Of a stretch of DNA of 64,000 nucleotides, positions 1 through 64,000 are shown piece after piece. The notes beneath the pieces were generated by a model, which was given only the letters and a program-made list of their open reading frames with translations, made no database searches and was not told where the DNA came from. The translations under genes and the position numbers were made by a program. Numbering within the stretch: position 1 is the first letter of the stretch; each line of letters begins with the position of its first letter. The DNA is from a virus. The DNA lies in the IMG/VR virus record IMGVR_UViG_3300036828_000565, positions 1-64,000 of that record. The stretch is one strand, 5' to 3'.

Positions 1-433
1 TAACATCGGCGGCATTTGATGTTACTCGATGGACTTTGATTACCATCGGGTGAGGAAAGTTACTAAAGATCACACTTTTACAATAAGACGCGTCCCATTA
101 TTGGGCTGCACTTTAAAGTGTTTTGTATACGCGCGCTCTTTTGCCCGGGGGTGCCTGCGCGAGGGGGGAGAAGTAGGTTGTGCATTTGTGGAGTAAGCTC
201 TCGAGCCAGTCGTACGGTATAGGTTGTAATTACAATATGAATTGGGCCAGGTGGTTTGGGTCATAGAAGTGTCTCCCGGAGTTGGTTTTAGGAGAGCTTT
301 GGGGGTTAAAAGGTGCTTTCTGGGCAACAAGCAGTTTTCAAAAAACCAGTTGTACTGAGTAGAAAGTATGACTCGTTTGGTACTCCAAGCCTTAAATTGG
401 AGCAAATCTACAGTCTGACTAGAGGTATGAGGC
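1..433. other. Left-edge stretch without a supported gene
   Basis: No reading frame here has a convincing ribosome site. A long minus frame at 70-477 is open but has low-complexity composition and no start signal, so it is taken as chance. Three GTTAC-type motifs lie in the first 65 bases, like those upstream of the small-gene promoters further right. A weak plus promoter (TTTACA at about 77) is conceivable. The stretch may hold regulatory sequence for the two plus genes that follow. Confidence 0.4.
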
Positions 434-700
434 ATGGATTGCTGTGTGCTCTCTTCACGTGAAGTGGGAAGACTCATGCATTATGGTTTGTTACCCAACC
501 ACGCTGAACATTACCATATAGATCCACGCGACGCGATGACTGGTATTCAAAACGACCGGTTTGAGTTGATCCAATATCAGGGTCGCGATTACGTAACTCA
601 GACAAAAGTTTACTTCTTGCAGAGAAAACCCAGTGCTGGAATAGACGTCATCCAGCGTGTCTTAAGTAACCACGTATTAGAACTTAAGCCGTTACGTTGA
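434..700 (+). CDS. Hypothetical protein, 88 aa
   Basis: Unrecognised. The start at 434 follows a GAGG-type ribosome site; an alternative ATG at 473 would remove 13 residues. The protein is mixed alpha/beta in appearance, with a His/Asp-rich stretch in the middle (HAEHYHIDPRD) and no membrane segment. It ends in a cluster of GTTAC/GTAAC motifs that precede the next gene. It is probably co-transcribed with the candidate small terminase downstream. Confidence 0.5.
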   Translation: MDCCVLSSREVGRLMHYGLLPNHAEHYHIDPRDAMTGIQNDRFELIQYQGRDYVTQTKVYFLQRKPSAGIDVIQRVLSNHVLELKPLR

Positions 701-748
701 GTAACAATAGTTACACTTCACATGGTTACTATGGAATAAGGAGGTAAC
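691..748 (+). promoter_or_regulatory. GTTAC/GTAAC dyad cluster around a ribosome site
   Basis: Five GTTAC or GTAAC pentamers occur in 58 bases (691, 701, 710, 725, 744) and form nested inverted repeats. The last pair (725-729 with 744-748) could fold a hairpin whose loop holds the AGGAGG site of the gene at 749. The same pentamer marks the promoters of the minus-strand small genes. This could be operator DNA, an RNA switch or both; function is inferred only. Confidence 0.4.
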
Positions 749-1102
749 ATGCCCTTTTTCAAATCGGAGTATGGTGGGCGTGGAGCCGGCACAAAACTTT
801 TAAGCGCCGCATACAAAGAGTACCTCGGGCGCCTTGTTGATGAGCAAACTAGAATAGATCAACATCTGCCGATGGGGACAACGTGGGCTGACTTCATAGC
901 CCTGCAGAATGTGAAACGTGCGGTTGGTCTTGTAAGCAAGGAGAATATTTGCTTCACAGCCATTACTGAGTTACGGGAGACTACGGAAGGGAAAACACCA
1001 GAGAGAATGGCAATAGGCGCAAACGAAGAACTGGCGGCGTTGGCCAGAGCCATTAATACGCCGCCAGAAGATGCTCCAGTTGTTAGTGAAGAGGAGAGTT
1101 AG
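749..1102 (+). CDS. Candidate small terminase subunit (DUF5681-like), 117 aa
   Basis: A strong AGGAGG site precedes the ATG. The middle (TWADFIALQNVKRAV) and the following ELRETTEGKTPER segment resemble phage DNA-packaging-associated proteins of the DUF5681/TerS-like type, where a Trp-Ala-Asp helix is followed by a R-E/D-x-T-E-G-K segment. The C-terminus is acidic. TerS normally recognises the packaging site and hands DNA to TerL. TerL lies about 3.4 kb downstream on the same strand, separated by minus-strand genes, so linkage is loose. The call is tentative. The end overlaps the convergent gene at 1099-1272 by 4 bases. Confidence 0.42.
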   Translation: MPFFKSEYGGRGAGTKLLSAAYKEYLGRLVDEQTRIDQHLPMGTTWADFIALQNVKRAVGLVSKENICFTAITELRETTEGKTPERMAIGANEELAALARAINTPPEDAPVVSEEES

Positions 1103-1272
1103 TCGACTCCAAGATCGTCGAGCTTGACTAGTACGGCTTCGAGTTGAGTGACAATCCACTTGCTGTATGGCCCGTCGGAGCTATTTGTTTCGTTCTTATA
1201 GTCGTCGACAGCCTCTTTGACTGCCTTCGCCTGATCAAGAGTGAGGCTGAGATTGAAACGAACGTCATTCAC
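1099..1272 (-). CDS. Hypothetical protein, 57 aa, GTG start
   Basis: Found by reading the minus strand: a GTG at 1272 sits 6 bases after AAAGGAGG, and the frame runs to TAA at 1099. The protein begins MNDVRFNLSLTLDQ and looks like a short helical protein with acidic and basic residues mixed; no family is recognised. The GTG overlaps the TGA of the preceding gene (GTGA), a translational-coupling arrangement. Its stop overlaps the end of the opposing gene at 749-1102. Confidence 0.7.
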   Translation of the reverse strand: MNDVRFNLSLTLDQAKAVKEAVDDYKNETNSSDGPYSKWIVTQLEAVLVKLDDLGVD

Positions 1273-1418
1273 AGCACCTCCTTTGATACTTCAACCGACT
1301 TGATGATGTCGTTAAGACGGAGGAGATGAGCAACAATCTCATCTCTGAGTTCAGGGGTCCAGCAGATGAATACCCCAGGCTGGGGGCGATGTACGTTGGT
1401 GTAGGTTATGATGAACAT
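1269..1418 (-). CDS. Hypothetical protein, 49 aa
   Basis: The ATG at 1418 overlaps the TAA of the upstream membrane-protein gene (TAATG). The TGA overlaps the GTG of the next gene. A longer reading from a TTG at 1535 lacks a ribosome site and would lie inside the membrane-protein gene, so the short form is preferred. The protein (MFIITYTNVHRPQPGVFICW onward) ends in an amphipathic helix. No family is recognised. Confidence 0.55.
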   Translation of the reverse strand: MFIITYTNVHRPQPGVFICWTPELRDEIVAHLLRLNDIIKSVEVSKEVL

Positions 1419-1609
1419 TATAGTTTGTGCCCCCAGAGTGAGCTCTTTGATTTGCGACCGGCCCGGGGTAGTAGGGATGCGATGAGAAGAATGATACTGA
1501 TAGTTAACATCATCCTCAATGAGAATCTCAACCAAAGCCAGATTATGACTTCGGAAAGAACGATGATCATGAAGATGCTAACTAGGAAGTCACAGATCCT
1601 ACCTAACAT
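1418..1609 (-). CDS. Small membrane protein, 63 aa
   Basis: The ATG at 1609 follows a GGGAGAAGAGG ribosome site. Two hydrophobic stretches (about residues 6-28 and 33-46) are separated by a short Arg-containing turn, and the C-terminus is basic. It is the first gene of a three-gene overlapping set (1609 to 1099). Size and topology would fit a holin or an early membrane-acting protein, but nothing proves either. Confidence 0.55.
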   Translation of the reverse strand: MLGRICDFLVSIFMIIVLSEVIIWLWLRFSLRMMLTISIILLIASLLPRAGRKSKSSLWGHKL

Positions 1610-1691
1610 TTTGCCTCTTCTCCCTTGCCTGCTCTTTGAGTAAGCAAGGAAGAAGAGGAAAGAGTGCCTCAATCTCTTTCCTCTTGTTGGG

Positions 1692-2084
1692 TTAAGCTAC
1701 TTTGACCGTCTCAGTCATCGGTACGGTGTAGGTCTGATTCACGACGTCGACCAAGTTTTCCTTCTTGAGCAGGTTGAGATGATACTTGACGGAGGGAAAA
1801 ACTCCACCACTTGCTTTCAGACCGGCGTGCTCGGCCATCGGCCAAATTTCAGTTGCCGTCAGTGGCTTGTCGGCAGCGTTCAAGATGTTGAGGACGATTT
1901 GCCGCTGTGTGCCCCTTGCAGTGGTTGGAGTTCTCTCATTCTTGATGTACTGTCGATCATTAGGACCGGTTGTCTTGATCTTTTCGGTTGGGACGGTGTT
2001 GGTGACGATGGGCTTGGGCTGCTCGACTACGACTGCGGCGGGCTGCTCAGTGACTACGGGCGTGGTGTGCTTTTCGGTTTTCAT
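1692..2084 (-). CDS. Winged-helix-like DNA-binding protein, 130 aa
   Basis: Residues 1-55 are a Pro/Thr/Val-rich linker. Residues 60-125 look like a winged helix: a helix with RQIVLNILNAADKPLTATEI, then a recognition-helix segment (SVKYHLNLLKKENLV) and a short beta wing. The same SVxxHLxxL pattern occurs in the protein at 3600-3878, and a related one at 46840-47286, so these are probably paralogues. It may regulate early promoters or coat DNA. The promoter cassette at 2125-2193 drives it, and the ribosome site is AAAAGGAAAA. Confidence 0.65.
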   Translation of the reverse strand: MKTEKHTTPVVTEQPAAVVVEQPKPIVTNTVPTEKIKTTGPNDRQYIKNERTPTTARGTQRQIVLNILNAADKPLTATEIWPMAEHAGLKASGGVFPSVKYHLNLLKKENLVDVVNQTYTVPMTETVKVA

Positions 2085-2124
2085 TGTGGTTTTCCTTTTC
2101 GTGTTTAATTTAACTTACAATTCA

Positions 2125-2193
2125 ATTATATAAAATAATTGAACTTCTGTAAATAAAAAAATGACTGAGGTTACCAATGTTTTGCTAGTAACC
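2125..2193 (-). promoter_or_regulatory. Promoter cassette A
   Basis: On the minus strand TTTACA (2153-2148) and TATAAT (2130-2125) are separated by exactly 17 bases. Upstream, after a T-rich spacer, a GGTTAC...GTAACC dyad occupies 2169-2193. The dyad begins 16 bases beyond the -35 box, the same distance as in cassettes B, C and D. It drives the winged-helix gene at 1692-2084. The dyad could be an operator, or a terminator for the preceding gene. Confidence 0.8.
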
Positions 2194-2336
2194 TATGCAG
2201 TGGCTACGACCACTCCACCATGCGTTGTGACTGCTAGATGCTCAGCCTCAAAGACATTGAGGGCGTGGGACACAGGGATCTGAATGGTGAATACTTCACC
2301 TTTCTTGTTGCGAAGAGTTACGTAGTAGTAGTTCAC
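2193..2336 (-). CDS. Hypothetical protein, 47 aa, GTG start
   Basis: The GTG at 2336 is preceded by AAGGAG at 6-base spacing. A longer frame up to 2396 runs through a GGTTACCC hairpin and is less likely. The protein (MNYYYVTLRNKKGEVFTIQI onward) looks like a small beta-strand-rich fold. No family is recognised. Its stop lies in the dyad of promoter cassette A. Confidence 0.6.
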   Translation of the reverse strand: MNYYYVTLRNKKGEVFTIQIPVSHALNVFEAEHLAVTTHGGVVVATA

Positions 2337-2363
2337 GTCTAACTCCTTCTCGTGCCAGTAGCA

Positions 2364-2390
2364 CGGGTAACCCCTTGTTGAGGTTACCCC
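2364..2390 (-). terminator. GGGTAACC hairpin, possible terminator or operator
   Basis: GGGTAACC (2365-2372) and GGTTACCC (2382-2389) form an 8-bp inverted repeat with a 9-base loop, just after the stop of the minus gene at 2396. No T tract follows. The arms are again GTTAC motifs, so this may be a protein-binding site rather than a terminator. Confidence 0.4.
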
Positions 2391-2395
2391 TACCA

Positions 2396-2482
2396 CTAGT
2401 AATAGATCGAGAGGATGATGATTGTCCAGTACACTACGAATGCGAGCACCGGCACCGAACCTGCTTTGATCTTGTCTATCAC
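2396..2482 (-). CDS. 28-residue single-pass membrane peptide
   Basis: The GTG at 2482 follows AAGGAGGG. The frame encodes a short Lys-containing N-terminus and one hydrophobic span of about 18 residues (VPVLAFVVYWTIIILSIYY). The start overlaps the TGA of the upstream gene (GTGA), which argues that it is translated. Small single-span peptides of this kind can act in lysis timing or superinfection exclusion, but no function can be assigned. Confidence 0.5.
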   Translation of the reverse strand: MIDKIKAGSVPVLAFVVYWTIIILSIYY

Positions 2483-2760
2483 GAGTCCCTCCTTACTTGA
2501 GAGTCTTCGTCGGCAAAGATCAGGTCGGAGGCTGGGCAGAAACACTCGGCATAGAACTTGTCGTCGATAAAGACCGAGCAGTCCAGCCCGCTTCCGTCAT
2601 GGAACATCCCCTTACCAGTTGGGGCTCCATTGAAGCAGATCTGGCGACTCCCATTGTAGTGAGCCGGTTCACCTGGGACTTGTGGTGAGGTGACGGCTAC
2701 CTCTTTGCAGGACCACCGTAGATGTCGGTGATTCCTACACGTCAGAATAACGTGTCTCAT
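2479..2760 (-). CDS. Cys-rich hypothetical protein, 93 aa
   Basis: An ATG at 2760 follows a weak GAGG-containing ribosome site. Cysteines near residues 8, 18, 42, 60, 74 and 76 with several His suggest metal binding, but spacing does not match a classical CxxC ribbon. The last residues are acidic. It is coupled to the 28-residue membrane peptide downstream by a GTGA overlap. Confidence 0.5.
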   Translation of the reverse strand: MRHVILTCRNHRHLRWSCKEVAVTSPQVPGEPAHYNGSRQICFNGAPTGKGMFHDGSGLDCSVFIDDKFYAECFCPASDLIFADEDSQVRRDS

Positions 2761-2790
2761 TTCTTTTGCCTCTTCTCGTGGTTGAAAACC

Positions 2791-2819
2791 ACGGGAAAAC
2801 CGACAACCGGCTTTCCCGT
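2791..2819 (-). terminator. Hairpin after the 61-aa gene
   Basis: ACGGGAAAACCG (2791-2802) pairs with CGGCTTTCCCGT (2808-2819) with one mismatch and a five-base loop. It lies directly downstream of the minus gene that ends at 2826. A second small hairpin (CGTGGTTGAAAACCACG) follows. No strong T tract is present, so the terminator call rests on the stem. Confidence 0.5.
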
Positions 2820-2825
2820 ATCTTT

Positions 2826-3011
2826 CTACCGGGGAATTATTTCCAACTCCCCTTCACCTCGATCTTCTTCATAAACCACTTCAAACATCGACTCAGGGAA
2901 ATCGCGAACTAATTCCTTCTTCAACTTCACTGCATCTTCCAACTTCGCGAAAAACCCCTGCGTATTCCAAACCCAACCACTACCATCAAACCTTTCTATT
3001 ACTATATACAT
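2826..3011 (-). CDS. Hypothetical protein, 61 aa
   Basis: The ATG at 3011 has a GGAG site 6-7 bases upstream and lies just after promoter cassette B, so the longer frame to 3062, which runs through the promoter, is rejected. MYIVIERFDGSGWVWNTQGF suggests a compact beta-alpha-beta protein; the C-terminus is acidic. Unrecognised. It is one of several single-gene units here, each with its own promoter and downstream hairpin. Confidence 0.65.
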   Translation of the reverse strand: MYIVIERFDGSGWVWNTQGFFAKLEDAVKLKKELVRDFPESMFEVVYEEDRGEGELEIIPR

Positions 3012-3032
3012 GTTTTTCTCCATTCTGATATT

Positions 3033-3097
3033 ATTATAAATAAAAATGAAGAAACTGTACATAAAAAAATGATAAAGGTTACTAAAGTTTAGTAACC
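3033..3097 (-). promoter_or_regulatory. Promoter cassette B
   Basis: Minus strand: TGTACA (3061-3056), 17-base spacer, TATAAT (3038-3033). A perfect palindrome with arms GGTTACTAAA and TTTAGTAACC around one G lies at 3077-3097, beginning 16 bases beyond the -35 box. A T7 run lies between. It drives the 61-aa gene at 2826-3011. The single-base centre favours a protein-binding site over an RNA hairpin. Confidence 0.85.
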
Positions 3098-3111
3098 CTT
3101 CATCACTAGAC

Positions 3112-3291
3112 TTAGACTAAGGAATTCTTCACTTCTCCCCACTCTTCGTTAAACATACTCAGTTCACGGTCAATTTCTTCGACCAATTGGTTTTGGTCGA
3201 ATTCTTCATAGTCCTTTTCAATGATCTGAGTTAGGTGAGTTTTGATCCAGTTAAGGTGATTTTCGAGGTTTTCTTGTTGGTTAACAGTCAT
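3112..3291 (-). CDS. Hypothetical acidic helical protein, 59 aa
   Basis: The ATG at 3291 follows GGAGAATAACA; the -10 box of cassette C lies just upstream, excluding the longer start at 3324. The sequence (MTVNQQENLENHLNWIKTHL onward) is strongly helical and acidic, with no recognised motif. The untranslated leader shares TCAGAATGGAGAA with the gene at 2826-3011, showing that promoter and leader were duplicated together. Confidence 0.65.
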   Translation of the reverse strand: MTVNQQENLENHLNWIKTHLTQIIEKDYEEFDQNQLVEEIDRELSMFNEEWGEVKNSLV

Positions 3292-3313
3292 TGTTATTCT
3301 CCATTCTGAAATA

Positions 3314-3382
3314 ATTATATACAAATTGAGGAAATCTGTACATAAAATAATGACAAAGGTTACTATCGATTTTCTAACCTTT
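3314..3382 (-). promoter_or_regulatory. Promoter cassette C
   Basis: Minus strand: TGTACA (3342-3337), 17 bases, TATAAT (3319-3314). The inverted repeat AAAGGTTA (3355-3362) / TAACCTTT (3375-3382) lies upstream, with GGTTAC again 16 bases beyond the -35. The stop codon of the upstream gene lies inside the dyad. It drives the gene at 3112-3291. Confidence 0.82.
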
Positions 3383-3521
3383 CGATGATCATTGCGATCT
3401 TGATCGGGTAAACTGGGGTTAGACGTTTGTCATAGATCAGTTCCAACCTCATCTGTGAGTTGACTACGTCCTTCAACAACTCGACGACGTAGAGACGGTC
3501 CTCGTCTGACAGTTCTTTCAT
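3363..3521 (-). CDS. Hypothetical protein, 52 aa
   Basis: Read directly from the minus strand: ATG at 3521 after AAGGAGTCGA, TAG at 3363. The protein (MKELSDEDRLYVVELLKDVV onward) is helical and charged, like many small phage host-takeover proteins. No family is recognised. It lies downstream of a strong hairpin (3550-3581) that ends the winged-helix gene, so it may depend on read-through. Confidence 0.62.
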   Translation of the reverse strand: MKELSDEDRLYVVELLKDVVNSQMRLELIYDKRLTPVYPIKIAMIIERLENR

Positions 3522-3549
3522 TCGACTCCTTCTCGTGTACTGACTACAC

Positions 3550-3581
3550 GGAAGGGGACTTCACCTCTATCGTCCCCTTCC
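3550..3581 (-). terminator. GGAAGGGGAC hairpin after the winged-helix gene
   Basis: GGAAGGGGAC (3550-3559) and GTCCCCTTCC (3572-3581) form a perfect 10-bp stem with a 12-base loop, 19 bases after the stop of the gene at 3600-3878. There is no T tract; the GC-rich stem is the only evidence. Confidence 0.55.
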
Positions 3582-3599
3582 CTGTATTCCCGTACTCGA

Positions 3600-3878
3600 C
3601 TAGATTCCCCAGTTAATCACTACTTCCGTCTCCCCTCCTTCCCACTTAACCAACTTCTCCAAACTCAACTGATGTAAATGAAATCTCACACTCTCGAGAA
3701 CTCGATCTCCGACCGTCTTCAAACCTCTCTCCTTCGCGAAAACCGTTATCTCCTCCACCGTCATCGGTTTCTTCTCACTCTCGAGAATACTCACCACTAT
3801 ATTCCTCTGTTTCGATTTACCCATCGAAACTACACCAACCAACTCATACTTCCTATCCAACACCGGAACTACTTTCAT
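3600..3878 (-). CDS. Winged-helix-like DNA-binding protein, 92 aa
   Basis: ATG at 3878 follows AAAAGGAGAAATACGAT. After a 20-residue N-terminus, residues 23-85 match the winged-helix pattern of the protein at 1692-2084: a first helix (RNIVVSILESEKKPMTVEEI), then SVRFHLHQLSLEKLV as recognition helix and wing. It lacks the Pro/Thr-rich N-terminal extension of its paralogue. Cassette D drives it. It may control the early promoters through the GTTAC motifs, but that is inference. Confidence 0.65.
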   Translation of the reverse strand: MKVVPVLDRKYELVGVVSMGKSKQRNIVVSILESEKKPMTVEEITVFAKERGLKTVGDRVLESVRFHLHQLSLEKLVKWEGGETEVVINWGI

Positions 3879-3921
3879 ATCGTATTTCTCCTTTTCTGTA
3901 TTTCATTAACAATCTAAGAAT

Positions 3922-3998
3922 ATCATACATTAAATATGATAAACTGTACACAAAATAATGAACTATGTTACTATCGATTTTTGTATTACTATCGTAAC
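3922..3998 (-). promoter_or_regulatory. Promoter cassette D
   Basis: Minus strand: TGTACA (3950-3945), 17 bases, TATGAT (3927-3922). GTTACTATCG at 3967 and its partner GTAAC (3994-3998) frame a dyad that also contains TTACTATCG twice as a direct repeat. The motif keeps the 16-base offset from the -35 seen in cassettes A-C. It drives the gene at 3600-3878. Confidence 0.8.
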
Positions 3999-4044
3999 CA
4001 ACCTCCTTTTGGGGTGGGTGAATATTTATTTTCGATCTAAGAGT

Positions 4045-4073
4045 ATAATACAATATTCGTCAATCGTTGTAAA
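4045..4073 (-). promoter_or_regulatory. Promoter E, tandem to cassette D
   Basis: Minus strand: TTTACA (4073-4068), 17 bases, TATTAT (4050-4045). It points at cassette D about 95 bases downstream and lacks the GTTAC dyad at the standard offset. A strong AAGGAGG follows in the transcript but no credible gene begins there. It probably adds transcription into the small-gene block. Confidence 0.6.
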
Positions 4074-4140
4074 CTGAAAACTGTGACTCCGTCAAACCGC
4101 ACCTGGCCCGGCTCTTTCATCACTAATTAGTGTTAACCAT

Positions 4141-4302
4141 ATGGGAATCCCAATTCACCCAATCTTTGACAACCCGGAGGATGAAGCACGTTACCTGCTT
4201 CATTACCTACGAACTCAAGCCATCATGCAATGTGTGATCTATGGTGCCGTCACGTTTTTCATACTAACCCTTTGCTTTGTCTATTTGGTTTTCCCCGGCT
4301 AG
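4141..4302 (+). CDS. Small single-pass membrane protein, 53 aa
   Basis: Frame from ATG at 4141 to TAG at 4302. A charged N-terminus of about 28 residues (NPEDEARYLLHYLRTQ) is followed by one transmembrane span (about residues 32-51). No good ribosome site precedes the ATG; a CACTAATTAGTG palindrome lies just upstream. A strong terminator follows directly. No family recognised. Confidence 0.55.
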   Translation: MGIPIHPIFDNPEDEARYLLHYLRTQAIMQCVIYGAVTFFILTLCFVYLVFPG

Positions 4303-4334
4303 GGCCCATTTTTCCCCGGCCCTAGCTTCTTTTT
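4298..4334 (+). terminator. Rho-independent terminator
   Basis: GCTAGGGCC (4298-4306) and GGCCCTAGC (4318-4326) form a perfect 9-bp stem followed by TTCTTTTT. It overlaps the stop codon of the gene at 4141. Transcription from the left would end here, before the late genes. Confidence 0.85.
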
Positions 4335-4350
4335 ACTAAAGGAGTTTCAT

Positions 4351-4515
4351 ATGCTACTACTAATTATCATCATTCTAATTGTAGCTGTTCTCCTAGGAGG
4401 ATGGAGGATGGGGCCCGGAGTGGGTTACTACGGTGGCGGGATCGTAACTTTGATACTGCTGATTCTCCTGCTCTATTTACTACTAAACGGTAATATCTAT
4501 AGCCATCGTTTTTAA
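4351..4515 (+). CDS. Two-span membrane protein, DUF3309-like, 54 aa
   Basis: ATG at 4351 follows AAAGGAGTTTCAT. Two hydrophobic segments (residues 1-16 and 30-46) flank a Gly/Arg/Tyr-rich turn (GGWRMGPGVGYYGGG), the layout of bacterial DUF3309 proteins. In a phage, just before the terminase, a holin role is possible but not shown. It ends 8 bases before the TerL start. Confidence 0.55.
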   Translation: MLLLIIIILIVAVLLGGWRMGPGVGYYGGGIVTLILLILLLYLLLNGNIYSHRF

Positions 4516-4523
4516 GGTTACCC

Positions 4524-5843
4524 ATGACCACAGCTTGCTGGAGTCATAGGCCTAAAATAAAAGAGTTTATTATTATGTCAGTCTTTGCTAAGTTCGGAGC
4601 AAAAGCTCACAAGTTTGTTAAGCGACCTCCCTCACAAGATCGAAAGTATACGATTCTAGAAGGTTCGGTGAGAAGTGGCAAAACTTTTGCAGTGGACGCC
4701 AAGATCATCACCCATCTCTGTATCTACCCCATTGCCGGAAAACGAGTCATATGTGGAGCGACTAAACAGTCCGTCTATAAGAACATTCTCCTTGATATCT
4801 TCACCGTCATCGGGAAAAAGAACTATGCGTATAACCGTGCGACTGGAGAACTATGGCTTTTTGGAACACAATGGTTCGTTATCGGTGCTAAGGACGAAGC
4901 GAGTTATAAACAGATCCTTGGAATGACTGTAGGTATCGCGATATGTGATGAGTGGACGGAGTTTCCGCGCTCCTTTTCTATGCAGTTATTTCTTCGCATG
5001 TCGCCACCAGGATCGAGGTTATATGCCACAACCAATCCAGGTACGCCACAGCATTATCTATTCACCGAGGTACTTAACTCCGTTGACTTCAAACCAGATC
5101 TCGAGGTCATCCATTTTAACCTCGAAGACAATCCTAATCTGGACCCGGTATCCAAAAGACAGATCATCGCTTCTCAAAAAGGTGTCTACTATCAAAGGTA
5201 CATCTTGGGTCTATGGGTTGTAGCAGAAGGAGCGATTTATAGAGACTCGTGGGATGAGAAATGGAGCTATAATGATAGTACGCGACCGGTTGGTTTATAT
5301 GGAGCTGGGGGCTACACTAAGCACATTATCTCCGTTGATTATGGGACCCACAACCCGTGTGTATTCCTTGAATACTTTCTTGACCTATCTGACGTGGCCT
5401 GGTTGGACCGAGAGTACTATTGGAATTCTGTTAAAGAAATGCGCCAAAAGACGGATTCCCAGTACGCTGATGATCTCCAAGAATTCATTAGAGGGTCCCA
5501 CGTTATTGGCCGGAACAATCCTTTGATCGTCGTCGATCCCACGGCGGCGAGCTTCAAGGTGGAGCTAGTCCAACGAGGCCTGGCCGTCATGGACGGTGAT
5601 AACGAGGTGATGGACGGGATCCATCGAGTTTCTGAAGTAGAAGCTACTGGGCATAGAAGAGTGCATGAGAGATGTAAGGAGTGGAGAAGAGAGAAGGGCC
5701 TATACTCTTGGGATGTTAAAGCTGGCCAGCAGGGTGATGAGAGACCATTAAAGATCAATGACCACGCTATGGATGCTGACCGTTATGCTAGCGTCTTTCT
5801 CTTTCCTGAATGGAAACCACTACCTTTGTTAATGGCTGCTTAA
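4524..5843 (+). CDS. terL: Terminase large subunit
   Basis: This is the ATPase/nuclease motor that packages DNA into the prohead. Walker A is GSVRSGKT (residues 47-54) and Walker B ends in ICDE (140-143). The RNase H-like nuclease domain shows acidic residues at D272 (SVDYG), D338 (VVDPTA) and the C-terminal DAD near 417-419. Length (439 aa) is typical. The ATG at 4524 has AAGG at 7 bases; an in-frame ATG at 4575 is an alternative start. No recognisable small subunit sits directly upstream; the best candidate is at 749-1102. Confidence 0.95.
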   Translation: MTTACWSHRPKIKEFIIMSVFAKFGAKAHKFVKRPPSQDRKYTILEGSVRSGKTFAVDAKIITHLCIYPIAGKRVICGATKQSVYKNILLDIFTVIGKKNYAYNRATGELWLFGTQWFVIGAKDEASYKQILGMTVGIAICDEWTEFPRSFSMQLFLRMSPPGSRLYATTNPGTPQHYLFTEVLNSVDFKPDLEVIHFNLEDNPNLDPVSKRQIIASQKGVYYQRYILGLWVVAEGAIYRDSWDEKWSYNDSTRPVGLYGAGGYTKHIISVDYGTHNPCVFLEYFLDLSDVAWLDREYYWNSVKEMRQKTDSQYADDLQEFIRGSHVIGRNNPLIVVDPTAASFKVELVQRGLAVMDGDNEVMDGIHRVSEVEATGHRRVHERCKEWRREKGLYSWDVKAGQQGDERPLKINDHAMDADRYASVFLFPEWKPLPLLMAA

Positions 5844-5856
5844 AGGAGCTACCTAA

Positions 5857-7650
5857 ATGAAAAAACTGCTCATTTTGCTCCTGGGCATTGTTTCGGTTAG
5901 CTCTTTTGCCCAAGGAAGGAACCCTCAATGGCCCGTTTATGTAAATCCAGGAGCCCAGGGACAGATACCGCAGTATTTTCCCTCTCAGGCAGGCATCCCG
6001 GTCTTAGGGCCATCAAATTTGACTGATAATGGTAACGTTTTGTTGTATAAAGGCAGTCCGATTGGCTCTCAGGGCGGAGGATCCATCAATCTTACTGTTT
6101 TAGGAACTGCCGGAGCCGCTACTTTGAATGGTAGCTTACTAAATATACCGGTTTATCAAGGTCAGGTCACACTTACAACTGTGGGAAGCAACTGTGGGCC
6201 CGCTACCTTCATATTTAACACATTAAATATACCTCCGTGTGCACCTCCGAGTAATTCCATTACTCTTACTGTCCTTGGAACTTCTGGAGCCGCCACTTTG
6301 AGTGCGGGTACGTTAAACATACCAATTTATCAAGGCCAGCTCACATTTACGACCACAGGAAGTAACTGCGGATTAGCTACCTTTGTTGGTAATACTTTAA
6401 ATATACCTCCGTGTACACCAGCAAGTGGTATGGTGTATCCAACGGGTGACGGGATACCTCTTGTAGTTGGCGGGGCTAGTTGGGGAACAACTATAGCACC
6501 AGGAACTGGTATAGTTACGTTCTTACAGACACCTACATCAGCCAATCTTGCTGCAGCAGTAACAGGTGAAACTGGCACTGGTGCATTAGTCTTTGCAACC
6601 ACTCCAACGTTAGTAACTCCGGTTATTGGTGTAGCGACTGGAACTAGTTTGACATTAAGTGGGTTGATGCAATCACTTAGTGCGAAAATTACCGGGGTGC
6701 CGTCGGCGGCGTCACTAGCAACTGATGCTTCAGGTAATGTTATAGCAGGAAGCTCGTTCACTAACCCAATGACTACCTTAGGTGACATGTTCTATGGTGG
6801 AGCAGCTGGCGTAGCTACTAGAATACCTGGACCGATCACTGGTACAGTTCCTTATAACTATTGTTCAACACCTAGTGGAGGGGTAGCAACCGCTCCTACA
6901 TGGTGTCTAGCTGGTATAAGTGGTAGAACAGTTAGTGGGACAACCGATTCAATTACAGCCGCCGACCGTGGGGGAAGCATACTATATACTTCAACATCAG
7001 CTGTTGCTGTAACGTTACCATCAGCCGCGTCGCTAGGCAATAATTTTGATTTTGTAACACAGGCACAGAATGGTTCAGGTGTAATCACTATCACAACAAG
7101 TGGTGGTACATTCTTAAATAGTACGGGAGGTACGAGTACTACTCAGACTTTCTCAAATGGTCAAAGTTGCGCGATATCATCTCCAGATAATCTTAATTAT
7201 ATCTCAAGATGTACACAACAAGCTGTAACTGCTGGAATATCAATTCCATTAATAGCAAATGCAGCTGCAGCTGGAGTAGCAGCTAGTACAACTGGTTATA
7301 TCGCGGCAACAAATTATGCTCCTAACTTTACAGGAAGTACTACTAATCGACAAATGGCGTTTCCACATAGTGGAACAATTTCAAATATGACGGTATGTTT
7401 GATTTCTAATCAAACAGCAACTGGTTCAATGACTATAGCTTTTCAGACGGGAACATATGGATCAGCATTAACCAATACTCCATTACAAGTTGTACTTGCG
7501 GCAAGTGCGGCATTAGGATGCTATTCAGATACAACAGACTCATTTACTTATACTGCGGGTCAAGGCATTGACATCCAATTGGTAAACGCTGGAACAGCTA
7601 CTAGTGGATTTGTGGGAACTATATATGCGGAATTTACTAACATACATTAA
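5857..7650 (+). CDS. Fibre-like protein with Sec signal peptide, 597 aa
   Basis: Residues 1-19 form a textbook signal peptide (MKKLLILLLGIVSVSSFAQ), odd for a virion protein. Residues 20-70 are nearly identical to the start of the protein at 10261. A 58-residue unit is then repeated twice (76-191), followed by a long Thr/Ser/Gly-rich beta stretch typical of phage fibres and a C-terminal beta-sandwich-like domain with conserved cysteines. It is followed with overlap by the beta-helix protein at 7625. It may be a receptor-binding or polysaccharide-binding protein; whether it is in the virion or exported by the infected cell is unknown. Confidence 0.7.
   Translation: MKKLLILLLGIVSVSSFAQGRNPQWPVYVNPGAQGQIPQYFPSQAGIPVLGPSNLTDNGNVLLYKGSPIGSQGGGSINLTVLGTAGAATLNGSLLNIPVYQGQVTLTTVGSNCGPATFIFNTLNIPPCAPPSNSITLTVLGTSGAATLSAGTLNIPIYQGQLTFTTTGSNCGLATFVGNTLNIPPCTPASGMVYPTGDGIPLVVGGASWGTTIAPGTGIVTFLQTPTSANLAAAVTGETGTGALVFATTPTLVTPVIGVATGTSLTLSGLMQSLSAKITGVPSAASLATDASGNVIAGSSFTNPMTTLGDMFYGGAAGVATRIPGPITGTVPYNYCSTPSGGVATAPTWCLAGISGRTVSGTTDSITAADRGGSILYTSTSAVAVTLPSAASLGNNFDFVTQAQNGSGVITITTSGGTFLNSTGGTSTTQTFSNGQSCAISSPDNLNYISRCTQQAVTAGISIPLIANAAAAGVAASTTGYIAATNYAPNFTGSTTNRQMAFPHSGTISNMTVCLISNQTATGSMTIAFQTGTYGSALTNTPLQVVLAASAALGCYSDTTDSFTYTAGQGIDIQLVNAGTATSGFVGTIYAEFTNIH
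6082..6429 (+). repeat. Tandem 58-codon repeat in the fibre gene
   Basis: Two 174-base units starting at 6082 and 6256 encode near-identical segments (SINLTVLGTAGAATL and SITLTVLGTSGAATL, each ending in NTLNIPPC). Base-level differences are mostly conservative, so this is an in-frame duplication under selection for the protein. Confidence 0.85.
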
Positions 7651-10243
7651 AGTTGGTTTAGTGGCCGCGGTATTAAGTGTAGTGGCACACGCTACGGCTT
7701 ATACTATAACAGCTCCGCATTACACGATGCATGTGGGAGATTTGGTCCCGCCGTGCATTATTCAGATTTCAAATGGCACAAGTATCGTTTCTGAGTCTAA
7801 TACATTGTTCTCTGGTGCAGCTAGCTGTTCTATTGGAGCAACTTCAGTATCTCCGGTTGGTAACTATACGATTACAGTATCACAAGGAACCTTAGCTTCT
7901 TTGACGGGTGGAGATACTATCTCTACAGTGAACAGTCAACTAACTGTCATTGCACCAGATGGGGAAGGCGCTTCTTTGACTGTTGCGGGTACGTTACCTC
8001 CTGGATTCTTTGGAGGTATCAGGTTTCCTGCTATCAACATGACAAGTAATGGAATAGCTAATGTAGTAGCAGGAGGTACGGATAATGCGGCAGCGTTTTT
8101 AGAGTTAACTGCATTTGGAAGAGGCACTCAACTTGCTACAGTTAGCGTAGCGACTAGTGCAGGTACCTCAACTATTACTCAAACCTCAGGTACACAGTTT
8201 ACTGGACTGGCTGCTGGGACACCTATCAAGGTAGATGGATTGATCAATAGCATAGCCTCAGTAACTGACGCTACGCACTTAGTAACGACTAGCACGGTTG
8301 AGGGTGGAGTGACTCTGACTGGTGTTCAACTAGAGTTTCCACCTTGGGTAGTGAATGTATCGGGAACAGCTGTTACTGCGGTGTCGGGACCAACGTTTAC
8401 TGGGCTTACTGGACAGATGTTAATTGACGGTACAGTCTATACTATCTCTTCAGTGACGGATGCTACTGATATAGTGCTGACTACTTCAGCTCCTACTCTT
8501 ACCAACAAGAACATGTATAAAGGACCGGCCTCTTGTTGTAGTGCTGGTAGTGGTGGGTCAACTCCACAGAATTTCTATCTACCAGCCGGGGTGTATTCAA
8601 CTAGTCAACCCTTGCAATTGTACTTAAATTATTGGCAGATCATTGGTGATGGTCCACAGTCTTCAGTTATCAAGCTCCTGCCTAATTCGCCTATGTTTAA
8701 TACTGGGACAGCCACTCAATGGATTAGTCCTCAATCAGTAGGCGGTAACCAGAATTTTCATCAATTTGTTTACAACCTAGGTTTTGAGATTGGTGCAGGC
8801 AATCCCAATGCTATTCCTTTAACAACAGAGATGAATAATGTCGCGGCGATGCGAAATGTGCAGATATGGGCTGACGATTCAGTTTGTCCATACGCGATAA
8901 GTGAGCGACGGGGGTTCCCTGGGCCGATGTTGTTGAAGAATATTGCTATATATGGATGCAACAACGCTATCTCTAGTAACCAGAATGAGTACACGACGGT
9001 GATTGAAGGTCTTACTTTAGAAGGTCAGACTGGCGTAGTAATGGATCCTACCTCACATAACTATGCTTTACGTCATGTGCTGTCAGATAATCCTGCTATC
9101 TTTTTCAATGGCGCTACTGGATCTTATGGAGTAGTTTCCTTATTGGATTCAGAACTATTGAATGGTAATAGTTCTACTAATGCTATTGGCATATTATCTG
9201 GTGGTAGTGGATATTTCAAGAATGTTCATGTTACTGGCTATCAACATTCGATAGTGGACTCTAGTACTGGTACGACTGTAACCGTAGATGGAAACGTTAC
9301 GCAATCATGGAGTGGGCCGGGAGCATCATTGTTTGGCGGTACTCCAGACTCATTGCACTTGCCGGAGAATGAGACACCAATACCTACAGATCCTTCACCA
9401 AGCACCTGGACGGCCCTCGATTCTACTGTAGCTAACTGGCCGACTGAGATTTCCAGTTCTGCTTCAACTACAGTCTATGCTCCACCTGGTGGTTACAACA
9501 CCGCTAATGGTAGTACAGTTACAATCAACGTTCCAGATACCGTAAATCACATCATCTTCTATCAATCTAAGAGAACTGATAATAACGCCTACACTATTCA
9601 GTTAAATGTTGCAGGAACATCAGCTACTCCAATTGTTATAGATGGTTGTATCTATAATCAATGTAATGTGGTACATACCGGATCAAGAACATTAGTACTT
9701 TTAGATAGTGTGCTCAATCAATATTCTTCAGCGCCAGGTGCTGGTAATCTATATGGTGAAGATACTATCTTGACAGGTACAGCAGCTACTGTGCCATTAG
9801 TATTCTACTCTTCTCAACATATATGGTTTAGACACATGAATCTGGAGCACCATACTTTTGTTAAACTGGATTGTGAAGGATGTACGATCTGGGTATTAGG
9901 ATATAAGACGGAAGAACCATTTCCTAACATTGTGTTAAATGTGGCCGCTAAAGGTGAGTTCTTTACAACGTTTATGTATTCAAATGTGCTTCCATCGCAA
10001 CCGAGTCAGATACTGTTAAATAATTCTAGTGTGTTTTTATCGAGTGTACTTGATAAAGTAGATACAGCAGGACGAGGTAATACTGATTGGGTAACAGATA
10101 CACAAAATAGTATAGTACAAAATTTACCTACCGGAAATATAAACAATACCATTAATTTGCCTATGTATTATTCATATGGAGCCAATGTAGTTCCAACTCC
10201 TACGGGTAATAATCCAAGGGGTAGAGTATTGTCATTTTACTAA
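7625..10243 (+). CDS. Beta-helix tailspike or depolymerase with signal peptide, 872 aa
   Basis: The ATG at 7625 gives a good signal peptide (MRNLLTYIKVGLVAAVLSVV to about residue 25); the longer frame from 7604 is unlikely. Two related beta domains follow (about residues 165-300, with TSAGTSTITQ and a second GTAVTAVSG copy). The region from about 310 on (YLPAGVYSTSQPL, WQIIGDGPQSSVIKL) is a right-handed beta-helix of the pectate-lyase type found in phage depolymerases. It overlaps the previous gene by 26 bases. Probable role: binding or cutting a surface polysaccharide. No catalytic residues could be assigned. Confidence 0.72.
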   Translation: MRNLLTYIKVGLVAAVLSVVAHATAYTITAPHYTMHVGDLVPPCIIQISNGTSIVSESNTLFSGAASCSIGATSVSPVGNYTITVSQGTLASLTGGDTISTVNSQLTVIAPDGEGASLTVAGTLPPGFFGGIRFPAINMTSNGIANVVAGGTDNAAAFLELTAFGRGTQLATVSVATSAGTSTITQTSGTQFTGLAAGTPIKVDGLINSIASVTDATHLVTTSTVEGGVTLTGVQLEFPPWVVNVSGTAVTAVSGPTFTGLTGQMLIDGTVYTISSVTDATDIVLTTSAPTLTNKNMYKGPASCCSAGSGGSTPQNFYLPAGVYSTSQPLQLYLNYWQIIGDGPQSSVIKLLPNSPMFNTGTATQWISPQSVGGNQNFHQFVYNLGFEIGAGNPNAIPLTTEMNNVAAMRNVQIWADDSVCPYAISERRGFPGPMLLKNIAIYGCNNAISSNQNEYTTVIEGLTLEGQTGVVMDPTSHNYALRHVLSDNPAIFFNGATGSYGVVSLLDSELLNGNSSTNAIGILSGGSGYFKNVHVTGYQHSIVDSSTGTTVTVDGNVTQSWSGPGASLFGGTPDSLHLPENETPIPTDPSPSTWTALDSTVANWPTEISSSASTTVYAPPGGYNTANGSTVTINVPDTVNHIIFYQSKRTDNNAYTIQLNVAGTSATPIVIDGCIYNQCNVVHTGSRTLVLLDSVLNQYSSAPGAGNLYGEDTILTGTAATVPLVFYSSQHIWFRHMNLEHHTFVKLDCEGCTIWVLGYKTEEPFPNIVLNVAAKGEFFTTFMYSNVLPSQPSQILLNNSSVFLSSVLDKVDTAGRGNTDWVTDTQNSIVQNLPTGNINNTINLPMYYSYGANVVPTPTGNNPRGRVLSFY

Positions 10244-10260
10244 CCGAAAAGGAAAAATTA

Positions 10261-13191
10261 ATGAAAAAGATGCTAAAATTGCTCATTTTTTCCTTGGGTA
10301 TGACTTCGGTTGGTCTTTATGCTCAGACTAAGAATCCTCAGTGGCCTGTTTACGTGAATCCGGGATCTATGGGTCAGATTCCGCAATATTATCCCTCTCA
10401 AGCGGGCATTCCAATGTTAGGTCCATCAAATTTGACGGACAATGGGAACTTTTTGCTATATAAAGGTCAACCAATTAATGGTGGGAGTAATGGAGGTGGA
10501 GGAACACCAGCTCTTCCTTTAGGAATTCCACAGACTGATATTCTTCAGGTTCCGCCTATCCCAGCACGTACTGCAGGATGGCAAGATCTTTTGACTACAG
10601 CTGATGTACCTCATGGACATCCAAACTGGATGAGTTTCCAGCCCATTACGGTTACGCAGACACTTGTCAATACTACTTTCAATGAAGGTGCAAATGGTTC
10701 GCCTGTTGCAGGTACGCAGCCAGCAACTAACTTGCCGGGTAATAGTTGGTACATCGCAAGTGGTTCTTCGTTTGTTACCGCTCCAATTTATGTCTCTGGT
10801 GGTGGCATGACCTGGGCCGGCACCAATGGTTTACTTGAGTTTGATATAGGTAGTTACGGTGGAATAGTCAACTTTACCGGTGTACATGCAGGTCCGGGTC
10901 TCACCTTAATGGCGCTCGATGACGCTAATCAGCAGGATAAGCTCATTATCGTTATTGACACCAACATGACCATCAATAAGGTTGTGGGTGGCATCGTCAA
11001 TGTAGTTGCAACTTATCCCGTTACTATGACGGCGAGCGACAATTATCGGTTTGTGGTAAGTGGCCAGTCGTTTACTTCAACCATGAATGGCACCACGCTT
11101 GGTACTTATACTTTGCCTGCAGGGACACCGCTCACGACAAATACTCGCTGGGGTATGTTCTCCTCCGGTGGTGGTACTGCGACTATGCAGGGTTTTAGTT
11201 TTCAAGGAACTGCAACTATAACACAACCTATTCCTGCAGTCGGTACCGCCTGTATCTTGCAAGCAAACGGTAATTGTGGACCAGTTGTCGCTAACCAAGG
11301 TATCGCGCCGCGTTCTGACTCGACTATTGGACCGGTTCCTGAGATTGGCTACTCGACCAACAATGATGGTACTTCTTCAATCGCGTGGCAGGAAAATGTG
11401 GCGAATGGGCAATATGACGTCCGTCGACCGCGTTCAGGTGTCACTTGGGCGACTAACCCGATTACCGCTTGGTCGAATACAATGAATCAAGCAGCCTGTG
11501 ATTCGATTCAAACTCATCTTTTACCGCTGGTCTTTCTGCCTGCTGGTACTGCCAATGTTACTGGTCTGCAGTTACCGCCAGGTATCAGTGTTTTCGGTCA
11601 ACAAGGCGCGGCAACTGGCACTACTACTTTGCGGCAATCAAATGGTACACAAACATTGCTTGGAGTGGTCGGGAGTTACACTACCTCCTGTAATGGTGTC
11701 ACGACTACCTTTACTGGTGGTAACTCGACAGTAAAATATATCAATTTCCAAGGTGGTGGTACGGCTTCACCTAATGACATCGGTATGGATATGGAGACTA
11801 TTTCTGGTGGCGCAGCGTGGGACTCGTTCAATGGTTTTGGTGGACCGGGTGCGAAGATTCTTGGTGTCAACAACTATGGATACGACCTTTATGCGAGCTC
11901 GAACTTGGGCTGGTATATGTTCTCTGGTGCCTACAATCCTTCAAGCTTTGCTGATACCACCTATCATGCGTCGCTTGAGCTTGCTTCACAGGATGGGCAG
12001 TTTCACGACATCATTGAGTATGGTTGGAATCCCGACCAGTATGTCGCTGGTCAGGGTCTCTATAATCGTTGGTATCTTTGTGGTGTGTTGCTTGGAGGCT
12101 CTCCGAGCTTCCCCTTTACCAATAGTTTTATTCAGGTCAATCCGAATGACTTGTGTCTTGGAGGAACAGGAGTTGGTGGTTATGAGGTTACTAACAATCG
12201 TCTTGATCTGCCGTGGTTTAATAGCGTGCGTTTAGTAGCGGGGCCAGCGCCACAAAGCGCAACTGTCATGAACAACACGCTTGAAGGTTCTTGCACCTCG
12301 CAAACTTTGAATCCAACCAATTTTCCAACAAATCCAGGTGGTGTCTCAACTGATCCTACTTGTGCCGCGATCCGTGTTGAACAGACCTATCTCACCTCGA
12401 ATATTGGCCCAAATCAATATACCTCATCACCTGGCTTAGTACCAGAGTGGCCTGTATATGATGTATTTTTTGAGACCAACATTTCTGGTCAACAGCCTGG
12501 CACGGTTAACGAACCTGGCCACTCGATAGGTGGTGGAGTAGGTGGTGATCCACCGGATGGAAACCAGAATGCGGCGGTTGGAAGGAGTGTGTGGGAAGAA
12601 ACTAAAGTCGCTTTCGGTAATACTGCGCCTACGATTCCCATGAATCAGTACCGGCAAGTGCACTTGAAATCCTCAACTGCGACTACCTGGAGCCACGCGT
12701 CGGTTAGTTATCCAGACACTATTCGTTATCTTGATATTGGACCAAACGACACCGTTCTTAACACCGATAACATTATCACTTGCTATGGTACCATCCATGG
12801 CGACGCCTTTCGTATCCTCCACGCCTTTTGGTTTGATGGCACCTATCTACGGGAGTTTCCTTGTCCAGCTCAAACTCCAGCACTAGTTGCGAGTTCTGAG
12901 ATAGTGACTTTCTCCTCTACTCCGACTTTCTCAGTTGCTACTCGGGCATCAATTATTACACTTACTGCTGGTGTCTCAAGCTTTACTTTAGCAGCTGGGG
13001 CAAATGGTCAAGAAAAGACACTTACTTTTTGTCAAAATGGGACTGGTGGATTTACTGTTGTTCCGCCAGCAAATGTTCGTGGCTTCTTTACCGTGGGTAC
13101 TACTGCGAATAAGTGCAGTTCTCAACACTTCACTTATTTTGTTGGTCAAACGGCATGGCTAGCCGATTCAGCTGGAGTTATCAACGAATAA
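10261..13191 (+). CDS. Beta-helix fibre protein with signal peptide, 976 aa
   Basis: The N-terminus (signal peptide ending LYAQ, then NPQWPVYVNPG and SNLTDNGN motifs) is a paralogue of the protein at 5857. Residues about 120-330 look like a carbohydrate-binding-like sandwich, and about 400-780 like a parallel beta-helix with an LPAGT entry motif. The DNA from about 10.6 to 12.9 kb is richer in C and G than its ends, as if the central domains were acquired later and joined to a resident N-terminal module. Likely receptor-binding or depolymerase protein; substrate unknown. Confidence 0.7.
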   Translation: MKKMLKLLIFSLGMTSVGLYAQTKNPQWPVYVNPGSMGQIPQYYPSQAGIPMLGPSNLTDNGNFLLYKGQPINGGSNGGGGTPALPLGIPQTDILQVPPIPARTAGWQDLLTTADVPHGHPNWMSFQPITVTQTLVNTTFNEGANGSPVAGTQPATNLPGNSWYIASGSSFVTAPIYVSGGGMTWAGTNGLLEFDIGSYGGIVNFTGVHAGPGLTLMALDDANQQDKLIIVIDTNMTINKVVGGIVNVVATYPVTMTASDNYRFVVSGQSFTSTMNGTTLGTYTLPAGTPLTTNTRWGMFSSGGGTATMQGFSFQGTATITQPIPAVGTACILQANGNCGPVVANQGIAPRSDSTIGPVPEIGYSTNNDGTSSIAWQENVANGQYDVRRPRSGVTWATNPITAWSNTMNQAACDSIQTHLLPLVFLPAGTANVTGLQLPPGISVFGQQGAATGTTTLRQSNGTQTLLGVVGSYTTSCNGVTTTFTGGNSTVKYINFQGGGTASPNDIGMDMETISGGAAWDSFNGFGGPGAKILGVNNYGYDLYASSNLGWYMFSGAYNPSSFADTTYHASLELASQDGQFHDIIEYGWNPDQYVAGQGLYNRWYLCGVLLGGSPSFPFTNSFIQVNPNDLCLGGTGVGGYEVTNNRLDLPWFNSVRLVAGPAPQSATVMNNTLEGSCTSQTLNPTNFPTNPGGVSTDPTCAAIRVEQTYLTSNIGPNQYTSSPGLVPEWPVYDVFFETNISGQQPGTVNEPGHSIGGGVGGDPPDGNQNAAVGRSVWEETKVAFGNTAPTIPMNQYRQVHLKSSTATTWSHASVSYPDTIRYLDIGPNDTVLNTDNIITCYGTIHGDAFRILHAFWFDGTYLREFPCPAQTPALVASSEIVTFSSTPTFSVATRASIITLTAGVSSFTLAAGANGQEKTLTFCQNGTGGFTVVPPANVRGFFTVGTTANKCSSQHFTYFVGQTAWLADSAGVINE

Positions 13192-13199
13192 GGAATATC

Positions 13200-14999
13200 A
13201 TGCCGAATAAGAAAAAGAATTCTTTAAGAAACAGCCTTCTTCCGGCAAATGACGATAGGAATTATATTCGTCAAGAAATCATTGCTAAAGATTCATATAG
13301 TAATGTTCCAGCTAGAATTGGTGAGGGAACTCCCAATTTAACTCAATCTGGCCAGTATCCTTTATTAAGAATTACTGAAGACTATCCTCTTATTCTTAGT
13401 CTCTATCGTTCTTCATGGGTCGTTCGTCGTGTTATCGATAGTGTAGCTAATGACATGTATAGTGCATTTCCTATTTTAGATTCACAGATTACTCCTCAAC
13501 AAATTACATCTTTTCATAAAGTCATCAAAAAGACTGATACTGTTAAAAAATTGAAGAGTGCGGCAAAGTGGGGTCGTCTCTTTGGAGGAGCGGCGTGTAT
13601 CATAGTTATTGATGGTCATGATGATTTAATGGAGCCTTTAGATGTTGATGAAGTTGAGATAGGTTCCTATAAAGGTCTCATTCCTTTAGATCGTTGGTCT
13701 GGAATTATTCCAGGTCCTGAAATTGATTCAGATGTCAATAACCCAAAGAATTTTGGTTTGCCAACTTACTATACTTGTATCATGGATGCGGGAAGCGTAA
13801 ATGTTCATCATTCAAGAATTATCAGGTTCACTGGTCGTGAGTTACCACAATGGGAAGTTCAGGTAGAACTATACTGGGGTATGTCAGAGGTTGAGGTTAT
13901 CTTTGATGAACTTAGAAAGAGGGACTATTCATCTTGGAACATTATCTCACTCTTGACAAGAGCTCAGATTCTCTCTATCGAGGAGCCACAATTAGCTACT
14001 TTGATGAGTGGTGCTGGTGGATCAAATACTGCTTACAATAACTTTACTCAAAGAATGGAGTCAATAAGCCAGCTTTTAAATAATCAAGGACTTCTTGTAC
14101 TTGGTAAGGATGGAAAACTTAACCAAGCTAGTTATAGTTTTGGTGGCATTTCTGATGTTTATCATGAGTTCATGAAGGATCTTTCAGCTGCTTGTGAGAT
14201 TCCATATGAGATAGTTTTTGGCCGTGAATCTGGTATGGGTGGTGGTGGTAACTTCTCTAGTAATGGACAATCTTCTCTTCAACTCTATGATAACATGGTT
14301 GAACAGAAACGTAATAGTGAAGGTAACCCAGTAATTGATAAGTTACTTCCTATTATTTGTATGAGTACTTGGGGACAGATTCCAGATGATATAGCTTATC
14401 ACTGGGCTCCTATTAGATCTATTAGTGATAAGGAACGTACTGATCTTGGTAAATCATTAGTAGAGTCTATCCTAATGGCTTATAATGCTGATCTCATTAC
14501 AAAACAAGAGGCAAGAAAAGAGTTAGCTCAACAGAGTGGTACTAATGGTCTCTTTAGTAACATATCTGATGAATCAATTGCTGAGACTCCAGATAAGTTT
14601 GCTAGTGAGATACAGGCTGAGCAACAAGAGGACCAGATGCTTAAACAAGCAGCTATGCAAAAGGCAATGATGGGTGGTGCAGGTGGAGGTGGTGCTGGTG
14701 GTGCTGGTGGTGCTCCTCCATCTAATGGTGCCGGAGGTGGTAAAGCTGGTGCCGGCGCTTCACCTGCGATGGGAACTAGAATGGGTGAACAAGTTCCTAT
14801 TGAATCTAAACCAATTGGAGTTGAAGGTTTAAAGTGGCATAAGAGTAGAAGAATAACTACCGGAGGAAAAAGTAACACATCAGCTGAAGCTATGAAACAA
14901 TCAATGAGACACTCTGTTAAGCATGAGATGAAGAAACCTGTTAAAGATAGTGATGGCGTTATAGATGGTTCTTTTATGATGTCTAAACCAATGAGATAA
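13200..14999 (+). CDS. Portal protein (DUF1073 / Acb1-like N-terminal family)
   Basis: It forms the dodecameric head-tail portal. The ATG at 13200 follows TAAGGAATATC; the open frame upstream to 13113 overlaps the fibre gene and is rejected. The segments YPLILSLYRSSWVVRRVIDS, KWGRLFGGAACIIVIDGHDD, and FGRESGMGGGGNFSSNGQSS followed by LQLYDNMV are diagnostic of the DUF1073 portal family, whose Pfam name links it to the N-terminal part of anti-CBASS Acb1 proteins. There is no Acb1 phosphodiesterase domain here. The C-terminus has a Gly/Ala-rich tail. About 599 aa. Confidence 0.9.
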   Translation: MPNKKKNSLRNSLLPANDDRNYIRQEIIAKDSYSNVPARIGEGTPNLTQSGQYPLLRITEDYPLILSLYRSSWVVRRVIDSVANDMYSAFPILDSQITPQQITSFHKVIKKTDTVKKLKSAAKWGRLFGGAACIIVIDGHDDLMEPLDVDEVEIGSYKGLIPLDRWSGIIPGPEIDSDVNNPKNFGLPTYYTCIMDAGSVNVHHSRIIRFTGRELPQWEVQVELYWGMSEVEVIFDELRKRDYSSWNIISLLTRAQILSIEEPQLATLMSGAGGSNTAYNNFTQRMESISQLLNNQGLLVLGKDGKLNQASYSFGGISDVYHEFMKDLSAACEIPYEIVFGRESGMGGGGNFSSNGQSSLQLYDNMVEQKRNSEGNPVIDKLLPIICMSTWGQIPDDIAYHWAPIRSISDKERTDLGKSLVESILMAYNADLITKQEARKELAQQSGTNGLFSNISDESIAETPDKFASEIQAEQQEDQMLKQAAMQKAMMGGAGGGGAGGAGGAPPSNGAGGGKAGAGASPAMGTRMGEQVPIESKPIGVEGLKWHKSRRITTGGKSNTSAEAMKQSMRHSVKHEMKKPVKDSDGVIDGSFMMSKPMR

Positions 15000-15064
15000 A
15001 ATAGTTATTTACAACTATTGATAGTTTGATTTATAATAAATTAATGGGTAAAAAGGAAAAACCT

Positions 15065-17725
15065 ATGAATGAGCTGGCTGAGCTATTGGAGAGCTTGGCC
15101 ACTGATGCAGGTGGACCTGGCGAGTTTAAATATGATGGTGGTCCTAAGCCTTATATTTCGAAAGAAACTGGAGAAGTTACTCCAAAATCTAAAGAACGAG
15201 TTGAAGGATTACAGCAACAAGAACCTGTTAGGCTTCCTGAGATTTCTATTCCTTTATTATCTCCTGAGCAGCAACAAAAAGTAGATACTCTATCTGCTAA
15301 GTACTCAGTTGTTTTGAATGGTCTTCAGGTTCCTAGTAAACCTTCTTCATTAAAAGAGAGTTTTAATAAAGCACTAGATTTTATGGGGCTTCTTCCTTCT
15401 AAAAAAGCTTCTGTTTCATCTCGTAGAAAGTTTCTTACTCAATCTATGGCTGTTGTAGCTTCTACGACTGCTGGAGGTGTCTTAGGTAAGGGTGGTTTAA
15501 AGGCTCTTTCTGAGATGAGTGGGTTGTCTGCCGAGACTCTAGCTGCACCTTCGGCTGCACTAGTTGAGAAATCTTTTTCAACTATAGCTGTTAAATTAGT
15601 GAATAGTTATCTCGATAAGTTTAAAGAGTCGTTTGGTGAAGGCTCGATTGATGAATTGAGGGAAATTAGAGTTGATGAAGCTGCAGAATCTGTTAATGCT
15701 AAAGATTTAATGTATTCTGTAAAACAAGTAGCTGAAGACATGGAAGAGAGTTTAAGAATCTCAGTCACTGAAGATAGTGCTATATATCCAACTTTCTTAA
15801 GAGAGTTTAAAGATAGTGCTGAATCTTTAAAAGACATTCTAAAATTGGCTGGAGTTGATGAACAAAGTATAAGTAGATTTGTAGCTAATCCACAGGAACT
15901 TTCAAATTTGGCGGCAAGATATAGAAGTTCATTTGTTTCTCCAGAGAATGCCCCTTCTTGGAAACCAAAAGGTTTTCAACCGCCCCCAGAACAAATGGAC
16001 ATTTTAACTGAATTAGAAGCTGAATTGCCTCCTCCTGAAGGATTTTTTGCTGAAGGCGAAGCTTGGGAGTCATCTGAGGAATTTGAGGCTCATAAGGTTA
16101 GACAAGCTGAATTTCAAGAAGAATGGAATAAGAAGTATCCACCAAGTGAAGAAGCTGAAGCCGCTGAACCTGAAACTGCTGAGGCTAAAGTAGAAACTGC
16201 TGAACAAGCTGAAGCTGCAGAAACATCAGAGCTTAGTGAATTGACTGCTGAAGGTGGTTCAGAATCTTCTATTGCTTCAGCAACTACCAGACTCGCGGCT
16301 ACATTTAATAGAATAGATAAGTTTCTGGCTGAAGAAAATAAAGAAGTATCACATGGAAGTAGAAACCTAGGAATTGATTCAGATATCGCTCTTGACTATA
16401 CCTTCATTCCTGAAGAACATCCTCGTCAGAAGGATCCTGATTGGGGAGGTAAGACACAAGAACTTGGGAATCTTCCTGCTCCTAAAGGTTGGCAAGAGGG
16501 TGGAAAATCTGGTGGTTTAGCTGCGACAGTTTATAATGCTCGTACACAGGAAGAAGCTGAAAGATTAGGCCAGATGTATCCTGAGTTTGATAAACTTGTT
16601 CAACATTATGTTGAAGTTCAAGATCAACTTACTAAGAGTTATGTTGCTGAAGGTAAAGGAGTAGTAAATCCTGATTTTGGCTATCCTGAGTCTACTAAAT
16701 TTAAGGAAGAATTTGTTGATCCAATAGAAAAGAGAATCGCTGAAGAAGAAAAGAAAATTCACTCTGAACTACAACTTTTAGTTGGCAAATGGGGTTCTGA
16801 ACAGAAAGTTAGATTCTACGCTACTCCTGAAGGTAAAGCTCAAAAAGAAGAAGAAGAGCGTCAGATTGAGTATTGGAATAAAGAGAATGAGATACGCTGG
16901 GCAAAAGAAAAAACTGAAAAAGCTGAAAGAAAAGCTAAACTCAGCAAGTTATCTAAGACCGGAAAAGCTAAATTCCAAGATAAAGAAGTTGATGATTATT
17001 ATAAAGAATATGGACTTAATTCAAAACAAAATGAAGCTTTAAAAGAGGATGAAGGAAAGTTTAAACGTACTAGGATGTTGAGTGAGCATGAATTACAGAC
17101 TATAGATGAGTATGGAGCTAGTGCTGACTTCATTCAAGGTTATTTGGCTTTTAAGAGTCTTTCAGGAAGAGGAAGACCTGGTGGACAAGCTGCTCAGTTT
17201 GGTGGAGATGAGAAGTATGCTCAGACAATAGTTAAAGAAATGAGTAAAGCTTGTAATTCATTTGAAGTAAATCATGACCTTGATGTATATAGAGGAATTA
17301 GAACATTTAATGATGAGAATGGTAAATTGAATGCTCAATCAAAGGCTTATTATGATGCATTCTTAAATGCTGAACCTGGTGACACTATTCATAATCCTGC
17401 TTTTTCTTCTACTACAACTGATATGGGTCGAGCTGTTGATTTTTCAGAAATGCATTTAGATATTCAACATGCAGAAAAAGAAACTCAAGAAAATACTGAA
17501 GGAATGATTCTTCATATTGGATTGAAAAAAGGTCAAAAAGCTTTAGAGATGAATAGAGCTGGTCATTTTGGTATGCTAGACGGATTAGAAACTAGAGAAG
17601 TTGTTCTTGATAAAGACTCCAGATTTAAAGTTGAGTCTGTTGATAAAGAAAAAAGAATCGTAAAACTATCTTTACTCGATAAAGGTACTGCAACAGATTC
17701 TGTAATTTCTTTAGTTTTTAACTAA
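15065..17725 (+). CDS. Virion-associated ADP-ribosyltransferase-like protein, 886 aa
   Basis: The C-terminal region looks like an R-S-E ADP-ribosyltransferase: R743 in VYRGIR, S781-S782-T783 in FSSTTTD, and E845 in TREVVL preceding a SRFKVESV strand. The position two before E845 is Thr rather than the usual Glu or Gln. Residues 118-124 (SSRRKFL) followed by a hydrophobic stretch resemble a Tat motif but lie internally. Residues 330-430 are Glu/Ala-rich coiled coil. Its place directly after the portal suggests a minor head protein injected with DNA, as T4 Alt is, modifying host proteins. ATG at 15065 follows AAAAAGGAAAAACC. Confidence 0.7.
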   Translation: MNELAELLESLATDAGGPGEFKYDGGPKPYISKETGEVTPKSKERVEGLQQQEPVRLPEISIPLLSPEQQQKVDTLSAKYSVVLNGLQVPSKPSSLKESFNKALDFMGLLPSKKASVSSRRKFLTQSMAVVASTTAGGVLGKGGLKALSEMSGLSAETLAAPSAALVEKSFSTIAVKLVNSYLDKFKESFGEGSIDELREIRVDEAAESVNAKDLMYSVKQVAEDMEESLRISVTEDSAIYPTFLREFKDSAESLKDILKLAGVDEQSISRFVANPQELSNLAARYRSSFVSPENAPSWKPKGFQPPPEQMDILTELEAELPPPEGFFAEGEAWESSEEFEAHKVRQAEFQEEWNKKYPPSEEAEAAEPETAEAKVETAEQAEAAETSELSELTAEGGSESSIASATTRLAATFNRIDKFLAEENKEVSHGSRNLGIDSDIALDYTFIPEEHPRQKDPDWGGKTQELGNLPAPKGWQEGGKSGGLAATVYNARTQEEAERLGQMYPEFDKLVQHYVEVQDQLTKSYVAEGKGVVNPDFGYPESTKFKEEFVDPIEKRIAEEEKKIHSELQLLVGKWGSEQKVRFYATPEGKAQKEEEERQIEYWNKENEIRWAKEKTEKAERKAKLSKLSKTGKAKFQDKEVDDYYKEYGLNSKQNEALKEDEGKFKRTRMLSEHELQTIDEYGASADFIQGYLAFKSLSGRGRPGGQAAQFGGDEKYAQTIVKEMSKACNSFEVNHDLDVYRGIRTFNDENGKLNAQSKAYYDAFLNAEPGDTIHNPAFSSTTTDMGRAVDFSEMHLDIQHAEKETQENTEGMILHIGLKKGQKALEMNRAGHFGMLDGLETREVVLDKDSRFKVESVDKEKRIVKLSLLDKGTATDSVISLVFN

Positions 17726-17751
17726 ATAAAAATTATAAAATAGGAGGAAAG

Positions 17752-18183
17752 ATGTTCCTCCCTCCCGTAGCACAGCCTACGCAGGATGTGGCGCGTGTCA
17801 AATTCTATTATGGTCTATCAATCTATATAGAAAATCCTGAAGGATCAATTAGAACAGGAAAGAATTGGGCCAGTAAGGCTCCAGCTCACTATGGTTACAT
17901 CATGGGCTTCTTTGGTGCGGACGGTGATGAGATGGATTGTTACATTGGACCAGATTTGAAAACTGGAAAAGTTTATGTGGTCGATCAAAATAAGATAAAT
18001 TCTGAAGATTTTGATGAGCATAAAGCTATGATAGGTTATCATTCTCAACAAGAGGCTTTAGAAGATTATTTTGATGGTCACAGTCAAGGTAAGATAATCT
18101 TTAGAGGAGTAACTCAATTAACCCCTTTAGAGTTTCATAGATGGTTAAGGTTCGGGGATCATAAGGTTCCGTTATCAGGATAG
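17752..18183 (+). CDS. Inorganic-pyrophosphatase-like (InPase) virion-module protein, 143 aa
   Basis: Strong AGGAGG start. The core (IENPEGSIRTGK, PAHYGYIMGFFGADGDEMDC, VYVVDQ, FDEHKAMIGY) matches the InPase-like domain often fused to or next to phage minor head proteins. The GADGDEMDCYIG motif carries the acidic residues expected for metal binding. Actual pyrophosphatase activity is not established for most of these proteins. Encoded between the ART-like protein and the capsid genes, so probably co-packaged or used in head morphogenesis. Confidence 0.75.
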   Translation: MFLPPVAQPTQDVARVKFYYGLSIYIENPEGSIRTGKNWASKAPAHYGYIMGFFGADGDEMDCYIGPDLKTGKVYVVDQNKINSEDFDEHKAMIGYHSQQEALEDYFDGHSQGKIIFRGVTQLTPLEFHRWLRFGDHKVPLSG

Positions 18184-18191
18184 GAGATGAA

Positions 18192-18374
18192 ATGAAATCA
18201 GGGGATAGTGTCTATACCAGTTTCCCTAAGAGAAATGTTGTAAGCCCAAATTCGGGTAACGGAGGAGGAAATAGTGGAGCTGTAATTTCTCCAGCGCCAG
18301 GTTTAGGACTTTCAGCTTATCAAGATCCAGATGTTCCAGTAAAGAAACTACCTAATAAACAAGGAGGGGCTTAA
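18192..18374 (+). CDS. Small Gly/Ser/Pro-rich protein, 60 aa
   Basis: ATG at 18192 after GGAGATGAA. The sequence (MKSGDSVYTSFPKRNVVSPN onward) is low in hydrophobic residues and probably unstructured. It lies in a tightly spaced run of head genes. No family recognised. Confidence 0.55.
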   Translation: MKSGDSVYTSFPKRNVVSPNSGNGGGNSGAVISPAPGLGLSAYQDPDVPVKKLPNKQGGA

Positions 18375-18375
18375 C

Positions 18376-18714
18376 GTGCCTAATTTCGGAAAACCTGCTA
18401 TTCCTGGAGATAAGGTAAACATTATTCCCTCTCCTTTAGGTCAAAAATATAATAGCATAGAAAACTGTTTCTCCAGCGGACCCGTCTTTGATCTTACACC
18501 AAAAGACGAGTCTACTCAACATAGCCTAGATACTTTACCTAGTCCATATGGTCCACCTTATGGAGTTATGGATTCTAAGTTTTCTGAATTAGAGCATAAA
18601 CTAGAACATAAAAAGGGAGTAACTAATCCTGCTGCATTAGCCGCTAAGATTGGAAGAGAGCAAATAGGACAAGCAGAAATGACTCGGCGTAGTGTGGAGG
18701 GCCGAAAGAAATGA
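18376..18714 (+). CDS. Small head-module protein, 112 aa, GTG start
   Basis: GTG at 18376 follows GGAGGGGC. The N-terminal two thirds are Pro/Ser-rich. The C-terminus (KKGVTNPAALAAKIGREQIG) resembles a short helical motif common at the ends of small phage structural proteins. It is next to the prohead protease gene. Exact role unknown. Confidence 0.6.
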   Translation: MPNFGKPAIPGDKVNIIPSPLGQKYNSIENCFSSGPVFDLTPKDESTQHSLDTLPSPYGPPYGVMDSKFSELEHKLEHKKGVTNPAALAAKIGREQIGQAEMTRRSVEGRKK

Positions 18715-18723
18715 GAACTAAAT

Positions 18724-20178
18724 ATGGCTAAAAATTATTATGCTCAAGCTATTAGTCCTCATATGTCTGAGACCGTTCACGGGTATCTCATTTGTGAGGA
18801 TGTTCCAATCTGTAGAAGCGGTTTTCAAGAGTATCTAGGTAGTGAACTTGTAGGCATGCCTGGATATGAATCTAGTTGGGAGTTAGATCCTAATGGTCAC
18901 TATAATGTTTATAGACCTAAAAATGAGGTTCTAGATCCTTTAACTATTAAATCTTTTGAAGGTTGTACTGTTGTTGATGAACATCCTGATAGTAGTGTAG
19001 TCCATATTGATAATGACCAAGAACTTAGTTGTGGTCACATAGAAAAAGTAAGACGGGGCCCCGACCATGGTGGTGAGGTAACTTTAATTGGTGATCTTCA
19101 CATTAAGAACCCTGAGTTAAAGAAAAAAGTTATGGAAGATGGGGTTCGTGATATCAGTTGTGGTTATCTATTAAAGTTAGTTCGTCTCCCAGATAAAACT
19201 CTTGAAATGCACTCCATCAGAGGTAATCATGTAGCGGTGGTAGAAAAAGGCAGGGCCGGAAGTCGAATTGCTATTAAAGATTCGGCCCCGCCCGAAATCA
19301 AAAAAAGGAAGGTAACAAGTATGAATATGTTAGAGACGATTTTCGGGCGTGGAGTGAAGGCCTATGCGGCAGATGCCACGGACGATGATCTGGCTATTTT
19401 AGGCAGAAGTATGTTTAGTAAGGCGCCAGAGCCCAAGCAAGCAAATGACTCTTCTACTTTAGCTGTAGATAAGAAGGAAGAAGAGAAGCCAGCCATGGAT
19501 GCTCATCGTGCTGCTGCTCATGCAGCTCTTGATCGTTGTATGGATGCAATGAAGGATGCTAAGAAGATGGGGTGTGATGCCTTTGGAAAACCAACAGGTA
19601 TTGCGGGTCTTAAAAAGGCACTCGATTCTTATTTTGCTACAGATGCAGAAGATAAGAAGGAAGATAAGGAAGAAGATAAGCCAACAGAAGATTCCAAGGT
19701 TGAGGAGTTGAAAGAAGAAAAAGCAGCTGAGGATAAGGCAGAAGAGCATCAAGAAGAAAAGACAGCGGCTGAAGAGCATGAAGAAATGAATGATGAAGAA
19801 GTAGCTGAAGATGCTGAAGGGACAGATAAGATCAATGATTTAGGTAAGAATGTTTTAGGGGCTCTAGACTCTGTTCGTAGTTTTATGAAAGTAAGTAAAC
19901 CTCTTGTTGCTATTATTGCTAATAAGCCTATTTCGAAGCGCTCACAGGCTGAGAAGGTTATGCTTGATAGTTATAATCAATCAGTTAGAGCTTTGAATGA
20001 GTCTGGAGGAAAATCTTATAAGATGTTTTCTAAGATTAGAGTTCCTGATAATATTCCTGCTCTTGCTACTGATAAAGCTGTTGTAGTGGAGGACTGCTCG
20101 AGATTTTATGAGGGCGTTCCCTATGCAATTGGTAAACGGCGTCATCAGGAATACCTTGATAAGAAGGAGAGTAAGTAA
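18724..20178 (+). CDS. Prohead protease-scaffold fusion (DUF2213)
   Basis: Residues 1-200 are DUF2213-like, the family coded before capsid genes in many phages and thought to act as prohead protease: VVDEHP, LSCGHIEKV, VRDISCGYLL and GNHVAVVEKGRAG are typical. Residues about 240-390 are Lys/Glu-rich coiled coil, a scaffold. An in-frame ATG at 19321 with AAAGGAAGGTAACAAGT upstream may give a separate scaffold of about 285 residues, as in the lambda C/Nu3 arrangement. Overall length 484 aa. Confidence 0.82.
   Translation: MAKNYYAQAISPHMSETVHGYLICEDVPICRSGFQEYLGSELVGMPGYESSWELDPNGHYNVYRPKNEVLDPLTIKSFEGCTVVDEHPDSSVVHIDNDQELSCGHIEKVRRGPDHGGEVTLIGDLHIKNPELKKKVMEDGVRDISCGYLLKLVRLPDKTLEMHSIRGNHVAVVEKGRAGSRIAIKDSAPPEIKKRKVTSMNMLETIFGRGVKAYAADATDDDLAILGRSMFSKAPEPKQANDSSTLAVDKKEEEKPAMDAHRAAAHAALDRCMDAMKDAKKMGCDAFGKPTGIAGLKKALDSYFATDAEDKKEDKEEDKPTEDSKVEELKEEKAAEDKAEEHQEEKTAAEEHEEMNDEEVAEDAEGTDKINDLGKNVLGALDSVRSFMKVSKPLVAIIANKPISKRSQAEKVMLDSYNQSVRALNESGGKSYKMFSKIRVPDNIPALATDKAVVVEDCSRFYEGVPYAIGKRRHQEYLDKKESK
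19321..20178 (+). CDS. Possible nested scaffold protein, internal start
   Basis: ATG at 19321 lies in frame within the protease gene, preceded by GGAAGG at good spacing. The product (MNMLETIFGRGVKAYAADAT onward) would contain only the scaffold-like coiled coil. Nested scaffolds are known in lambda and relatives; here it is inferred from the ribosome site alone. Confidence 0.45.
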   Translation: MNMLETIFGRGVKAYAADATDDDLAILGRSMFSKAPEPKQANDSSTLAVDKKEEEKPAMDAHRAAAHAALDRCMDAMKDAKKMGCDAFGKPTGIAGLKKALDSYFATDAEDKKEDKEEDKPTEDSKVEELKEEKAAEDKAEEHQEEKTAAEEHEEMNDEEVAEDAEGTDKINDLGKNVLGALDSVRSFMKVSKPLVAIIANKPISKRSQAEKVMLDSYNQSVRALNESGGKSYKMFSKIRVPDNIPALATDKAVVVEDCSRFYEGVPYAIGKRRHQEYLDKKESK

Positions 20179-20180
20179 CC

Positions 20181-20945
20181 ATGCCAGCAACTGTAGTTCC
20201 TGTCAGAGGACTTTTACTTGGCTTTGTCGGCAATATTTCTAATGAGGGATATTCGCTGAGAACGCCCCGTCAAGTTAATCCAACTGATACTCTAAGTATC
20301 GCGTTTGGTGAGACTTTTGTTCTTAACCCGAATAATACTTACTCTAGTGTCAAGCAATTTCTATTGAATGGAACTGGTGGTCTTTCAGCTTCTTCTCCTA
20401 TGGGCATTGCGGCTTCTAACGTTAATATTAATCCTGCTTATAATATAGTGGGTACATTAAATGTGCAGACTCCTGGAGGAGTTTATATTCCTGCTTCTGT
20501 GATGGATGGTCTTGTTCAGGGAACCATTAACGTTACTTGTAATAATGGTACTCCTGTAGCACAAGGAGCTGTTTATCTTAGAACAGCTGTGAATGCTGGT
20601 GTACCTAATGGTGTAGTTGGTGGTTTAGAAGCTCTTGCAGATCCTAATCCTGTAACAGCTACAACTTTAACGACAACTCTTAACTCTACAGCGGCTACTG
20701 TTTCAACTGGTACTGGTCTAGTTGTTGGTATGGCAATTAATAACGTAAATGTTCTTCCTGGTACTTACATTAAGACTATTGCAGGTACTGCAGTTACTCT
20801 TAGTCAGAATGCTACAGCTAGTGGTTCTGCTATAGCGGCAACTTTCTCAGCCTCTATTCTGATTCCAAACTTTGCTTGGAAAACAGGTTATCTTGAAAAT
20901 GATACTACTTGCCAGGTAACTATTCTTACTCGCACTGTAGCCTAA
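20181..20945 (+). CDS. Head decoration / capsid cement protein, 254 aa
   Basis: It lies between protease/scaffold and major capsid gene, the usual place of cement proteins, and begins MPATVVPVRGLLLGFVGNIS with beta-rich content. Residues about 160-235 (TTTLNSTAATVSTGTGLVVG, YIKTIAGTAVTLSQNATASG) are an inserted Ig-like/beta domain that also appears in the neighbours at 22322 and 24137. It would trimerise or sit on the capsid surface; the insert may be displayed outward. It starts 2 bases after the previous stop. Confidence 0.68.
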   Translation: MPATVVPVRGLLLGFVGNISNEGYSLRTPRQVNPTDTLSIAFGETFVLNPNNTYSSVKQFLLNGTGGLSASSPMGIAASNVNINPAYNIVGTLNVQTPGGVYIPASVMDGLVQGTINVTCNNGTPVAQGAVYLRTAVNAGVPNGVVGGLEALADPNPVTATTLTTTLNSTAATVSTGTGLVVGMAINNVNVLPGTYIKTIAGTAVTLSQNATASGSAIAATFSASILIPNFAWKTGYLENDTTCQVTILTRTVA

Positions 20946-20963
20946 CGGCGGAAAGGAAAATAA

Positions 20964-21977
20964 ATGAATCTCCTCACTCAAAGAGAGTTTACGCAAAATC
21001 TAAATATTTTGCGGAGTGGAAGGATTCTGTCCGACGCCGCTATTGCAGCTACAGGACAAACCTTCTTAATGGCAGAACTCGCTAAACTTGATCCAACGGT
21101 ACGTCTTCCATTGGAGAACTATACTTATCTTCGCGATATTCCTATAGATCGCGGGGGTGGGTGGATTATGCAGCATCTTGCTCATAACGTAGATTTTCGT
21201 GGCCCTCGTGACAATTCAGCAGGTTCACAGAGTAATGATTCTCGCGTGATTGAGTACAACGTAAATCAGGACGCCTGGCCTGTGTTTCCGTATCAGGTTC
21301 GCATTCGAATTCCGATTGTTGAATCTTTACGTATGGCACAGGTTGGCCGTAGCCCACAAGATCTCCTAGATAAGGGCGTTCGTGTAGACTACAGTAAGAC
21401 TCTTGATACCCGTACTTATGCTGGTTTCAATGGTCAACAGGGTATGGTTAACAATCCAACTCTTACGTCTACGGCTCTTCCGGCTACAGGAACTGGTTCC
21501 ACTACGACTTGGTCCACAAAGAATGCCACTCAGATTTTGGGTGATTTTAACTTTATGGCGCTGACGAATTGGAATGCCAGTGGAAACGCTCCGGGTGCAA
21601 TGCCTGATAGGTTCCTTATTCCTCCTAATCAATATGTTCAAATTACTCAACCAATGGCTATAGTTGGTGGTCCTAGTGGCTATGCTTCTATTCAGGATTA
21701 TGTCAAGAAGAATTATCTTGGATCGGCTTTTGGAATTGACCCTGAGATTTATCCTCTTCCTGTTTGGCTTGATGGACAGGGTCCAGGTAGTACTCAAGAA
21801 CTCATTGCTTACAAATATGATAAGGATTGCTTATCTTTAGGTATTCCTCAGGAGATCTCACGTTTTGGTGCGCCTCCTTCTATCGTATCTGGTTGTTTTG
21901 AGTTTCTTTACCTTGCTAACATTGGTGTAGTTAAGATTAATCGTCCCCAGACGATTCAGATCTACTACGGGGCTTAA
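20964..21977 (+). CDS. Major capsid protein (DUF2184)
   Basis: 337 aa, HK97-fold capsid family DUF2184 by position and sequence: LARLDP-like segment (LAKLDPTVRLPLENYTYLRD), RVDYSKTLDTRTYAGFNGQQ, and a C-terminal PETIQIYYGA-like end (NRPQTIQIYYGA). ATG at 20964 follows GGAAAGGAAAATAA. A strong hairpin follows, consistent with high expression and separate regulation. No N-terminal scaffold region is present, matching the separate scaffold upstream. Confidence 0.9.
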   Translation: MNLLTQREFTQNLNILRSGRILSDAAIAATGQTFLMAELAKLDPTVRLPLENYTYLRDIPIDRGGGWIMQHLAHNVDFRGPRDNSAGSQSNDSRVIEYNVNQDAWPVFPYQVRIRIPIVESLRMAQVGRSPQDLLDKGVRVDYSKTLDTRTYAGFNGQQGMVNNPTLTSTALPATGTGSTTTWSTKNATQILGDFNFMALTNWNASGNAPGAMPDRFLIPPNQYVQITQPMAIVGGPSGYASIQDYVKKNYLGSAFGIDPEIYPLPVWLDGQGPGSTQELIAYKYDKDCLSLGIPQEISRFGAPPSIVSGCFEFLYLANIGVVKINRPQTIQIYYGA

Positions 21978-21992
21978 TTTCTAAATAACTAG

Positions 21993-22016
21993 GTGGTCCT
22001 AGATAATTAGGACCAC
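21993..22016 (+). terminator. Hairpin after the major capsid gene
   Basis: GTGGTCCTA (21993-22001) and TAGGACCAC (22008-22016) form a perfect 9-bp stem with a 6-base loop, 16 bases after the capsid stop. No T tract follows; it may be an RNA-stabilising hairpin or partial terminator that sets capsid dosage. Confidence 0.65.
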
Positions 22017-22032
22017 TATCCTAAGGAGCAAG

Positions 22033-22314
22033 ATGAGAATCGTAGCGGATAGACATCTTAATCTACATTCACCTTCAACACAGGGTGGACTTGTTTTCGT
22101 TCCTCAAAAGGAAGCAACCGTTGTTCCTGAAGATGTTCGAGAACATCCAGCATTTAATCTTTTAGTAAAAAATGGTCATGTTTCAGTTCTAAAACCTAAT
22201 AGTAATGATCCTGTTGCTTTAGAAGAAGAACCTGAAGAAAAGCCTGAAGAAGAAGAACCTAAAGAAGATTCTGAAGAAGAAGAACCTGAAGAAAAGAAAT
22301 CTGAAGAAGAATAG
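22033..22314 (+). CDS. Small acidic-tailed head-module protein, 93 aa
   Basis: ATG at 22033 follows AAGGAGCAAG. Residues 1-58 look like a small beta domain (MRIVADRHLNLHS, LVFVPQKEATVVPEDV); the remaining 35 residues are almost only Glu, Pro and Lys. Small proteins with acidic tails occur at this position in related modules; the exact role is unknown. Confidence 0.6.
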   Translation: MRIVADRHLNLHSPSTQGGLVFVPQKEATVVPEDVREHPAFNLLVKNGHVSVLKPNSNDPVALEEEPEEKPEEEEPKEDSEEEEPEEKKSEEE

Positions 22315-22321
22315 GTGAATT

Positions 22322-23071
22322 ATGGGAACGAGTGGGTTTCCTGACATTTCAGGATTTTATGATATGGTCTATGGAGGTGCAGGAGTAGATTTTGGAGGTT
22401 TAACTCTACTCTACTTTGGTGGAGCCTCTGGTATGGTTTTTAGCGGAAACCCACCTTATACTGTAACAGATTTCTTTAATTTTTATAGTAAATTTGCTGG
22501 ACCTGCTTCGATTATTAATGGAAATTTAACTCAGGGAAGTAACATAATTACTAATATAGCTAGTAATCAAATTACTGGTTTAGTTTCAGGACAATTATTA
22601 GTTAATTCTAATTTTTCAAAAGATACTTTAATTGTAGATGTTGGAACTACTAATATGACTGTTTCTAATCCATCTACAGCTACAGTTATAGGGTCCCAGA
22701 TAATGGTTTATGAAGCTCCTTTTGTTCCAATTATTGTCGTTCTTACATATCTTAATTTAGCATTAGCTAGTGTCATGTATAGTAGATATCAAGAAGCATG
22801 GCCTATGATGATTAATCTTTTCATAGCTCATTACTGTACCTTATTCATGAGAACAGAAACAGGAACTCCTAATGTAACAGCATCTCAAGTAGCTTCTTCT
22901 GGTCTTGCTAAAGGAATTACAGTTTCAAGAGCAGCTGGTGATGTTAGTGCTACTCAAGAACTTTTACTTAATCAATATATGGATTGGGGAGCTTGGACTC
23001 AAACTGAATATGGTTTGCAGTTTATTACTATAGCTAGAGCAACGAATATGGGGCCAATCTGGGTACCGTAA
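22322..23071 (+). CDS. Neck / head-completion protein (DUF4054) with inserted beta domain
   Basis: The flanks match DUF4054: an N-terminal FYSKF-type segment, then VLTYLNLALASVMYSRYQEA, NLFIAHYCTLFM, and a C-terminal EYGLQFITIARATNMGPI. DUF4054 proteins sit between capsid and tail genes and act in head completion. Between residues about 60 and 130 a beta-rich segment (IINGNLTQGSNIITNIASNQ, LIVDVGTTNMTVSNPSTA) interrupts the family; this kind of insert recurs in neighbouring virion genes. 249 aa. Confidence 0.72.
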   Translation: MGTSGFPDISGFYDMVYGGAGVDFGGLTLLYFGGASGMVFSGNPPYTVTDFFNFYSKFAGPASIINGNLTQGSNIITNIASNQITGLVSGQLLVNSNFSKDTLIVDVGTTNMTVSNPSTATVIGSQIMVYEAPFVPIIVVLTYLNLALASVMYSRYQEAWPMMINLFIAHYCTLFMRTETGTPNVTASQVASSGLAKGITVSRAAGDVSATQELLLNQYMDWGAWTQTEYGLQFITIARATNMGPIWVP

Positions 23072-23161
23072 CTATGCGAAATAATTTTAATTCTGAAGAA
23101 CCAGATTCTTCTTGGACAGAACAAGAGATTCTTTTTTGGTTTATAAAACATCGAGAAAACA

Positions 23162-23740
23162 ATGAGTCCACCTCCGGTAGAGATAATAAAGAAGAAAGGG
23201 ATGTCAGACGACTTCCTTCGACGAATAAAGACACTAGGAGACAGTTCAGTTTACGTTGGTATTCCTAAAGGTTCTAGAACTGGGCGAAGTGAAGATATTC
23301 GTGAAAGAGCTAGAAGATTTACAGGTAAGAAAAAGAAAAGTAAGAAGGAAAGAAAAAGACTCTTTACTGCAGCAAGATTTAATACCATAACGAATGCTCA
23401 AGCTTTAAGGTTGTTTTCTTTTGGTTCTTATCTTAATAATCAACCGGCACGTCCTGTTTTAGAACCAGCTATTCAAGATAAAGCAAATAAAGAAAAAATA
23501 ATTGCTGAAATAGCAATAGCTACTAAGAATTTACTAGATGGTAGAATTTATATAGCTAATCAACATCTAGATAGAGCAGGTAGAGTGGCTAGAGATGCTG
23601 CTAAGGATTGGTTCTTTAATCCACAAAATGGTTGGGCTCCAAATGCTGCTTCAACAGTTGCTATTAAGGGTTTTGATTCACCTGGTATAGATACACAGGC
23701 AATGAGAAATGCTATAACTTTCATCAGAAAGGGGTCTTAA
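23162..23740 (+). CDS. Tail completion / HK97-gp10-like neck protein, 192 aa
   Basis: The ATG at 23162 has GAGAAAACA upstream. VYVGIPKG, NNQPARPVLEPAI and the C-terminal WAPNAASTVAIKGFDSPGID plus MRNAITF are hallmarks of neck or tail-completion proteins. The Lys-rich stretch at residues 52-68 is unusual. It follows DUF4054 in the standard order and would seal the head-tail junction. Confidence 0.72.
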   Translation: MSPPPVEIIKKKGMSDDFLRRIKTLGDSSVYVGIPKGSRTGRSEDIRERARRFTGKKKKSKKERKRLFTAARFNTITNAQALRLFSFGSYLNNQPARPVLEPAIQDKANKEKIIAEIAIATKNLLDGRIYIANQHLDRAGRVARDAAKDWFFNPQNGWAPNAASTVAIKGFDSPGIDTQAMRNAITFIRKGS

Positions 23741-23741
23741 T

Positions 23742-24137
23742 ATGTCTGAAGTAAGTGATTTAGCATTTGTTATAGATGATGGTACTCTTTCTGAAGACTT
23801 TATTATAGCGAGACAAACAGGTTCATTTCAGATCGGTGGATGGATTCATACTGAGCAACAGATACCAGGATGGGGAGTAGTTTCAGTAGCTACAGCCGAA
23901 GATCTAGAAATGGTTCTTGAAGGAGATAAGCTTACTGGAGCTATGGTGTTTCATAGTCAACAGAGAATCTACATTACTGAAGAAGATAATGGTCCTCCTC
24001 CAGATTTTAAACCAGGAACTCAATATATTAGTGATCAGATGATTTGGAATAATCATAGATGGAGAGTAACTGAATGTTTTCCTTATCCAAATCGTAATTA
24101 TTGGAAGGCTATTGCGGTTAGAATGAAGGGGCACTAA
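23742..24137 (+). CDS. Head-tail joining protein, 131 aa
   Basis: No specific family is certain. Position between the HK97-gp10-like and neck-terminator proteins and beta-rich composition (ARQTGSFQIGGWIHTEQQIP, RWRVTECFPYPNRNYWKAIA) fit a head-tail adaptor. The TAA overlaps the next ATG (TAATG), showing translational coupling. Confidence 0.55.
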   Translation: MSEVSDLAFVIDDGTLSEDFIIARQTGSFQIGGWIHTEQQIPGWGVVSVATAEDLEMVLEGDKLTGAMVFHSQQRIYITEEDNGPPPDFKPGTQYISDQMIWNNHRWRVTECFPYPNRNYWKAIAVRMKGH

Positions 24138-24943
24138 TGCCTAGTATAGTAACTTATCCTGACGGATCGATTTTAACGTCTACTGCGCTATCAGATAACC
24201 AGGTTGAGACTGCTCTTCAGTTACTTTCAGCTCAAGTCCTAGGAATTTTGATTAGCCCATTAAACTTAAATGTTACTTTAACGGCTAATTCTCCTAATGC
24301 GGTGGTAGATAGCGCTTCTTTGTTATATGATGGAGTTACTATTTCAGCAACAGGTATTCCTCCTGGAACAACTATTTTATCAATATCTGGAGTTAATATA
24401 GTTCTAAGTAATAATGCTACTATCTCAGGTACTGAACCTGCTATAGCTCAAGATTTAAAAGCTACTTCAGTAGTAAGAATTGGTTGGCAACAACAAGGTC
24501 AGCCTGGACCTAGTATAAATAGTGATACTTTAGCTATTACAGCTGAACCTATAGATACTCCATTTTCTAGATTAAGAGATTCAGTACAGACAACTATTGG
24601 GACTATAAATACTCAATTAGATGTGTTTACTAGAACTTGGCGAGTTTCATGGGCATTTTATGGTCCCCATTCTCTAGATTATGCTAGAGCTGTTAAATCA
24701 GCTTGGACTATGGTATCTTTTGTAGATAATTTTCTTTCAAACTATAATCTCTTCGTTAATCCTGAAATAGAAGAACCTAGTAGAAATCCTGACTTGTTTC
24801 AAAGTCAGTGGTGGGAACGTGTTACTATGAAGGCAGAATTCAGTGAACAGGTAACCGAGACATTAACTGTAGGCACTGTGGAATCTGTAGAGGTTAAGGT
24901 CTATACTAAAGACGGCCAATTAGCCGATATCACAATACCATAG
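24137..24943 (+). CDS. Neck terminator protein (gp12-like) with inserted beta domain
   Basis: Residues about 110-268 match phage neck/tail terminator proteins of the LIC_12616 or gp12-like kind: RIGWQQQGQPGPSINSDTLA, WRVSWAFYGPHSLDYARAVK, and the last WWERVTMKAEFSEQV. Residues 45-110 (VTLTANSPNAVVDSASLLYD, TTILSISGVNIVLSNNATIS) are an inserted beta domain like that in the decoration protein. It would cap the tail tube and join it to the neck. 268 aa. Confidence 0.7.
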   Translation: MPSIVTYPDGSILTSTALSDNQVETALQLLSAQVLGILISPLNLNVTLTANSPNAVVDSASLLYDGVTISATGIPPGTTILSISGVNIVLSNNATISGTEPAIAQDLKATSVVRIGWQQQGQPGPSINSDTLAITAEPIDTPFSRLRDSVQTTIGTINTQLDVFTRTWRVSWAFYGPHSLDYARAVKSAWTMVSFVDNFLSNYNLFVNPEIEEPSRNPDLFQSQWWERVTMKAEFSEQVTETLTVGTVESVEVKVYTKDGQLADITIP

Positions 24944-24955
24944 TAAGGAGTCAAT

Positions 24956-26392
24956 ATGAGTGCTAATCCTCTACCGTTGAGTTTAATTGCAGATCTTACT
25001 GTAATTACCTCTTCTCCGCAAGTGGCATCTCCAACATTTAATACTGGACTTGTAATTGGACCGACGGCTGCAATTCCAAGTTATGGCGTAAATCCAAGAC
25101 TTAGACTTTATCTAGCTACTACATATAGTACAGCTATGATTAATGATGGATTTACGCTTACTAGTCCAGAAGTTATCTGTGCTAATATGTATTTCAGTCA
25201 GTCTCCTCAACCTCAGACTATAGCCATAGGTCGTCTAGATCTTACAGCAATTTCAGCAGCAGTTCCAACTTCAGGAAGTATTGGTGTTAATTATAAAGTT
25301 GGAGATATTATTACTGTAGTTCAATCTTCAGCAAGTAATGGACAGTTACGAGTTATTACTATTGGTACAGGTGGTACTGTAACTGGTATTGCTATTACAG
25401 GAAGTCAAGGTACTGGTTATTCGGTTGCTAATGGTTTATCTACAACCGGAGGAAGTGGCACAGGTCTTCAAGTCAATATTACAGCTATCGGAGAGTCAGC
25501 TGTACAAGCAGCTATTGCTTGTCGTGCTATAAATGCTACTTGGTATCCTTTTATGGTTACCAGTGCTTTACCTGCTGATCATATTGCTCTTGCTTCTTGG
25601 ACACAATCTCAGATTGGAACAGTGTATCTTGGAAATGATTCAGAAGTTGCAGTTTTAAATGGTTTAGCTGCTAATACACTTTCTACGATATTTGGTGCTA
25701 ATAACTCACGTACATGGATGCAATACGCTACTACACAGGGAGGTCTTTACCCTAATCAGATTTATTTTACTGCTTCTCTTATGGGTCAGATGATGGCCTC
25801 TAATACTCAGTTAGCTAATAGTTCATTTACTGAGAAATTTAGTGGTGGTGTTCCTCTAATTGGGGTATATACGGAACCTGTTAACACTACTCAAATAGCT
25901 AATATAGAAGGTTCACTTCCATCATTTGGTCCTAATGGTAACCTGTTCTTGAATTACGCTAATGCGTTTAAGATTCTAGAACAAGGTACTATGATGGCTC
26001 CTGGAGTGTTTTTCGATCAAATTCTGGGATTAGATGTTTTAGGATCTAATATTCAATACAATATTTTGAATGTCTTAACTACATCACCAAAAGTTCCTCA
26101 GACTGATGCTGGTCAGCAGATTCTAGTTCAAGCAGTAGAAGCCGCTTTGAATCAAGCTGTAACTGTTGGATTCATTGCTTCTGGTGGAGTCTGGCGAGGT
26201 CAAGCTATTAATATAGGTAAGGGTCTTAGTGTTGGTCAATCTCTACCTCAAGGTTATATTGTACTTACACCTCTATATAGTCAAGTATCTCAGGCTTCTA
26301 TTGCTGCTAGACAAGCCCCTACAATTTATGTGGCTATGATTGAAGCAGGAGCAGTTCATTTCGTGACCATCGCAGTTATGGTTCAAGTTTAA
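24956..26392 (+). CDS. Tail sheath protein (DUF3383)
   Basis: Presence of DUF3383 marks a contractile tail. Sheath-like parts are the N-terminus (LIADLTVITSSPQVASPTFN, ICANMYFSQSPQPQTIAIGR) and the C-terminal half (TWMQYATTQGGLYPNQIYFT, GVFFDQILGLDVLGSNIQYN). Residues about 100-180 (VGDIITVVQSSASNGQL, GSQGTGYSVANGL) form a Gly-rich beta insertion domain, presumably exposed on the sheath surface. 478 aa; ATG after AAGGAGTCAAT. Confidence 0.82.
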   Translation: MSANPLPLSLIADLTVITSSPQVASPTFNTGLVIGPTAAIPSYGVNPRLRLYLATTYSTAMINDGFTLTSPEVICANMYFSQSPQPQTIAIGRLDLTAISAAVPTSGSIGVNYKVGDIITVVQSSASNGQLRVITIGTGGTVTGIAITGSQGTGYSVANGLSTTGGSGTGLQVNITAIGESAVQAAIACRAINATWYPFMVTSALPADHIALASWTQSQIGTVYLGNDSEVAVLNGLAANTLSTIFGANNSRTWMQYATTQGGLYPNQIYFTASLMGQMMASNTQLANSSFTEKFSGGVPLIGVYTEPVNTTQIANIEGSLPSFGPNGNLFLNYANAFKILEQGTMMAPGVFFDQILGLDVLGSNIQYNILNVLTTSPKVPQTDAGQQILVQAVEAALNQAVTVGFIASGGVWRGQAINIGKGLSVGQSLPQGYIVLTPLYSQVSQASIAARQAPTIYVAMIEAGAVHFVTIAVMVQV

Positions 26393-26406
26393 GGGAAGGA
26401 TAACTA

Positions 26407-26850
26407 ATGTCAACAGCTTACTCATTTAAGAGTGTTGTCGGAGCCTTCAGCGACCCTGATGCTGGAACCTATCCATTTCAAGGTCAACAAGGCTTAAAAC
26501 AAATAACTATTAACAATGCTACGGAACGTACTGCTCATGATACAGCTTCTGATGGAACAGTAATGATTAGCTACATTTCAGGAGCTTCTGGTTCAGCTGA
26601 ACTTGAATGTCAACAGAATAGTTCTCTTCATGAGTTTCTAGTTAATTGGGCTAATATCAAATATACTCAAGCAGAAAACGGTAATGGAGCAAGTTACGCT
26701 TCAGCTGCTTTAAAAGTAATAGACTTAATTAATGGAGCTATTCATACACTTACTGGGATTAGTCCAGCTAAGATTCCTGATAAAAATTATACAGCCGCAG
26801 GTGGAATGGTGACTTGGCGTCTAATGGCAGGAAACGTAATTACACAGTAA
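26407..26850 (+). CDS. Tail tube protein (DUF3277)
   Basis: 147 aa directly after the sheath. DUF3277 features: AYSFKSVVGAFSDPDAGTY at the start, then ISYISGASGSAELECQQNSS and the C-terminal PDKNYTAAGGMVTWRLMAGN. It stacks into the inner tube of the contractile tail. Confidence 0.85.
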   Translation: MSTAYSFKSVVGAFSDPDAGTYPFQGQQGLKQITINNATERTAHDTASDGTVMISYISGASGSAELECQQNSSLHEFLVNWANIKYTQAENGNGASYASAALKVIDLINGAIHTLTGISPAKIPDKNYTAAGGMVTWRLMAGNVITQ

Positions 26851-26859
26851 GGAGGATTG

Positions 26860-27237
26860 GTGAATTCTCGAGTCTCAAACAAAGAAGTTAAAATAGAAAA
26901 CCGTAACTATCAGCTTAATAAACCTGATGCTCGTACGGCTTGCTACTTATTTTCATTTCTAGGGGCGAAAATAAATGAAAATGAAAACTTTTTCACTGGC
27001 TTAGGAAGGTGTACAAGAGCTGAATTTAATGAGATTCAATCTTTGGCTTTAGGTAAAATTTTTAGAATGGACCAAAAGGAAGATTCCATATTTCCTGTGG
27101 CTATATTTTTAAATGGTAGAATAACTGATCAAGATCTTGAAAATAATGCTGATGAATTAATGAAACTTACTTCAGAATGGTTAGTCTTTGCCTTTGACCC
27201 TTTTATGGTCGCAAGCGGATTGAATTCTCAGAAGTAG
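26860..27237 (+). CDS. Tail assembly chaperone, short form
   Basis: GTG at 26860 lies 4 bases after GGAGG, better placed than the TTG at 26857. The 125-residue protein (NYQLNKPDARTACYLFSFLG, LTSEWLVFAFDPFMVASG) sits between tube and tape measure, the position of lambda gpG. It ends at TAG 27235-27237 after a slippery heptamer that can extend it. Confidence 0.75.
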   Translation: MNSRVSNKEVKIENRNYQLNKPDARTACYLFSFLGAKINENENFFTGLGRCTRAEFNEIQSLALGKIFRMDQKEDSIFPVAIFLNGRITDQDLENNADELMKLTSEWLVFAFDPFMVASGLNSQK

Positions 27238-27434
27238 AAACCCTCGATTTTCAACCGGCTGAGTATCTAACCTTAGATTGGTTTCTTATGAGGCCGGTAG
27301 AAGCTGGTTTATGGAAGCTTCATGAGACCTTTGATGGTACCTACACCGCTGATGACCTTTTTGATATAAATGAAATACTCGACGTTCAAGCTGAGAATAG
27401 AGCGCGAGCTAAAGCTGCAACAGGAAAGGAATAG
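26860..27434 (+). CDS. Tail assembly chaperone, -1 frameshifted form
   Basis: The -1 frame is open from just after a TGA (27195) to TAG at 27432-27434 and has no ribosome site or good start of its own. Slipping at C-CCT-TTT (27198-27204) appends about 76 residues (YGRKRIEFSEVETLDFQPAE, then DWFLMRPVEAGLWKLHETF). This is the G/GT arrangement known from lambda and many contractile-tail phages; both forms bind the tape measure during assembly. Confidence 0.72.
27198..27204 (+). other. Slippery heptamer for -1 frameshift
   Basis: CCCTTTT fits X XXY YYZ with frame-0 codons CCT and TTT. It lies 31 bases before the frame-0 stop in the overlap of the two frames. No clear downstream pseudoknot was identified by eye. 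Confidence 0.7.
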
Positions 27435-27436
27435 GA

Positions 27437-29065
27437 ATGGCTGATAATATCCTCGACAGTTATTTTGTAAGAATCGCAGCCCTTCCTGACACGAAATCCT
27501 TTGTTAAAGCTGGAATGATTTTAGCTAGAACAGAATTGTCTATTGCTGGAGTAGCTAAAAGTGCGCTTAAATCTGTTATTGCTTTCGAAGCTGCTTCTGT
27601 AACAGCTTTTGCTGCTATTGGTGTAGGATTGGTTTCTTTGGCAGATAAAACAGCTATGACAGATCAACAATATAGACTCATGGGTATTAGAATGCTCATG
27701 ACTAAGTCATCTGCTCGAGCTATGCAGCAAGCTTTAGATGAATTAGGAGCAACTATAGATGAAGTAGCTATGGACCCCGAGTTAAATGCTAGATTCCAGT
27801 ATCTATATAATGAGAATATTAGATTAGGAAAACAACTCGGTGGTGATTTTGATGTTATTCAAAGAAATGTTCGTGACATACGAATGGAATATAAAAGGTT
27901 TGGTAATGAATTAGAAGTTTTAAGTTATCGTGTTATTTCTGATTTATTTGAAAAGCTTGGATTTGGTAATGAAGATCTTCTTAAAAAGTTACAAAATCTT
28001 AATGAATGGTTTACTGAAAATCTTCCTGAAATTTCAAATGAGATTTCTACTGAATTTATACCAATATGGAATGATGCTGTTATAGTATTGAAAGACTTTG
28101 GAGATGTTGTTGAGATTGTTGTTGGTAACTTTCAGTTGTTAACTGGTGTCTTGATGGATGATGATGCACTTAAAAATACGCAAGTTTCAGTTAAAAGTTT
28201 GATTGAGATGTTTCATGATTGGGTTGATTGGATAGCTAAAGCAACTCTAGGGATTCAATTTCTAGCTAAGGCTTTTAGTCACAGTGTAACTGCTGGTGGT
28301 TATTTTATAGAAGAAATGAAGGCCTTATCTAGAGGTGATGCTAAGTCATTTAGTGAATATAAGAAGTTACAAGAAGGTGAGACTGGTGAAGGTTGGTCTG
28401 ACATTAAAGGGTTACTTACTGGTAATATAGAAGGATTAAAAGATGCTTCAGGTCTTTCTAGTTACTTTGCTAGTCAACAGGGTCGTCTTGGCGTTAGTCA
28501 TGATACTCCTGGTAACTTAGTACAACTTATTGATTCTACTGCTAAAAAATACAACATAAATCCTGAGCTTCTTGCAGCTATTACTCATCAAGAAGATCCT
28601 TCACATGATCCAGGTGCTGTGAGTCCTAAAAAGGCGATGGGTTTAATGCAGTTAATGCCTGCAACAGCTAAGCAATATGGGGTAACAAATCCTTTTAATC
28701 CTGAGCAGAATATGGATGCTGGAGCTCATTTTTTCTCAGATATGTTAAAAAAGTACCATTATGATATTCCTAAAGCTTTAGCTGCTTATAATGCGGGTCC
28801 TGGGAATGTAGATAAGTATGGTGGAGTACCTCCCTTTAGTGAGACTCAACAGTATGTATCTAGAATCATGAGAAACTTTTCTGATCTAAGTAGTGCTTCT
28901 GCTGCACAAGGTGGTGCGGTTGTAATAGATACTGTTAATATAAATGTTCCTCATAATCTTCCTGAGAATAAGTGGTCTCAATTTGTAAAAGATTCATTTA
29001 AAGAACAAACCGATAAAGCTACAAGAAATACTACGGCACAGACAGCGGGAGGAGCGTATCGCTAA
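27437..29065 (+). CDS. Tape measure protein with lytic transglycosylase domain
   Basis: 542 aa. Residues 1-340 are helical with a hydrophobic stretch near 30-70, as expected of a short tape measure. Residues about 368-490 are an SLT lytic transglycosylase: LIDSTAKKYNINPELLAAIT, catalytic Glu in HQED, AMGLMQLMPATA and AAYNAGPGNV. The domain would open peptidoglycan locally during DNA entry. The stop overlaps the next start (TAATG). Confidence 0.88.
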   Translation: MADNILDSYFVRIAALPDTKSFVKAGMILARTELSIAGVAKSALKSVIAFEAASVTAFAAIGVGLVSLADKTAMTDQQYRLMGIRMLMTKSSARAMQQALDELGATIDEVAMDPELNARFQYLYNENIRLGKQLGGDFDVIQRNVRDIRMEYKRFGNELEVLSYRVISDLFEKLGFGNEDLLKKLQNLNEWFTENLPEISNEISTEFIPIWNDAVIVLKDFGDVVEIVVGNFQLLTGVLMDDDALKNTQVSVKSLIEMFHDWVDWIAKATLGIQFLAKAFSHSVTAGGYFIEEMKALSRGDAKSFSEYKKLQEGETGEGWSDIKGLLTGNIEGLKDASGLSSYFASQQGRLGVSHDTPGNLVQLIDSTAKKYNINPELLAAITHQEDPSHDPGAVSPKKAMGLMQLMPATAKQYGVTNPFNPEQNMDAGAHFFSDMLKKYHYDIPKALAAYNAGPGNVDKYGGVPPFSETQQYVSRIMRNFSDLSSASAAQGGAVVIDTVNINVPHNLPENKWSQFVKDSFKEQTDKATRNTTAQTAGGAYR

Positions 29066-29898
29066 TGGCTACTGGAATAATACTTCCTTCTCTATTAACT
29101 TTATCGGCTTCCGCTTCTGAGGCTTTAATTTTTTCAAGTGATCCTCAAAGTGAATTAATTCAAAGTATTGGACTTCCAGGAACTTGGACTCCTCCTCAAT
29201 ATTCTCGTCCTGCTCTTACTATAATTCAGGTTCCTGGTGGAACTAGCGGCACCTCTGGTCAACCAAATAGTCCATTAACTAACTATATTTTTGATGCTAT
29301 TTTTAGTATTAAGCATCATCGTTCAATACATAAAACATCTCATCCTGTTCTTACAGGAGCTAATCTAACTGATCATGCTTATGTTTTACCTTCTAGAATA
29401 ACTCTAGAGATTGGTATGAGTGATGTACAAGCTTCATATCAAGAAGGTATGTGGACTGGGGCAGCCACAAAAAGTATATCAGCTTGGCAGATTTTAAAGA
29501 TTTTAGCTAATAATAGACTTCCTGTTACTCTTATTACTCGTTTGGATACGTATCTTAATATGGTTATTACTGATATAGATTCTCCAGATGATAATAAGAC
29601 TTTACATGGATTAAAGGCTACTATTGTTTTAGAAGAGCTTTTAATAGCTAGTACTATTTCATCTTCTACTATTAGTGCTAGGCCTCAAACTACTGATGAA
29701 ACTCCTGGTGGAACTGTAAAAGGATTATCTCCAAATGATTCTCAGGTTCAACAATTTAAGATTCCTTCTCCATTATATCCAGATATTCAACCTTTGAGTC
29801 CACCTGTTCCAGGTTCTGGATCTATTAGTAGTGATAGTTTAGGTGGGCAAGATATAGTATTTACAGGAAGTTCTACTCCATCAGAGCATTTACCTTAA
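29065..29898 (+). CDS. Baseplate protein, Dit-like, 277 aa
   Basis: FDAIFSIKHHRSIHKTSHPV, LTDHAYVLPSRITLEIGMSD and VLEELLIAS match the Dit-like N-terminal domain found after the tape measure in DUF3383/DUF3277 phages. The C-terminal 80 residues are Pro/Ser-rich and probably disordered. It forms part of the baseplate hub. Confidence 0.7.
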   Translation: MATGIILPSLLTLSASASEALIFSSDPQSELIQSIGLPGTWTPPQYSRPALTIIQVPGGTSGTSGQPNSPLTNYIFDAIFSIKHHRSIHKTSHPVLTGANLTDHAYVLPSRITLEIGMSDVQASYQEGMWTGAATKSISAWQILKILANNRLPVTLITRLDTYLNMVITDIDSPDDNKTLHGLKATIVLEELLIASTISSSTISARPQTTDETPGGTVKGLSPNDSQVQQFKIPSPLYPDIQPLSPPVPGSGSISSDSLGGQDIVFTGSSTPSEHLP

Positions 29899-29912
29899 GT
29901 ATAGGTCTAAAT

Positions 29913-30338
29913 ATGAGTTTACAGGTTATTACACTAACTAATTCTCCTAATCAATCTTATACCGTAAACCTTACAGTTGATGGGTCTCCTCTTATATTAA
30001 ACATAACTATTAGTTATAATGAAATGTCTGGATATTGGATGCTAGCTATATATAATGCTAATAGCAACTTACTACTAGATTCTGTTCCTATGTTGACAGG
30101 TGCTTATCCAGCAGGAAATCTTTTACAGCAGCAACGATATCTAAACATAGGATCATGGTTTCTTGTGAATGTTTCTAATCTTAAAGTTGAAGCAAGTAGT
30201 TCTCTAGGATACGGTGAAGGTGGATACGGTCAAGGTGGATATGGTGGTGAACAAGGTCAAGGTGGAACTAACTATCCAAATTCTACTAACTTAGGTACTG
30301 ATTTTCAGCTATGGGTTGATGATACGCCTTTAGCTTGA
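29913..30338 (+). CDS. Baseplate plug protein, Pam3 gp18-like, 141 aa
   Basis: The first 100 residues (YTVNLTVDGSPLILNITISY, YWMLAIYNANSNLLLDSVPM, WFLVNVSNLK) resemble the plug domain described for cyanophage Pam3 baseplates. The C-terminus adds a Gly/Tyr-rich stretch (YGEGGYGQGGYGGEQGQGG). Context, between Dit-like and hub proteins, supports a baseplate role. Confidence 0.65.
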   Translation: MSLQVITLTNSPNQSYTVNLTVDGSPLILNITISYNEMSGYWMLAIYNANSNLLLDSVPMLTGAYPAGNLLQQQRYLNIGSWFLVNVSNLKVEASSSLGYGEGGYGQGGYGGEQGQGGTNYPNSTNLGTDFQLWVDDTPLA

Positions 30339-30358
30339 TTGTTCTCGAGTTTTAAGGT

Positions 30359-30465
30359 AAAAGATGCAAAAATTCTGGTGATATAATATACACCCCACGG
30401 TTGCATATTTCACCTAGATATCTCCAGGATTCACCTAGATTATCTCCAGGGATGAGGTACGTATC
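30359..30465 (+). repeat. Intergenic element copy 1
   Basis: It starts AAAAGATGCAAA, followed by a TATAATATA stretch, GGTTGC, two tandem units CCTAGATATCTCCAGG (30413-30428) and CCTAGATTATCTCCAGG (30434-30450), and GGTACGTAT. The same order of motifs occurs at 38972 and 51822. It lies directly before the hub gene at 30469 and may carry its promoter. Confidence 0.75.
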
Positions 30466-30468
30466 ATT

Positions 30469-31575
30469 ATGAGCACCGGATCAACAATACCTTTCTATGG
30501 TAGAGCGTGGGCTTTAACTGTAACACCTACTACTGGTCCAAGTGCTGGAACACCTATAATTATAACCTCAAATTCTTTTGAACCTGAAGCTTTACGAATG
30601 ACCTTTGAGATTGAACAGATGGCGTTTTCAGCTTATTGGCAAGCTGAAATAGTTATTTACAATGCAAATGGTCCAATTACTAGTGGCCCTTCAGCAGGGA
30701 TCAATTTATATCAAGCAGTTATACAAGAAGGAGATTTAGTAACAGTATCTGCAGGATATCAAGCAGATTATCCTTATCCACAAACTCCTCCTGTTATTTG
30801 GAGTGGACCGGTATTCTATACTATTCAAGATAGAGTTGATGTTGTAGATCAGAGACTTATTCTTCACTGTATCTTAAATAGAGCTTTGACTACTCAAAAT
30901 TTTATAAATGCTACTGCTCCTGCTCTTTCTACTCAATTTTCACAAGCTCGAATTATAGCGTCTAAATCAATTAATCCTATAGGTATAGATCAACAACAGA
31001 TTCAGAGAGTATTTGGTAGTTCTGTTTCACAAAGATCAGCAACTAATCTACCTAGAGGCAAAACCTATTTTGGTAATCCACATCGTTATCTTGAGGCATT
31101 AGCTGATCAAAATAGTGCCCTTTCTTGGTTTGATAATACGCACTGTAACTTTGATACTCTTCAATTTCCTACAGGACCATTAGTTACTACATATTCTCCA
31201 GTAAATGTTGGAGGTGGTCCCCCACAGAGAGTAGGTGGAGTAACTTTAAGTTTAATTGGACAACCTCAACAAACTCAATTTGGAACTAATTTTCGAGTTT
31301 TATTAGATCCAAGAGTTCAGATAGTATCTCCTTTACCACAAGTAGGAATATTGCTACAATTTATTAGACAGGCTCCAATATCATATCCAATTCCTAAAGG
31401 TCAGATTCCACCTCTTCCTCTTCCTGAAGATGGTCAATATGTGGTTATTGGTGTTAGATTCACTGGTGACACAAGAGGAAATCCTTGGTACTTGGATATT
31501 ACAGGAGCTTTAAACGTAGTTAGTGCAATTCAAATGCTAGGTCAGAGCTTAGAAGCTGATCCAACGAGTAATTAA
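30469..31575 (+). CDS. Baseplate hub protein, 368 aa
   Basis: It lies between plug and spike proteins, where the gp27-like hub is coded. FEIEQMAFSAYWQAEIVIYN and VIQEGDLVTVSAGYQ are typical of beta-barrel hub proteins, and GQYVVIGVRFTGDTRGNPW resembles the last domain. ATG at 30469 follows GATGAGG. The start is set apart from the preceding gene by intergenic element copy 1, so it may have separate transcription. Confidence 0.65.
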   Translation: MSTGSTIPFYGRAWALTVTPTTGPSAGTPIIITSNSFEPEALRMTFEIEQMAFSAYWQAEIVIYNANGPITSGPSAGINLYQAVIQEGDLVTVSAGYQADYPYPQTPPVIWSGPVFYTIQDRVDVVDQRLILHCILNRALTTQNFINATAPALSTQFSQARIIASKSINPIGIDQQQIQRVFGSSVSQRSATNLPRGKTYFGNPHRYLEALADQNSALSWFDNTHCNFDTLQFPTGPLVTTYSPVNVGGGPPQRVGGVTLSLIGQPQQTQFGTNFRVLLDPRVQIVSPLPQVGILLQFIRQAPISYPIPKGQIPPLPLPEDGQYVVIGVRFTGDTRGNPWYLDITGALNVVSAIQMLGQSLEADPTSN

Positions 31576-31576
31576 G

Positions 31577-32287
31577 ATGCTTTCTATACAAGAGAGATTG
31601 GCTGTAAAAACTGAGCCTATTGAAGGAGCAATGTGGCAATGGCTCTGTATGTTACGTTGTGCTATTCCTGGAGTAGTAAAATCGTTTAATTTAGATAAAC
31701 AGACTTGTGTAGTTCAACCAGCGATTCAAGAGTTGGTGATGCTACCACCTCCGTCTACTTCTCAAACTCCTAATCCCGGTAGTGGTCAAAATATTCCAAC
31801 GTATGTACCTATCGCTCCAATAGCTGATGTTCCGATAATAATGCCTCGAGTACCAGGTTGGTCGATTACAATGCCTATAGTACCTGGTACTGAGTGTTTA
31901 TTGGTTTTTGCTGACGCTTGTATAGATGGGTGGTGGGCTAATGGTGGAGTCCAGGTTCAATATGACAGAAGAAGGCATGATCTATCTGATGCAATGGCTC
32001 TATTTGGGCCGTGGTCACAACCGCATGTACTTACTGGCTATTCATCAACATCTTTACAAATCAGATCAGATGATCAAACAGTGGTCATTGATTTGACAGC
32101 TGGAAAGATTTCGATCATTGCAGCAAATGTAGAAATTAAGAATGCTGTTGCTCCGGCTCCGAAATTTTTAGTTAATGATAACTTTTATCAATGGTTTGTA
32201 AATGTCTTTCTACCAGCGGTGAGTCATGGACCTCTAGTTCCTCCTCTTCCTGTTAATCCAGAAACTACAGTATTGAAAGGACAATAG
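31577..32287 (+). CDS. Baseplate spike (Gp138 N-terminal-like), 236 aa
   Basis: The N-terminal OB-like domain (IPGVVKSFNLDKQTCVVQPA, VPIIMPRVPGWSITMPIVPG followed by TECLLVFAD) matches the phi92 gp138 membrane-puncturing spike family. The C-terminal part (LQIRSDDQTVVIDLTAGKIS) would form the trimeric needle. It follows the hub by one base. Confidence 0.8.
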   Translation: MLSIQERLAVKTEPIEGAMWQWLCMLRCAIPGVVKSFNLDKQTCVVQPAIQELVMLPPPSTSQTPNPGSGQNIPTYVPIAPIADVPIIMPRVPGWSITMPIVPGTECLLVFADACIDGWWANGGVQVQYDRRRHDLSDAMALFGPWSQPHVLTGYSSTSLQIRSDDQTVVIDLTAGKISIIAANVEIKNAVAPAPKFLVNDNFYQWFVNVFLPAVSHGPLVPPLPVNPETTVLKGQ

Positions 32288-32289
32288 AT

Positions 32290-32688
32290 ATGGCAACCAT
32301 TACGGTTAGAGCTATTGATCCTGTTACCTTTGAACCTCAACAAGGAAATAGTCAATCTAATTTTATCTCAGATTTAGATGCTGTAGTTCAAATCATTAAT
32401 ACTCGTTTGAGATTATTTCAAGGAGAGTGGTTTCTTAATTTACTTGATGGATTACCTCTTTTTCAATCTATAGAAGGATCTTCAGGTGGAGCAAGAAACA
32501 TTCAAATAATAACTAATTTGATCTCAAATAGAATACGTCAATCTCCTCATGTTACTTTAATCTCTTCGGTAACATCAAGTTACCTTAATCGTAGTTATAA
32601 GTATTCTGCTATTGTTCAAACTGAGTTTGGACTTATTACAATAAGTAATTCTCCAGGAAGTTTAGCTACTTTAGCAACTTCAACATAA
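32290..32688 (+). CDS. Baseplate wedge protein, gp25-like, 132 aa
   Basis: VVQIINTRLRLFQGEWFLNL and DGLPLFQSIEG are characteristic of the small wedge protein coded just before baseplate J. It lacks the EPR motif of T4 gp25 proper but fits the family by position and length. Confidence 0.7.
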   Translation: MATITVRAIDPVTFEPQQGNSQSNFISDLDAVVQIINTRLRLFQGEWFLNLLDGLPLFQSIEGSSGGARNIQIITNLISNRIRQSPHVTLISSVTSSYLNRSYKYSAIVQTEFGLITISNSPGSLATLATST

Positions 32689-32698
32689 GAGGACTAAA

Positions 32699-33898
32699 AT
32701 GGCATATTTTCCACCAATGATAACCGCCGCCGGATTATCAGTGCCACTGTTCTCTGATATTCAACAGGCTTTAATAGATTCATACCGAACGAGTTATGGT
32801 AGTACCACCTATCTTGGTAATGATTCAGCTGATTATCAATGGATTACTTCCATAGCTTTGAAACTAAACGATAATATGGGTTTATGTCAGTTAGCTTATA
32901 ATTCTAGATCTCCTCTTACAGCAGTTGGTTCAGCTTTAGACTCTCTAGTTAAAATTAATGGAATTGCAAGGTTACCTTCTTCAGCTTCATCGGTTATTTT
33001 AAGTTTAACAGGTACTTCAGGAACTATAATAACTAATGGAGTTATTCAAGATATAATGGGTATCCTTTGGTCATTACCTCAAACAGTAGTAATTGGTGTA
33101 GGTGGGACATTATTAGTGTCAGCTTTATGTCAACAGAGTGGTCCTATATCAGCAAAAGCTAATACTATAACTATTCCTGTAGGTGGATTTACAGCCGGTT
33201 GGACTTCTGTTACAAATCCTAGTCCAGCTATACTTGGGCAACCAATAGAGGCTGACTCATCATTAAGAGCTAGACAATCAATTTCTGTGTCTTTACCATC
33301 AGAGACTAGATTAGCTGCTACTCAAGCCGGCCTTGAACAAGTTGCAGGAGTTACTAGAGTAAATGTTTTAGAGAATCAACTTTCAGTTACAGATTCTTTC
33401 GGCAATCAAGGTCACTCTTTGACATGTGTTGTTGAGGGTGGAGCTGATGTTGATATAGCTACAGCTATTTTTATTAATAGAGGAATTGGTTGTAATACTC
33501 AAGGAGCAACTGTTCCTACAATGACAATTATTCCAGTTACAGATCCTAACTCAGGAAATGTTACTGAAATTGGATTTGTAAGACCTACTAATATTCCAAT
33601 CTACATTCAAATTAATGTTCATAGCTTAAGCTTAGCTTTTACGGTATCTACTCAAGCAGCAATTATAGCAGCCATAGTAAATTATTTGAATGGATTAGAA
33701 ATTGGAGAATTAGTTACTCAATCTGGTTTAATGGCAGCAGCTATGTCAGTTATGCCTAATATTTTACTTCCAATGTATTCTATTAAAGCTCTGTATTTAA
33801 GTACTAGTCCTAGTCCTACTACTAGTACTGACATTCCTCTCACATTTTTCGATGTGGCTTTGGGAATAACCACTAACGTTAATTTGACGGTGGTGTAA
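32699..33898 (+). CDS. Baseplate J-like protein
   Basis: 399 aa, full length for the J/gp6 wedge family. ALDSLVKINGIARLPSSAS, PISAKANTITIPVGGFTAGW and GQPIEADSSLRARQSISVSL are the conserved core; the C-terminal half includes the usual IPVTDPNSGNVTEIGFVRP-like loop. It connects the inner baseplate to peripheral fibres. Confidence 0.88.
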   Translation: MAYFPPMITAAGLSVPLFSDIQQALIDSYRTSYGSTTYLGNDSADYQWITSIALKLNDNMGLCQLAYNSRSPLTAVGSALDSLVKINGIARLPSSASSVILSLTGTSGTIITNGVIQDIMGILWSLPQTVVIGVGGTLLVSALCQQSGPISAKANTITIPVGGFTAGWTSVTNPSPAILGQPIEADSSLRARQSISVSLPSETRLAATQAGLEQVAGVTRVNVLENQLSVTDSFGNQGHSLTCVVEGGADVDIATAIFINRGIGCNTQGATVPTMTIIPVTDPNSGNVTEIGFVRPTNIPIYIQINVHSLSLAFTVSTQAAIIAAIVNYLNGLEIGELVTQSGLMAAAMSVMPNILLPMYSIKALYLSTSPSPTTSTDIPLTFFDVALGITTNVNLTVV

Positions 33899-33899
33899 A

Positions 33900-34484
33900 G
33901 TGGGAACACAACCAACTCAATTATTGCCTACAGGATACTATAATAGTCGATTAACTTCGATGTATAGTAACGCCAATTTATTTCATGATTGGTTATTGTC
34001 TGTTCTAAATATTGCTAACGATATAAGCAATCTTTTGTCTAGTATACAGGGAGCTTTTGATCTAGATTTTGCCATAGGGGCTCAATTAGATATACTTGGC
34101 TTAAACATGGGTGTTAGTAGAATAGTTCCTTTTCAACCCAGTGGTGGAGCTAGTCCGGTATTAGATGATGATACTTATAGATTATTACTTCAAGCTACTA
34201 GAGCTAATAACAATTGGGATGGAACTATTGGAAGCCTTTATCCTATATGGAATCTATTATTCCCAGGTGGTCAAATTACTATTTTAGATAATCAAAATAT
34301 GACAGCTACTATTATTATGACAGGTAGCTTTAGTCTTATTGTTCAAGATTTGATTAATAATGGAATGATAGTTCCAAGACCTCAGGCTGTCAATTATACT
34401 TACGAGTTTGGAAGTACTCCATTCTTTGGGTTTGACCTTAACAATTCCTTTATCGCAGGTTGGGATACGGGTAAATGGAGCTAG
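33900..34484 (+). CDS. Baseplate protein DUF2612, 194 aa, GTG start
   Basis: DUF2612 follows J in this phage group. AQLDILGLNMGVSRIVPFQP, DDTYRLLLQATRANNNWDGT and GMIVPRPQAVNYTYEFGS are typical. The start is GTG at 33900, one base after the J stop. The C-terminus ends in FGFDLNN and GWDTGKW, a common adaptor for fibre attachment. Confidence 0.83.
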   Translation: MGTQPTQLLPTGYYNSRLTSMYSNANLFHDWLLSVLNIANDISNLLSSIQGAFDLDFAIGAQLDILGLNMGVSRIVPFQPSGGASPVLDDDTYRLLLQATRANNNWDGTIGSLYPIWNLLFPGGQITILDNQNMTATIIMTGSFSLIVQDLINNGMIVPRPQAVNYTYEFGSTPFFGFDLNNSFIAGWDTGKWS

Positions 34485-34490
34485 TGAGTT

Positions 34491-35597
34491 ATGGCAGGAT
34501 TAACTAACTTTTTACAGTGGAATCCTAATCAGGTAAATCAAGAAACTGATGCTCAATATCAAGCAGACTCTCAGAGAATAGGGGGTGCTCCTGTTGGCAC
34601 CCCTTTTCCTTCGAGAACAGGTAATAAAGCTCTTTACCAAGTTTCTACAGGTGTCGCTGCTCTGATGCAGATGATGGCTAATAAAGGTTTTAATGTTACT
34701 GATGTTAACTTCGGAAACTTAGCTTCAGTATTATCTGCTATTCAAACTACGGCTGACCAAAAGGCTCCTCTTGTAGTAGTTCCTTATTCTCCTACGGCTT
34801 CATTTCAGGCTAATCTAACATCAACTTTTCAGATGACTTTAAATGGGAACGCTACTAGTTGCTCTATAGGTAATTGGTCAGCTGGTCAGATAATTAGCTT
34901 TATTTTAATTCAGGGTGGTGGAGGAGGCTTTACCTTTCATATTCCAGGGGTTAATATGTGGCCTCCTGTTATTAATGGTACTCCAGGAAGTTCAACTTTA
35001 GTTCAAATTGTTGCTCGTCAAGATCTTTCACTATGGCCTGCTGCGCAATCATTTTTATGGTATAACCCCGTTATACGGGGCCTTGGTGTAGGTCAACTTG
35101 CCGCAAATGTAATCTATATTGGATGGAGTTTAGCTGGTAGATTAAAAGCAACTGTTGATGTTACAGATTTAGGTAATTTTGTTTTTGATTCTCAGCTTAA
35201 TGCTGCTACTGCTCCGTTACAGACAGGAATAAATACTAATACTGCAAATATTGCTTCTAATACTACAAATATTAGTAACAATACTTCAGCTATTAATACG
35301 ATTAATGCTGCTTTAGCTGCTTTTTCAGGATCTCTTACTACTAATGGTTATGTTGCTCTTCGAGTTAATGGTGGAGCTTCATTTTATATTCAATGGGGTA
35401 CAACAGGAGATTTTGACCCAACTATAACAGTTACATTCCCTATTGCTTTTCCGTCTACTTGTGCTGTAGTTATGGGAAATGATATATTTGCTGGAAGTTC
35501 TAGAATTGTAAGTACTGTTAGTTCTAGTAGAACTGGCGTAACTTTTCAGAAGGATGGAACAGGAAACGGAATTCACTGGATTGCTTTAGGTTATTAG
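34491..35597 (+). CDS. Tail fibre, gp53-like C-terminus, 368 aa
   Basis: Follows DUF2612 as expected for a fibre. Residues 1-90 (MAGLTNFLQWNPNQVNQETD, QYQADSQRIGGAP) form the baseplate-binding end. Residues about 245-275 are a Thr/Asn heptad-like stretch (NTNTANIASNTTNISNN). The C-terminal 75 residues (FYIQWGTTGDFDP, ITVTFPIAFPSTCAVVM, HWIALGY) match the gp53-like receptor-binding domain. No signal peptide, unlike the neighbours downstream. Confidence 0.8.
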   Translation: MAGLTNFLQWNPNQVNQETDAQYQADSQRIGGAPVGTPFPSRTGNKALYQVSTGVAALMQMMANKGFNVTDVNFGNLASVLSAIQTTADQKAPLVVVPYSPTASFQANLTSTFQMTLNGNATSCSIGNWSAGQIISFILIQGGGGGFTFHIPGVNMWPPVINGTPGSSTLVQIVARQDLSLWPAAQSFLWYNPVIRGLGVGQLAANVIYIGWSLAGRLKATVDVTDLGNFVFDSQLNAATAPLQTGINTNTANIASNTTNISNNTSAINTINAALAAFSGSLTTNGYVALRVNGGASFYIQWGTTGDFDPTITVTFPIAFPSTCAVVMGNDIFAGSSRIVSTVSSSRTGVTFQKDGTGNGIHWIALGY

Positions 35598-35605
35598 GAG
35601 ATAAT

Positions 35606-37132
35606 ATGAAAAGAGTTCTATCGTTTATTAGTATTATGCTCCTATTTGTTCTACCAATTTTTTCTCAGACTATATTAACTCCTAATATAGGTCTTCAGAT
35701 TCCAGCAGGAGGATCTACTGACTGGAATCTTCCATTAAATTATAACTTCAATCTTATAGATCAAATAATGGGTGGAACAGTCCAGATTTCTGGATTAGGT
35801 TTAGCTCTTACTCCTATATTTGGAGTTGGTTCTCCAAGTAATTCATGTTCGGCTAATAATCAAGGTCAAGAGTATTTTGATAGTACTACCTCTCCATTTC
35901 AAGGATATGTCTGTAATAATTTATCGTGGTCAACCTTTGGAGGTGGAGGAGGAGGCGGTGGTGGTGGTGCGGGTTTTCCATTAGGATTTGTATTTGGTAC
36001 AAGTTCAACAACAGCAAGAACAGCTGTTGCAAGTGATATTAGTTTCTTATTATCTAGCTTAAGTGGATGTACTACATCTGGCTATCTTTATTCTCCAGCG
36101 GGTGGTAACTGCGTTGCTGGGGGAACTGGTGGAAGTAGTGCTTTTAATACTATAACTTCTGGAGTAAATAACTCAGCTGCTATGGTTGTTGGTTCAGGCG
36201 CTACATTTACGGCTACTGGAACAGGTACAATTGTAGCTACTAGTTTACCTTATAGTGGATTGACTGGTACAGTTCCAATATGGAATCAAAATACTACTGG
36301 TGATGCAGCAACAGCTGATGCTTTGTCTGGTGTTCCTACTACTTGTTCAGCCGGCCAAGTTCCAATTGGTATCTTACCTAATGGTAATGCTACAGGTTGC
36401 TTTAATCCATCAGGTACTGCTTCAGGAACTACCGGTAATTATGGCCTTTTTGTTTCTGGATCAGCTATTGGTAATGGTCACCTTGATTATGGTATAACAA
36501 CTGCAGCAACTAATACTAGTACAGTTCCATTCCAGATAAATGATGGTTCTGGTACAGGTGGAACATTTACTAGTTATGCTGGATCTGCTCCAACTGGTTT
36601 AGCCGGTCTATCAAGACTTTATATGTCTAGTACGACTAATCAGTTCATGGTAAACATGAATAATACTGGTCAAGCTTATTTAGCATCTGTATTAACTCCT
36701 GCTGCTGCGGGCGACTGCGCTATCTTTGATACCGATGGAATTAGACTCAAAGATTCGGGGGTTGCTGGTTGTTCTTCTGGTGGGGGTGGTACGCCAGGAA
36801 CTCCATCACATACAGGTGATGCAGGAGCAGGTACAGGGGGCTCACTTGTTATAACGTTTGCGACTGGAGCTAATGATAATAGAGGTTACGTAAATTTAAC
36901 AACCGGCAATGCACCTGCAGCTAATTCAGGAATCATTACAATTACATTTGGTGGTACACATGCAACTGCACCTGGTTGTGGTGTAGCACCTTCATCAACA
37001 TTAGCACAAAATTTAAGTGGTGGAGTTTTCGTACCGGCAAGTTCTGTGACAACAACAGCATTTGTTATTACAGGTACAGCTGCGTTACCGGCTAATACTA
37101 CTGGTTATCAGTGGTTCTACTGGTGTGAGTAA
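35606..37132 (+). CDS. Fibre-like protein with Sec signal peptide, 508 aa
   Basis: MKRVLSFISIMLLFVLPIFS then Q is a clear signal peptide. The following STDWNLPLNYNFNLIDQIMG is a motif seen at the start of many phage fibre-like proteins from environmental data. A poly-Gly linker (about residues 113-121) leads into Ser/Thr/Gly-rich repeats and a C-terminal beta domain with two cysteines. It follows the gp53-like fibre by 8 bases with GGAGATAAT as ribosome site. Function uncertain. Confidence 0.65.
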   Translation: MKRVLSFISIMLLFVLPIFSQTILTPNIGLQIPAGGSTDWNLPLNYNFNLIDQIMGGTVQISGLGLALTPIFGVGSPSNSCSANNQGQEYFDSTTSPFQGYVCNNLSWSTFGGGGGGGGGGAGFPLGFVFGTSSTTARTAVASDISFLLSSLSGCTTSGYLYSPAGGNCVAGGTGGSSAFNTITSGVNNSAAMVVGSGATFTATGTGTIVATSLPYSGLTGTVPIWNQNTTGDAATADALSGVPTTCSAGQVPIGILPNGNATGCFNPSGTASGTTGNYGLFVSGSAIGNGHLDYGITTAATNTSTVPFQINDGSGTGGTFTSYAGSAPTGLAGLSRLYMSSTTNQFMVNMNNTGQAYLASVLTPAAAGDCAIFDTDGIRLKDSGVAGCSSGGGGTPGTPSHTGDAGAGTGGSLVITFATGANDNRGYVNLTTGNAPAANSGIITITFGGTHATAPGCGVAPSSTLAQNLSGGVFVPASSVTTTAFVITGTAALPANTTGYQWFYWCE

Positions 37133-37137
37133 AGCTA

Positions 37138-38289
37138 ATGAAAAAATTTCTTAAATCTTTCATTCTATTATTCTGTAGCACGGCTTTAGCCCAAGCTACG
37201 AACCCGGTATACTCACCTGGTACTAGTTCATTTACTGGAAGCGTTACTGTGGGTATATCTAATTCTACGAGTGGTTCAGTATTCTTTTGTACTACCGATG
37301 GATCAACTCCAGATATTTCTTCATCACAGATAGCCGGTAGTATTACTTTACATGCTACAACTACTTTAAAATGTATAGCGGCTGTAATTGGAATTAATCA
37401 AAAAAATGGTCAGAATCATGTACCTTCGGCTAATAATTATTGGAAGTATCCTCCTGTTTGTTATGGTACTGGCCCCTATACAACAACAGGAGCAGGTTGT
37501 GCGGCTGATGATCCGGGTGGCACAGGTATACCTTTAGATTCTACTTATAATCTTACTTCTTCTCCTTCTTTATCTGGTCAATCGATATTATTTGGAGAAA
37601 CAAGTCAACCAAATCATCAAACTAATATTTTATTTGCGCTTAAGTCTTCTTTTGGTGGTTGTGATGGTTGTACTCAATTCTTAGAGACTCATGATTATTA
37701 TTGGCCTACTAATAGTAACGCATCTGCTGATGAAGATGACATGTATAGTTTTGATGTTACAGACAATATACGTTTTATGGCAGGTGGTCAGTACTGTCAC
37801 ACGGGTTGTCCAGGTGGTACAGCTGGTTGGGATTATGGTGGAAATAGTAACGTTTCTTGGACTAATAGCGGTGTAACGGCTGGTGGTACTCGTGGAGTAT
37901 GGCATCACTTTCAAAGATACATGTACACTATAGCTAGTGAAATTACTAGCAAACCATGTTCTTCTTCAGGTGCTTGGCCTTATATCTATATTAAGTATCT
38001 AGCTATTGACGGAACAGCTTATAATAATAGTGGTCCTGGTTGGAAATTTTGTGCTAATGCTTTACCTGGTGGATGGGGAAGATTAGCTGGTTATCAAGCT
38101 CAGATTGATATTGCTTCTCATACTACTTCTGTTGGTGGTAGTCAAAATTGGGACAATGTTACTTTCTTAGCAACTTACCCTCCTTCTTCTGTAATAACAG
38201 CTACTTATACTTTAGGTGGAGCAACACCAACTCCTCAAGATTCTTTTAGTGGAAAGGGTGGTCTTTCGGGTCACGTGATTGTAAATTAA
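37138..38289 (+). CDS. Secreted protein with chitobiase C-terminal-like domain, 383 aa
   Basis: Signal peptide MKKFLKSFILLFCSTALAQA. Residues 22-95 (NPVYSPGTSSFTGSVTVGIS, VFFCTTDGSTPD, TLHATTTLKCIA) match the CHB_HEX_C-type sandwich often attached to carbohydrate-active enzymes. The rest has paired cysteines (FGGCDGCTQF, QYCHTGCPGG) and aromatic residues and could be a lectin-like fold. Unlikely to be a simple structural fibre; possibly a sugar-binding receptor protein. Confidence 0.62.
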   Translation: MKKFLKSFILLFCSTALAQATNPVYSPGTSSFTGSVTVGISNSTSGSVFFCTTDGSTPDISSSQIAGSITLHATTTLKCIAAVIGINQKNGQNHVPSANNYWKYPPVCYGTGPYTTTGAGCAADDPGGTGIPLDSTYNLTSSPSLSGQSILFGETSQPNHQTNILFALKSSFGGCDGCTQFLETHDYYWPTNSNASADEDDMYSFDVTDNIRFMAGGQYCHTGCPGGTAGWDYGGNSNVSWTNSGVTAGGTRGVWHHFQRYMYTIASEITSKPCSSSGAWPYIYIKYLAIDGTAYNNSGPGWKFCANALPGGWGRLAGYQAQIDIASHTTSVGGSQNWDNVTFLATYPPSSVITATYTLGGATPTPQDSFSGKGGLSGHVIVN

Positions 38290-38300
38290 GGAAGTTAAAG

Positions 38301-38942
38301 ATGCACAAAGGTTTGTTGTTCCTCCCTCTCTGTGCAGTATTCGTGGCGCATGCTCAGATTCATTCGATTGATTGGACTATCGGTGCCTCACATTCTCCGG
38401 TTTGTGTAAGCAGCGGTACTCAGCCCATGTTACCATGCGTTAAGAGTTATGTCATAACCGATCTAACGATCAACTCCGAGACCTGTATGGTAGCTGCGCC
38501 AACGTTAACGTGTATACAGACTGGCGTGACGTGGACTGGTACACATAAGTTTTCGGCGGTTGCTGCTGGTCTTGATACACATGGTAACGCGGCTAATTCA
38601 TCGGCTACGCCTGCGGTGAGTATCTCAATCAATGTGCTAATAGTTAACACTGTCACCGGAATGGTAGCGACGCGAACTTCTACCACGGTCACAGCTAAGT
38701 GGACAAGCGATGGCAACCCTAAGTTACCATTCTGCAATGGCGCGATATATCCGTGCGTGCACGGCATCATTGGCAAAGACCTAACAAATGGCACCCACGA
38801 AACACACGTTGCGCCAACAGCACTCAAGGTATCGTGGAAAGAGTCAAACACCAGAGGTCATCGCATCGGAGTGTCAGTTGCTGTTGCAACCACACCCACC
38901 AGTTATGTCTATAGTAAATGGGCGGTATATACGCTACAGTGA
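38301..38942 (+). CDS. Secreted Ig/fibronectin-like protein, 213 aa
   Basis: Signal peptide MHKGLLFLPLCAVFVAHAQ. The mature part is beta-rich with paired cysteines (PVCVSSGTQPMLPC, MVAAPTLTCIQTGVTW) and looks like two tandem Ig or fibronectin-type domains. Base composition is visibly richer in G and C than in the genes before it, hinting at recent acquisition. Last gene of the fibre group; intergenic element copy 2 follows. Confidence 0.58.
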   Translation: MHKGLLFLPLCAVFVAHAQIHSIDWTIGASHSPVCVSSGTQPMLPCVKSYVITDLTINSETCMVAAPTLTCIQTGVTWTGTHKFSAVAAGLDTHGNAANSSATPAVSISINVLIVNTVTGMVATRTSTTVTAKWTSDGNPKLPFCNGAIYPCVHGIIGKDLTNGTHETHVAPTALKVSWKESNTRGHRIGVSVAVATTPTSYVYSKWAVYTLQ

Positions 38943-38971
38943 CTGTAAATTAAGTTGCCATAATTCTTGAG

Positions 38972-39100
38972 AAAAGATGCAAAATTTCTATTGATATTTA
39001 TATTGCCAAATGTTGCACAAATGTCCTGGAGATAACCCCGGCATTCACCAGAGATAACCTAGGGTTATATGATTTTATCATTTGGTACGTATATTTTTAA
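38972..39100 (+). repeat. Intergenic element copy 2
   Basis: AAAAGATGCAAA, then TTGATATTTATATT, TGTTGC, units CCTGGAGATAACCCCGG and CCAGAGATAACCTAGG, and GGTACGTATAT. Motif order matches copies 1 and 3. Its right end overlaps the last codons of the minus gene at 39078. Confidence 0.72.
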
Positions 39101-39302
39101 CTTGATTCTTTATACAAGATGAAGTTATCATATCATGAATCTTTCTATAGTAATCAATTTCAGCCCACTTAATAGTGATTGGTGAAGTTGAGGGATGGTA
39201 GCCGGCAGGACATTGAGGTATTAGTCTTATTCCTTTGCATTCTGGCTTTGTATCACATTGGATCGTAATGACAGGTTGTGGTGGCGGTGGTAGTGCGTTC
39301 AT
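39078..39302 (-). CDS. Hypothetical protein, 74 aa
   Basis: ATG at 39302 after TAGGATAA. Pro-rich start (MNALPPPPQPVITI), three closely placed cysteines (CDTKPEC, PQC) and a basic C-terminus. It lies alone on the minus strand between two plus genes, divergent from 39331. No family recognised. Confidence 0.45.
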   Translation of the reverse strand: MNALPPPPQPVITIQCDTKPECKGIRLIPQCPAGYHPSTSPITIKWAEIDYYRKIHDMITSSCIKNQVKNIRTK

Positions 39303-39330
39303 AAAATTATCCTAGTTAAGTGGGTGTAAG

Positions 39331-39822
39331 ATGTTGCCATTCGATACTGACCGAATACTATTAAAGATTCTTCAAGTTTCCCAGATAAATATGCGTCTGC
39401 AGATTGTGCAGGTAGCAGAAATTCGCGTTACTAATTGTCTTCTTCGTCGGCTCTTGAAAGAGATAGAGCCTCAACCCGTCACCGGATTCAAATTCGAGGA
39501 TATTACTATGCTGCCTTTTGCCCCAGGATCTTCGCCTATCATCACCATCACTCCACAGCCTCTCGGTGTTCTACTGACCCAGGGGGCACCTACTACTGTC
39601 AGTTCTGACCCGGTGAATTATCCAGTTTCGGTTGACTCTACCGGTTTGATTGCTACTATTGACATCCCGACCACGGCAACAGTGGGTGCACCAGCAGCTA
39701 CTCTAACCACTAGCTATACCAATGAGGATGGAAAGGTAGCAACATCAACATCGCAGCCTTTTGGACCTATTGTGGCAGCAGTTACAGATGTAACTGGATT
39801 CACTTTTGAGCAGACTACATAA
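39331..39822 (+). CDS. Ig-like domain protein, 163 aa
   Basis: Residues 1-60 are helical (RILLKILQVSQINMRLQIVQ). Residues 68-150 form a bacterial Ig-like sandwich (ITITPQPLGVLLTQGAPTTV, TIDIPTTATVGAPAATLTTS). No signal peptide. The C-terminus repeats VTGFTFE, which also occurs near residue 50 as VTGFKFE. Last plus gene before the bidirectional terminator; possibly a minor virion or surface-display protein. Confidence 0.58.
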   Translation: MLPFDTDRILLKILQVSQINMRLQIVQVAEIRVTNCLLRRLLKEIEPQPVTGFKFEDITMLPFAPGSSPIITITPQPLGVLLTQGAPTTVSSDPVNYPVSVDSTGLIATIDIPTTATVGAPAATLTTSYTNEDGKVATSTSQPFGPIVAAVTDVTGFTFEQTT

Positions 39823-39831
39823 ATAAGATAT

Positions 39832-39855
39832 GGGCCAACTTAAATAAGTTGGCCC
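39832..39855. terminator. Bidirectional terminator between late and early modules
   Basis: GGGCCAACTT (39832-39841) and AAGTTGGCCC (39846-39855) form a perfect 10-bp stem with a 4-base loop, located between the convergent genes ending at 39822 (+) and 39862 (-). Short T/A runs on each side support use in both directions. Confidence 0.85.
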
Positions 39856-39861
39856 TAAAGT

Positions 39862-40155
39862 TTATCTGATATCATAAGTCAATTCACAGTTATGATAGAC
39901 CACTTTGGTCTTTGGCCTTTCTGGATCAGGGTCTATTATAGTTGTATCATGCTTAGCGTCACAAACAGCCGTGACATTTCCTTTGGAACTATGATCAATA
40001 TCTAACTTTATCTTGCCTGAGCTAAGTTTAGTTACTTTGGGTTTTTGTCGATCGTTTGCATTAGCACTGTTAAGTTGAGCAAACGCTCTTGATACTGGTC
40101 TACCGTATTGAGCAACCCACATTATCAAGGCTATGAATCCAATAAATTTAAGCAT
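39862..40155 (-). CDS. Exported small protein, 97 aa
   Basis: The N-terminus MLKFIGFIALIMWVAQYGRP to about FAQ at residue 27 reads as a signal peptide or anchor. The mature part is basic, with two cysteines (TAVCDAKHD, YHNCELTYD) that could form a disulfide in the periplasm. It overlaps the start-proximal gene upstream by 8 bases and is the last gene of the metabolic operon. Function unknown. Confidence 0.55.
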   Translation of the reverse strand: MLKFIGFIALIMWVAQYGRPVSRAFAQLNSANANDRQKPKVTKLSSGKIKLDIDHSSKGNVTAVCDAKHDTTIIDPDPERPKTKVVYHNCELTYDIR

Positions 40156-40579
40156 AAATTTTCTCCAATCTAGTTAGTTCATTAGGCCTGGACAATATTC
40201 CTTTGATATCTGGAGGGATATAGTCCGGGCCTTTTGGTGTCTTTGTACCGTATTTCTGACCATCAACTGCTTTAACAGCTGTTTTGCTCATGTTGCTTCT
40301 GTGAACTTCAATAAAGATACGTTCTATAGGAATACCATAAGAAACACAAGTACCTATAACAACATAAATAAGATCAGCTGCACCATCTGCAATTTCTTCT
40401 AAACTTCCTTCTTCTATCCCTTTAAGCATCTCTGCGCACTCTTCTAGTATTAATTCACTTCTTAATAGTTTAATAGAATCAGGAGGAATGCTAGGATAGT
40501 TAGAAATCATGTGACCGTATTTTTCATGAAAGTCTTTTAACATCTGTTCAAAGTTCAAAGATAATGTTTTCGTGTTCAC
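40148..40579 (-). CDS. MazG-like nucleotide pyrophosphohydrolase, 143 aa
   Basis: All-alpha NTP pyrophosphohydrolase: ELILEECAEMLKGI and EEIADGAADLIYVVIG supply the EExxE and ExxD metal-binding motifs, followed by EVHRSNMSK. GTG start at 40579 after AAGGAG. These enzymes hydrolyse NTPs or dNTPs to monophosphates. Next to a probable hydroxymethylase and glycosyltransferase, it could serve as a dCTPase, removing unmodified dCTP as T4 gp56 does; that substrate is inferred from context only. Confidence 0.78.
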   Translation of the reverse strand: MNTKTLSLNFEQMLKDFHEKYGHMISNYPSIPPDSIKLLRSELILEECAEMLKGIEEGSLEEIADGAADLIYVVIGTCVSYGIPIERIFIEVHRSNMSKTAVKAVDGQKYGTKTPKGPDYIPPDIKGILSRPNELTRLEKIYA

Positions 40580-41003
40580 TTCTACTCCTTTCCATAAGAT
40601 GTCTAATTGATTCTACGCCGTGTCCTTTAGAGAAATAAGGACCTTTAAATAAAGGTATAGAATCCTTATCTTTATCTACTCTAAATGTTGAGAGTTGTGT
40701 GGTACTTAAAACAGCAGTCATCTTAATATCTGGATAGTAAATAACATATAGAACTAAAGCGTATCTTGATATTCGTTTACAGACTTCATATTGACGAATA
40801 TCGTTTATAGCTTCCCAGGGAAAACAACATGTTTCATCTGCCCCAGTCCCTATTTTGGTTTCATAGAATGTTACAAAACTATGTTTAATGTGCATGTTAT
40901 CTGGAAGACCTAACATTACTTTATCGCTAATCTTAATGATCTTCCCACCAATTTCTTTTCTAAGCTTTGAAGCAAGTAACCCACTGAATGTTGATTCTTT
41001 CAT
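40548..41003 (-). CDS. Putative PD-(D/E)XK nuclease, 151 aa
   Basis: The first 52 residues follow the VRR-NUC/Hjc-like pattern: a helix (TFSGLLASKLRKEIG), GLPDN with D35, then a strand with E48-T-K50 (FYETKIG). This is a resolvase or flap-type nuclease signature. The rest is less typical. ATGA overlap with the glycosyltransferase candidate upstream. It may process replication intermediates; activity not proven. Confidence 0.55.
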   Translation of the reverse strand: MKESTFSGLLASKLRKEIGGKIIKISDKVMLGLPDNMHIKHSFVTFYETKIGTGADETCCFPWEAINDIRQYEVCKRISRYALVLYVIYYPDIKMTAVLSTTQLSTFRVDKDKDSIPLFKGPYFSKGHGVESIRHLMERSRSEHENIIFEL

Positions 41004-42007
41004 TCAATCAACCTTTCTATGGTAGATATCACTTCTTCCTTGCTAGAGAGATGACTCTCCAGCCATTCTCTTTGAGCTACGACTCTCTCCTCATATTCTT
41101 GAGGCCCCGCCAGAGATTCGAAATCACTAGAACTACCTCTATATGCTTCACCCATTAAGGAGGCGTCTCTAAAATCTGAATAGATTATCGTTTCAGCCCA
41201 CGCTGCATTTAGGTACCTTGTTCTCCACCACCCCGACCCAGCTGAAGGATATCCACAAGATAGGATACCAAAACTATCTGCGAATAATTGAATAGTTTGA
41301 GACTCATTTAGAACAAAACCATCACCCATTCTTTTATTTCCAACATAGGAAACAGGAAACTCAAATCCTTGTTTGTTGACCCATCTAGAGTGATCAGAGA
41401 GGGCTGCCATGATCCACCGTTTTTTCTTATTGTAAAATGTTGGAATGTCGATAGTTGGATACTTGACCCAACTTGATGGATCAACAGTATATAGGGTGGC
41501 ATTATAGTTTTCTCTCATTAAAAATTCATGATCTCCCCAAGAAAACATTGGGGCTAATACAGGAGCATTGTTTCCGGCTAGTGCTATAGACACCATTAAG
41601 GAAAGACTGTTATAAGTACTTTCTATAGCTTCTGGACTACATTTAAAGTTCCTATAATCGAGATACTTTTCCCATCTTTCAAGAGTGTATCTTACCGAAG
41701 GACCGAAGTTACAGAAACTCCAGTCGTCAGCAAAAACAGCAAATTTTCCTTGCATTTGATCCATAGCATAATGAGTCTCTGGCACTAAACCCGCTGATAT
41801 CGAACTTAAAGGAGCAACTCCTAGGAATGCGTATCTGTATTTCCAGGTTAAATCTTCTCCTATTATTACTTTCCTTCTTTCTACATCATATCCCATATCT
41901 TTTAAGATATCCTCTAGAACATAGGCGAACGTCACGTAGTCACCTTGAATCCTAGTACTACCTGATGTTCGAGTGGTATAGCCAGATATTAAGATCTTAT
42001 GCTTCAT
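41000..42007 (-). CDS. GT-B-like glycosyltransferase candidate, 335 aa
   Basis: No close family is recognised with certainty. The layout is two Rossmann-like halves: KILISGYTTRTSG, EDILKDMGYDVERRKVII and a YAFLGVAPLSS strand in the first, and YVGNKRMGDGF, SFGILSCGYPSAGSGWWRTR and AWAETIIYSDFRDASLMGEA in the second. The second half recalls the donor-binding end of phage DNA glucosyltransferases such as T4 beta-GT, where a conserved Arg/Glu region binds UDP-sugar. It lies in an operon with a dCMP-hydroxymethylase-like enzyme and nucleotide kinase, so a DNA-modifying role is the best guess. Confidence 0.5.
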   Translation of the reverse strand: MKHKILISGYTTRTSGSTRIQGDYVTFAYVLEDILKDMGYDVERRKVIIGEDLTWKYRYAFLGVAPLSSISAGLVPETHYAMDQMQGKFAVFADDWSFCNFGPSVRYTLERWEKYLDYRNFKCSPEAIESTYNSLSLMVSIALAGNNAPVLAPMFSWGDHEFLMRENYNATLYTVDPSSWVKYPTIDIPTFYNKKKRWIMAALSDHSRWVNKQGFEFPVSYVGNKRMGDGFVLNESQTIQLFADSFGILSCGYPSAGSGWWRTRYLNAAWAETIIYSDFRDASLMGEAYRGSSSDFESLAGPQEYEERVVAQREWLESHLSSKEEVISTIERLIE

Positions 42008-42323
42008 TATCCTTTAGATCTCCCCATCTTATACAATTACCAACAGCTTCTTCACATTCTTTTCTATTTTTAAGTAACTTATCTAAGAATTTAGGATCAA
42101 CTTTCAAATCTATAACACCTCCAAAAGCTTCTCCACCTGGGTTAATTCCAAGTTCATGAGTCTTCATCACAGCAGATAAGAACCCAGGAGCTTTCGTTAT
42201 TACGGCTCCAAGAAATCTATTAGGTTCAGCAAATGATATATAGAAAAGTTGCTCAGGGTTATTTCTTTCTTCTTCTAACATAGCTACGAATCTAATTGCA
42301 GAATCAACGGTTATTTCATTCAT
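41997..42323 (-). CDS. Hypothetical protein, 108 aa
   Basis: ATG at 42323 follows GGAGGAGGTGTACAG and overlaps the polymerase stop (ATGA), so the longer frame to 42383 is rejected. Alpha/beta in appearance (SFAEPNRFLGAVITKAPGFL, GEAFGGVIDLKVDPKFLDKL). No family recognised. It sits between polymerase and glycosyltransferase candidate and overlaps the latter by 11 bases. Confidence 0.6.
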   Translation of the reverse strand: MNEITVDSAIRFVAMLEEERNNPEQLFYISFAEPNRFLGAVITKAPGFLSAVMKTHELGINPGGEAFGGVIDLKVDPKFLDKLLKNRKECEEAVGNCIRWGDLKDNEA

Positions 42324-44218
42324 TCTGTACACCTCCTCCAATTTTCCCCTACTTTTATCTTCCAAAGAAGTGGTACACGGCATGGAATACGTGAGTCAGG
42401 AGCCTCCAATAACTCTTTGAAATTTTTGGCTTTGGCCCTGTTCTCGATATCGCCATCGATCTCATCGTGTACAGTTGCACGAAGGTCCATTGTAAGTAAC
42501 TTTCGGTTGCGATAAGTTTCGAGAATTTTGACCTTAAGAGTTTCGGCTGCGGTTCCTTGGATAATTGCGTTAAGAGCTGAGTGTAATCTTTCGCCGGTGG
42601 GATACCTTCGGCGTCGACCCATGATTGTATGGACATAGCCACGATTCTTTGCAACTCGCATTGCCTCTTGAGATAGACTCTTAGCTTCTGGAAATTTCTC
42701 ATCATATTCTCTTGATATTGCAAAAGCCTTTTGCATCATGCAAGTTTTCTTATGATTTGCTTTGCACCACTGATCTCCTGGTGGAACCCCACAATTACAT
42801 GGACAACCAAGTTTACGAGCTAATTTAGGAATTCCCATCGTATAGAGTTTTCCAAAGTTATTGTGCTTAGCATCTTTTCGTTTTTGACCAAGCAAATTAG
42901 CCACCAGTTGATGGAAATCCATTGTTGGGTCGGAACAGTAAGCAGAAATGAGTTTGTCTGATCTTGAATAATGGACGAACCAACGGAATTCGATCTGGGA
43001 AGCATCAGCTGAGACGTAGAGCTTTCCGTCAGCAGGGATGAAGAGTTCTCGTAAAATCCAAGCAGCAATCTCATATTCCTCTAATTGAGATTCAACTTTC
43101 ATGACTTGTTGAATGTTAATGCCCTTCTTATCTATTCCTCCAGAAGAAGCATATCGTCCGGTAACTGTTCCAAATTCATCACTTCTTAATTGATGAAGTT
43201 GATAACGTAAGATGTTGTTGGCATCTAATAGATTACGATACTTTATAAGATACTTAGTTAGTAGTGAGTGAAGTTTTCGAGCCAACAAAATTGCTCTTAC
43301 GCATGGGTGTTGTATTCTTCTTAGATACTCTTCTTCAAAGGTAACTTCACCGCCTAATTCTTCTTCTCTTCGTGGATATTCTAATCCAAGAGCATTAAAT
43401 AATCGTCTAAGATCTGGACCGGAGTTAGGATTAACTTTAACTCCGGTCTGAGCATATAAAGAAAGAATCGCAGATTGATGTGCTTCTTCAACTTCTCTAA
43501 TCCATAATTCTAATTTAGATCTATCTATTCTAGCGCCTGCTCGTTCCATAGCTACTGTTGAATAAATTAATTGGTCTTCAAGCTCGCAAACTGCAGTAAG
43601 TCCTTGATTGTCAATTTCTTCTTGTTGAAAAATGTCGAGTTCACGATGTAAGAAAGCGTCATGTTCCGCATAGGTCCCGACTTCACTAGCAGCCATGTCG
43701 GCAATGTTGTACTTTTCGCCTTCTGTTTCTTCTTTACTGATCCCCAATACATCGTTCGATAATTGATTGAGATTGAAGCGTCTACGATTTTCATCAAGTA
43801 AAGCCGCTTTGAAAGCAGGATCATGTACTTTAACATCGAGTTCTTCGAGATCCAATTCCCAGTTATAACAAACTTGAATATCACCTTTTGCGTTGAGAAT
43901 GCAGAGATGTCTACCTCTAAGGTTTCCTTTAGCCCAACGCCGTACGGTGTTTTCGTCAAGATTTCCTCCAGCTCGGTGACCGACAGGCAGATAGTATCTT
44001 CTACCAAGGGGATCGCAAATCGCAATTCCAGCAAGTCTAGAGCGATAGATGTTTTTATTGGGGAGTTCAAATTCTGTATCAAAACCAAATTTCTCCTTTA
44101 AAGGAATTTGAGAAAAATCGGGTAGCTCGGCTGGAGCTACCCAACCAGTAGGTGCATGGTTTCCACTAAATAAAGATCCCACCATTTCGGGTTGTGGATA
44201 TCTTTTAGTCGGGCACAT
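42320..44218 (-). CDS. polA: DNA polymerase I family A with 3'-5' exonuclease
   Basis: Replicative polymerase, 632 aa, no 5' nuclease. Exonuclease motifs: FDTEFE (D47, E49) and YAEHDAFL. Polymerase motif A is VSADASQIEFRWF (about residue 400), motif B RKDAKHNNFGKLYTMG with the Arg, Lys, Phe and Tyr of the O-helix intact, motif C VHDE at 583-586. A Cys-rich insert (CPCNCG, KANHKKTCMM) after motif B is unusual and may bind zinc. It overlaps dCMP deaminase by 14 bases. Confidence 0.95.
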   Translation of the reverse strand: MCPTKRYPQPEMVGSLFSGNHAPTGWVAPAELPDFSQIPLKEKFGFDTEFELPNKNIYRSRLAGIAICDPLGRRYYLPVGHRAGGNLDENTVRRWAKGNLRGRHLCILNAKGDIQVCYNWELDLEELDVKVHDPAFKAALLDENRRRFNLNQLSNDVLGISKEETEGEKYNIADMAASEVGTYAEHDAFLHRELDIFQQEEIDNQGLTAVCELEDQLIYSTVAMERAGARIDRSKLELWIREVEEAHQSAILSLYAQTGVKVNPNSGPDLRRLFNALGLEYPRREEELGGEVTFEEEYLRRIQHPCVRAILLARKLHSLLTKYLIKYRNLLDANNILRYQLHQLRSDEFGTVTGRYASSGGIDKKGINIQQVMKVESQLEEYEIAAWILRELFIPADGKLYVSADASQIEFRWFVHYSRSDKLISAYCSDPTMDFHQLVANLLGQKRKDAKHNNFGKLYTMGIPKLARKLGCPCNCGVPPGDQWCKANHKKTCMMQKAFAISREYDEKFPEAKSLSQEAMRVAKNRGYVHTIMGRRRRYPTGERLHSALNAIIQGTAAETLKVKILETYRNRKLLTMDLRATVHDEIDGDIENRAKAKNFKELLEAPDSRIPCRVPLLWKIKVGENWRRCTE

Positions 44219-44660
44219 ATATCCTTCCAGCTATCTGTACTGCACACCCTGCTTCTAATAGAACAGTTAACCCAGACTTATCTGCATATTCTTCAATACA
44301 TATAATAGCACCAATGTTTGTATTAACAATCATCTTAGCGCAAACAAAACAAGGAGTACAAGATGCGTACATAACACTAGCCCTACTAAGATCACTACAC
44401 TGTAAAAGAGCGTTTTGTTCAGCGTGGACTGCCATACACTGTGATGTATCCCCTGATTTATCAGTAGCCCCCAAACAAGGAACATCGATGCAATGATCAA
44501 AATTCTTGGGTACTCCGTTGTAACCAGTACTAAGAACATGTCCCTCCTTATCTGTTATAATAGCTCCAACTTTTCGTCTAATACATGTACTGCGGTTTGC
44601 TACTAATTTAAGCATCTCTAAATAATACTCAACTTTTGTTAATCTTGTTTGGGAGTTCAA
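44205..44660 (-). CDS. dCMP deaminase
   Basis: It converts dCMP to dUMP. Zinc site: HAEQ and CTPCFVC; further conserved parts are TCIRRKVGAIITD and STGYNGVPKNFDHC. 151 aa, full length. Translation starts at TTG 44660, six bases after GGAGG. The gene overlaps the thymidylate-synthase homologue upstream by 32 bases. The dUMP would feed the ThyX coded at 51081, parallel to the T4 layout where cd coexists with a dCMP hydroxymethylase. Confidence 0.92.
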   Translation of the reverse strand: MNSQTRLTKVEYYLEMLKLVANRSTCIRRKVGAIITDKEGHVLSTGYNGVPKNFDHCIDVPCLGATDKSGDTSQCMAVHAEQNALLQCSDLSRASVMYASCTPCFVCAKMIVNTNIGAIICIEEYADKSGLTVLLEAGCAVQIAGRIYVPD

Positions 44661-45486
44661 GTAGTACCTCCAAGGCAGAATGTTTATCTTGTTCTAAAGC
44701 CGTAGCGTAACTTTTCCATGGTTCTTGTAAAGAGGCTGTTGGTTCTTTTCTTAATAGTATATTAGACATAACATGTTTTCCTGGAAATATGTTAGTTATT
44801 GTAGGAGAATAATGATAGTTAGCATCTTCAGACATTAATAGTGCCATAGCATTTTGAATGTTTATTTCATATAAGTGACTAGAAGCAAGGTTCATAGTAA
44901 TTGAACCTACAGGTAAATTTAAATAAGAAGCTACTACATTAGTGTATTGAGTAAAAGTAAAGAAATCATATGGAAATCCTAACCATACATCTGAACTTCT
45001 CATATTAACAGTAACATGTAATGCTCCTTCTCTAATAAGCCATTGAAGAGAAATAGTACAAGGTACATCTAATGAAGTAGAAGGTGAAGGAGTCCAAATA
45101 GTTGCTACAGCCTGTCTAGAATCCTGTTTTCTTAAAGATTCTAATATATAAAAAAGTTGAGGTCTTAAACGAGGACCATAAGCTCCTGATAGTATCTGCC
45201 CATCATCACTAAAATCTTTCATCACGGAATTGTATCTAATCAAATAAGAGAGCTCATTTAATCCAGCTTGAATCCAAAGCCATTCTGCTATCATGAATCT
45301 ATAATTTAAATCTCTGCTTGGACTAAGAATGATATTGTTAAGAGCCTTTTTAACTTCTACTGAAACGTTCATTATTTCTATAGTTCTTTTTCCTCTAGGA
45401 GAACTACTTACACCAATTTGAAATAAAGATGTAATTAATGCTCTCCATGCGTGTGAAACGCTTCCTTCTTTAATTAGTAGAGCCAT
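44629..45486 (-). CDS. Thymidylate-synthase homologue, probable dCMP hydroxymethylase
   Basis: ThyA fold, 285 aa from ATG 45486. Catalytic C143 lies in DVPCTISLQ, YGPRLR at 103-108 and RSSD at 163-166. At the place of the ThyA residue that reads the uracil ring (Asn in PFNIASY) there is D174 in FPYDFFTF. T4 gp42 dCMP hydroxymethylase has Asp at this place and Asn-to-Asp mutants of ThyA turn to dCMP. Since the phage also codes ThyX, this enzyme is unlikely to be its dTMP source. Prediction: 5-hydroxymethyl-dCMP synthesis. Methylation of dCMP remains possible. Confidence 0.72.
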   Translation of the reverse strand: MALLIKEGSVSHAWRALITSLFQIGVSSSPRGKRTIEIMNVSVEVKKALNNIILSPSRDLNYRFMIAEWLWIQAGLNELSYLIRYNSVMKDFSDDGQILSGAYGPRLRPQLFYILESLRKQDSRQAVATIWTPSPSTSLDVPCTISLQWLIREGALHVTVNMRSSDVWLGFPYDFFTFTQYTNVVASYLNLPVGSITMNLASSHLYEINIQNAMALLMSEDANYHYSPTITNIFPGKHVMSNILLRKEPTASLQEPWKSYATALEQDKHSALEVLLELPNKINKS

Positions 45487-46393
45487 GTATTCTTTCCTTA
45501 ATAATGTCAGCAAGGACCTGTGAATTAGATCCTTTAAAACGTTTTAAATAAGATGGATGGGGAATGTAAGAAGTTTTGTATATATGAGTAGCTCGCTCAT
45601 CATACCATGCTTTAGCTGCTTGTCCCATTAAGAAAATATGCTCTATGTTGTTAAGCCAAGCAAGCATCGCTCCTAATGAGTGTATGTGATTTATCGGACT
45701 AAAAGCATTTGAGATGGCAATTTCTGATTCTTTTAATCCAGCCTTTATAAGAGCACTATTGAAATAACCACTCGATCCATTTAGTGCATGAAAAGGCACG
45801 TCGATACTAGGATGATTTGGTCTATCACCTATAAATAGATACTTTGCCTGTTTAGATCCTACTAAACCTTTAGGAGATCTATTAGGTGGAAATTTATCTA
45901 TATCTTGAATTAAAGATTCTACATTATTTTTCTCATAGTTAAAAATTCTACACTTGTTACTATAAGTCCAATCGAGATAACTCTCATACACTTGTTGAAA
46001 TTTTTCCATAGATTTAAGAAAATCATTTGGATCTTTCATTTTAATAGAATAGTTATCTATAGCTACTTGTCTAAATGGAAGACAAATAATTTGAGTGACT
46101 TCCTTACTATCACAGAGTCTCGTAAATAAAGTTTGACCATTATGTCCAAGACGATCTATTCCTCTTACTATTGGACCGTAGATACGTTCACCTAACCAAA
46201 GACGATCATGAACAACATTTTGAGAACCTTCAATAGATTCATTTAGAATCTCAAGATAGTAAGCAATAAGATCTATATTATCAGGAGGGGGTCCTTCATG
46301 TTTGTATTTAAATCCAAACTCTTTTTCTAGTCTTTTAGCTAAGATAGTTTTACCACCTCCATCAGGACCTTCTAAAATTATTACTTGTCCCAT
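45470..46393 (-). CDS. Nucleotide kinase fused to a uracil-DNA-glycosylase-like domain
   Basis: 307 aa. Residues 1-170 are a thymidylate-kinase-like P-loop kinase: EGPDGGGKT (8-16) and D63-R64 of the DR motif. Residues 183-300 follow the UDG-superfamily order: FIGDRPN (187-193), PF (200-201), GSSG (206-209), ISNA (227-230), LMGQAA (255-260) and HPSYLKR (279-285), like family 4/5 enzymes. The first motif reads GDRPN, unlike GEAPG or GQDPYH, so glycosylase chemistry may be lost or changed. The kinase would phosphorylate dTMP and perhaps modified dCMP. TAATG overlap with the gene upstream. Confidence 0.75.
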   Translation of the reverse strand: MGQVIILEGPDGGGKTILAKRLEKEFGFKYKHEGPPPDNIDLIAYYLEILNESIEGSQNVVHDRLWLGERIYGPIVRGIDRLGHNGQTLFTRLCDSKEVTQIICLPFRQVAIDNYSIKMKDPNDFLKSMEKFQQVYESYLDWTYSNKCRIFNYEKNNVESLIQDIDKFPPNRSPKGLVGSKQAKYLFIGDRPNHPSIDVPFHALNGSSGYFNSALIKAGLKESEIAISNAFSPINHIHSLGAMLAWLNNIEHIFLMGQAAKAWYDERATHIYKTSYIPHPSYLKRFKGSNSQVLADIIKERIHGSTN

Positions 46394-46734
46394 TATGTTA
46401 CCTCCGGCATAGTAACAGCAAAAGGAAAATCACAAACTTGGCACTGACAGTGAAAGTGTTCAAAATTAAGGTGAGCACAGATAATGGTATGTTTTTCAGT
46501 TTTCTTTTCTCCAGAAAATGGATTCATCAATTCTTGTTCAATCTCTGCGGGTTGACTACCTCTACAATATGAAATAGGAAAGGCACCTCTTTTTTTAAAG
46601 ACATCATCTGTGTATTTACATTTGGGACATGTCAAAACAGCTATCGGAATTTTTCGTCCGAAAACTTTATATCTAAATTTGGGAAAGGAAATTACAGGGA
46701 GGGTAGGAATAATAGAATCTAATTCAGATGTCAT
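46393..46734 (-). CDS. Zn-ribbon-like protein, 113 aa
   Basis: Metal-ligand pairs: CPKC near residue 36, C near 54, and the CQCQVC cluster near 97-101 with several His. Unrecognised beyond that. ATG at 46734; it begins the nucleotide-metabolism operon after a strong terminator, so a promoter must lie in or before 46741-46770, but none was clear. Confidence 0.55.
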   Translation of the reverse strand: MTSELDSIIPTLPVISFPKFRYKVFGRKIPIAVLTCPKCKYTDDVFKKRGAFPISYCRGSQPAEIEQELMNPFSGEKKTEKHTIICAHLNFEHFHCQCQVCDFPFAVTMPEVT

Positions 46735-46770
46735 GTTTCCTCGTCTTATTTCACGACTTGTTTACTTCGA

Positions 46771-46812
46771 AAAATAGAACAGGGGAAGTGCAGGCGCATT
46801 TGAACTTCCCCT
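46771..46812 (-). terminator. Rho-independent terminator
   Basis: CAGGGGAAGT (46779-46788) and ACTTCCCCTG (46803-46812) make a perfect 10-bp stem; on the minus strand it is followed by TTCTATTTTT. It ends the transcript carrying the basic DNA-binding protein at 46840-47286. Confidence 0.88.
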
Positions 46813-46839
46813 GGCAACTTAGATATAAGGAGTAAAAAT

Positions 46840-47286
46840 CTAAGCTGCTGTCTCTTCCTTCTTCTCTTCTTTCTTAGCAGGAGGTTCAGGAAGCTTAGCA
46901 GAGACTTCGTTTCCAGTCATTCCCTTAAGATGATAGGCAACAGAAGCCTCGACAGGAGTTCGTGATACTAGATTTTCAGTTGCTGAGGCAACTTCATCAA
47001 CAGTAAAATACTTATCAGGACCATGCTGTTTAGCCAGCTTCTGAAGAGCACGGATTACATGTCCACGTTGACCATTATACTTAGCTGCATCAACTTCACT
47101 AAGAATGCGATAAGTGGCATTCTTTGCTGTTACACGTGGCTTTCTTTCTTTGGCAGCTGCACCATCAATTTTGGTTGTTGCAGCCTTTGGCTGTTCCGCT
47201 TCAACCTTATCGCCAACCTTTGTCTTGGTCTGTTCGGTCTTAGGCTGTTCAGTCTTAGCCTGTTCATGCTGTTTTTGATCCGACAT
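46840..47286 (-). CDS. Lys/Glu/Ala-rich DNA-binding-like protein, 148 aa
   Basis: A charged repeat-rich N-terminus (EQAKTEQPKTEQTKTKVGDK) precedes a helical domain at about 60-135 (ATYRILSEVDAAKYNGQRGH, VEASVAYHLKGM) that resembles the winged-helix paralogues at 1692 and 3600, with the same Ser-Val-x-x-His-Leu core. Acidic/Lys tail at the end. It is followed directly by a strong terminator, suggesting high expression. Possibly a nucleoid-type or regulatory protein. Confidence 0.58.
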   Translation of the reverse strand: MSDQKQHEQAKTEQPKTEQTKTKVGDKVEAEQPKAATTKIDGAAAKERKPRVTAKNATYRILSEVDAAKYNGQRGHVIRALQKLAKQHGPDKYFTVDEVASATENLVSRTPVEASVAYHLKGMTGNEVSAKLPEPPAKKEEKKEETAA

Positions 47287-47294
47287 TTTTTCTC

Positions 47295-47915
47295 CTATGC
47301 CACAATCTCAAGTACCCCTTGAGAGGCAAATTTATGGATGAAGTAGGTCACTACTCTACCTACATCAGATTTTGTCTTAAGCTTGCCAGTTACTAAGTGA
47401 GTTATTTGATAAATGCTGGCTTGCCCATTCTCTTTAAAGGCGTTCAATATAACTAATTGACGACCTTTATATTGTAAAAGATCAACATTTTCGGCTAGAT
47501 TATACTCTCTATTAGCCTTATTAAAGAGAGTTGAAACTGGTTTATTGTACTCTTTAGATGAGTGTGAGGCTAAAAATGTTAATGCCTCTTTATAGGAACA
47601 TTCATCTAATTCAGCAATAGCATTTGCAACTAACTGAACAGGAAAATATTTCTTATTCTTTACGAATAATTCAACCCGTTCTTTAAAACTTTTTCTAAAT
47701 CTCTCAAAATCGAAACTATTTCCAGTGTTATTTACAGGCCAAAGACAATTTCCACTGGATCTAACAAAATCATATTCACCGAGAATTAACTCAGTCAAAT
47801 GAACAGGGTGTAGTAATTGAGCTTGTCTATATTTCATCTCAAAAACTAGCCAAATACCATAACCTGAGAAAGGAGCTTTTTTCTTGTTGTAAACTGTTAC
47901 CTCTCTAATCTCCAT
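47295..47915 (-). CDS. Hypothetical protein with C-terminal winged helix, 206 aa
   Basis: Residues 1-140 are not recognised. Residues 145-206 (GRQLVILNAFKENGQASIYQ, VTYFIHKFASQGVLEIV) fit a winged-helix fold. First gene of the transcript that starts at the promoter near 47944-47971, followed by the basic protein at 46840. Candidate transcription regulator. Confidence 0.55.
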   Translation of the reverse strand: MEIREVTVYNKKKAPFSGYGIWLVFEMKYRQAQLLHPVHLTELILGEYDFVRSSGNCLWPVNNTGNSFDFERFRKSFKERVELFVKNKKYFPVQLVANAIAELDECSYKEALTFLASHSSKEYNKPVSTLFNKANREYNLAENVDLLQYKGRQLVILNAFKENGQASIYQITHLVTGKLKTKSDVGRVVTYFIHKFASQGVLEIVA

Positions 47916-47943
47916 TGTTTTACTCTTTTTTACCTAATATAAT

Positions 47944-47971
47944 TGTATAACAAGCTTATGTCCGTTGTAAA
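47944..47971 (-). promoter_or_regulatory. Promoter upstream of 47295-47915
   Basis: Minus strand TTTACA (47971-47966), 16 bases, TATACA (47949-47944). Upstream lies another GGTTACTAAAAATGAAACC-type motif near 48027-48045, resembling the dyads of cassettes A-D although the distance differs. Start of transcription would be about 20 bases before the ATG. Confidence 0.6.
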
Positions 47972-48032
47972 CAACTGTTTTCAAATCTTTAGTAATCGAA
48001 GTTATTGAATTTCCGTAACCAAGAAATGGTTA

Positions 48033-48278
48033 CTAAAAATGAAACCATCTTTTATACCATTTTACTTTAAAGTCAGCCTCTATGAAATCATCAACTTCTT
48101 TCATTACAGAAATTAGTACTCCTATTGGTCTATTTAGCTGAGCTTGATTTCGAAGCTTATCTCTATATCTAGGATGTGATGGTCTAATTCTCAAACACAT
48201 TAGAATAGTAGGATGTTCTTCTACTTCACATAATGAATCTACTTCATACATTCTATCTTTAAAAAATTGGAGATCCAT
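48033..48278 (-). CDS. Hypothetical protein, 81 aa
   Basis: ATG at 48278 after AAGGAGTTAAG. Basic and compact (CLRIRPSHPRYRDKLRNQAQ), with an aromatic C-terminus (WYKRWFHF). No family recognised. It is the last gene of the operon from the helicase; the promoter region at 47.95 kb follows. Confidence 0.6.
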   Translation of the reverse strand: MDLQFFKDRMYEVDSLCEVEEHPTILMCLRIRPSHPRYRDKLRNQAQLNRPIGVLISVMKEVDDFIEADFKVKWYKRWFHF

Positions 48279-48287
48279 CTTAACTCC

Positions 48288-49766
48288 TTAGAATCTATAA
48301 GCAAAATTACCATCAGGAAGTAAGAAAAACACTCTCTCCTTAGCTCTTGATACCGCGACATACCAGCACCTATGTTCATCATCAGGATTCTTAATCATTC
48401 CTTCCCATACAGCTCGACTCATTTCAGGATCTATCAAAACAGTGTGTGCTTCTCTCCCTTTAGATTGATGAATAGACATTAATTCTACCTTAGGAAGAGC
48501 ACATCTTAGAAGACCTCTTTTTCTGACGTATGATACCATATTATCTTTTTCTGCTATATCTAAAAGTTGAAACCATTGTTGAATATTAGGACGCTCTAAG
48601 AAAACCTCTTTAATACTTACTGTTTCTTGTTCTTTAATTTTTTGATGAACTGTAGGTTCGATATAGTCAAGATCACATACTCGTATAAGTTTCTTAACAT
48701 CTTCTGATTTTGCCTCACCATGTTCAAAGAGTTGATACCATGCACCAAGAGTAATTCTAGAATCTAAATTATTAAATGGACTCCCTCTACCGATATATGG
48801 AATAGATTCATTTCGTAAGAGTTGTGAGATTTGTGACCCACGATAATGGTTTCGAAACAAAATAAAAGATTTATGATTTAGGTCTATAGATCCTAAGTAT
48901 CCTGCATTAGCTACTAATCCTTCAGATTCTGTTGGAGCATATTCTTTTGGTAAACGTTTTCTTATTCTGTGTACAATTTCCATTGCGGCATGATGAACTG
49001 CCTTTGATACTCGGAAAGATTGATTCAAAATCTCCGTCTTATCTACCACTAGGTCTTGGAAAGCGTTGCTATCAGCTCCAGCCCAGTGGAAGATCGCTTG
49101 ATCGTCATCTCCTGCCACATACCATCTTTTAGCATTTGATCCAAGTCGTTCCACAGCATCCCATTGTAAAGCAGAGAGATCTTGAGCTTCATCAACAAAG
49201 ATGACGTCAATGTCAAGGGGTTTGCCGTGCTCGATATATCGAGTGAGGAGATCGGTATAGTCAAACATTCCATTTGCTTCTTTCCAGGTTCTATAGGCAT
49301 TTGTAAACCACCTAGCGTACTTGAAATCTATCTCTGTTGTAACATCTTGTAACGTATCTTTAAGATGGAGTTTTCTATGTCTTCCACAATGATTAGCTTG
49401 AAGAAGAATATCATCTCGAGTAGGAGCATCTATTCCTCTTTCAAATTCCTCAACCCATGGATCAAAATCATTTCCAGTAAGTTTAGCTCCTAATTGATTT
49501 CCAAAACTTCGAATATCTTCTGGTTTAACAATTTGATCTCTTCCTATTGCAAGTTGTCTATAACAAATAGCGTGTATAGTTCGTAAGTAAGGAAAGTTCT
49601 TCTCATCCTCACCAGTTCTTTGAAGTGCTTCAACTCTCGCCGCTCGCGTGAAGGTTAGGAAAGAGATTCTTTCTGGTTTTATTCCATCTGCTATTTCTTT
49701 TTGTAGATAATTTAATAATGTCGTAGTTTTTGCGCAACCAGGGGGCCCCAGAATTTTTAGTCTCAT
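48288..49766 (-). CDS. UvrD/Rep-like superfamily 1 DNA helicase
   Basis: 492 aa, short for UvrD. Motifs in order: GPPGCAKTTTLL (Walker A, residues 6-17), FLTFTRAARVEA (Ia), VIFVDEAQDLS (II), GDDDQAIFHWAGAD (III), LNQSFR (IV), SIHQSKGREAHTVLID (V) and YVAVSRAKERVFFL (VI). It would unwind DNA 3'-5' in replication or recombination. Overlaps the HNH gene upstream by 4 bases. Confidence 0.92.
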   Translation of the reverse strand: MRLKILGPPGCAKTTTLLNYLQKEIADGIKPERISFLTFTRAARVEALQRTGEDEKNFPYLRTIHAICYRQLAIGRDQIVKPEDIRSFGNQLGAKLTGNDFDPWVEEFERGIDAPTRDDILLQANHCGRHRKLHLKDTLQDVTTEIDFKYARWFTNAYRTWKEANGMFDYTDLLTRYIEHGKPLDIDVIFVDEAQDLSALQWDAVERLGSNAKRWYVAGDDDQAIFHWAGADSNAFQDLVVDKTEILNQSFRVSKAVHHAAMEIVHRIRKRLPKEYAPTESEGLVANAGYLGSIDLNHKSFILFRNHYRGSQISQLLRNESIPYIGRGSPFNNLDSRITLGAWYQLFEHGEAKSEDVKKLIRVCDLDYIEPTVHQKIKEQETVSIKEVFLERPNIQQWFQLLDIAEKDNMVSYVRKRGLLRCALPKVELMSIHQSKGREAHTVLIDPEMSRAVWEGMIKNPDDEHRCWYVAVSRAKERVFFLLPDGNFAYRF

Positions 49767-50200
49767 AAAATTGCCTTTCCATTTTTATACATTATAGCGG
49801 GTCGTAGTCTACTTTTTCTTAATCCTTCAGCTACATTTTCTCTATATTGAGGATCTTGCCATCGTGTTGCTATTCCTTCAGAAATTCTTTCTTTTGTTTC
49901 TTTACTTGGTGATATTCCAATATTCCAACCAGCAATAGGAAGTTTTTCTTTATCAGCACAATCCATCATATTGTCTGAATTAGTTCCTACGAAAATGTGT
50001 TCTTCATTAATACATTTTGGATTATCACAGTGATGACAGTACATTTTTCCTTCATCAAGATAGCCTAGTGATCTCTCTACTTTTCTTCGAGCTTGTGTTT
50101 TACTTCTTACTAAAATACACTCAGAATTCAAAGAGATCTGCCTGAGCCTGCGTATCTCGTTTAATCTCTCTAGTTTTTCTAGGCTCGGTTTCATCTTCAT
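49763..50200 (-). CDS. HNH homing-type endonuclease, 145 aa
   Basis: The HNH core is MYCHHCDNPKCINEEHIFVG plus TNSDNMMDC. Behind it lies a NUMOD3-like helical motif (SKETKERISEGIATRWQDPQ, YRENVAEGLRKS). The N-terminal part of the usual family appears shortened and its codons overlap the preceding gene by 80 bases in another frame. This is typical of a free-standing mobile endonuclease that settled inside an operon. Confidence 0.78.
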   Translation of the reverse strand: MKMKPSLEKLERLNEIRRLRQISLNSECILVRSKTQARRKVERSLGYLDEGKMYCHHCDNPKCINEEHIFVGTNSDNMMDCADKEKLPIAGWNIGISPSKETKERISEGIATRWQDPQYRENVAEGLRKSRLRPAIMYKNGKAIL

Positions 50201-50609
50201 CCTTCTTTCTTATTGCCATTATCCAACTTTTACCAGGACAGGGAACATAATAAATATTATCATAGTACATAGGAGGATTGTCATGTAAACTACGAGAAAA
50301 CCTAGTGACATCTTCTTCTTTATATACTTCCATCCTACCGTGACTCATCATACAAAGAGCCATAGCAGCCCAATGATCGTGATGCCTCATTGAGATTAAA
50401 GGAGCGAAAGTTCCTGCTTTACAAGCTATCAGGAATCCTAATTTTTTTAACTCAGAGTTATCTATTTTAGCAATTAAACCTGCCTCAAAAGCTTTAGTTA
50501 TATCACCAACTATTGTTAGGATCTGTTCATCTCTTTGATACTCAACCCATTCTTCTAGGTCAAGATTCTTAGCAATGAATGAATCATCATGAGGATCATA
50601 ACTTTCCAT
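50121..50609 (-). CDS. Hypothetical protein, 162 aa
   Basis: Unrecognised. Acidic and Met/His-rich in the middle (ISMRHHDHWAAMALCMMSHG), basic near the end. ATG at 50609 overlaps the DUF3310 gene by 14 bases. Its 3' end lies under the HNH gene start. Placed between DUF3310 and helicase genes, so probably a replication accessory. Confidence 0.6.
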   Translation of the reverse strand: MESYDPHDDSFIAKNLDLEEWVEYQRDEQILTIVGDITKAFEAGLIAKIDNSELKKLGFLIACKAGTFAPLISMRHHDHWAAMALCMMSHGRMEVYKEEDVTRFSRSLHDNPPMYYDNIYYVPCPGKSWIMAIRKKDEDETEPRKTREIKRDTQAQADLFEF

Positions 50610-51084
50610 GTTTTAACTCCTCTATTTTTCTATTGAGATACCATGATGCTTTCTCCAGATTTTCTAGAGGATTTCCTTTCTTATCCCACCTTGAGATATA
50701 CTTAATTGTGTTTCCTAAATGAAAATCTAGTTTCCATGCTTCAATTACTTTAATAGCTTCATATGTTGTATCACCACCGTAGTGAGCTGGGTGATTTACT
50801 GATTTAGATTCTATTGGAAACACTGGATTAGATCTTTGGACTACATTAAATTTATCTCTATAACCATAGACAAATTTAGACCCAGAAGGTAGCCATTGTT
50901 TGACTATTGCTGTTACGGTTTCTTTATATTCAGGACCTGGAGTTATTACTTCAATTGTGTAATCAAAGGTTACGCTCCATTCCCAACTATATGTTTCTCC
51001 TAGTATTTCTTTTAGTCTAGGAAATACTTCTAGCATAAAAGATTTCCTGAGTTCAGGAAGTCTAGCATCTTCTACGTTTATCAA
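50596..51084 (-). CDS. DUF3310 protein (T7 gp1.7-like C-terminus), 162 aa
   Basis: The C-terminal 65 residues (VNHPAHYGGDTTYEAIKVIE, LGNTIKYISRWDKKGNPLEN, LEKASWYLNRKIEEL) are DUF3310, the domain found in T7 gp1.7, a nucleotide kinase. The N-terminal 95 residues are a separate alpha/beta domain not recognised. A role in nucleotide metabolism is plausible. ATGA overlap with ThyX. Confidence 0.78.
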   Translation of the reverse strand: MINVEDARLPELRKSFMLEVFPRLKEILGETYSWEWSVTFDYTIEVITPGPEYKETVTAIVKQWLPSGSKFVYGYRDKFNVVQRSNPVFPIESKSVNHPAHYGGDTTYEAIKVIEAWKLDFHLGNTIKYISRWDKKGNPLENLEKASWYLNRKIEELKHGKL

Positions 51085-51809
51085 TGTGGTCTCCTCATAT
51101 TGTCAATTTGTCTTTCCCCTGGAATGATGTCATCAAAGAGCAGTGGTACGTTTTGCTGAAATTCTCTAAGTAATGAATCACAGATTTGACGAATTTGAGG
51201 ATGAGCTTCTTTGGTTGTCCTCATAAGTAGCAGGTGTCTCCAACTACGAAGATTGGCAGTCGTTAGAATCTTGGCAGCTAGAGCATTAGGGAGAACTGAA
51301 CGAGCTTCTTGAGGTCTCATGCCATTCTGTAAAGCTTTCTTATAATAAAACTCAGCATCATGAATAGCATTCATCCAACCGTCGTCATTGTGGCAGTCTT
51401 CTTGATTTTCTCCATGCCACCATAAACCATCGCTGTCTCGCCAAGCCTCGTCACCATCTAAACACCTAAAACAGGTTCGATCAGGAACCGGGTAAATGAA
51501 ACTCGGTGGCATCTTCTTCTCATAGTTTACGAATCTAGTAGACTCTTGCGTAAAAGACATAAGACGATGACGAACCCACTCATGAGTGATGCCCCTGTCC
51601 ATAACTGCCATGACTGATATTGAACAATGCTCAACAACAGACCAATCACCGTGATCCACAACCACATTCTGAATAAACCTATTCCATGTGTTTTCATTCA
51701 TGTTCTCTTCTGAGCGATGTGAAATTCGGGCCCCAAACTCAATCATCTTTAAACCTTCACTTAATAACTCAGGTTTAAGAATGTGCGCGAATGGCTTGAT
51801 TATCTTCAC
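51081..51809 (-). CDS. thyX: Flavin-dependent thymidylate synthase ThyX
   Basis: It makes dTMP from dUMP with FAD and NADPH. The signature RHRX7S is complete: R80-H81-R82 to S90 (RHRLMSFTQES), with VVEHCSISV before and LRSWRHLLLMRTTKEAHPQI after. A Cys-containing insert (about residues 105-140, TCFRCLDGD and ENQEDCHNDD) is unusual. 242 aa. Intergenic element copy 3 lies upstream of the start. With ThyX present, the ThyA-like protein at 44629 is free to do something else. Confidence 0.94.
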   Translation of the reverse strand: MKIIKPFAHILKPELLSEGLKMIEFGARISHRSEENMNENTWNRFIQNVVVDHGDWSVVEHCSISVMAVMDRGITHEWVRHRLMSFTQESTRFVNYEKKMPPSFIYPVPDRTCFRCLDGDEAWRDSDGLWWHGENQEDCHNDDGWMNAIHDAEFYYKKALQNGMRPQEARSVLPNALAAKILTTANLRSWRHLLLMRTTKEAHPQIRQICDSLLREFQQNVPLLFDDIIPGERQIDNMRRPH

Positions 51810-51821
51810 TTTATCCCCTTG

Positions 51822-51930
51822 AAAAGATGCAAATAATTGGGTGTATATTATTATTGTAAAAGGTTGCCCAATGAACCCTAGATATCTCCAGGATCACCCG
51901 GAGTGTACTCTAGGTGTATATATTTATAAC
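51822..51930 (+). repeat. Intergenic element copy 3
   Basis: AAAAGATGCAAA, GTGTATATTATTATTG, AGGTTGC, then CCTAGATATCTCCAGG (51877-51892), CCCGGAGTGTACTCTAGG, and GGTGTATATATTT. Outer CCTAGA...TCTAGG and inner CTCC...GGAG could form a hairpin or cruciform. Same orientation as copies 1 and 2 although the neighbouring genes are on the minus strand. Confidence 0.72.
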
Positions 51931-51931
51931 A

Positions 51932-52114
51932 TTAGGATTTAATATTGAGCGCATTTTTCAACTTGTTTAATAGTTCAGGATCTAATTTTCTTTCATCGAG
52001 AATAACACCTCTTGGTTTAAATCCTTCTGCTGTTATAGCTTCGTTTAAATGTGTCCATTCTTCAATGGTAAATTTAAAACGAATTATCTGCCAATCAATT
52101 CCTCTAACCATCAT
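51932..52114 (-). CDS. Hypothetical protein, 60 aa
   Basis: ATG at 52114 overlaps the primase stop by 4 bases. Short helical protein (TIEEWTHLNEAITAEGFKPR, LLNKLKNALN). No family recognised; probably a small replication-operon protein. Confidence 0.6.
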   Translation of the reverse strand: MMVRGIDWQIIRFKFTIEEWTHLNEAITAEGFKPRGVILDERKLDPELLNKLKNALNIKS

Positions 52115-53601
52115 AGATCTGTTCCTTCTGGTTCAAATATCGCGTCATCATAATTTTCTGTTTGACGATTAACAGATGATGCTGCTATTGTCCATGCTCT
52201 TATTACTTTTCCTTTTATCTTAATCGTTTCTGATATACATTTTCTTTCATGAAGTATAGCAAATAGATCTTGATTTTGAATCATTATCTTCTGAGACAAT
52301 AGGTATCTTTGAAGATAGGATACTTGAAATAGTATCTTATCTTTTTCAAATATCGGCATACCTCTTAATAGATCCTCTCTACTTTTAGAGCGTTCACTTA
52401 AGGCTAAGAAATCATCAATCTTTTCATTAACAGATCCATAATTTGAAGCATCTTCAGGAGCCTCAATATCTGTTTTAGTAGTTAATAGATTCTTTAATTT
52501 TTGTTCCCATTGAGCTTGTTTTATTGGTCGTAATATAAGATCTTGAATTTCAAAGATACGTTTACGAAATTTTTCAAAGTTACGAAACTCATCTGAACTT
52601 AAATGAATATCTCTTGAGTTTACTTCAACTGTATATGTTGGAGGATCTGTAAGAATCTTTCTTAAGTTTTGTACGTTTAACTCATCAAAATTGTTTTCGT
52701 CTTCCCATGGCTTGTTACCGACTCCGAATGGGAGAGTGAGGCAAGTCTTCCTATCACAGTGAGAGCAAAGTGGCTCCTCATCACACTTATATTGATACTG
52801 TCGCAGTCCGAGACTTTTAATGAGCGCTTCCAATTCATTAGAAGGCAAAGGAGGCGAAACATAATTTTTATTATAGTTACGTAGTTTATCTTGCCAACCA
52901 TTTGGACTTGATTTTCTGTAAAAGACTCCGTATGAAAAAAGTCCGACATTACGAGATCCGGTTCCGAGTCCTTCATGATTTAATTCCTTTAAACATGGTG
53001 GCATCTCTCCTATCTGAACTAAATCTAAACCAATTGTTTCATCTATTTTTTCATTTCCGGTATAGTAGCAAACCGAGTTAAGAAATTCATCGATATCGTA
53101 GGAGCCGTTATTTCCAACCGCATATCTGACTGTGTTTGAAGCGTTGAAATAAGGAAGGTTGATCCAGTTTCCAATATTATCTGTAGTACTTTTTGCTTGC
53201 TTGGGAAATATTTCTGTTTTAGACGGATAGCCGAGGAGAGAAGCCCACTTCCTGAGTAAGTATTGTACGGTAGTAGAATTAATTGGTTTGTTGAAGAAAA
53301 CGTAGAGATGAGCTCCACCACTTTTACTTCTACAGACGGATAGAGGGAGACTTCGTTTAGATACACGCGCATATAACTCCTTATGATCAATTGTGTCTAT
53401 ATCTAAATCTATAGCCCCGAAGTAACACATCCCATTTTCATCAACAGGAACTATTCCAAGTCCTAGGTCCCCGACTAAGTGCCGCCGATAGTCTTCTTCC
53501 GTAGCGGGAGACAAAAGCGTGGCCATCTTACCTGTAGATTTTTCCCAGGTACCATGAGCAAGTCCGGATCCCCTAAATAAGCCAGCGAACTTATCTAACA
53601 A
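52111..53601 (-). CDS. Archaeo-eukaryotic-type primase (TOTE/AEP family), 496 aa
   Basis: AEP catalytic residues: D65 and D67 in GAIDLDID, H98 in SGGAHLYVFF, followed by KTEIFPKQ and a GNWINLPYF strand typical of this primase family. A Cys cluster (CDEEPLCSHCDRKTC) near residues 275-290 may bind zinc. The last 150 residues are helical. No helicase domain is fused; the SNF2-like helicase at 55240 could be the partner. TTG start at 53601 after AAGGG. Confidence 0.82.
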   Translation of the reverse strand: MLDKFAGLFRGSGLAHGTWEKSTGKMATLLSPATEEDYRRHLVGDLGLGIVPVDENGMCYFGAIDLDIDTIDHKELYARVSKRSLPLSVCRSKSGGAHLYVFFNKPINSTTVQYLLRKWASLLGYPSKTEIFPKQAKSTTDNIGNWINLPYFNASNTVRYAVGNNGSYDIDEFLNSVCYYTGNEKIDETIGLDLVQIGEMPPCLKELNHEGLGTGSRNVGLFSYGVFYRKSSPNGWQDKLRNYNKNYVSPPLPSNELEALIKSLGLRQYQYKCDEEPLCSHCDRKTCLTLPFGVGNKPWEDENNFDELNVQNLRKILTDPPTYTVEVNSRDIHLSSDEFRNFEKFRKRIFEIQDLILRPIKQAQWEQKLKNLLTTKTDIEAPEDASNYGSVNEKIDDFLALSERSKSREDLLRGMPIFEKDKILFQVSYLQRYLLSQKIMIQNQDLFAILHERKCISETIKIKGKVIRAWTIAASSVNRQTENYDDAIFEPEGTDL

Positions 53602-53623
53602 TGAACCCTTCTATAGTCTATAC

Positions 53624-53647
53624 AGGAAGCCAATTTCTTAGCTTCCT
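53624..53647 (-). terminator. Hairpin between ssDNA-binding candidate and primase
   Basis: AGGAAGC (53624-53630) and GCTTCCT (53641-53647) pair with a 10-base loop, flanked by TATA on both sides that could extend the stem. Weak T content; a partial terminator or processing site. Confidence 0.45.
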
Positions 53648-53653
53648 ATATGA

Positions 53654-54478
53654 TTAAAATGCTTGATGTTGTCCTTCTATATCATTAGCTCCATGACCAA
53701 ATTCTACTTCAGCTTCTTCACCAGTCGTATCAATTTTGATATTACTAGCTTTGAGTTTCTTAAACAAATGATCCATTTGATCAAAGAGTTCTCGATTTAC
53801 GTATTTATCAGGCGTGATCTTTTTTTCAAACCATTGATTCTTATCTTTTTTCATTTCAACTACAGTTACTCTATAATACTTTGAAAACATTGGCATGTTA
53901 GTGAGACGAACAGCAGCTAAAAGTTGTTTTGATAATTTTAGTCCGGTAGATTTATAACTTACAGCAATTGGAGAAGGTATCTCAACATCAGGCATGAATG
54001 CCATAAAATTATGATATAGAGTACATAGTGGTGGATCATTTGCTGATTCAGATTCTTTAAGTGCCCCGTTACCCCAACTGCTAAATTGGCATGAAGCACA
54101 ACTTGCTGGAGAAAGTCGTCCTCCATCAATCGCATTCACGGATATACAGTCTATACCCCCACCCTCATCTATATCTATGTATTTGATTCTATTCTTAAAA
54201 AAGAATAAAGCAATGACAACTAAATCAATTCCATAAATTTCTTGAGTTACTGTATTAAAGAGTTGTCCTTCTTCTAAACCTGGAATATAAGCTGAATCAC
54301 TTTTACGACGCTGAGGTGAAAGCGACTGACATAGACCAAGTCTAGGAAGTAGAATATCTGAGCTATCTACATCTTCCATACCTGCTTGATTACCAATTGT
54401 GCCCCTTAGAAACTCAGGGACCTCTTGATAGAGAGATGAATGTTTTTGTTTAGCTAATTCATTATCATTCGTCGTCAT
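53654..54478 (-). CDS. Replication accessory protein with Cys cluster, 274 aa
   Basis: No firm family. Features: acidic N-terminus, beta-rich middle (QEIYGIDLVVIALFFFKNRI), CASCQFSSWGNG with a later CTLYHNF that may coordinate zinc, and SYKSTGLKLSKQLLAAVRL then FSKYYRVTV, a layout seen in phage single-strand-binding or annealing-like proteins. Position between primase and helicase supports a DNA-binding role. The acidic C-terminal end (EEAEVEFGHGANDIEG) would also suit an SSB. Confidence 0.5.
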   Translation of the reverse strand: MTTNDNELAKQKHSSLYQEVPEFLRGTIGNQAGMEDVDSSDILLPRLGLCQSLSPQRRKSDSAYIPGLEEGQLFNTVTQEIYGIDLVVIALFFFKNRIKYIDIDEGGGIDCISVNAIDGGRLSPASCASCQFSSWGNGALKESESANDPPLCTLYHNFMAFMPDVEIPSPIAVSYKSTGLKLSKQLLAAVRLTNMPMFSKYYRVTVVEMKKDKNQWFEKKITPDKYVNRELFDQMDHLFKKLKASNIKIDTTGEEAEVEFGHGANDIEGQHQAF

Positions 54479-54980
54479 AATTTACTCCCCTAATCATTAT
54501 TGATTGTTTAAAGTATGGTTCGATTCCAGCAGGAACCGGTTGTCCATCTATAAGTCTAGATTTAACTAGACTGTTCATTGTTTGATAGTTTACTGAGAGA
54601 AGATCTTCCATATCATTTTCAGATATCCAGCTCATAAACGCTGGCTTATCTTTGACAGAAGAATAAACATCATCTTTAATTGAAATAGATACTCCACCCT
54701 CAAGTTTGACGCTAGTGTAATCTTGACTTTCCATCATTTCAATTAATTCTTGTTGAGTTGCTTCTACTATAATTTGTTGAGCTTTTATTAATGCATTAAG
54801 TCTAGCTTTCTCGGCTCTTGCTTTTGCGTAAACGATACCTAAACTTTTTACGGTTACTTGTTTACCGCTAGCTAAAAGCTCTCCTTTAACTTCATCTTTC
54901 ATGAGGTTAACCTTAGATTGATAGTCGGGTTCTACCTCTACTTTAGTGAGTTGACTCTTAAATCCACTATATTTTCCCAT
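54465..54980 (-). CDS. Coiled-coil replication-operon protein, 171 aa
   Basis: Residues 20-80 form a long Lys/Glu helix (KSLGIVYAKARAEKARLNAL), followed by a small beta region (YTSVKLEGGVSISIKDDVYS). Overlaps neighbours at both ends by 14 bases. Phage proteins of this outline occur next to SSB genes, but no role is known. Confidence 0.6.
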   Translation of the reverse strand: MGKYSGFKSQLTKVEVEPDYQSKVNLMKDEVKGELLASGKQVTVKSLGIVYAKARAEKARLNALIKAQQIIVEATQQELIEMMESQDYTSVKLEGGVSISIKDDVYSSVKDKPAFMSWISENDMEDLLSVNYQTMNSLVKSRLIDGQPVPAGIEPYFKQSIMIRGVNYDDE

Positions 54981-55227
54981 TGTGTCCTTCTTTTGGGCAT
55001 TTAAAGTCTTCTATTTGGTTAAGAGGGACCTTATATTTAGTCTTTTCACCACAACTACAAGTAACAGATACTATTTGCCCACTCTTTTTTAGTTTTCTAA
55101 TCTTACTCGGTTCATGAGGAGGTAAGAAAAATTTATCTTCTTGTCTACGTTGTCTAAGTTCCTTTAAAAAAGATACTTGTTGTTCCATCATTTGGATTTG
55201 AATCTCTAGATGATCATCAGTAAACAT
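54967..55227 (-). CDS. Small Zn-ribbon protein, 86 aa
   Basis: N-terminal helix (LEIQIQMMEQQVSFLKELRQ) followed by a ribbon with TCSCGEK and FKCPKEGH. ATG at 55227 after AAAAGGGGAAAAC. Small zinc proteins coded beside helicases often act as loading or single-strand contacts; inference only. Confidence 0.62.
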   Translation of the reverse strand: MFTDDHLEIQIQMMEQQVSFLKELRQRRQEDKFFLPPHEPSKIRKLKKSGQIVSVTCSCGEKTKYKVPLNQIEDFKCPKEGHNGKI

Positions 55228-55239
55228 TGTTTTCCCCTT

Positions 55240-56751
55240 TTAGAATGGTACATCATTTTCTTCCTGATATAGTTCAGCAACCCATTTTGATGCGGTCCAA
55301 TTTGCAAAGTCTTCATGGTTTCTTAGATTCTTTAAGATGATTCCACTAACTGTTCTTTCTCTATTAGGTCCAACAACCAGGTAATCTTGCAGGAGTACTT
55401 GAAATCTTTGACCTGGTCTGTGTACGCGATCTTCACTTTGTGATCTTGTGATGAAAGAATAATCATTGGATAAGTAGTCAACAAGCTGACATTTAGAGAA
55501 ATTAGATCCAAAACGTCCAGCCTGGGGCTGACCGATAAGCAAAGCGGGACCTTTAAGATCTGTGTTATCTGGGTGAAAGAGAAATGTAGCTTTTTCCCTA
55601 TCAGTTTTCGATAATCCTCCTTGTAGCACTTCAACCTGTAGGTTGGGAAACCGTGCCCGTACTCTCCTCTCAAGCCTTGCAATTTCAGCCCTAAATCTAC
55701 ACCAAGTAATGAGTCTGAGGTCTGGGTCTTCTCTGAGTCTAAATTCGAGATTATCCAAGTAAGCATCTGTGAGTTCTGATGATATCTCGACCGTAGTGGT
55801 TGATCCGTCATCTTCATCATCTAAAAATCCTCCTAAAAAACCTGAGCAAATTTGAGCTAATCTCAGTGATTTAACCGGAGCAGTAGTTACAATAGAAGCT
55901 TCATCAGAAGAATTTAAATATGCTACAAATTCTTCTCTCATTGAAACATATTTTTCCCATGTAGCTGGAGTTAATCTTACTTCAATCAAAGGTGATCTCA
56001 TCTTTGGCAAGATGTCGAGACAATCTTTTTTAAGTCTTCTTAATGCATATGGCTTAATCTTATTTTGAAGTCCTTCAATATCGTGATAAGCTATAACTTG
56101 CTTATGCATGTAACCACCCATCTGACAATGATGATTTCTAAATGTAAAATAGTTCTTGAAACCTAGAATCAGAGGATCGAGAAACTCGAATTGACTCCAT
56201 AGGTTAAGTATAGATTGTCCGATTGGGGTACCGTTAAGAATAAATCGCTTAGCTATTACTTTCTTTATATTAAGAGTTCCTCTAGTTTGTGAAGCGCGAT
56301 GGTTAGAGATCGTACTTGATTCATCTACTCCACCAAATATTTTTCTATTTTTCATTAATGTAGAAAGAGTCTTAACATGTTTCTCTTGTCTTAAAATTTC
56401 TACTGACACTACCACCCATAAAAGACCTTCTGATCTATCAGGAACTTCTTTTGTATCTTTTGAAAACTCATGAATGATTCCTTTTACAAAAGAATGTTCT
56501 ATAATTTGCGAATACTGAGGATGGACCCAGACACTTTTAACTTGAGCGGGGCAAATTATAAGTACGGTATCTATAATTCCTGCTTCATACATGAAACATG
56601 CTGCATCTATTACTTGTTTCGTTTTACCACTACCCATCTCATCAAGTAACGCAAAGTGCTGGTTACTTATTAAGGCTCGCGTACCTATCCTTTGATGATC
56701 AAAAGGTGGGTATACGCATCTAGACCAATCGAGATTTTCTACATCAATCAT
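55240..56751 (-). CDS. SNF2/DEAD-like superfamily 2 helicase
   Basis: 503 aa. Motif I LDEMGSGKTKQVIDAA (residues about 36-51), motif Ia CPAQVKSVW, motif II VDES (GGVDESSTI), motif III FILNGTPI, motif V region YLSNDYSFITRSQ and motif VI QSEDRVHRPGQ. This is the SNF2-type helicase common in phages with AEP or PolA replication. Motif II ends in DESS instead of DEAH. TAATG overlap with the gene before. Confidence 0.9.
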   Translation of the reverse strand: MIDVENLDWSRCVYPPFDHQRIGTRALISNQHFALLDEMGSGKTKQVIDAACFMYEAGIIDTVLIICPAQVKSVWVHPQYSQIIEHSFVKGIIHEFSKDTKEVPDRSEGLLWVVVSVEILRQEKHVKTLSTLMKNRKIFGGVDESSTISNHRASQTRGTLNIKKVIAKRFILNGTPIGQSILNLWSQFEFLDPLILGFKNYFTFRNHHCQMGGYMHKQVIAYHDIEGLQNKIKPYALRRLKKDCLDILPKMRSPLIEVRLTPATWEKYVSMREEFVAYLNSSDEASIVTTAPVKSLRLAQICSGFLGGFLDDEDDGSTTTVEISSELTDAYLDNLEFRLREDPDLRLITWCRFRAEIARLERRVRARFPNLQVEVLQGGLSKTDREKATFLFHPDNTDLKGPALLIGQPQAGRFGSNFSKCQLVDYLSNDYSFITRSQSEDRVHRPGQRFQVLLQDYLVVGPNRERTVSGIILKNLRNHEDFANWTASKWVAELYQEENDVPF

Positions 56752-56957
56752 TAGTCTCTTGCCTCTAGTAAAGCTTCATAACATATCATAGCTATTCTTC
56801 TTGCTTCTACACTTCTAAATTCATGATCATTAGGTTCTTGACCAAAGTGACTTTGATCTATATATAAAAGTACCTTATCATTTTTATATATAGTCCATGC
56901 TCCAGTCATAGAATCATAACCACCTAAATCATCGAATTCTAAAACTAATCCTTTCAT
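56751..56957 (-). CDS. Hypothetical protein, 68 aa
   Basis: Begins MKGLVLEFDDLGGYDSM and ends in an Arg/Ala-rich helix (RSVEARRIAMICYEALLEAR). Acidic first half. Coupled to the helicase by TAATG. No family recognised. Confidence 0.6.
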   Translation of the reverse strand: MKGLVLEFDDLGGYDSMTGAWTIYKNDKVLLYIDQSHFGQEPNDHEFRSVEARRIAMICYEALLEARD

Positions 56958-56969
56958 GAATCACCCTTA

Positions 56970-57134
56970 TTAGCCATAACTTTCAACTATAATATTTTGC
57001 TCATTACGAATCTCTACTGTAGAAATTATGTGTTTTACTTTATGAATTCTAACTGCTTGTCTAGCTATATTAATAGGCAGGATACAAGTTGTTTTGTAGC
57101 TGCAATTTAAACAAGAACAAAAATAAAGGCGCAT
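56970..57134 (-). CDS. Small Cys-motif protein, 54 aa
   Basis: Read directly: ATG at 57134 after TGGAGGTGTTT, TAA at 56970. CSCLNCSYKTTC supplies four cysteines near the N-terminus, followed by a basic and hydrophobic half (INIARQAVRIHKVKHIISTV). Possibly zinc-binding. It ends 13 bases before the next start. Confidence 0.62.
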   Translation of the reverse strand: MRLYFCSCLNCSYKTTCILPINIARQAVRIHKVKHIISTVEIRNEQNIIVESYG

Positions 57135-57183
57135 AAACACCTCCAGATTTACTGGTAAGATATATTCTTCAGGGGTCTGTTTC

Positions 57184-57375
57184 TTACTGTCCTGTACAAG
57201 TGCTGCGGTGATGTCTTACAGGAGATCTGCCTTCAGGCATTGGATCTAGGGGGATGTTTGTTCCGTAAGGTGTCTCATACCACTCTATGTCACTACCACA
57301 GTATGAGCAGACACCATCATTCAAGAAGGTATAGCCATTGCCCTTCAGATCTTCACTTTTGTTTGGTAAGGCCAT
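57184..57375 (-). CDS. Small Zn-ribbon protein, 63 aa
   Basis: CSYCG near residue 23 and a C-terminal RHHRSTC give a probable CCHC site; the intervening EWYETPYGTNIPLDPMPEG is a motif seen in small phage proteins of unknown function. ATG at 57375 follows AAAGAGGACATAA. A long hairpin lies in the leader. Confidence 0.6.
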   Translation of the reverse strand: MALPNKSEDLKGNGYTFLNDGVCSYCGSDIEWYETPYGTNIPLDPMPEGRSPVRHHRSTCTGQ

Positions 57376-57390
57376 TTATGTCCTCTTTTT

Positions 57391-57458
57391 ACCTGTAAGG
57401 AGTGAGGCTCTACCACCTATGGTTGAACCTCACTCGAATATATATCATTCTTACAGGT
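57391..57458 (-). promoter_or_regulatory. Nested inverted repeat in a 5' leader
   Basis: Outer arms ACCTGTAAG (57391-57399) and CTTACAGGT (57450-57458), inner arms AGTGAGG (57401-57407) and CCTCACT (57428-57434). The two stems nest, giving about 16 bp in total with an asymmetric internal loop. It lies 16 bases before the start of the Zn-ribbon gene. Terminator, RNA switch or RNase site are all possible. Confidence 0.6.
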
Positions 57459-57498
57459 TACTACTCCCCACATTTAACTAGTATTTTCCACCTAATAT

Positions 57499-57735
57499 TC
57501 AGGTAGTGGGGCTGGAATCTTCAGTATCTACAGTGGGAGGATTTGCTTTAGAGTTTAACTGATCAGCAGCAGTTGCCATAGCAGCTATTGCAGCATCAAT
57601 ATCAGATTGTCGAACTCCGAGAGGGCTACTAGCTGCGGTAGATAAAGCTTTTGCAGCCTCAAGTAGTACTGTTGCTGGAGTCTCTTCTGCTGTTGTCTGT
57701 TCAGTAGTATCAAGAGTACTGGTATCGTTTTCCAT
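57499..57735 (-). CDS. Hypothetical Ala/Thr-rich protein, 78 aa
   Basis: ATG at 57735 after AAAAGGAGAAT; the longer frame to 57795 lacks a ribosome site. Thr/Glu-rich ends flank a helical core (TVLLEAAKALSTAASSPLGV, DIDAAIAAMATAADQLNSKA). No family recognised. Confidence 0.55.
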   Translation of the reverse strand: MENDTSTLDTTEQTTAEETPATVLLEAAKALSTAASSPLGVRQSDIDAAIAAMATAADQLNSKANPPTVDTEDSSPTT

Positions 57736-57797
57736 TTTTCTATTCTCCTTTTGTAGAGTTCTAATAGTTAAAGTTAGTCTCCTTAGTAAGCCCATGC

Positions 57798-58124
57798 TTA
57801 CTCCTCTTCTTCTACCTCATCTTCGTCTTCATCTTCATCAACTCCAATAAAGAATTCACGAAGAATATCTTCTGCGGTTTCGAGGTCTACGCCTTGTGGC
57901 ATGTCCTTAACAATTGCTAGCAATTCTGATTCGCCATCAAAAGAAATCTCATAGATAATATTTTGAGATTCTTTTCCATAATTACAATCAATTGTTAATT
58001 TTTTATCTTTAAAGCCACTTGATGGATCACCTTTATCAGCTCCCATAAAATCAATTGGAAGATCTGACTCATTAATTTGCTCTGGACTTACGTTTAACTT
58101 AATAGTTTTTTCTTGCGTAGTCAT
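57798..58124 (-). CDS. Hypothetical acidic protein, 108 aa
   Basis: ATG at 58124 after GAAGGGGAAA; the frame upstream to 58187 overlaps the end of the neighbour and is rejected. Beta-rich core (KLTIDCNYGKESQNIIYEIS) and a C-terminus of Asp/Glu repeats (VDEDEDEDEVEEEE). The acidic tail could mimic nucleic acid. No family recognised. Confidence 0.6.
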   Translation of the reverse strand: MTTQEKTIKLNVSPEQINESDLPIDFMGADKGDPSSGFKDKKLTIDCNYGKESQNIIYEISFDGESELLAIVKDMPQGVDLETAEDILREFFIGVDEDEDEDEVEEEE

Positions 58125-58140
58125 TTTTTTCCCCTTCGTT

Positions 58141-58602
58141 TTAAATAACACCTGTAGGCCAGAAATAAGGAAGATTAGGATCCTCATCTGGCCAATATTG
58201 TCTATAATGTGTTGGGAGTTTTCTTACAAGATTTGATCGGTGCGATCTATGAAATGGTTCGTATCCGAGAAAAGAAGGAGGATTTTCTTTTAATCCTAAA
58301 TCATAATCCAAGCATTCTATAGAGTTACTATAGCCTCTTGAACACCATTCTCCTACAGCACAGGCTAAGTAATACTTAAGCCATTCTTCGTGACCTGCCC
58401 ACATTATTACAGCAGGATGATTCTTCCATTGAGAATTACTAAAATCAAAAGGAACTAAAGAATGAAGATTACTTGGAAGTACCGGTTGATTAAGCAAAAT
58501 TTCTAATATTTGAGCCGCTTCTATTCTCTGTTTTCCGAGCCTTTGATAGTCAAGGTACTCCATTGACTTCACGAAACTCTTCACCGGTAGAAAGGTTTGC
58601 GT
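58141..58602 (-). CDS. Pyrimidine-dimer glycosylase-like protein (MSMEG_6728-type), apparent ACG start
   Basis: RLGKQRIEAAQIL, WKNHPAVIMWAGHEEWLKYY, EWCSRG, HRSHRSNLVRK and YFWP are hallmarks of a family annotated as pyrimidine dimer DNA glycosylase-like. Its members usually begin MQTFLP. Here the codons before the first in-frame GTG (58584) read ACG CAA ACC TTT CTA CCG, giving xQTFLP, and AAGGAG lies 6-7 bases before the ACG at 58602-58600. Translation may therefore start at ACG. A nearby ATG (58606) is out of frame. Role: repair of UV damage, inferred from family. Confidence 0.68.
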   Translation of the reverse strand, partial: TQTFLPVKSFVKSMEYLDYQRLGKQRIEAAQILEILLNQPVLPSNLHSLVPFDFSNSQWKNHPAVIMWAGHEEWLKYYLACAVGEWCSRGYSNSIECLDYDLGLKENPPSFLGYEPFHRSHRSNLVRKLPTHYRQYWPDEDPNLPYFWPTGVI

Positions 58603-58613
58603 ACATTTCTCCT

Positions 58614-58823
58614 TTATGCAGCTTCTTCATTATTTTCAGTTGGCCAGATATTCTCAATAGGTTCACTTAGAGCTTTAGCAATGGCTTGAGCCGTAGTAAG
58701 TGTTACCCCTTTCCCTTTACTGGCATTATACAGAGTCATTCTGGTGAGATGTGTTAATTCAACAAGTTCTCTCCAGCTAATATGCTTACTCTCCATGATG
58801 TCGTACATTAGGGATTTTCTCAT
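58614..58823 (-). CDS. XRE-type HTH regulator, probably leaderless
   Basis: Small helix-turn-helix protein, 69 aa: ISWRELVELTHLTRMTLYNA then TLTTAQAIAKALSEPIENIW is the complete XRE fold ending in the typical IxxIWP. The ATG at 58823 is about 7 bases after the -10 box, so the transcript would begin at or next to the start codon, as with lambda cI from PRM. A further ATG at 58832 overlaps the -10 box and is rejected. Confidence 0.75.
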   Translation of the reverse strand: MRKSLMYDIMESKHISWRELVELTHLTRMTLYNASKGKGVTLTTAQAIAKALSEPIENIWPTENNEEAA

Positions 58824-58830
58824 ATAATTC

Positions 58831-58860
58831 ATTATATCATAAGCTTATTATCTTTGTAAA
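58831..58860 (-). promoter_or_regulatory. Promoter of the XRE regulator
   Basis: Minus strand TTTACA (58860-58855), 18 bases, TATAAT (58836-58831). The spacer contains the palindrome AAGCTT flanked by TAATA/TATGA, a possible operator for autoregulation. The GTTAC dyad of cassettes A-D is absent. Confidence 0.7.
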
Positions 58861-58884
58861 TATCTTTTTTTCTAAATTTTAATA

Positions 58885-59226
58885 CTACTCTCTAACGTTA
58901 CAATTGAATCCAATACGATAACGCCAAACATATGTCGTAGATGCTTCAAGTCCTTCACGTGGACCATAAATTTCGAAGCCGTAATGATTCGTTGGAAAGA
59001 ATGACCACATATGAAGTCTTTTTGCTGATTCTGAAAGAGGTATGAGGCAAACAGCACTCTTATTGTGCCAAACCGCAAAACGAAGATAGAAAAGACCAGC
59101 AAAGGGCGAAGGTGACGTTCCTGTAGAAACGTATATGACACCATGTCTATCTGTAGAACCTGGCTGTAGTATGATAGCTGAGTTATACCCTACACCAGAT
59201 TGTGTTATTATAGTTGGTGTAACCAT
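58885..59226 (-). CDS. Hypothetical beta-rich protein, 113 aa
   Basis: ATG at 59226; weak ribosome site. Strand-rich (GVIYVSTGTSPSPFAGLFYL, HMWSFFPTNHYGFEIYGPRE) and aromatic; resembles a small virion decoration or head-fibre protein in composition. Coding on the early strand argues against a virion role. Unrecognised. Confidence 0.5.
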   Translation of the reverse strand: MVTPTIITQSGVGYNSAIILQPGSTDRHGVIYVSTGTSPSPFAGLFYLRFAVWHNKSAVCLIPLSESAKRLHMWSFFPTNHYGFEIYGPREGLEASTTYVWRYRIGFNCNVRE

Positions 59227-59245
59227 TTCTTATTTCTTTCAATAA

Positions 59246-59638
59246 CTATTCTTCTTGTGAAACCTCAAAAGCCTGTAATGCTGCTTGAGCGATCATCTGT
59301 AATACAAGCGGTGGTGCAGATTTTTTATTCTCAATCTCACGTAATGCTACTAACAACGCACCTATCTGACTCTCTAATTCAGCTTGCTTGACTATCTGCC
59401 CAGCGTTAAACTCATACTGCCTGTCACGCTCACCCTCTGCTTTGACTATACGTTCAGCCATCTCATCTATAGATAGCTCCCAGAGCCAACCTTGTCCATG
59501 ACAACCATAACAAGATTGTGAAATCATGCGTGGTTCAGTATTAACATCCATGTCTCCTGCTGATGCAAATGTCCTACGCGTAACACGTCCACTACTTTTA
59601 CAAATTGGACACGGCATCTTTAAATCATCTAATGTCAT
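59246..59638 (-). CDS. DnaJ-type Zn-finger protein, 130 aa
   Basis: CPICKSSGRV near residue 10 and CYGCHGQGW near 43 form two CxxCxGxG-like half-sites as in DnaJ zinc centres. Residues 55-128 are a coiled coil (ERIVKAEGERDRQYEFNAGQ). Common early phage protein without known function. ATGA overlap with the gene upstream. Confidence 0.65.
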   Translation of the reverse strand: MTLDDLKMPCPICKSSGRVTRRTFASAGDMDVNTEPRMISQSCYGCHGQGWLWELSIDEMAERIVKAEGERDRQYEFNAGQIVKQAELESQIGALLVALREIENKKSAPPLVLQMIAQAALQAFEVSQEE

Positions 59639-59931
59639 TTTTGTTCCCTTTCACTGAATCTTAAGGTTCCATGCTTCTTTTGAATATTCAAGCTAAGTAA
59701 GGTACAATAGTACGTAGCATTTAGCCACTGACCTTTAAACACAGATTCTTCTAGTTTCTTAATAAGTCGCTTAACTTCAGCAGTATTATCAGAAGTCTGA
59801 GGTAGGTGCAAAATCTGATTTTTCGCGTCTCGAGGACTCTTTTTTAACAATGCCATCTCCTCGGGTAACAGAGATAATTTCCAACGTAGTGAGTCTATTA
59901 ATGAGTGGCCGTATTTGATTTCTGTAGTCAT
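59635..59931 (-). CDS. Hypothetical helical protein, about 98 aa
   Basis: The stop overlaps the start of the next gene (ATGA), supporting the frame. The start is uncertain: ATG at 59931 or 59856 (which follows GAGGAG too closely). The sequence (LLPEEMALLKKSPRDAKNQI, LIKKLEESVFKGQWLNATYY) is helical. It overlaps the gene at 59789-60010 in another frame. Confidence 0.5.
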   Translation of the reverse strand: MTTEIKYGHSLIDSLRWKLSLLPEEMALLKKSPRDAKNQILHLPQTSDNTAEVKRLIKKLEESVFKGQWLNATYYCTLLSLNIQKKHGTLRFSEREQK

Positions 59932-60010
59932 AAGCTTGTCCGAAGGTTTTAATAGCTTCATCGTTCCATATGTCTCCAAACTCATCTCTAATATAGTAGT
60001 CATACCTCAT
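59789..60010 (-). CDS. Hypothetical protein, 73 aa
   Basis: ATG at 60010 follows AAGGTACAAAC. Charged and aromatic N-terminus (MRYDYYIRDEFGDIWNDEAI), then a helix and a short strand. The end is low in structure. It overlaps the previous entry; both frames look usable and may both be translated. Confidence 0.5.
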   Translation of the reverse strand: MRYDYYIRDEFGDIWNDEAIKTFGQAYDYRNQIRPLINRLTTLEIISVTRGDGIVKKESSRREKSDFAPTSDF

Positions 60011-60019
60011 GTTTGTACC

Positions 60020-60532
60020 TTAAGGTAGAATCTCTGATATTTCTGACAGTATCAAAGCTAAACCGGTGCCAGGTTTTGGAGTAAAGAAACCTGTTGGTTT
60101 TTGAAGATGTTTACCTTTCCAAAGCGGAGCAAAAGAATCAAAAGCTTCATCATCAGCAATGTTTACAGTATGAGTCTTGGTATCTACTTCAAGTTCCATC
60201 ATTCGATACCTGATCGTACTACAATCCCAATTAGATAACTGAGCTCTACAATTAATTGAAGTCTTATACCATTGCCATACCCAAGCTACGTATCGACCTT
60301 TTGATGTATAGTCATTGAAACCAGCATCAAATCTTGGGTCAGCCATAAAGAACATGACATCTTTATCTTCATATAGAGTAATGATTGGTTCCATCTGTCC
60401 AGGGTGCCACCAATCATGTACAGCAATTGGTCGATCAAAGTTATCTAATCTGAGACCAAACGCATCATTATAGCTCTGTGCCGAAGAAGCAGAGGCTATT
60501 AGAAATGTTGCGATAATTGGAAAGAATCTCAT
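60020..60532 (-). CDS. Secreted hypothetical protein, 170 aa
   Basis: Signal peptide MRFFPIIATFLIASASSAQ, again ending in AQ. The mature part is aromatic (HDWWHPGQMEPIITLYEDKD, YVAWVWQWYKTS) with two cysteines that may form a disulfide. No family recognised. Early-strand exported protein, possibly acting in the envelope or against competing phage. Confidence 0.58.
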   Translation of the reverse strand: MRFFPIIATFLIASASSAQSYNDAFGLRLDNFDRPIAVHDWWHPGQMEPIITLYEDKDVMFFMADPRFDAGFNDYTSKGRYVAWVWQWYKTSINCRAQLSNWDCSTIRYRMMELEVDTKTHTVNIADDEAFDSFAPLWKGKHLQKPTGFFTPKPGTGLALILSEISEILP

Positions 60533-60777
60533 GACTGTCCCGAGGATTCTCTTACTAACTCTAAATCTCCATAAATCAAGAATGTCTGTGTAAGTCTAAT
60601 GACACACTCAGGTCCACAAACATCTTTTACGGTATCAGTATGGTTTTCAAAATTAGCATCAAAATCAACTTTGCTAAGATGTAAACCATCCTCATCTATA
60701 TCCATTATAAACCAATGATCACCAGCTTTCTTTTGTTTATCACAGACATCGCACGATACTATCATATTAGTCGACAT
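60529..60777 (-). CDS. Zn-ribbon-like protein, 82 aa
   Basis: CDVC near residue 9 and CGPEC near residue 53 suggest a four-cysteine metal site. Acidic overall. ATG at 60777 after AAGGAGAAAAAGA, inside the end of the preceding gene; its stop overlaps the next start by 4 bases. Confidence 0.62.
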   Translation of the reverse strand: MSTNMIVSCDVCDKQKKAGDHWFIMDIDEDGLHLSKVDFDANFENHTDTVKDVCGPECVIRLTQTFLIYGDLELVRESSGQS

Positions 60778-60946
60778 TCTTTTTCTCCTTATTATCTTTA
60801 ATCCACAATATTGCCTCTATTTGAAGATTAATAGCTATAGCAGCGTCAGCTTGAACATGAACTATAGGCTGTTGATTATTGTTTATGATTGTATAGAGTC
60901 TCTTTCTTTGCTGTTCAAGTCGCCTGTTAAGTTCTTCTCTTTCCAT
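60767..60946 (-). CDS. Hypothetical helical protein, 59 aa
   Basis: Read directly: ATG at 60946 after GGGAGGTGAA, TAA at 60767. The sequence starts MEREELNRRLEQQRKRLYTI and is a likely coiled coil. It overlaps the gene before by 64 bases and the gene after by 11. Confidence 0.6.
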   Translation of the reverse strand: MEREELNRRLEQQRKRLYTIINNNQQPIVHVQADAAIAINLQIEAILWIKDNKEKKNVD

Positions 60947-61158
60947 TTCACCTCCCTATACTTTCCAAAGAACCTTTGAAACACCATTAGATTTTCTCCA
61001 TCTATTCCCAAGCCCCATTCTTCATGACAAGTCTTACAAATATAGACCCAGTGACCTTTGGCCCCATATGGTCCTTGTTTCACGCGAGCATCAAAAAGCT
61101 CAAAGTTATCTGCTTTTTCACATATCTCGCATGCTTGATTTATAGAAGGTACCTTCAT
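60883..61158 (-). CDS. Zn-ribbon protein, 91 aa
   Basis: CEIC near residue 10 and CKTC near residue 41 make a rubredoxin-like knuckle pair, separated by a GPYGAKGHWVYI strand. The C-terminal third is basic. ATG at 61158 follows AAGAAGAAGA. Function unknown; a ATGA overlap links it to the gene upstream. Confidence 0.62.
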   Translation of the reverse strand: MKVPSINQACEICEKADNFELFDARVKQGPYGAKGHWVYICKTCHEEWGLGIDGENLMVFQRFFGKYREVKWKEKNLTGDLNSKERDSIQS

Positions 61159-61355
61159 TTTTCTTCTTCTTTAAATAAGTCATCCCAACAAACTTCACAC
61201 ATGCCTGAGATACTGTATTCTCTGATACCATTTTCTGTACGAAATAAAGGAGGTTTTCTGCACTTAACACAGATGCCTTGTGAATGGGCTTCTGCTTTAG
61301 TCATACCCGTAGCCATAATCGATATTTCATCCTTGAATCTCTGTAATGGATCCAT
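61155..61355 (-). CDS. Small Zn-finger protein, 66 aa
   Basis: CVKC near residue 29 and CEVC near residue 53, after an N-terminal helix with MTKAEAHSQGICVKC and before WDDLF, match a widespread small phage zinc-finger type. It overlaps the gene upstream by 29 bases. Confidence 0.65.
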   Translation of the reverse strand: MDPLQRFKDEISIMATGMTKAEAHSQGICVKCRKPPLFRTENGIREYSISGMCEVCWDDLFKEEEK

Positions 61356-61572
61356 TTTTACTCCTTTCTAGAATCATTCCTGTTTGTACCCCGAATAAAA
61401 AGATGAAGGCCAAAGTCTTTAATGTAACATGACCTTCACTGGATATAGTATCTTTAATGAATAAAGCAAGACCCATTCTATTATTTGGTTCTTCTGTCCA
61501 TTCATCCATCATTCTACTTTTCTCTAGTTCATCGGTCTCAAGAGCAGCCATTGATGCTTCTAGAATCGTCAT
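61327..61572 (-). CDS. Hypothetical protein with one possible membrane span, 81 aa
   Basis: Acidic helical N-terminus (ALETDELEKSRMMDEWTEEP) and one hydrophobic segment at about residues 50-68 (LKTLAFIFLFGVQTGMIL). ATG at 61572. No family recognised. Confidence 0.55.
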   Translation of the reverse strand: MTILEASMAALETDELEKSRMMDEWTEEPNNRMGLALFIKDTISSEGHVTLKTLAFIFLFGVQTGMILERSKNGSITEIQG

Positions 61573-61574
61573 GT

Positions 61575-61769
61575 TTACCTCAATAGTTGTCCGTCTATTC
61601 TATCTAATAAAGAATAGAGTTCATCAGCCATTTTAACAAGTACAGGGCCTTTTTCAGGATGAGTGAGACGTGATAAAGCTTTAATTAGCTTATAAGCTTC
61701 AACACGAGTTAATTGAACGGCTAATTTTGCCTCCTCTCTGGGCCCTGCATCTTCTGAGTTCCATCCCAT
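61575..61769 (-). CDS. Hypothetical helical protein, 64 aa
   Basis: ATG at 61769; weak ribosome site. RVEAYKLIKALSRLTHPEKG and DELYSLLDRIDGQLL suggest two helices. No family recognised. Confidence 0.55.
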   Translation of the reverse strand: MGWNSEDAGPREEAKLAVQLTRVEAYKLIKALSRLTHPEKGPVLVKMADELYSLLDRIDGQLLR

Positions 61770-61783
61770 TAGATTCCTCTCTT

Positions 61784-62041
61784 CTAGTTTCTTTCCTCCA
61801 GTAAAAGTTCGTTATATGTAGCAAGATTCTTAGCACTTACTAAGTAACCACCACGATTTTTCAGGTTATGAACTGTACAATTCATACACATGTAATAACC
61901 TCGTCTATCTTTACGATGATAGACGATAGCTACAGCCGGAGTAGCACAGGGAATGTATCGATCTACAGATAAAGAATTAGCTTCTTGACACATGTGTTCC
62001 CATGGAATTATCTCAATTAGTGGGATGTCTATCTTTTTCAT
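61784..62041 (-). CDS. Cys-containing hypothetical protein, 85 aa
   Basis: CMNCTVHNL near residues 52-60 and single cysteines near 18 and 32 may bind zinc. Otherwise unrecognised. The ATG overlaps the stop of the gene upstream by 4 bases. Confidence 0.58.
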   Translation of the reverse strand: MKKIDIPLIEIIPWEHMCQEANSLSVDRYIPCATPAVAIVYHRKDRRGYYMCMNCTVHNLKNRGGYLVSAKNLATYNELLLEERN

Positions 62042-62595
62042 GCGGCGGTTATCTTTCTCATAGCTCGTCTCCGTGCATTCTCAGCTTTACGTTGATCCGG
62101 TGTCATGGCATCCCAGTAAGCTTTAATGCCTGATTTCTTCTTTTTAGTAATTATTGTATTTTTTACAAGACCTCGACGCTTCATCTCCTTCTTGCGTTGG
62201 TCTTCTGTCATAGCGGCCCAATAAGCTTTGATGCCAGAAATTCTCTTTCTCTTGTTTCTATCTTCAAATGCACCATGGACGCCGCGTGGCTTCTTGTTCT
62301 TACTTCCTACTGGTCTTCCCACTTTCCCCCGTGGGCGGCCCTTTCGTGTCCGGCTACCCACTTCCATCTCTGTGCTCCCTTGTAGTAATCCGGGGGCCTT
62401 TTCTCGCAAAACCCGCACGCGATCCGATACGCTCCCGGTCGAATTAGTGAGAAGTAACGATCCCAACTCGTTGGAAAGCTCGGCCGGGGAGATGCCGATT
62501 CCTGCTGCGTAGTACTCGATTTGGACTTCGAGCCTACCGTGGAGGTGTGCAATTGCTTTTTGTGTACTAGCTTTAAATTTGTGGCTGGCATTCAT
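62038..62595 (-). CDS. Basic AT-hook-like protein with duplicated motif, 185 aa
   Basis: Residues 75-105 contain RGRP-type AT-hook elements (KGRPRGKVGRPVGSKNKK). Two copies of a 20-residue motif follow: SGIKAYWAAMTEDQRKKEMK and SGIKAYWDAMTPDQRKAENA. The N-terminal 60 residues are helical. Base composition is much richer in G and C than the surroundings, so recent acquisition is likely. It probably binds DNA as a histone-like or silencing protein. Confidence 0.62.
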   Translation of the reverse strand: MNASHKFKASTQKAIAHLHGRLEVQIEYYAAGIGISPAELSNELGSLLLTNSTGSVSDRVRVLREKAPGLLQGSTEMEVGSRTRKGRPRGKVGRPVGSKNKKPRGVHGAFEDRNKRKRISGIKAYWAAMTEDQRKKEMKRRGLVKNTIITKKKKSGIKAYWDAMTPDQRKAENARRRAMRKITAA

Positions 62596-62632
62596 TGTTT
62601 CTCCTTTTAGTTATGCTTCATCATTGTAAAGA

Positions 62633-62650
62633 TGGGCTCGTAAGAGCCCA
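62633..62650 (-). terminator. Hairpin terminator
   Basis: TGGGCTC (62633-62639) and GAGCCCA (62644-62650) form a perfect 7-bp GC-rich stem with a 4-base loop, just after the stop of the membrane-protein gene at 62656. Followed on the minus strand by TCTTT. Confidence 0.72.
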
Positions 62651-62655
62651 CCTGA

Positions 62656-62826
62656 TTAATGGAAGAACCGGACAGTAAGTGCTGAATAAATTAACCAGCA
62701 TCCACTAAGAAGAAAAGCTACAGAAAGTACTATACGTAAGTTTTTAGAGCCTCTAGATACTATGTGCAAGAGTCCTAGTATTGCTCCGAATAGTCCGGTA
62801 AGTATTACTGGCATTGTAGTAGGCAT
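62656..62826 (-). CDS. Two-span membrane protein, 56 aa
   Basis: ATG at 62826 follows AAGGAGTGTAATT; the longer frame to 62874 overlaps the Tat-protein gene. Two hydrophobic spans (about residues 6-22 and 31-48) around a basic turn (VSRGSKNLR). Size and topology suit a holin or small inhibitor. Coded directly after the Tat-signal protein, which may be functionally linked. Confidence 0.6.
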   Translation of the reverse strand: MPTTMPVILTGLFGAILGLLHIVSRGSKNLRIVLSVAFLLSGCWLIYSALTVRFFH

Positions 62827-62837
62827 AATTACACTCC

Positions 62838-63665
62838 TTACAGCGGGCAAACCATTCCATGTCCAATGCCCCATGCGAAAGAACCAAGAGTACCAGCGAT
62901 TCCTATATCAGTTAGAATACCAGCGGCAAGTACTCCTGCAATTCCTAAATCTGCTAATCCTCCAGTCATAACACTTAATACAAAAAATCCAAGACCAGCC
63001 GCGTAGCTATCAAATGCATCCCATTGACATTCAGAAGGGGAAGGTCCATTTTCATTTATCGGTGGATTTTGTGGCGCTTTCTGAACTACTAGAGGTTGAG
63101 GTTGATAATACTTTCCTTGGAAGTATACAGGTTTTGGAGTTAGCATGGCGGCAATATTAGAGCATTGGTTGCGAGCTTTAATAATATATGGGTACATTCC
63201 ATTTGCTCGCATATTGTTAAGGGTTACTGTTCGATAATCAACCCCGCCTGAAATTGCCTGTCCCGAAGACGCAAACCAATTTAGATAAGCAGAAACTGTT
63301 TGATTTGTAACTGATGGATTATACAGTCTAACAGTAGCGGCTGCCGCACTAACTCTGACATAAGCCGCAGTGAGTTGATTCTCATTAACTCCATTGTAGT
63401 ATGGCTTAATCATGTTATCCATACCATACCCAGCCCAGAAATAAGCCAACGTGTTGTAAGTATTTGAAAGATTCTTGTAATCCGTCGGCGTTATTGTACC
63501 GTAAAAATGTTTTGCTGCAACTTGAGCAATAGACTTACCAGTATTAATAAATACGTTCGGATCAATAGTAACTGCTCCTACCTTTCTTGGTGTAAGGATT
63601 GAAGGAATAGCAAGGGACGCTGTAGCTAATCCAGTGCTGGTAAGAAACTTTCTACGATCTATCAT
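62838..63665 (-). CDS. Tat-signal exported protein of unknown function, 275 aa
   Basis: Residues 1-31 form a twin-arginine signal (DRRKFLTSTGLATASLAIPS, then a GA cleavage-like site). The middle has Tyr/Asn/Ala-rich helices. The last 55 residues are a Gly/Ala-rich hydrophobic stretch (GGLADLGIAGVLAAGILTDI) ending in CPL, which looks membrane-active. No family recognised. A folded-export route in a phage gene is unusual. Together with the small membrane protein downstream it could be an envelope-acting pair. Confidence 0.62.
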   Translation of the reverse strand: MIDRRKFLTSTGLATASLAIPSILTPRKVGAVTIDPNVFINTGKSIAQVAAKHFYGTITPTDYKNLSNTYNTLAYFWAGYGMDNMIKPYYNGVNENQLTAAYVRVSAAAATVRLYNPSVTNQTVSAYLNWFASSGQAISGGVDYRTVTLNNMRANGMYPYIIKARNQCSNIAAMLTPKPVYFQGKYYQPQPLVVQKAPQNPPINENGPSPSECQWDAFDSYAAGLGFFVLSVMTGGLADLGIAGVLAAGILTDIGIAGTLGSFAWGIGHGMVCPL

Positions 63666-63687
63666 TATTTCCCCTTTTAGTGTACTC

Positions 63688-63779
63688 CCAAGGTAGGCAG
63701 ATGTCGAAGACTGAATACTTGTACTAATTCAGCCGATAGGCCCAGAGGCAAATCAAGGCCCACCACCTGCCTACCGTGG
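63688..63779 (-). ncRNA. Structured 5' leader upstream of the Tat gene
   Basis: CCAAGGTAGGCAG (63688-63700) pairs with CTGCCTACCGTGG (63767-63779), 12 of 13 positions. Inside lie CTGAAT/ATTCAG (63711-63716, 63727-63732) and a shorter GGCC/GGCC stem (63739-63742, 63757-63760). This gives a possible three-way junction 22 bases before the Tat-gene start. It may be a regulatory RNA or an elaborate terminator for the gene before. Confidence 0.5.
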
Positions 63780-63786
63780 CAATACA

Positions 63787-63939
63787 CTAGTTTACCGGTC
63801 CTTGTCGTCTAACTATTTCATCAATTTCTTTAAAAACATCGTTCTTTTCTTCTTCCATACACCCAACTAATTGTTTACCATCCTTATATGTGGAATAGGC
63901 CTCTATTCCTGCCTTTACTCCTCTGATGAACGCATCCAT
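63787..63939 (-). CDS. Hypothetical protein, 50 aa
   Basis: Read directly: ATG at 63939, TAG at 63787. GGAG lies 10 bases before the start, a bit far. The sequence (MDAFIRGVKAGIEAYSTYKD onward) is helical and charged. It stands before the structured leader. No family recognised. Confidence 0.5.
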   Translation of the reverse strand: MDAFIRGVKAGIEAYSTYKDGKQLVGCMEEEKNDVFKEIDEIVRRQGPVN

Positions 63940-64000
63940 CTGGACTTCACTCCTACTATTTGTTATGCGTTCATTTTCGATAGCGTAATCCCAATACTTT

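Follow-up and report, generated by a model that had tools for sequence, protein, structure and literature searches.

Fibre-like proteins with predicted signal peptides in a contractile-tailed soil virus suggest maturation outside the cytoplasm

The locus and its signal peptides

The stretch of DNA analysed here (the window) comprises 64,000 nucleotides, positions 1-64000 of the 71.4-kb virus record IMGVR_UViG_3300036828_000565. It carries a contractile-tail gene set that includes, by Pfam, Baseplate_J at 32699 and DUF2612 at 33900. Six ORFs had been predicted from the sequence to encode fibre-like proteins beginning with Sec signal peptides, and all six are present at the coordinates given in Table 1; the ATG start at 7625 lies within a longer ORF that opens with GTG at 7604. 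The first three are large genes located between the terminase and portal genes (5857-13191), outside the tail block, and the GC content of fibre genes near this region is 43-46%, versus 36-40% in most of the window. The contig L077 has five fibre genes at the same place, between TerL and portal, and L003 has none between TerL and the next large gene. Directly after the portal gene, an 899-aa protein with a relative in L077 is encoded at 15026-17725 (+ strand); its C-terminus appears ADP-ribosyltransferase-like by eye, and Pfam gave no match. The head gene block also contains an InPase domain (PF18823, inorganic pyrophosphatase, 6.6e-34) at 17752-18183 (+ strand).

Table 1. Signal-peptide-bearing proteins of the window and the signal-less fibre in the same cluster (the slash marks the predicted cleavage site).
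Feature	Coordinates	Strand	Length (aa)	Predicted signal peptide	Cleavage site	Cys	Other features
Fibre-like protein	5857..7650	+	597	5857-5910	MKKLLILLLGIVSVSSFA/Q (FA/Q)	10 (mature)	Post-cleavage N-module common to 10261
Tail spike homolog	7625..10243	+	872	~7625-7693	AHA/TAYT	10 (mature)	
Fibre-like protein	10261..13191	+	976	10261-10323	GLYA/Q	12 (mature)	Post-cleavage N-module common to 5857
Fibre	35606..37132	+	508	35606-35665	PIFS/Q	10 (mature)	Tail-fibre N-terminal module at ~35666-35791
Protein with CHB_HEX_C_1 domain	37138..38289	+	383	37138-37191	TALA/Q	10 (mature)	
Signal-bearing protein	38301..38942	+	213	38301-38354	AHA/Q	6 (mature)	
gp53-like tail fibre (internal contrast)	34491..35597	+		none		2	Pfam Gp53-like_C, 4e-11

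Signal peptides were sought with a Sec/SPase I heuristic (n-region charge, a hydrophobic core and small residues at -3/-1 within ~35 aa) among the 88 non-overlapping window ORFs of at least 60 aa. The heuristic is imperfect, with misses that include L077:11151-13097 and L104:2944 and with some antisense ORFs wrongly called. All six named proteins passed with scores of 5.3-8.1, as did 60020-60532 on the other strand (6.65) and three weak matches (3.4, 3.35 and 5.17). With shuffled N-termini, 0.3 ORFs per genome would be expected to pass, and each of the six proteins, once shuffled, passed in 0-1.5% of trials. The occurrence of predicted signal peptides on the six proteins is real and beyond chance, in agreement with the original prediction. 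A Shine-Dalgarno-like sequence precedes all six starts, weakly at 7625 and 37138, which rules out mis-called starts. The signals were said to end mostly in AQ; a literal AQ was found in four of the six, and Gln occupies position +1 in five. The gp53-like fibre was likewise confirmed as having no signal peptide detectable in the scan. Two further ORFs lie on the opposite strand. The one at 60020-60532, in the other operon, encodes 170 aa with its own predicted signal peptide (SASSAQ), two mature Cys and no Pfam match. The one at 39862-40155, not called by the heuristic, encodes 97 aa that begin with a hydrophobic stretch and might be cleaved at FAQ.

Relatives in isolated phages and the N-terminal modules

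When the 7625 protein was compared with annotated phages by tblastn, only Tunturi_1 and Tunturi_2, phages isolated with Tunturiibacter (Acidobacteriota) as host, matched (36-37% identity over 87%), the homolog being gp14, annotated as a tail spike/pectin lyase. In these two phages, signal peptides are predicted on five neighbouring proteins (gp12, 13, 14, 16 and 17), four of them with A/Q, and the other virion proteins read are without them. Tunturi 4 has signal peptides on gp111, gp113 and gp114, and Tunturi 5 on gp337, 338, 341 and 342; no fibre with a signal peptide was found in Tunturi 3. The reading covered Tunturi 5 outside positions 150001-160000 and Tunturi 1/2 up to their last 14 kb. 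In the case of gp111 (L099:30076-33171), the annotated start (record position 80433) omits the upstream signal peptide, and the ORF, re-started here, opens at 80076. Fibre, spike or structural proteins bearing signal peptides were thus found in three independently isolated lineages of acidobacterial phages, the podovirus Tunturi 1/2, the siphovirus Tunturi 4 and the myovirus Tunturi 5. Seven more IMG/VR contigs, picked through related TerL or fibre modules, also encode such proteins with predicted signal peptides (L077, L078, L079, L088, L089, L104 and L105), and L077 has five of these between TerL and portal. Scans of viral contigs with 35606, 10261 and a spike profile gave no matches. Fibres with predicted signal peptides are not peculiar to this contig.

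The description of the six proteins as fibre-like holds to different degrees. It stands for 7625, as a homolog of the Tunturi tail spike, for 35606, which has a fibre N-terminal module, and for 5857, which has modules common to other fibres; for 10261, 37138 and 38301 we infer it from shared modules, position and composition. Pfam and PHROGs gave nothing for most of the six proteins, and for the fibre module they gave no reliable match. A PDB sequence search with the spike gave no match, and a search with the Tunturi 4/1 domain matched only its Ig-like tail. AlphaFold models built from two-sequence alignments reached pLDDT values of 28 (37138) and 37 (7625).

The module that follows the signal in 35606 has the motif TPNxGLxIPA..W..PLN.NF..ID and was also found behind signals in L088, L089, L079, Tunturi 1 gp13 and Tunturi 5 gp337/341. 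A tblastn search with the Tunturi 5 copy gave weak matches (E 3-8 each), mainly to Klebsiella phage tail-fibre genes; the others were to a Pelagibacter phage and, apparently by chance, to a few Streptomyces sequences. Where proteins of the Klebsiella and Pelagibacter phages were read, the match starts 6-7 codons past the start codon and no signal is present. Alignment of the 35606 module with Chi-like tail-fibre N-termini by hhalign gave a probability of 95-96% and E of about 1e-8 to 1e-9, which is support rather than proof, since the Chi-like sequences came from the preceding tblastn search. Independently of this, a module-only search of 120 host-family genomes returned three copies. The two in prophages have no signal and contain 3 and 0 Cys; the third has a signal (ATA/Q) and 14 Cys. 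Across the phylum, none of the 396 genomes searched matched the module. The simplest account would be that signal peptides were added ahead of normal fibre N-modules, along with Cys-rich distal parts. The N-module of 5857 and 10261 is a different one (75% over 77 aa), common to the L077 fibres. Paralogs share the same N-modules and have different C-termini.

Cleavage sites, cysteines and the probable host

Conservation was compared on the two sides of the predicted cleavage site in ten homolog pairs. In nine of them, identity over the signal peptide (17-59%) falls short of that over the 40 residues following the cleavage site (38-90%), and the hydrophobic core is retained despite this divergence; the exception, Tunturi 1 gp14 and its L104 homolog, runs in the opposite direction. 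Gln was read at +1 in ~29 of 36 signal-bearing proteins (~80%). A host secretome sample of 0.8 Mb from two host-genus genomes (loci L113-L152) has +1 Gln in 22 of 60 predicted signal-bearing proteins, with 2-15% Gln at positions +2 to +11, a strong bias, yet below the 59-77% quoted for Porphyromonas. In Tunturiibacter/Edaphobacter lichenicola, no residue is commoner than Gln at +1 after a predicted signal peptide, which represents a Q-rule-like bias outside Bacteroidota. A plant-type glutaminyl cyclase was found in one of three host genomes. The signals appear to be both genuine and cleaved.

The mature Cys counts of the window proteins are listed in Table 1. Across a hand-curated list of 35 signal-bearing proteins, the count is even in 33 (p = 2e-8 against one half and 5e-6 against a 60% baseline), versus about 57-60% of signal-less proteins. 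Without curation, among proteins of at least 300 aa, even counts were found in 22/23 with a signal and in 86/142 without (Fisher p = 4e-4), with median Cys densities of 1.52 and 0.77 per 100 aa, respectively. All these p-values are optimistic because related proteins are non-independent. The host's own signal-bearing proteins have no even-Cys excess (18/28), so the pairing is not merely a mark of export. VKOR and DSBA-family proteins are encoded in the host genomes. The paired cysteines suggest an oxidising compartment, in which disulfides could form.

The host of the virus is probably a member of the Acidobacteriota, judging from the homologs of 7625 and the matching signal style. The window is low in GC whereas the Tunturi phages are GC-rich, and the host may differ from the Tunturi hosts. 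Shine-Dalgarno sequences were found in 64% of window genes versus 33% in shuffles; genes of Bacteroidota are mostly without them, so their frequency in the window argues against a Bacteroidota host. The window TerL has homologs with 48% identity in an Acidobacteriaceae genome (G541; L171 and L172). These adjoin serine-recombinase-like and ParB-like proteins, with no evident prophage on the stretches read.

Export, attachment at lysis and comparison with known systems

In the textbook view, tail fibres are folded and assembled inside the cytoplasm. The presence of predicted signal peptides and paired cysteines on fibres and spikes, and not on the rest of the particle, suggests maturation outside this compartment. 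Our best explanation, which we consider evenly poised, is that receptor-binding or polysaccharide-acting tail proteins undergo Sec export, SPase I cleavage and periplasmic disulfide formation and join the tails at lysis. Late in infection, the host Sec translocase would export the six proteins, and SPase I would cut the signal peptides, mostly leaving an N-terminal Gln. The mature chains would fold in the periplasm with disulfide bonds, probably by a host pathway of the VKOR/DsbA type. Upon cell lysis, mature fibres would meet tails built in the cytoplasm and bind them through the N-terminal module freed by cleavage, and surplus fibres would stay free and act on exopolysaccharide. Export, cleavage and oxidative folding would account for the signal, Gln and Cys observations, and tail attachment at lysis would fit the fibre modules. 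P22 tailspikes bind spikeless particles in vitro, which provides a biochemical precedent for late attachment. Free action on exopolysaccharide would fit the domain of Tunturi 1 gp17 and Tunturi 4 gp114, which has homologs in an EPS-like locus of the host; attachment and free action may both occur, in different members. The position of three of the genes between terminase and portal counts against this explanation, as does the fact that Tunturi 3 manages without signal-bearing fibres. Further points against it are the host homologs of a Tunturi spike domain in an exopolysaccharide locus, which would suit a secreted enzyme, the lack of an even-Cys excess among the host's own signal-bearing proteins, and a host of the low-GC window that may be other than that of the Tunturi phages.

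A more general form of this explanation, which we put forward tentatively, is a split assembly in which heads and tails would be built in the cytoplasm and receptor-binding proteins would be exported, cleaved, pyroglutamylated, disulfide-bonded and joined at lysis. It would arise by signal peptides being prepended to fibre N-modules and might be common in Acidobacteriota phages.

Alternatively, the proteins could be exported and processed and never enter the virion. Once secreted or in the periplasm, they would break down or coat exopolysaccharide or mask receptors, in spread through EPS-rich colonies or in superinfection exclusion. This is possible but rather doubtful. What the signals, the +1 Gln and the cysteines say for export applies to it equally, and the spike domain of Tunturi 1/4 is 58-61% identical to proteins from an EPS-like locus on the host chromosome, among others that of X5P2, the strain of isolation for Tunturi 1-3; the CHB_HEX_C_1 domain of 37138 and the GDSL lipase and laminin-G domains of Tunturi 5 gp342 also fit such factors. 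However, a fibre N-terminal module stands immediately behind the signal in 35606 and its relatives, the paralogs combine their common N-modules with different C-termini as virion adaptors do, several such proteins occur per phage, partly within tail gene blocks, and Tunturi 1/2 have few other receptor-binding candidates. The original prediction opposed secretion to a role as virion fibres. Export remains the favoured part of that claim, but a secreted protein may also be a virion fibre: the module behind the signal in 35606 is an ordinary tail-fibre N-terminus, which makes attachment after export no less likely than the shedding of a polysaccharide-binding protein.

The other reading offered at that point, retained N-termini, is improbable. 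The uncut hydrophobic stretch would then serve as the stem of a trimer, as a membrane anchor or as a peptide for docking to the virion. In favour of this, cytoplasmic assembly is the norm for fibres, and a short hydrophobic N-terminus could attach a protein to a baseplate. However, the conservation boundary at the cleavage site, the host-like +1 Gln of most of the proteins and the paired cysteines favour export and cleavage; the signal sequences diverge while their properties and cleavage motif are kept, and signal-less relatives start within a few residues of the would-be start of the mature chain. Very improbable is a recent capture of host secreted genes, whose signals would be leftovers without a phage role, since podo-, sipho- and myoviruses all have the signals, on proteins with phage-fibre modules and with the motif kept despite sequence divergence, although the raised GC near 5857-13191 and the one Tunturi domain with host homologs would agree with it.

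If export followed by attachment at lysis holds true, lysis would be an assembly step, phages that infect EPS-rich soil bacteria would have disulfides at their disposal, and receptor-binding proteins of unannotated phages could be recognised by their signal peptides. With hosts and phages available in culture, these predictions are directly testable.

The open-access literature yielded no paper that describes tail fibres as exported or as bearing functional signal peptides, and no proteomic data on the Tunturi phages or on this one; phage DGR target proteins are stated to be without signal peptides. Tunturi 1/2 (gp12-gp17), 4 and 5 (PMC11924767) resemble the window in having signal peptides on fibres or spikes, mostly with A/Q or G/Q, and nearly all with even Cys counts. 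They differ in being podo-, sipho- and jumbo myoviruses and in being rich in GC. The main text of that paper mentions neither signal peptides nor mass spectrometry (PMC11924767). The tail fibre gp31 of the Chi-like phages (Casjensviridae) and its relatives carry at the N-terminus a PNLGL...W...LD module that is a homolog of the one behind the signal in 35606, but no signal peptide, and the member from Klebsiella phage Salado is without Cys. The chromosomal WYIRPDGG proteins of Edaphobacter/Tunturiibacter, encoded in an EPS-like locus (L101-L103), are 58-61% identical to the large domain of Tunturi 4 gp114, which is common to Tunturi 1 gp17; these are host genes, and the domain was not found among the six window proteins. 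The Q-rule proteins of Porphyromonas gingivalis phages (PMC10367356, PMC5837995), the closest published case found, like those of the window, are phage-encoded Sec/SPase I proteins with a host-matching +1 Gln; the Bacteroidetes Q-rule paper does not mention Acidobacteria (PMC5837995). The P. gingivalis phage proteins are of unknown function and belong to Bacteroidota, whereas those of the window are fibre-like and linked to Acidobacteriota.

Follow-up and report, generated by a model that had tools for sequence, protein, structure and literature searches.

Results

Gene content of the operon

Within the window – the 64,000-nucleotide stretch analysed, positions 1 to 64,000 of IMG/VR record IMGVR_UViG_3300036828_000565, from an uncultured phage – a run of minus-strand genes extends from 46393 down to 40148, neighbours overlapping by 1-64 bases (Table 1). 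All genes that an earlier note on this DNA had named are present where it placed them; Pfam and PHROGs bear out the families PRA-PH, DNA_pol_A, dCMP deaminase, thymidylate synthase (TS), kinase and ThyX, and the last does lie apart from the operon. Catalytic motifs are intact in ThyX (RHRx7S), the kinase (Walker A) and the deaminase (HAE/PCxxC), which matches PF14437 as well. Five further IMG/VR contigs (L006, L054, L055, L056, L061) keep the arrangement kinase-ThyA-deaminase-PolA-GT-nuclease-PRA-PH (in one of them ThyA as read is split into two fragments), and owing to this recurrence we do not regard the arrangement as due to chance.

Table 1. Features of the operon and the separate ThyX gene.
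Feature	Position	Strand	Support
Nucleotide kinase + UDG-superfamily-like domain; probable hm-dCMP kinase with accessory domain	45470..46393	-	phrog_761 E 3.1e-16
ThyA-family pyrimidine hydroxymethylase, probable dCMP hydroxymethylase	44629..45486	-	PF00303 E 1.3e-20; ATG start 45486
dCMP deaminase	44205..44660	-	PF00383 E 1.5e-18; phrog_174 E 1.9e-39; HAE and PCFVC motifs
Family A DNA polymerase (PolA) with 3'-5' exonuclease domain	42320..44218	-	PF00476 E 1.1e-43; PF01612 E 4.6e-7
Small ORF between PolA and GT	41997..42383	-	phrog_13485 E 8.6e-4; homologue in L006
GT-B-fold glycosyltransferase (GT), phrog_14998, probable DNA (5hmC) glycosyltransferase	41000..42007	-	AF2 fold, phrog_14998, genomic contexts
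Nuclease-like ORF, PD...ExK motif	40548..41003	-	kept in the same five contigs
PRA-PH/MazG-like pyrophosphohydrolase, candidate dCTPase	40148..40579	-	PF01503 E 1.8e-15; phrog_671 E 4e-28
ThyX, flavin-dependent thymidylate synthase	51081..51809	-	PF02511 E 6.2e-41; RHRLMSFTQES motif

In the nuclease-like ORF, a Pfam search returned nothing above cut-off; its PD...ExK motif had not been mentioned before.

As to genes for a sugar donor, none was found in the record; UDP-galactopyranose mutase (UGM) is absent from its whole 71.4 kb and from relatives G001-G006, and Pfam and PHROGs revealed no pentose-donor gene among the operon genes. A TET/methyltransferase route to 5hmC requires both a Tet_JBP dioxygenase and a C5-methyltransferase, neither of which was found in the genome: PF00145 is absent with controls detected in the same search, and PF12851 gave no match, but neither did its controls.

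Active site of the ThyA homologue

The closest PDB relative of the ThyA homologue is CMP 5-hydroxymethylase (5b6d, E 4.4e-19). In E. coli numbering, its residues include C146, T147, D177, H207 and Y209; the catalytic Cys becomes C152 when counted from a TTG start, and the D174 reported earlier for the N177 site is numbered correctly if the protein begins at ATG 45486, a start also used by a homologue. Conserved are E58, Y94, R166, D169, H207 and Y209, and at the nine active-site positions compared in our residue tables the protein is identical to T4 gp42, the two sharing C146, Thr147, R166, D169, Asp177, H207 and Y209. Thymidylate synthase carries His and Asn where Thr147 and Asp177 stand here, and its C-terminal tail (E. 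coli PVAI), which closes the active site, is missing in the window protein as it is in gp42; W80 of TS is absent too. These differences led us to reject a dUMP-specific thymidylate synthase. The variant residues of a 5-hydroxy-dCMP synthase of the RB69 ORF048c type are likewise missing, as the RB69 and Gualtarvirus enzymes have Asn169 and Phe209 in place of the Asp169 and Tyr209 of the window (E58 was not used to set RB69 apart because its column in the RB69 enzyme differs between two alignments). The active site thus resembles gp42 rather than either of these, in line with the original proposal. Of all positions, 177 with Asp and 147 with a residue other than His showed the strongest association with contigs carrying modified cytosine (PMC8670742).

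Fold and family of the glycosyltransferase

The fold of the GT had been set beforehand as a refuting test of the proposed pathway, which the predicted GT-B fold did not refute. In a single AF2 model (pLDDT 82.3, pTM 0.84, with some regions at about 50-60), T4 beta-glucosyltransferase (BGT; 1j39) is the top PDB match among 350,542 chains (E 7.8e-7, TM 0.66/0.64) and AGT (1y6g/1xv5) is matched as well (E 3.7e-4 to 5.2e-4), both BGT and AGT being absent from the alignment behind the model. By sequence, on the other hand, Pfam and hhalign give no significant similarity to BGT or AGT and no membership of their families, and since the hhalign comparison with BGT was not significant we do not claim homology at that level. 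D95, invariant in nine family members, comes shortly after strand 89-93 of the predicted model and might correspond to the catalytic D100 of BGT, which comes after YYLFT at the end of an N-domain strand. No family of assigned function was hit when profiles of the GT were run on PDB sequences, Pfam, NCBIfam and PHROGs. The profile of phrog_14998, for which Pfam, PHROGs and NCBIfam list no function, is matched by all nine aligned family members (window GT: E 1e-6). Searching genome contigs with the L006 GT as query gave no match.

Genomic contexts of the GT family point to hydroxy(methyl)pyrimidine DNA. A Tet/JBP gene lies near the GT in contig C48C1 and in 17 of 19 related contigs, the remaining two being cut off upstream; Aeromonas phage Aes012 carries a family member in a genome that has gp42 and in which neither AGT nor BGT was found; the DSL-LC01 homologue sits in an operon whose ThyA has the Asp, and that of Gualtarvirus within an arabinose cassette. 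The relative L059 keeps the same ThyA/deaminase/ThyX core but combines it with TAGT, a different DNA-glycosyltransferase family. UGM produces UDP-galactofuranose, a rare sugar donor, and its gene adjoins that of the GT on four or more branches of the GT family tree. The two genes touch or nearly touch in actinophages (DSL-LC01), T4-like Aeromonas phages (Aes012), cyanophage-type contigs with Tet/JBP (C48C1) and contig L028. UGM is rare among phage records, being matched in 88 out of 50,697.

Discussion

From gene families, active-site residues, fold and gene order we infer the reactions, their direction, a sugar and a protective role as follows: the operon probably builds DNA with glycosylated 5-hydroxymethylcytosine, which is the most likely end product, in two stages, acting on the nucleotide pool and then on the DNA. 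The PRA-PH enzyme would convert dCTP to dCMP, the ThyA homologue would place a hydroxymethyl group on C5 of dCMP and the kinase may phosphorylate hm-dCMP towards the triphosphate, while dCMP deaminase and ThyX would supply dTMP. PolA could then copy the DNA using hm-dCTP, and the GT-B enzyme, working on the DNA, would glycosylate the hydroxymethyl group with a nucleotide-sugar of the host as donor, by which the phage DNA may be protected from C-dependent nucleases.

It is unlikely, to our minds, that cytosine is hydroxymethylated yet the GT acts elsewhere, on the cell envelope or another substrate, so that the DNA contains plain 5hmC. Such a scenario draws on Stenotrophomonas phage AXL3, where a core for which no phrog_14998 GT was found still goes along with restriction-resistant DNA; it is opposed by the predicted BGT-like fold, by the fact that the window and five relatives have the GT among the genes of a nucleotide operon, and by family members that occur with Tet/JBP or gp42. 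We think it quite improbable that the ThyA homologue is instead a dCMP methylase leading to 5-methylcytosine, the base found in Xp12 DNA (PMC7653180). As cited in PMC8670742, an N177D-type mutation turns thymidylate synthase into a dCMP methylase, and Asp177 alone would allow methylation in vitro too, but a GT requires a hydroxyl acceptor, the TS tail and W80 are missing and the closest PDB relative is a hydroxymethylase. More improbable still is an RB69-like 5-hydroxy-dCMP synthase with a pentose put directly on the C5-OH: it can appeal to a common superfamily, to shared T147/D177 and to the arabinose cassette of Gualtarvirus, whereas Asp169/Tyr209 are as in gp42 and the operon lacks a detectable pentose-donor gene. 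Hardly credible, finally, is an ordinary thymidylate metabolism with ThyA as a second TS and an operon supplying only dTTP, since – even though dCMP deaminase and kinase suit dTMP supply and the AXL3 authors read their genes in this way (PMC7504290) – Asp177/Thr147, the lost TS C-terminus and a separate ThyX, which makes a second TS unnecessary, lead us to reject it, and the GT in the operon speaks against it as well.

Glycosylated 5-hydroxymethylcytosine, which we favour, belongs to a type of pathway that is already known. With T4 (gp42, gp1, cd, gp56, a-gt/b-gt) the window shares a ThyA like dCMP hydroxymethylase, a deaminase, a kinase, a dCTPase candidate, a GT-B DNA glycosyltransferase and a separate thymidylate synthase; it differs in being an unrelated contractile-tailed phage with PolA, in making dTMP via ThyX rather than ThyA, in its kinase fused to a UDG-like domain and in a GT that has the fold, not the sequence, in common with BGT/AGT. 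ThyA residues and predicted GT fold support the earlier idea that a phage unrelated to T4 has a T4-like pathway, although the concept is not new (VPE25, ATCCB, MetaGPA contigs), and 'different families' from T4 applies to the GT by sequence but not to ThyA, which is of the gp42 superfamily. Enterococcus phage VPE25, whose cytosines are modified and bisulfite-resistant (PMC4999554), and Lactobacillus phage ATCCB, which also encodes UGM, are non-T4 phages that combine ThyA T147/D177 with a GT-B beta-gt; theirs, unlike the phrog_14998 GT, can be recognised as homologous to T4 BGT (31% for ATCCB). AXL3 resembles the window in kinase-UDG, ThyA T147/D177, dCMP deaminase, NTP-PPase and ThyX, and its DNA, from the isolated phage, resists G/C-site restriction enzymes (PMC7504290), but it was not among the matches of our GT homologue search. 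In MetaGPA contigs with modified cytosine (5cmdC), PF00303, PF00383, PF14437 and PF01503 co-occur, with Asp177 (PMC8670742), and a carbamoyltransferase takes the decorating role of the GT. RB69 and Thanatos place a pentose on cytosine, RB69 by means of a ThyA-superfamily enzyme with T147/D177, yet the RB69 enzyme (Asn169/Phe209) makes 5-hydroxy-dCMP and both phages encode their pentose-donor genes, of which none was found in the operon of the window. Virally encoded GTs that add sugars to 5hmC, there made by a methyltransferase/TET route, were reportedly also described by Pyle et al. 2024 (Cell Rep 43:114631).

What looks new is the glycosyltransferase family, phrog_14998, and its link to galactofuranose. 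Tentatively, we propose that phrog_14998 is a new DNA glycosyltransferase family whose UGM-adjacent members may put galactofuranose on 5-hydroxymethylpyrimidine DNA; the window GT, having no UGM, would use a host donor. To our knowledge, galactofuranose in DNA has not been reported, and the proposal predicts it for Aeromonas phages Aes012 and phiAS4 and for phage DSL-LC01. A phage protein family with no listed function would thereby acquire one that can be tested, sugar-coated cytosine may be extended to one more group of phages, and the restriction resistance of AXL3 DNA, so far without explanation, might be accounted for. Whether a restriction, CRISPR or glycosylase defence works depends on modifications of this kind, and 5hmC labelling benefits from new DNA glycosyltransferases.

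The second, UDG-like domain of the kinase had gone unremarked before. The kinase domain spans approximately residues 1-174 (Walker A GPDGGGKT at 9) and the UDG-like domain about 179-293, with GDRPN at about 189 and PHPSYLKR at 278. PF03167 (UDG) stays under cut-off (E 0.0021), a profile match links the ORF to UDG 1ui0 (E 1.6e-5), and Foldseek with the AF2 model (pLDDT 90.3) matches the UDGs TM0511/UdgX along with dNMP/deoxynucleoside kinases. This kinase-UDG fusion, too, looks new.

Results and Discussion

ORF 41000-42007, which an earlier note had taken for a candidate GT-B-like glycosyltransferase (GT) and on whose fold it had made its proposal hang, belongs to phrog_14998, annotated as function unknown in PHROGs, and has no Pfam or NCBIfam match. 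Our AlphaFold2 model (17-member alignment; pLDDT 82.3, pTM 0.84) is indeed GT-B-like: in a Foldseek search of 350,542 PDB chains, T4 beta-glucosyltransferase (BGT; 1j39) ranked first (E 7.8e-7, TM 0.66), five further BGT entries and other GT-B enzymes stood among the top nine, and T4 alpha-glucosyltransferase (AGT) matched as well (E < 0.001). The top five BFVD matches were phage proteins without a functional name, and sequence comparison with BGT gave no significant score. Invariant across nine diverse family members are G9, G39, D95, W209, G223, E235, W261, R262, R264, G286 and Q312, and, going by the model, D95 may come after a strand in the way that D100 does in BGT. By our estimate, the GT quite probably acts on DNA. 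In one contig (L034), about 370 residues without a Pfam or NCBIfam match precede the GT in the same open frame.

In several phages, the GT gene keeps company with UDP-galactopyranose mutase (UGM), which makes UDP-galactofuranose. UGM adjoins it in Aes012, AS-gz and contig L028; in C48C1 and 17 of 19 related contigs a Tet/JBP dioxygenase lies upstream and UGM directly downstream, the cassette being incomplete in the other two, which end at a contig edge. This dioxygenase-GT-UGM arrangement is of cyanophage type (L008, L063-L079; most of the 19). DSL-LC01 carries the kinase-UDG fusion (see below), ThyA-D (a ThyA homologue with D177), deaminase and PolA, then GT, UGM, a second GT and MazG. Aes012 has a gp42 (dCMP hydroxymethylase) 56% identical to that of T4, and neither AGT nor BGT was found there. 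In Gualtarvirus the GT has on one side an arabinose-5-phosphate isomerase (SIS domain) and on the other a putative nucleoside-diphosphate-sugar enzyme, with an RB69-type ThyA close by. Since matches to UGM (88 of 50,697 phage records) and to the GT family (37) are both rare, their repeated adjacency, which the GT tree places on four or more separate branches (contigs inside one branch being non-independent), exceeds chance expectation. UGM is absent from the window and its nearest relatives. Lactobacillus phage ATCCB has an analogous order, in which ThyA (T147/D177), a true beta-glucosyltransferase and UGM are consecutive, tying a second GT family to UGM.

Coordinates of the features discussed
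Feature	Record	Position	Strand
PRA-PH (MazG-like pyrophosphohydrolase)	window	40148-40579	-
Nuclease-like ORF	window	40548-41003	
GT	window	41000-42007	-
ThyA homologue	window	44629-45486	-
Kinase-UDG	window	45470-46393	-
ThyX	window	51081-51809	
Pam3 gp33/gp34 homologues	window	53654-54980	
GT with preceding residues	L034	8861-11026	
Dioxygenase-GT-UGM cassette	L008	6511-9958	
Genes upstream of ThyA-D operon	L059	1120-3932	
ThyA, beta-glucosyltransferase, UGM	ATCCB (L085)	4037-7092	

The D174 that the earlier note had read in the ThyA homologue is right when numbered from ATG 45486, where the nearest homologue starts too; residues here follow E. coli numbering. The comparison took in phage relatives together with E. 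coli ThyA (H147/N177), T4 gp42 and RB69 ORF048c. At C146, T147, R166, D169, D177, H207 and Y209 the window enzyme is identical to gp42, and like gp42 it lacks the C-terminal tail of thymidylate synthase (TS). Its top PDB relative is CMP 5-hydroxymethylase 5b6d, and MetaGPA found positions 177 and 147 to be the two best discriminators of modified from unmodified contigs (PMC8670742). Taken together, these gp42-like residues, the missing tail, 5b6d and the MetaGPA positions make dCMP hydroxymethylase the best call, a predicted activity we hold to be very likely. Methylation of dCMP may be an alternative, compatible as it is with the sequence. Where the window enzyme has D169 and Y209, the RB69 and Gualtarvirus enzymes show N169 and F209; that of Mosigvirus (RB69) is published as a 5-hydroxy-dCMP synthase (PMC13390438). 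Pam3 ThyA (N147/N177) neighbours aGPT-PPlase and Nmad5.

With dCMP hydroxymethylation as the preferred activity, dCTP would be removed, dCMP hydroxymethylated, the product passed through a kinase step and polymerised, and sugar transferred on the DNA; this reading, which employs every operon part, strikes us as likely. The pathway is of a kind already known; what may be new is phrog_14998 as a GT family, the fused kinase and the connection to galactofuranose. The fusion, a nucleotide kinase joined to a uracil-DNA-glycosylase (UDG)-like domain, gave a model (pLDDT 90.3) matching thymidylate/deoxynucleoside kinases and the uracil-DNA glycosylases TM0511 and UdgX, in line with profile hits to yorR (residues 4-161) and UDG 1ui0 (residues 180-279). 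An HP-Y-KR motif in its second half is broadly conserved, and our guess is that this half clears uracil or unmodified bases. The fusion gene accompanies the ThyA-D operon in many phage contigs.

Support for the pathway class, by analogy and not for the window phage directly, comes from two studied phages. Stenotrophomonas phage AXL3 (L088) shares with the window kinase-UDG (27.6% over 98%), ThyA T147/D177, deaminase and ThyX, along with an NTP-PPase. The DNA of this phage is resistant to enzymes whose recognition sites include G/C (PMC7504290). VPE25 combines ThyA T147/D177 with a BGT homologue; its DNA is bisulfite- and MspI-resistant and cleaved by PvuRts1I (PMC4999554). The AXL3 'thymidylate synthase' bears the dCMP signature, and a pathway of this class may explain the published G/C-site resistance.

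Genes for tail sheath, baseplate wedge and terminase mark the window, part of a 71.4 kb metagenomic IMG/VR virus record, as coming from a phage with a contractile tail. Its modification operon comprises eight minus-strand ORFs (46393 to 40148) whose neighbours overlap by 1-64 bases. Family searches recovered in place every family the earlier note had named for it, and the separate ThyX is intact as judged by motif. That the phage is unrelated to T4 holds in that it is no close relative, since it carries PolA and the first 25 kb found no close match among phage records. Kinase-UDG, ThyA, deaminase, PolA, GT, nuclease-like ORF and PRA-PH follow in the same order in L006/L051, L054, L055, L056 and L061 (the L061 ThyA as read being two fragments), and the more distant L059 keeps the ThyA/deaminase/ThyX core. 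Immediately upstream of the operon, L059 has a radical SAM/SPASM protein, a TET-associated glycosyltransferase (TAGT) and a C5-methyltransferase. The small conserved nuclease-like ORF, with its PD...ExK motif, could target unmodified DNA. Elsewhere in the window lie homologues of Pseudanabaena phage Pam3 gp33/gp34 (PF23984, PF23977).
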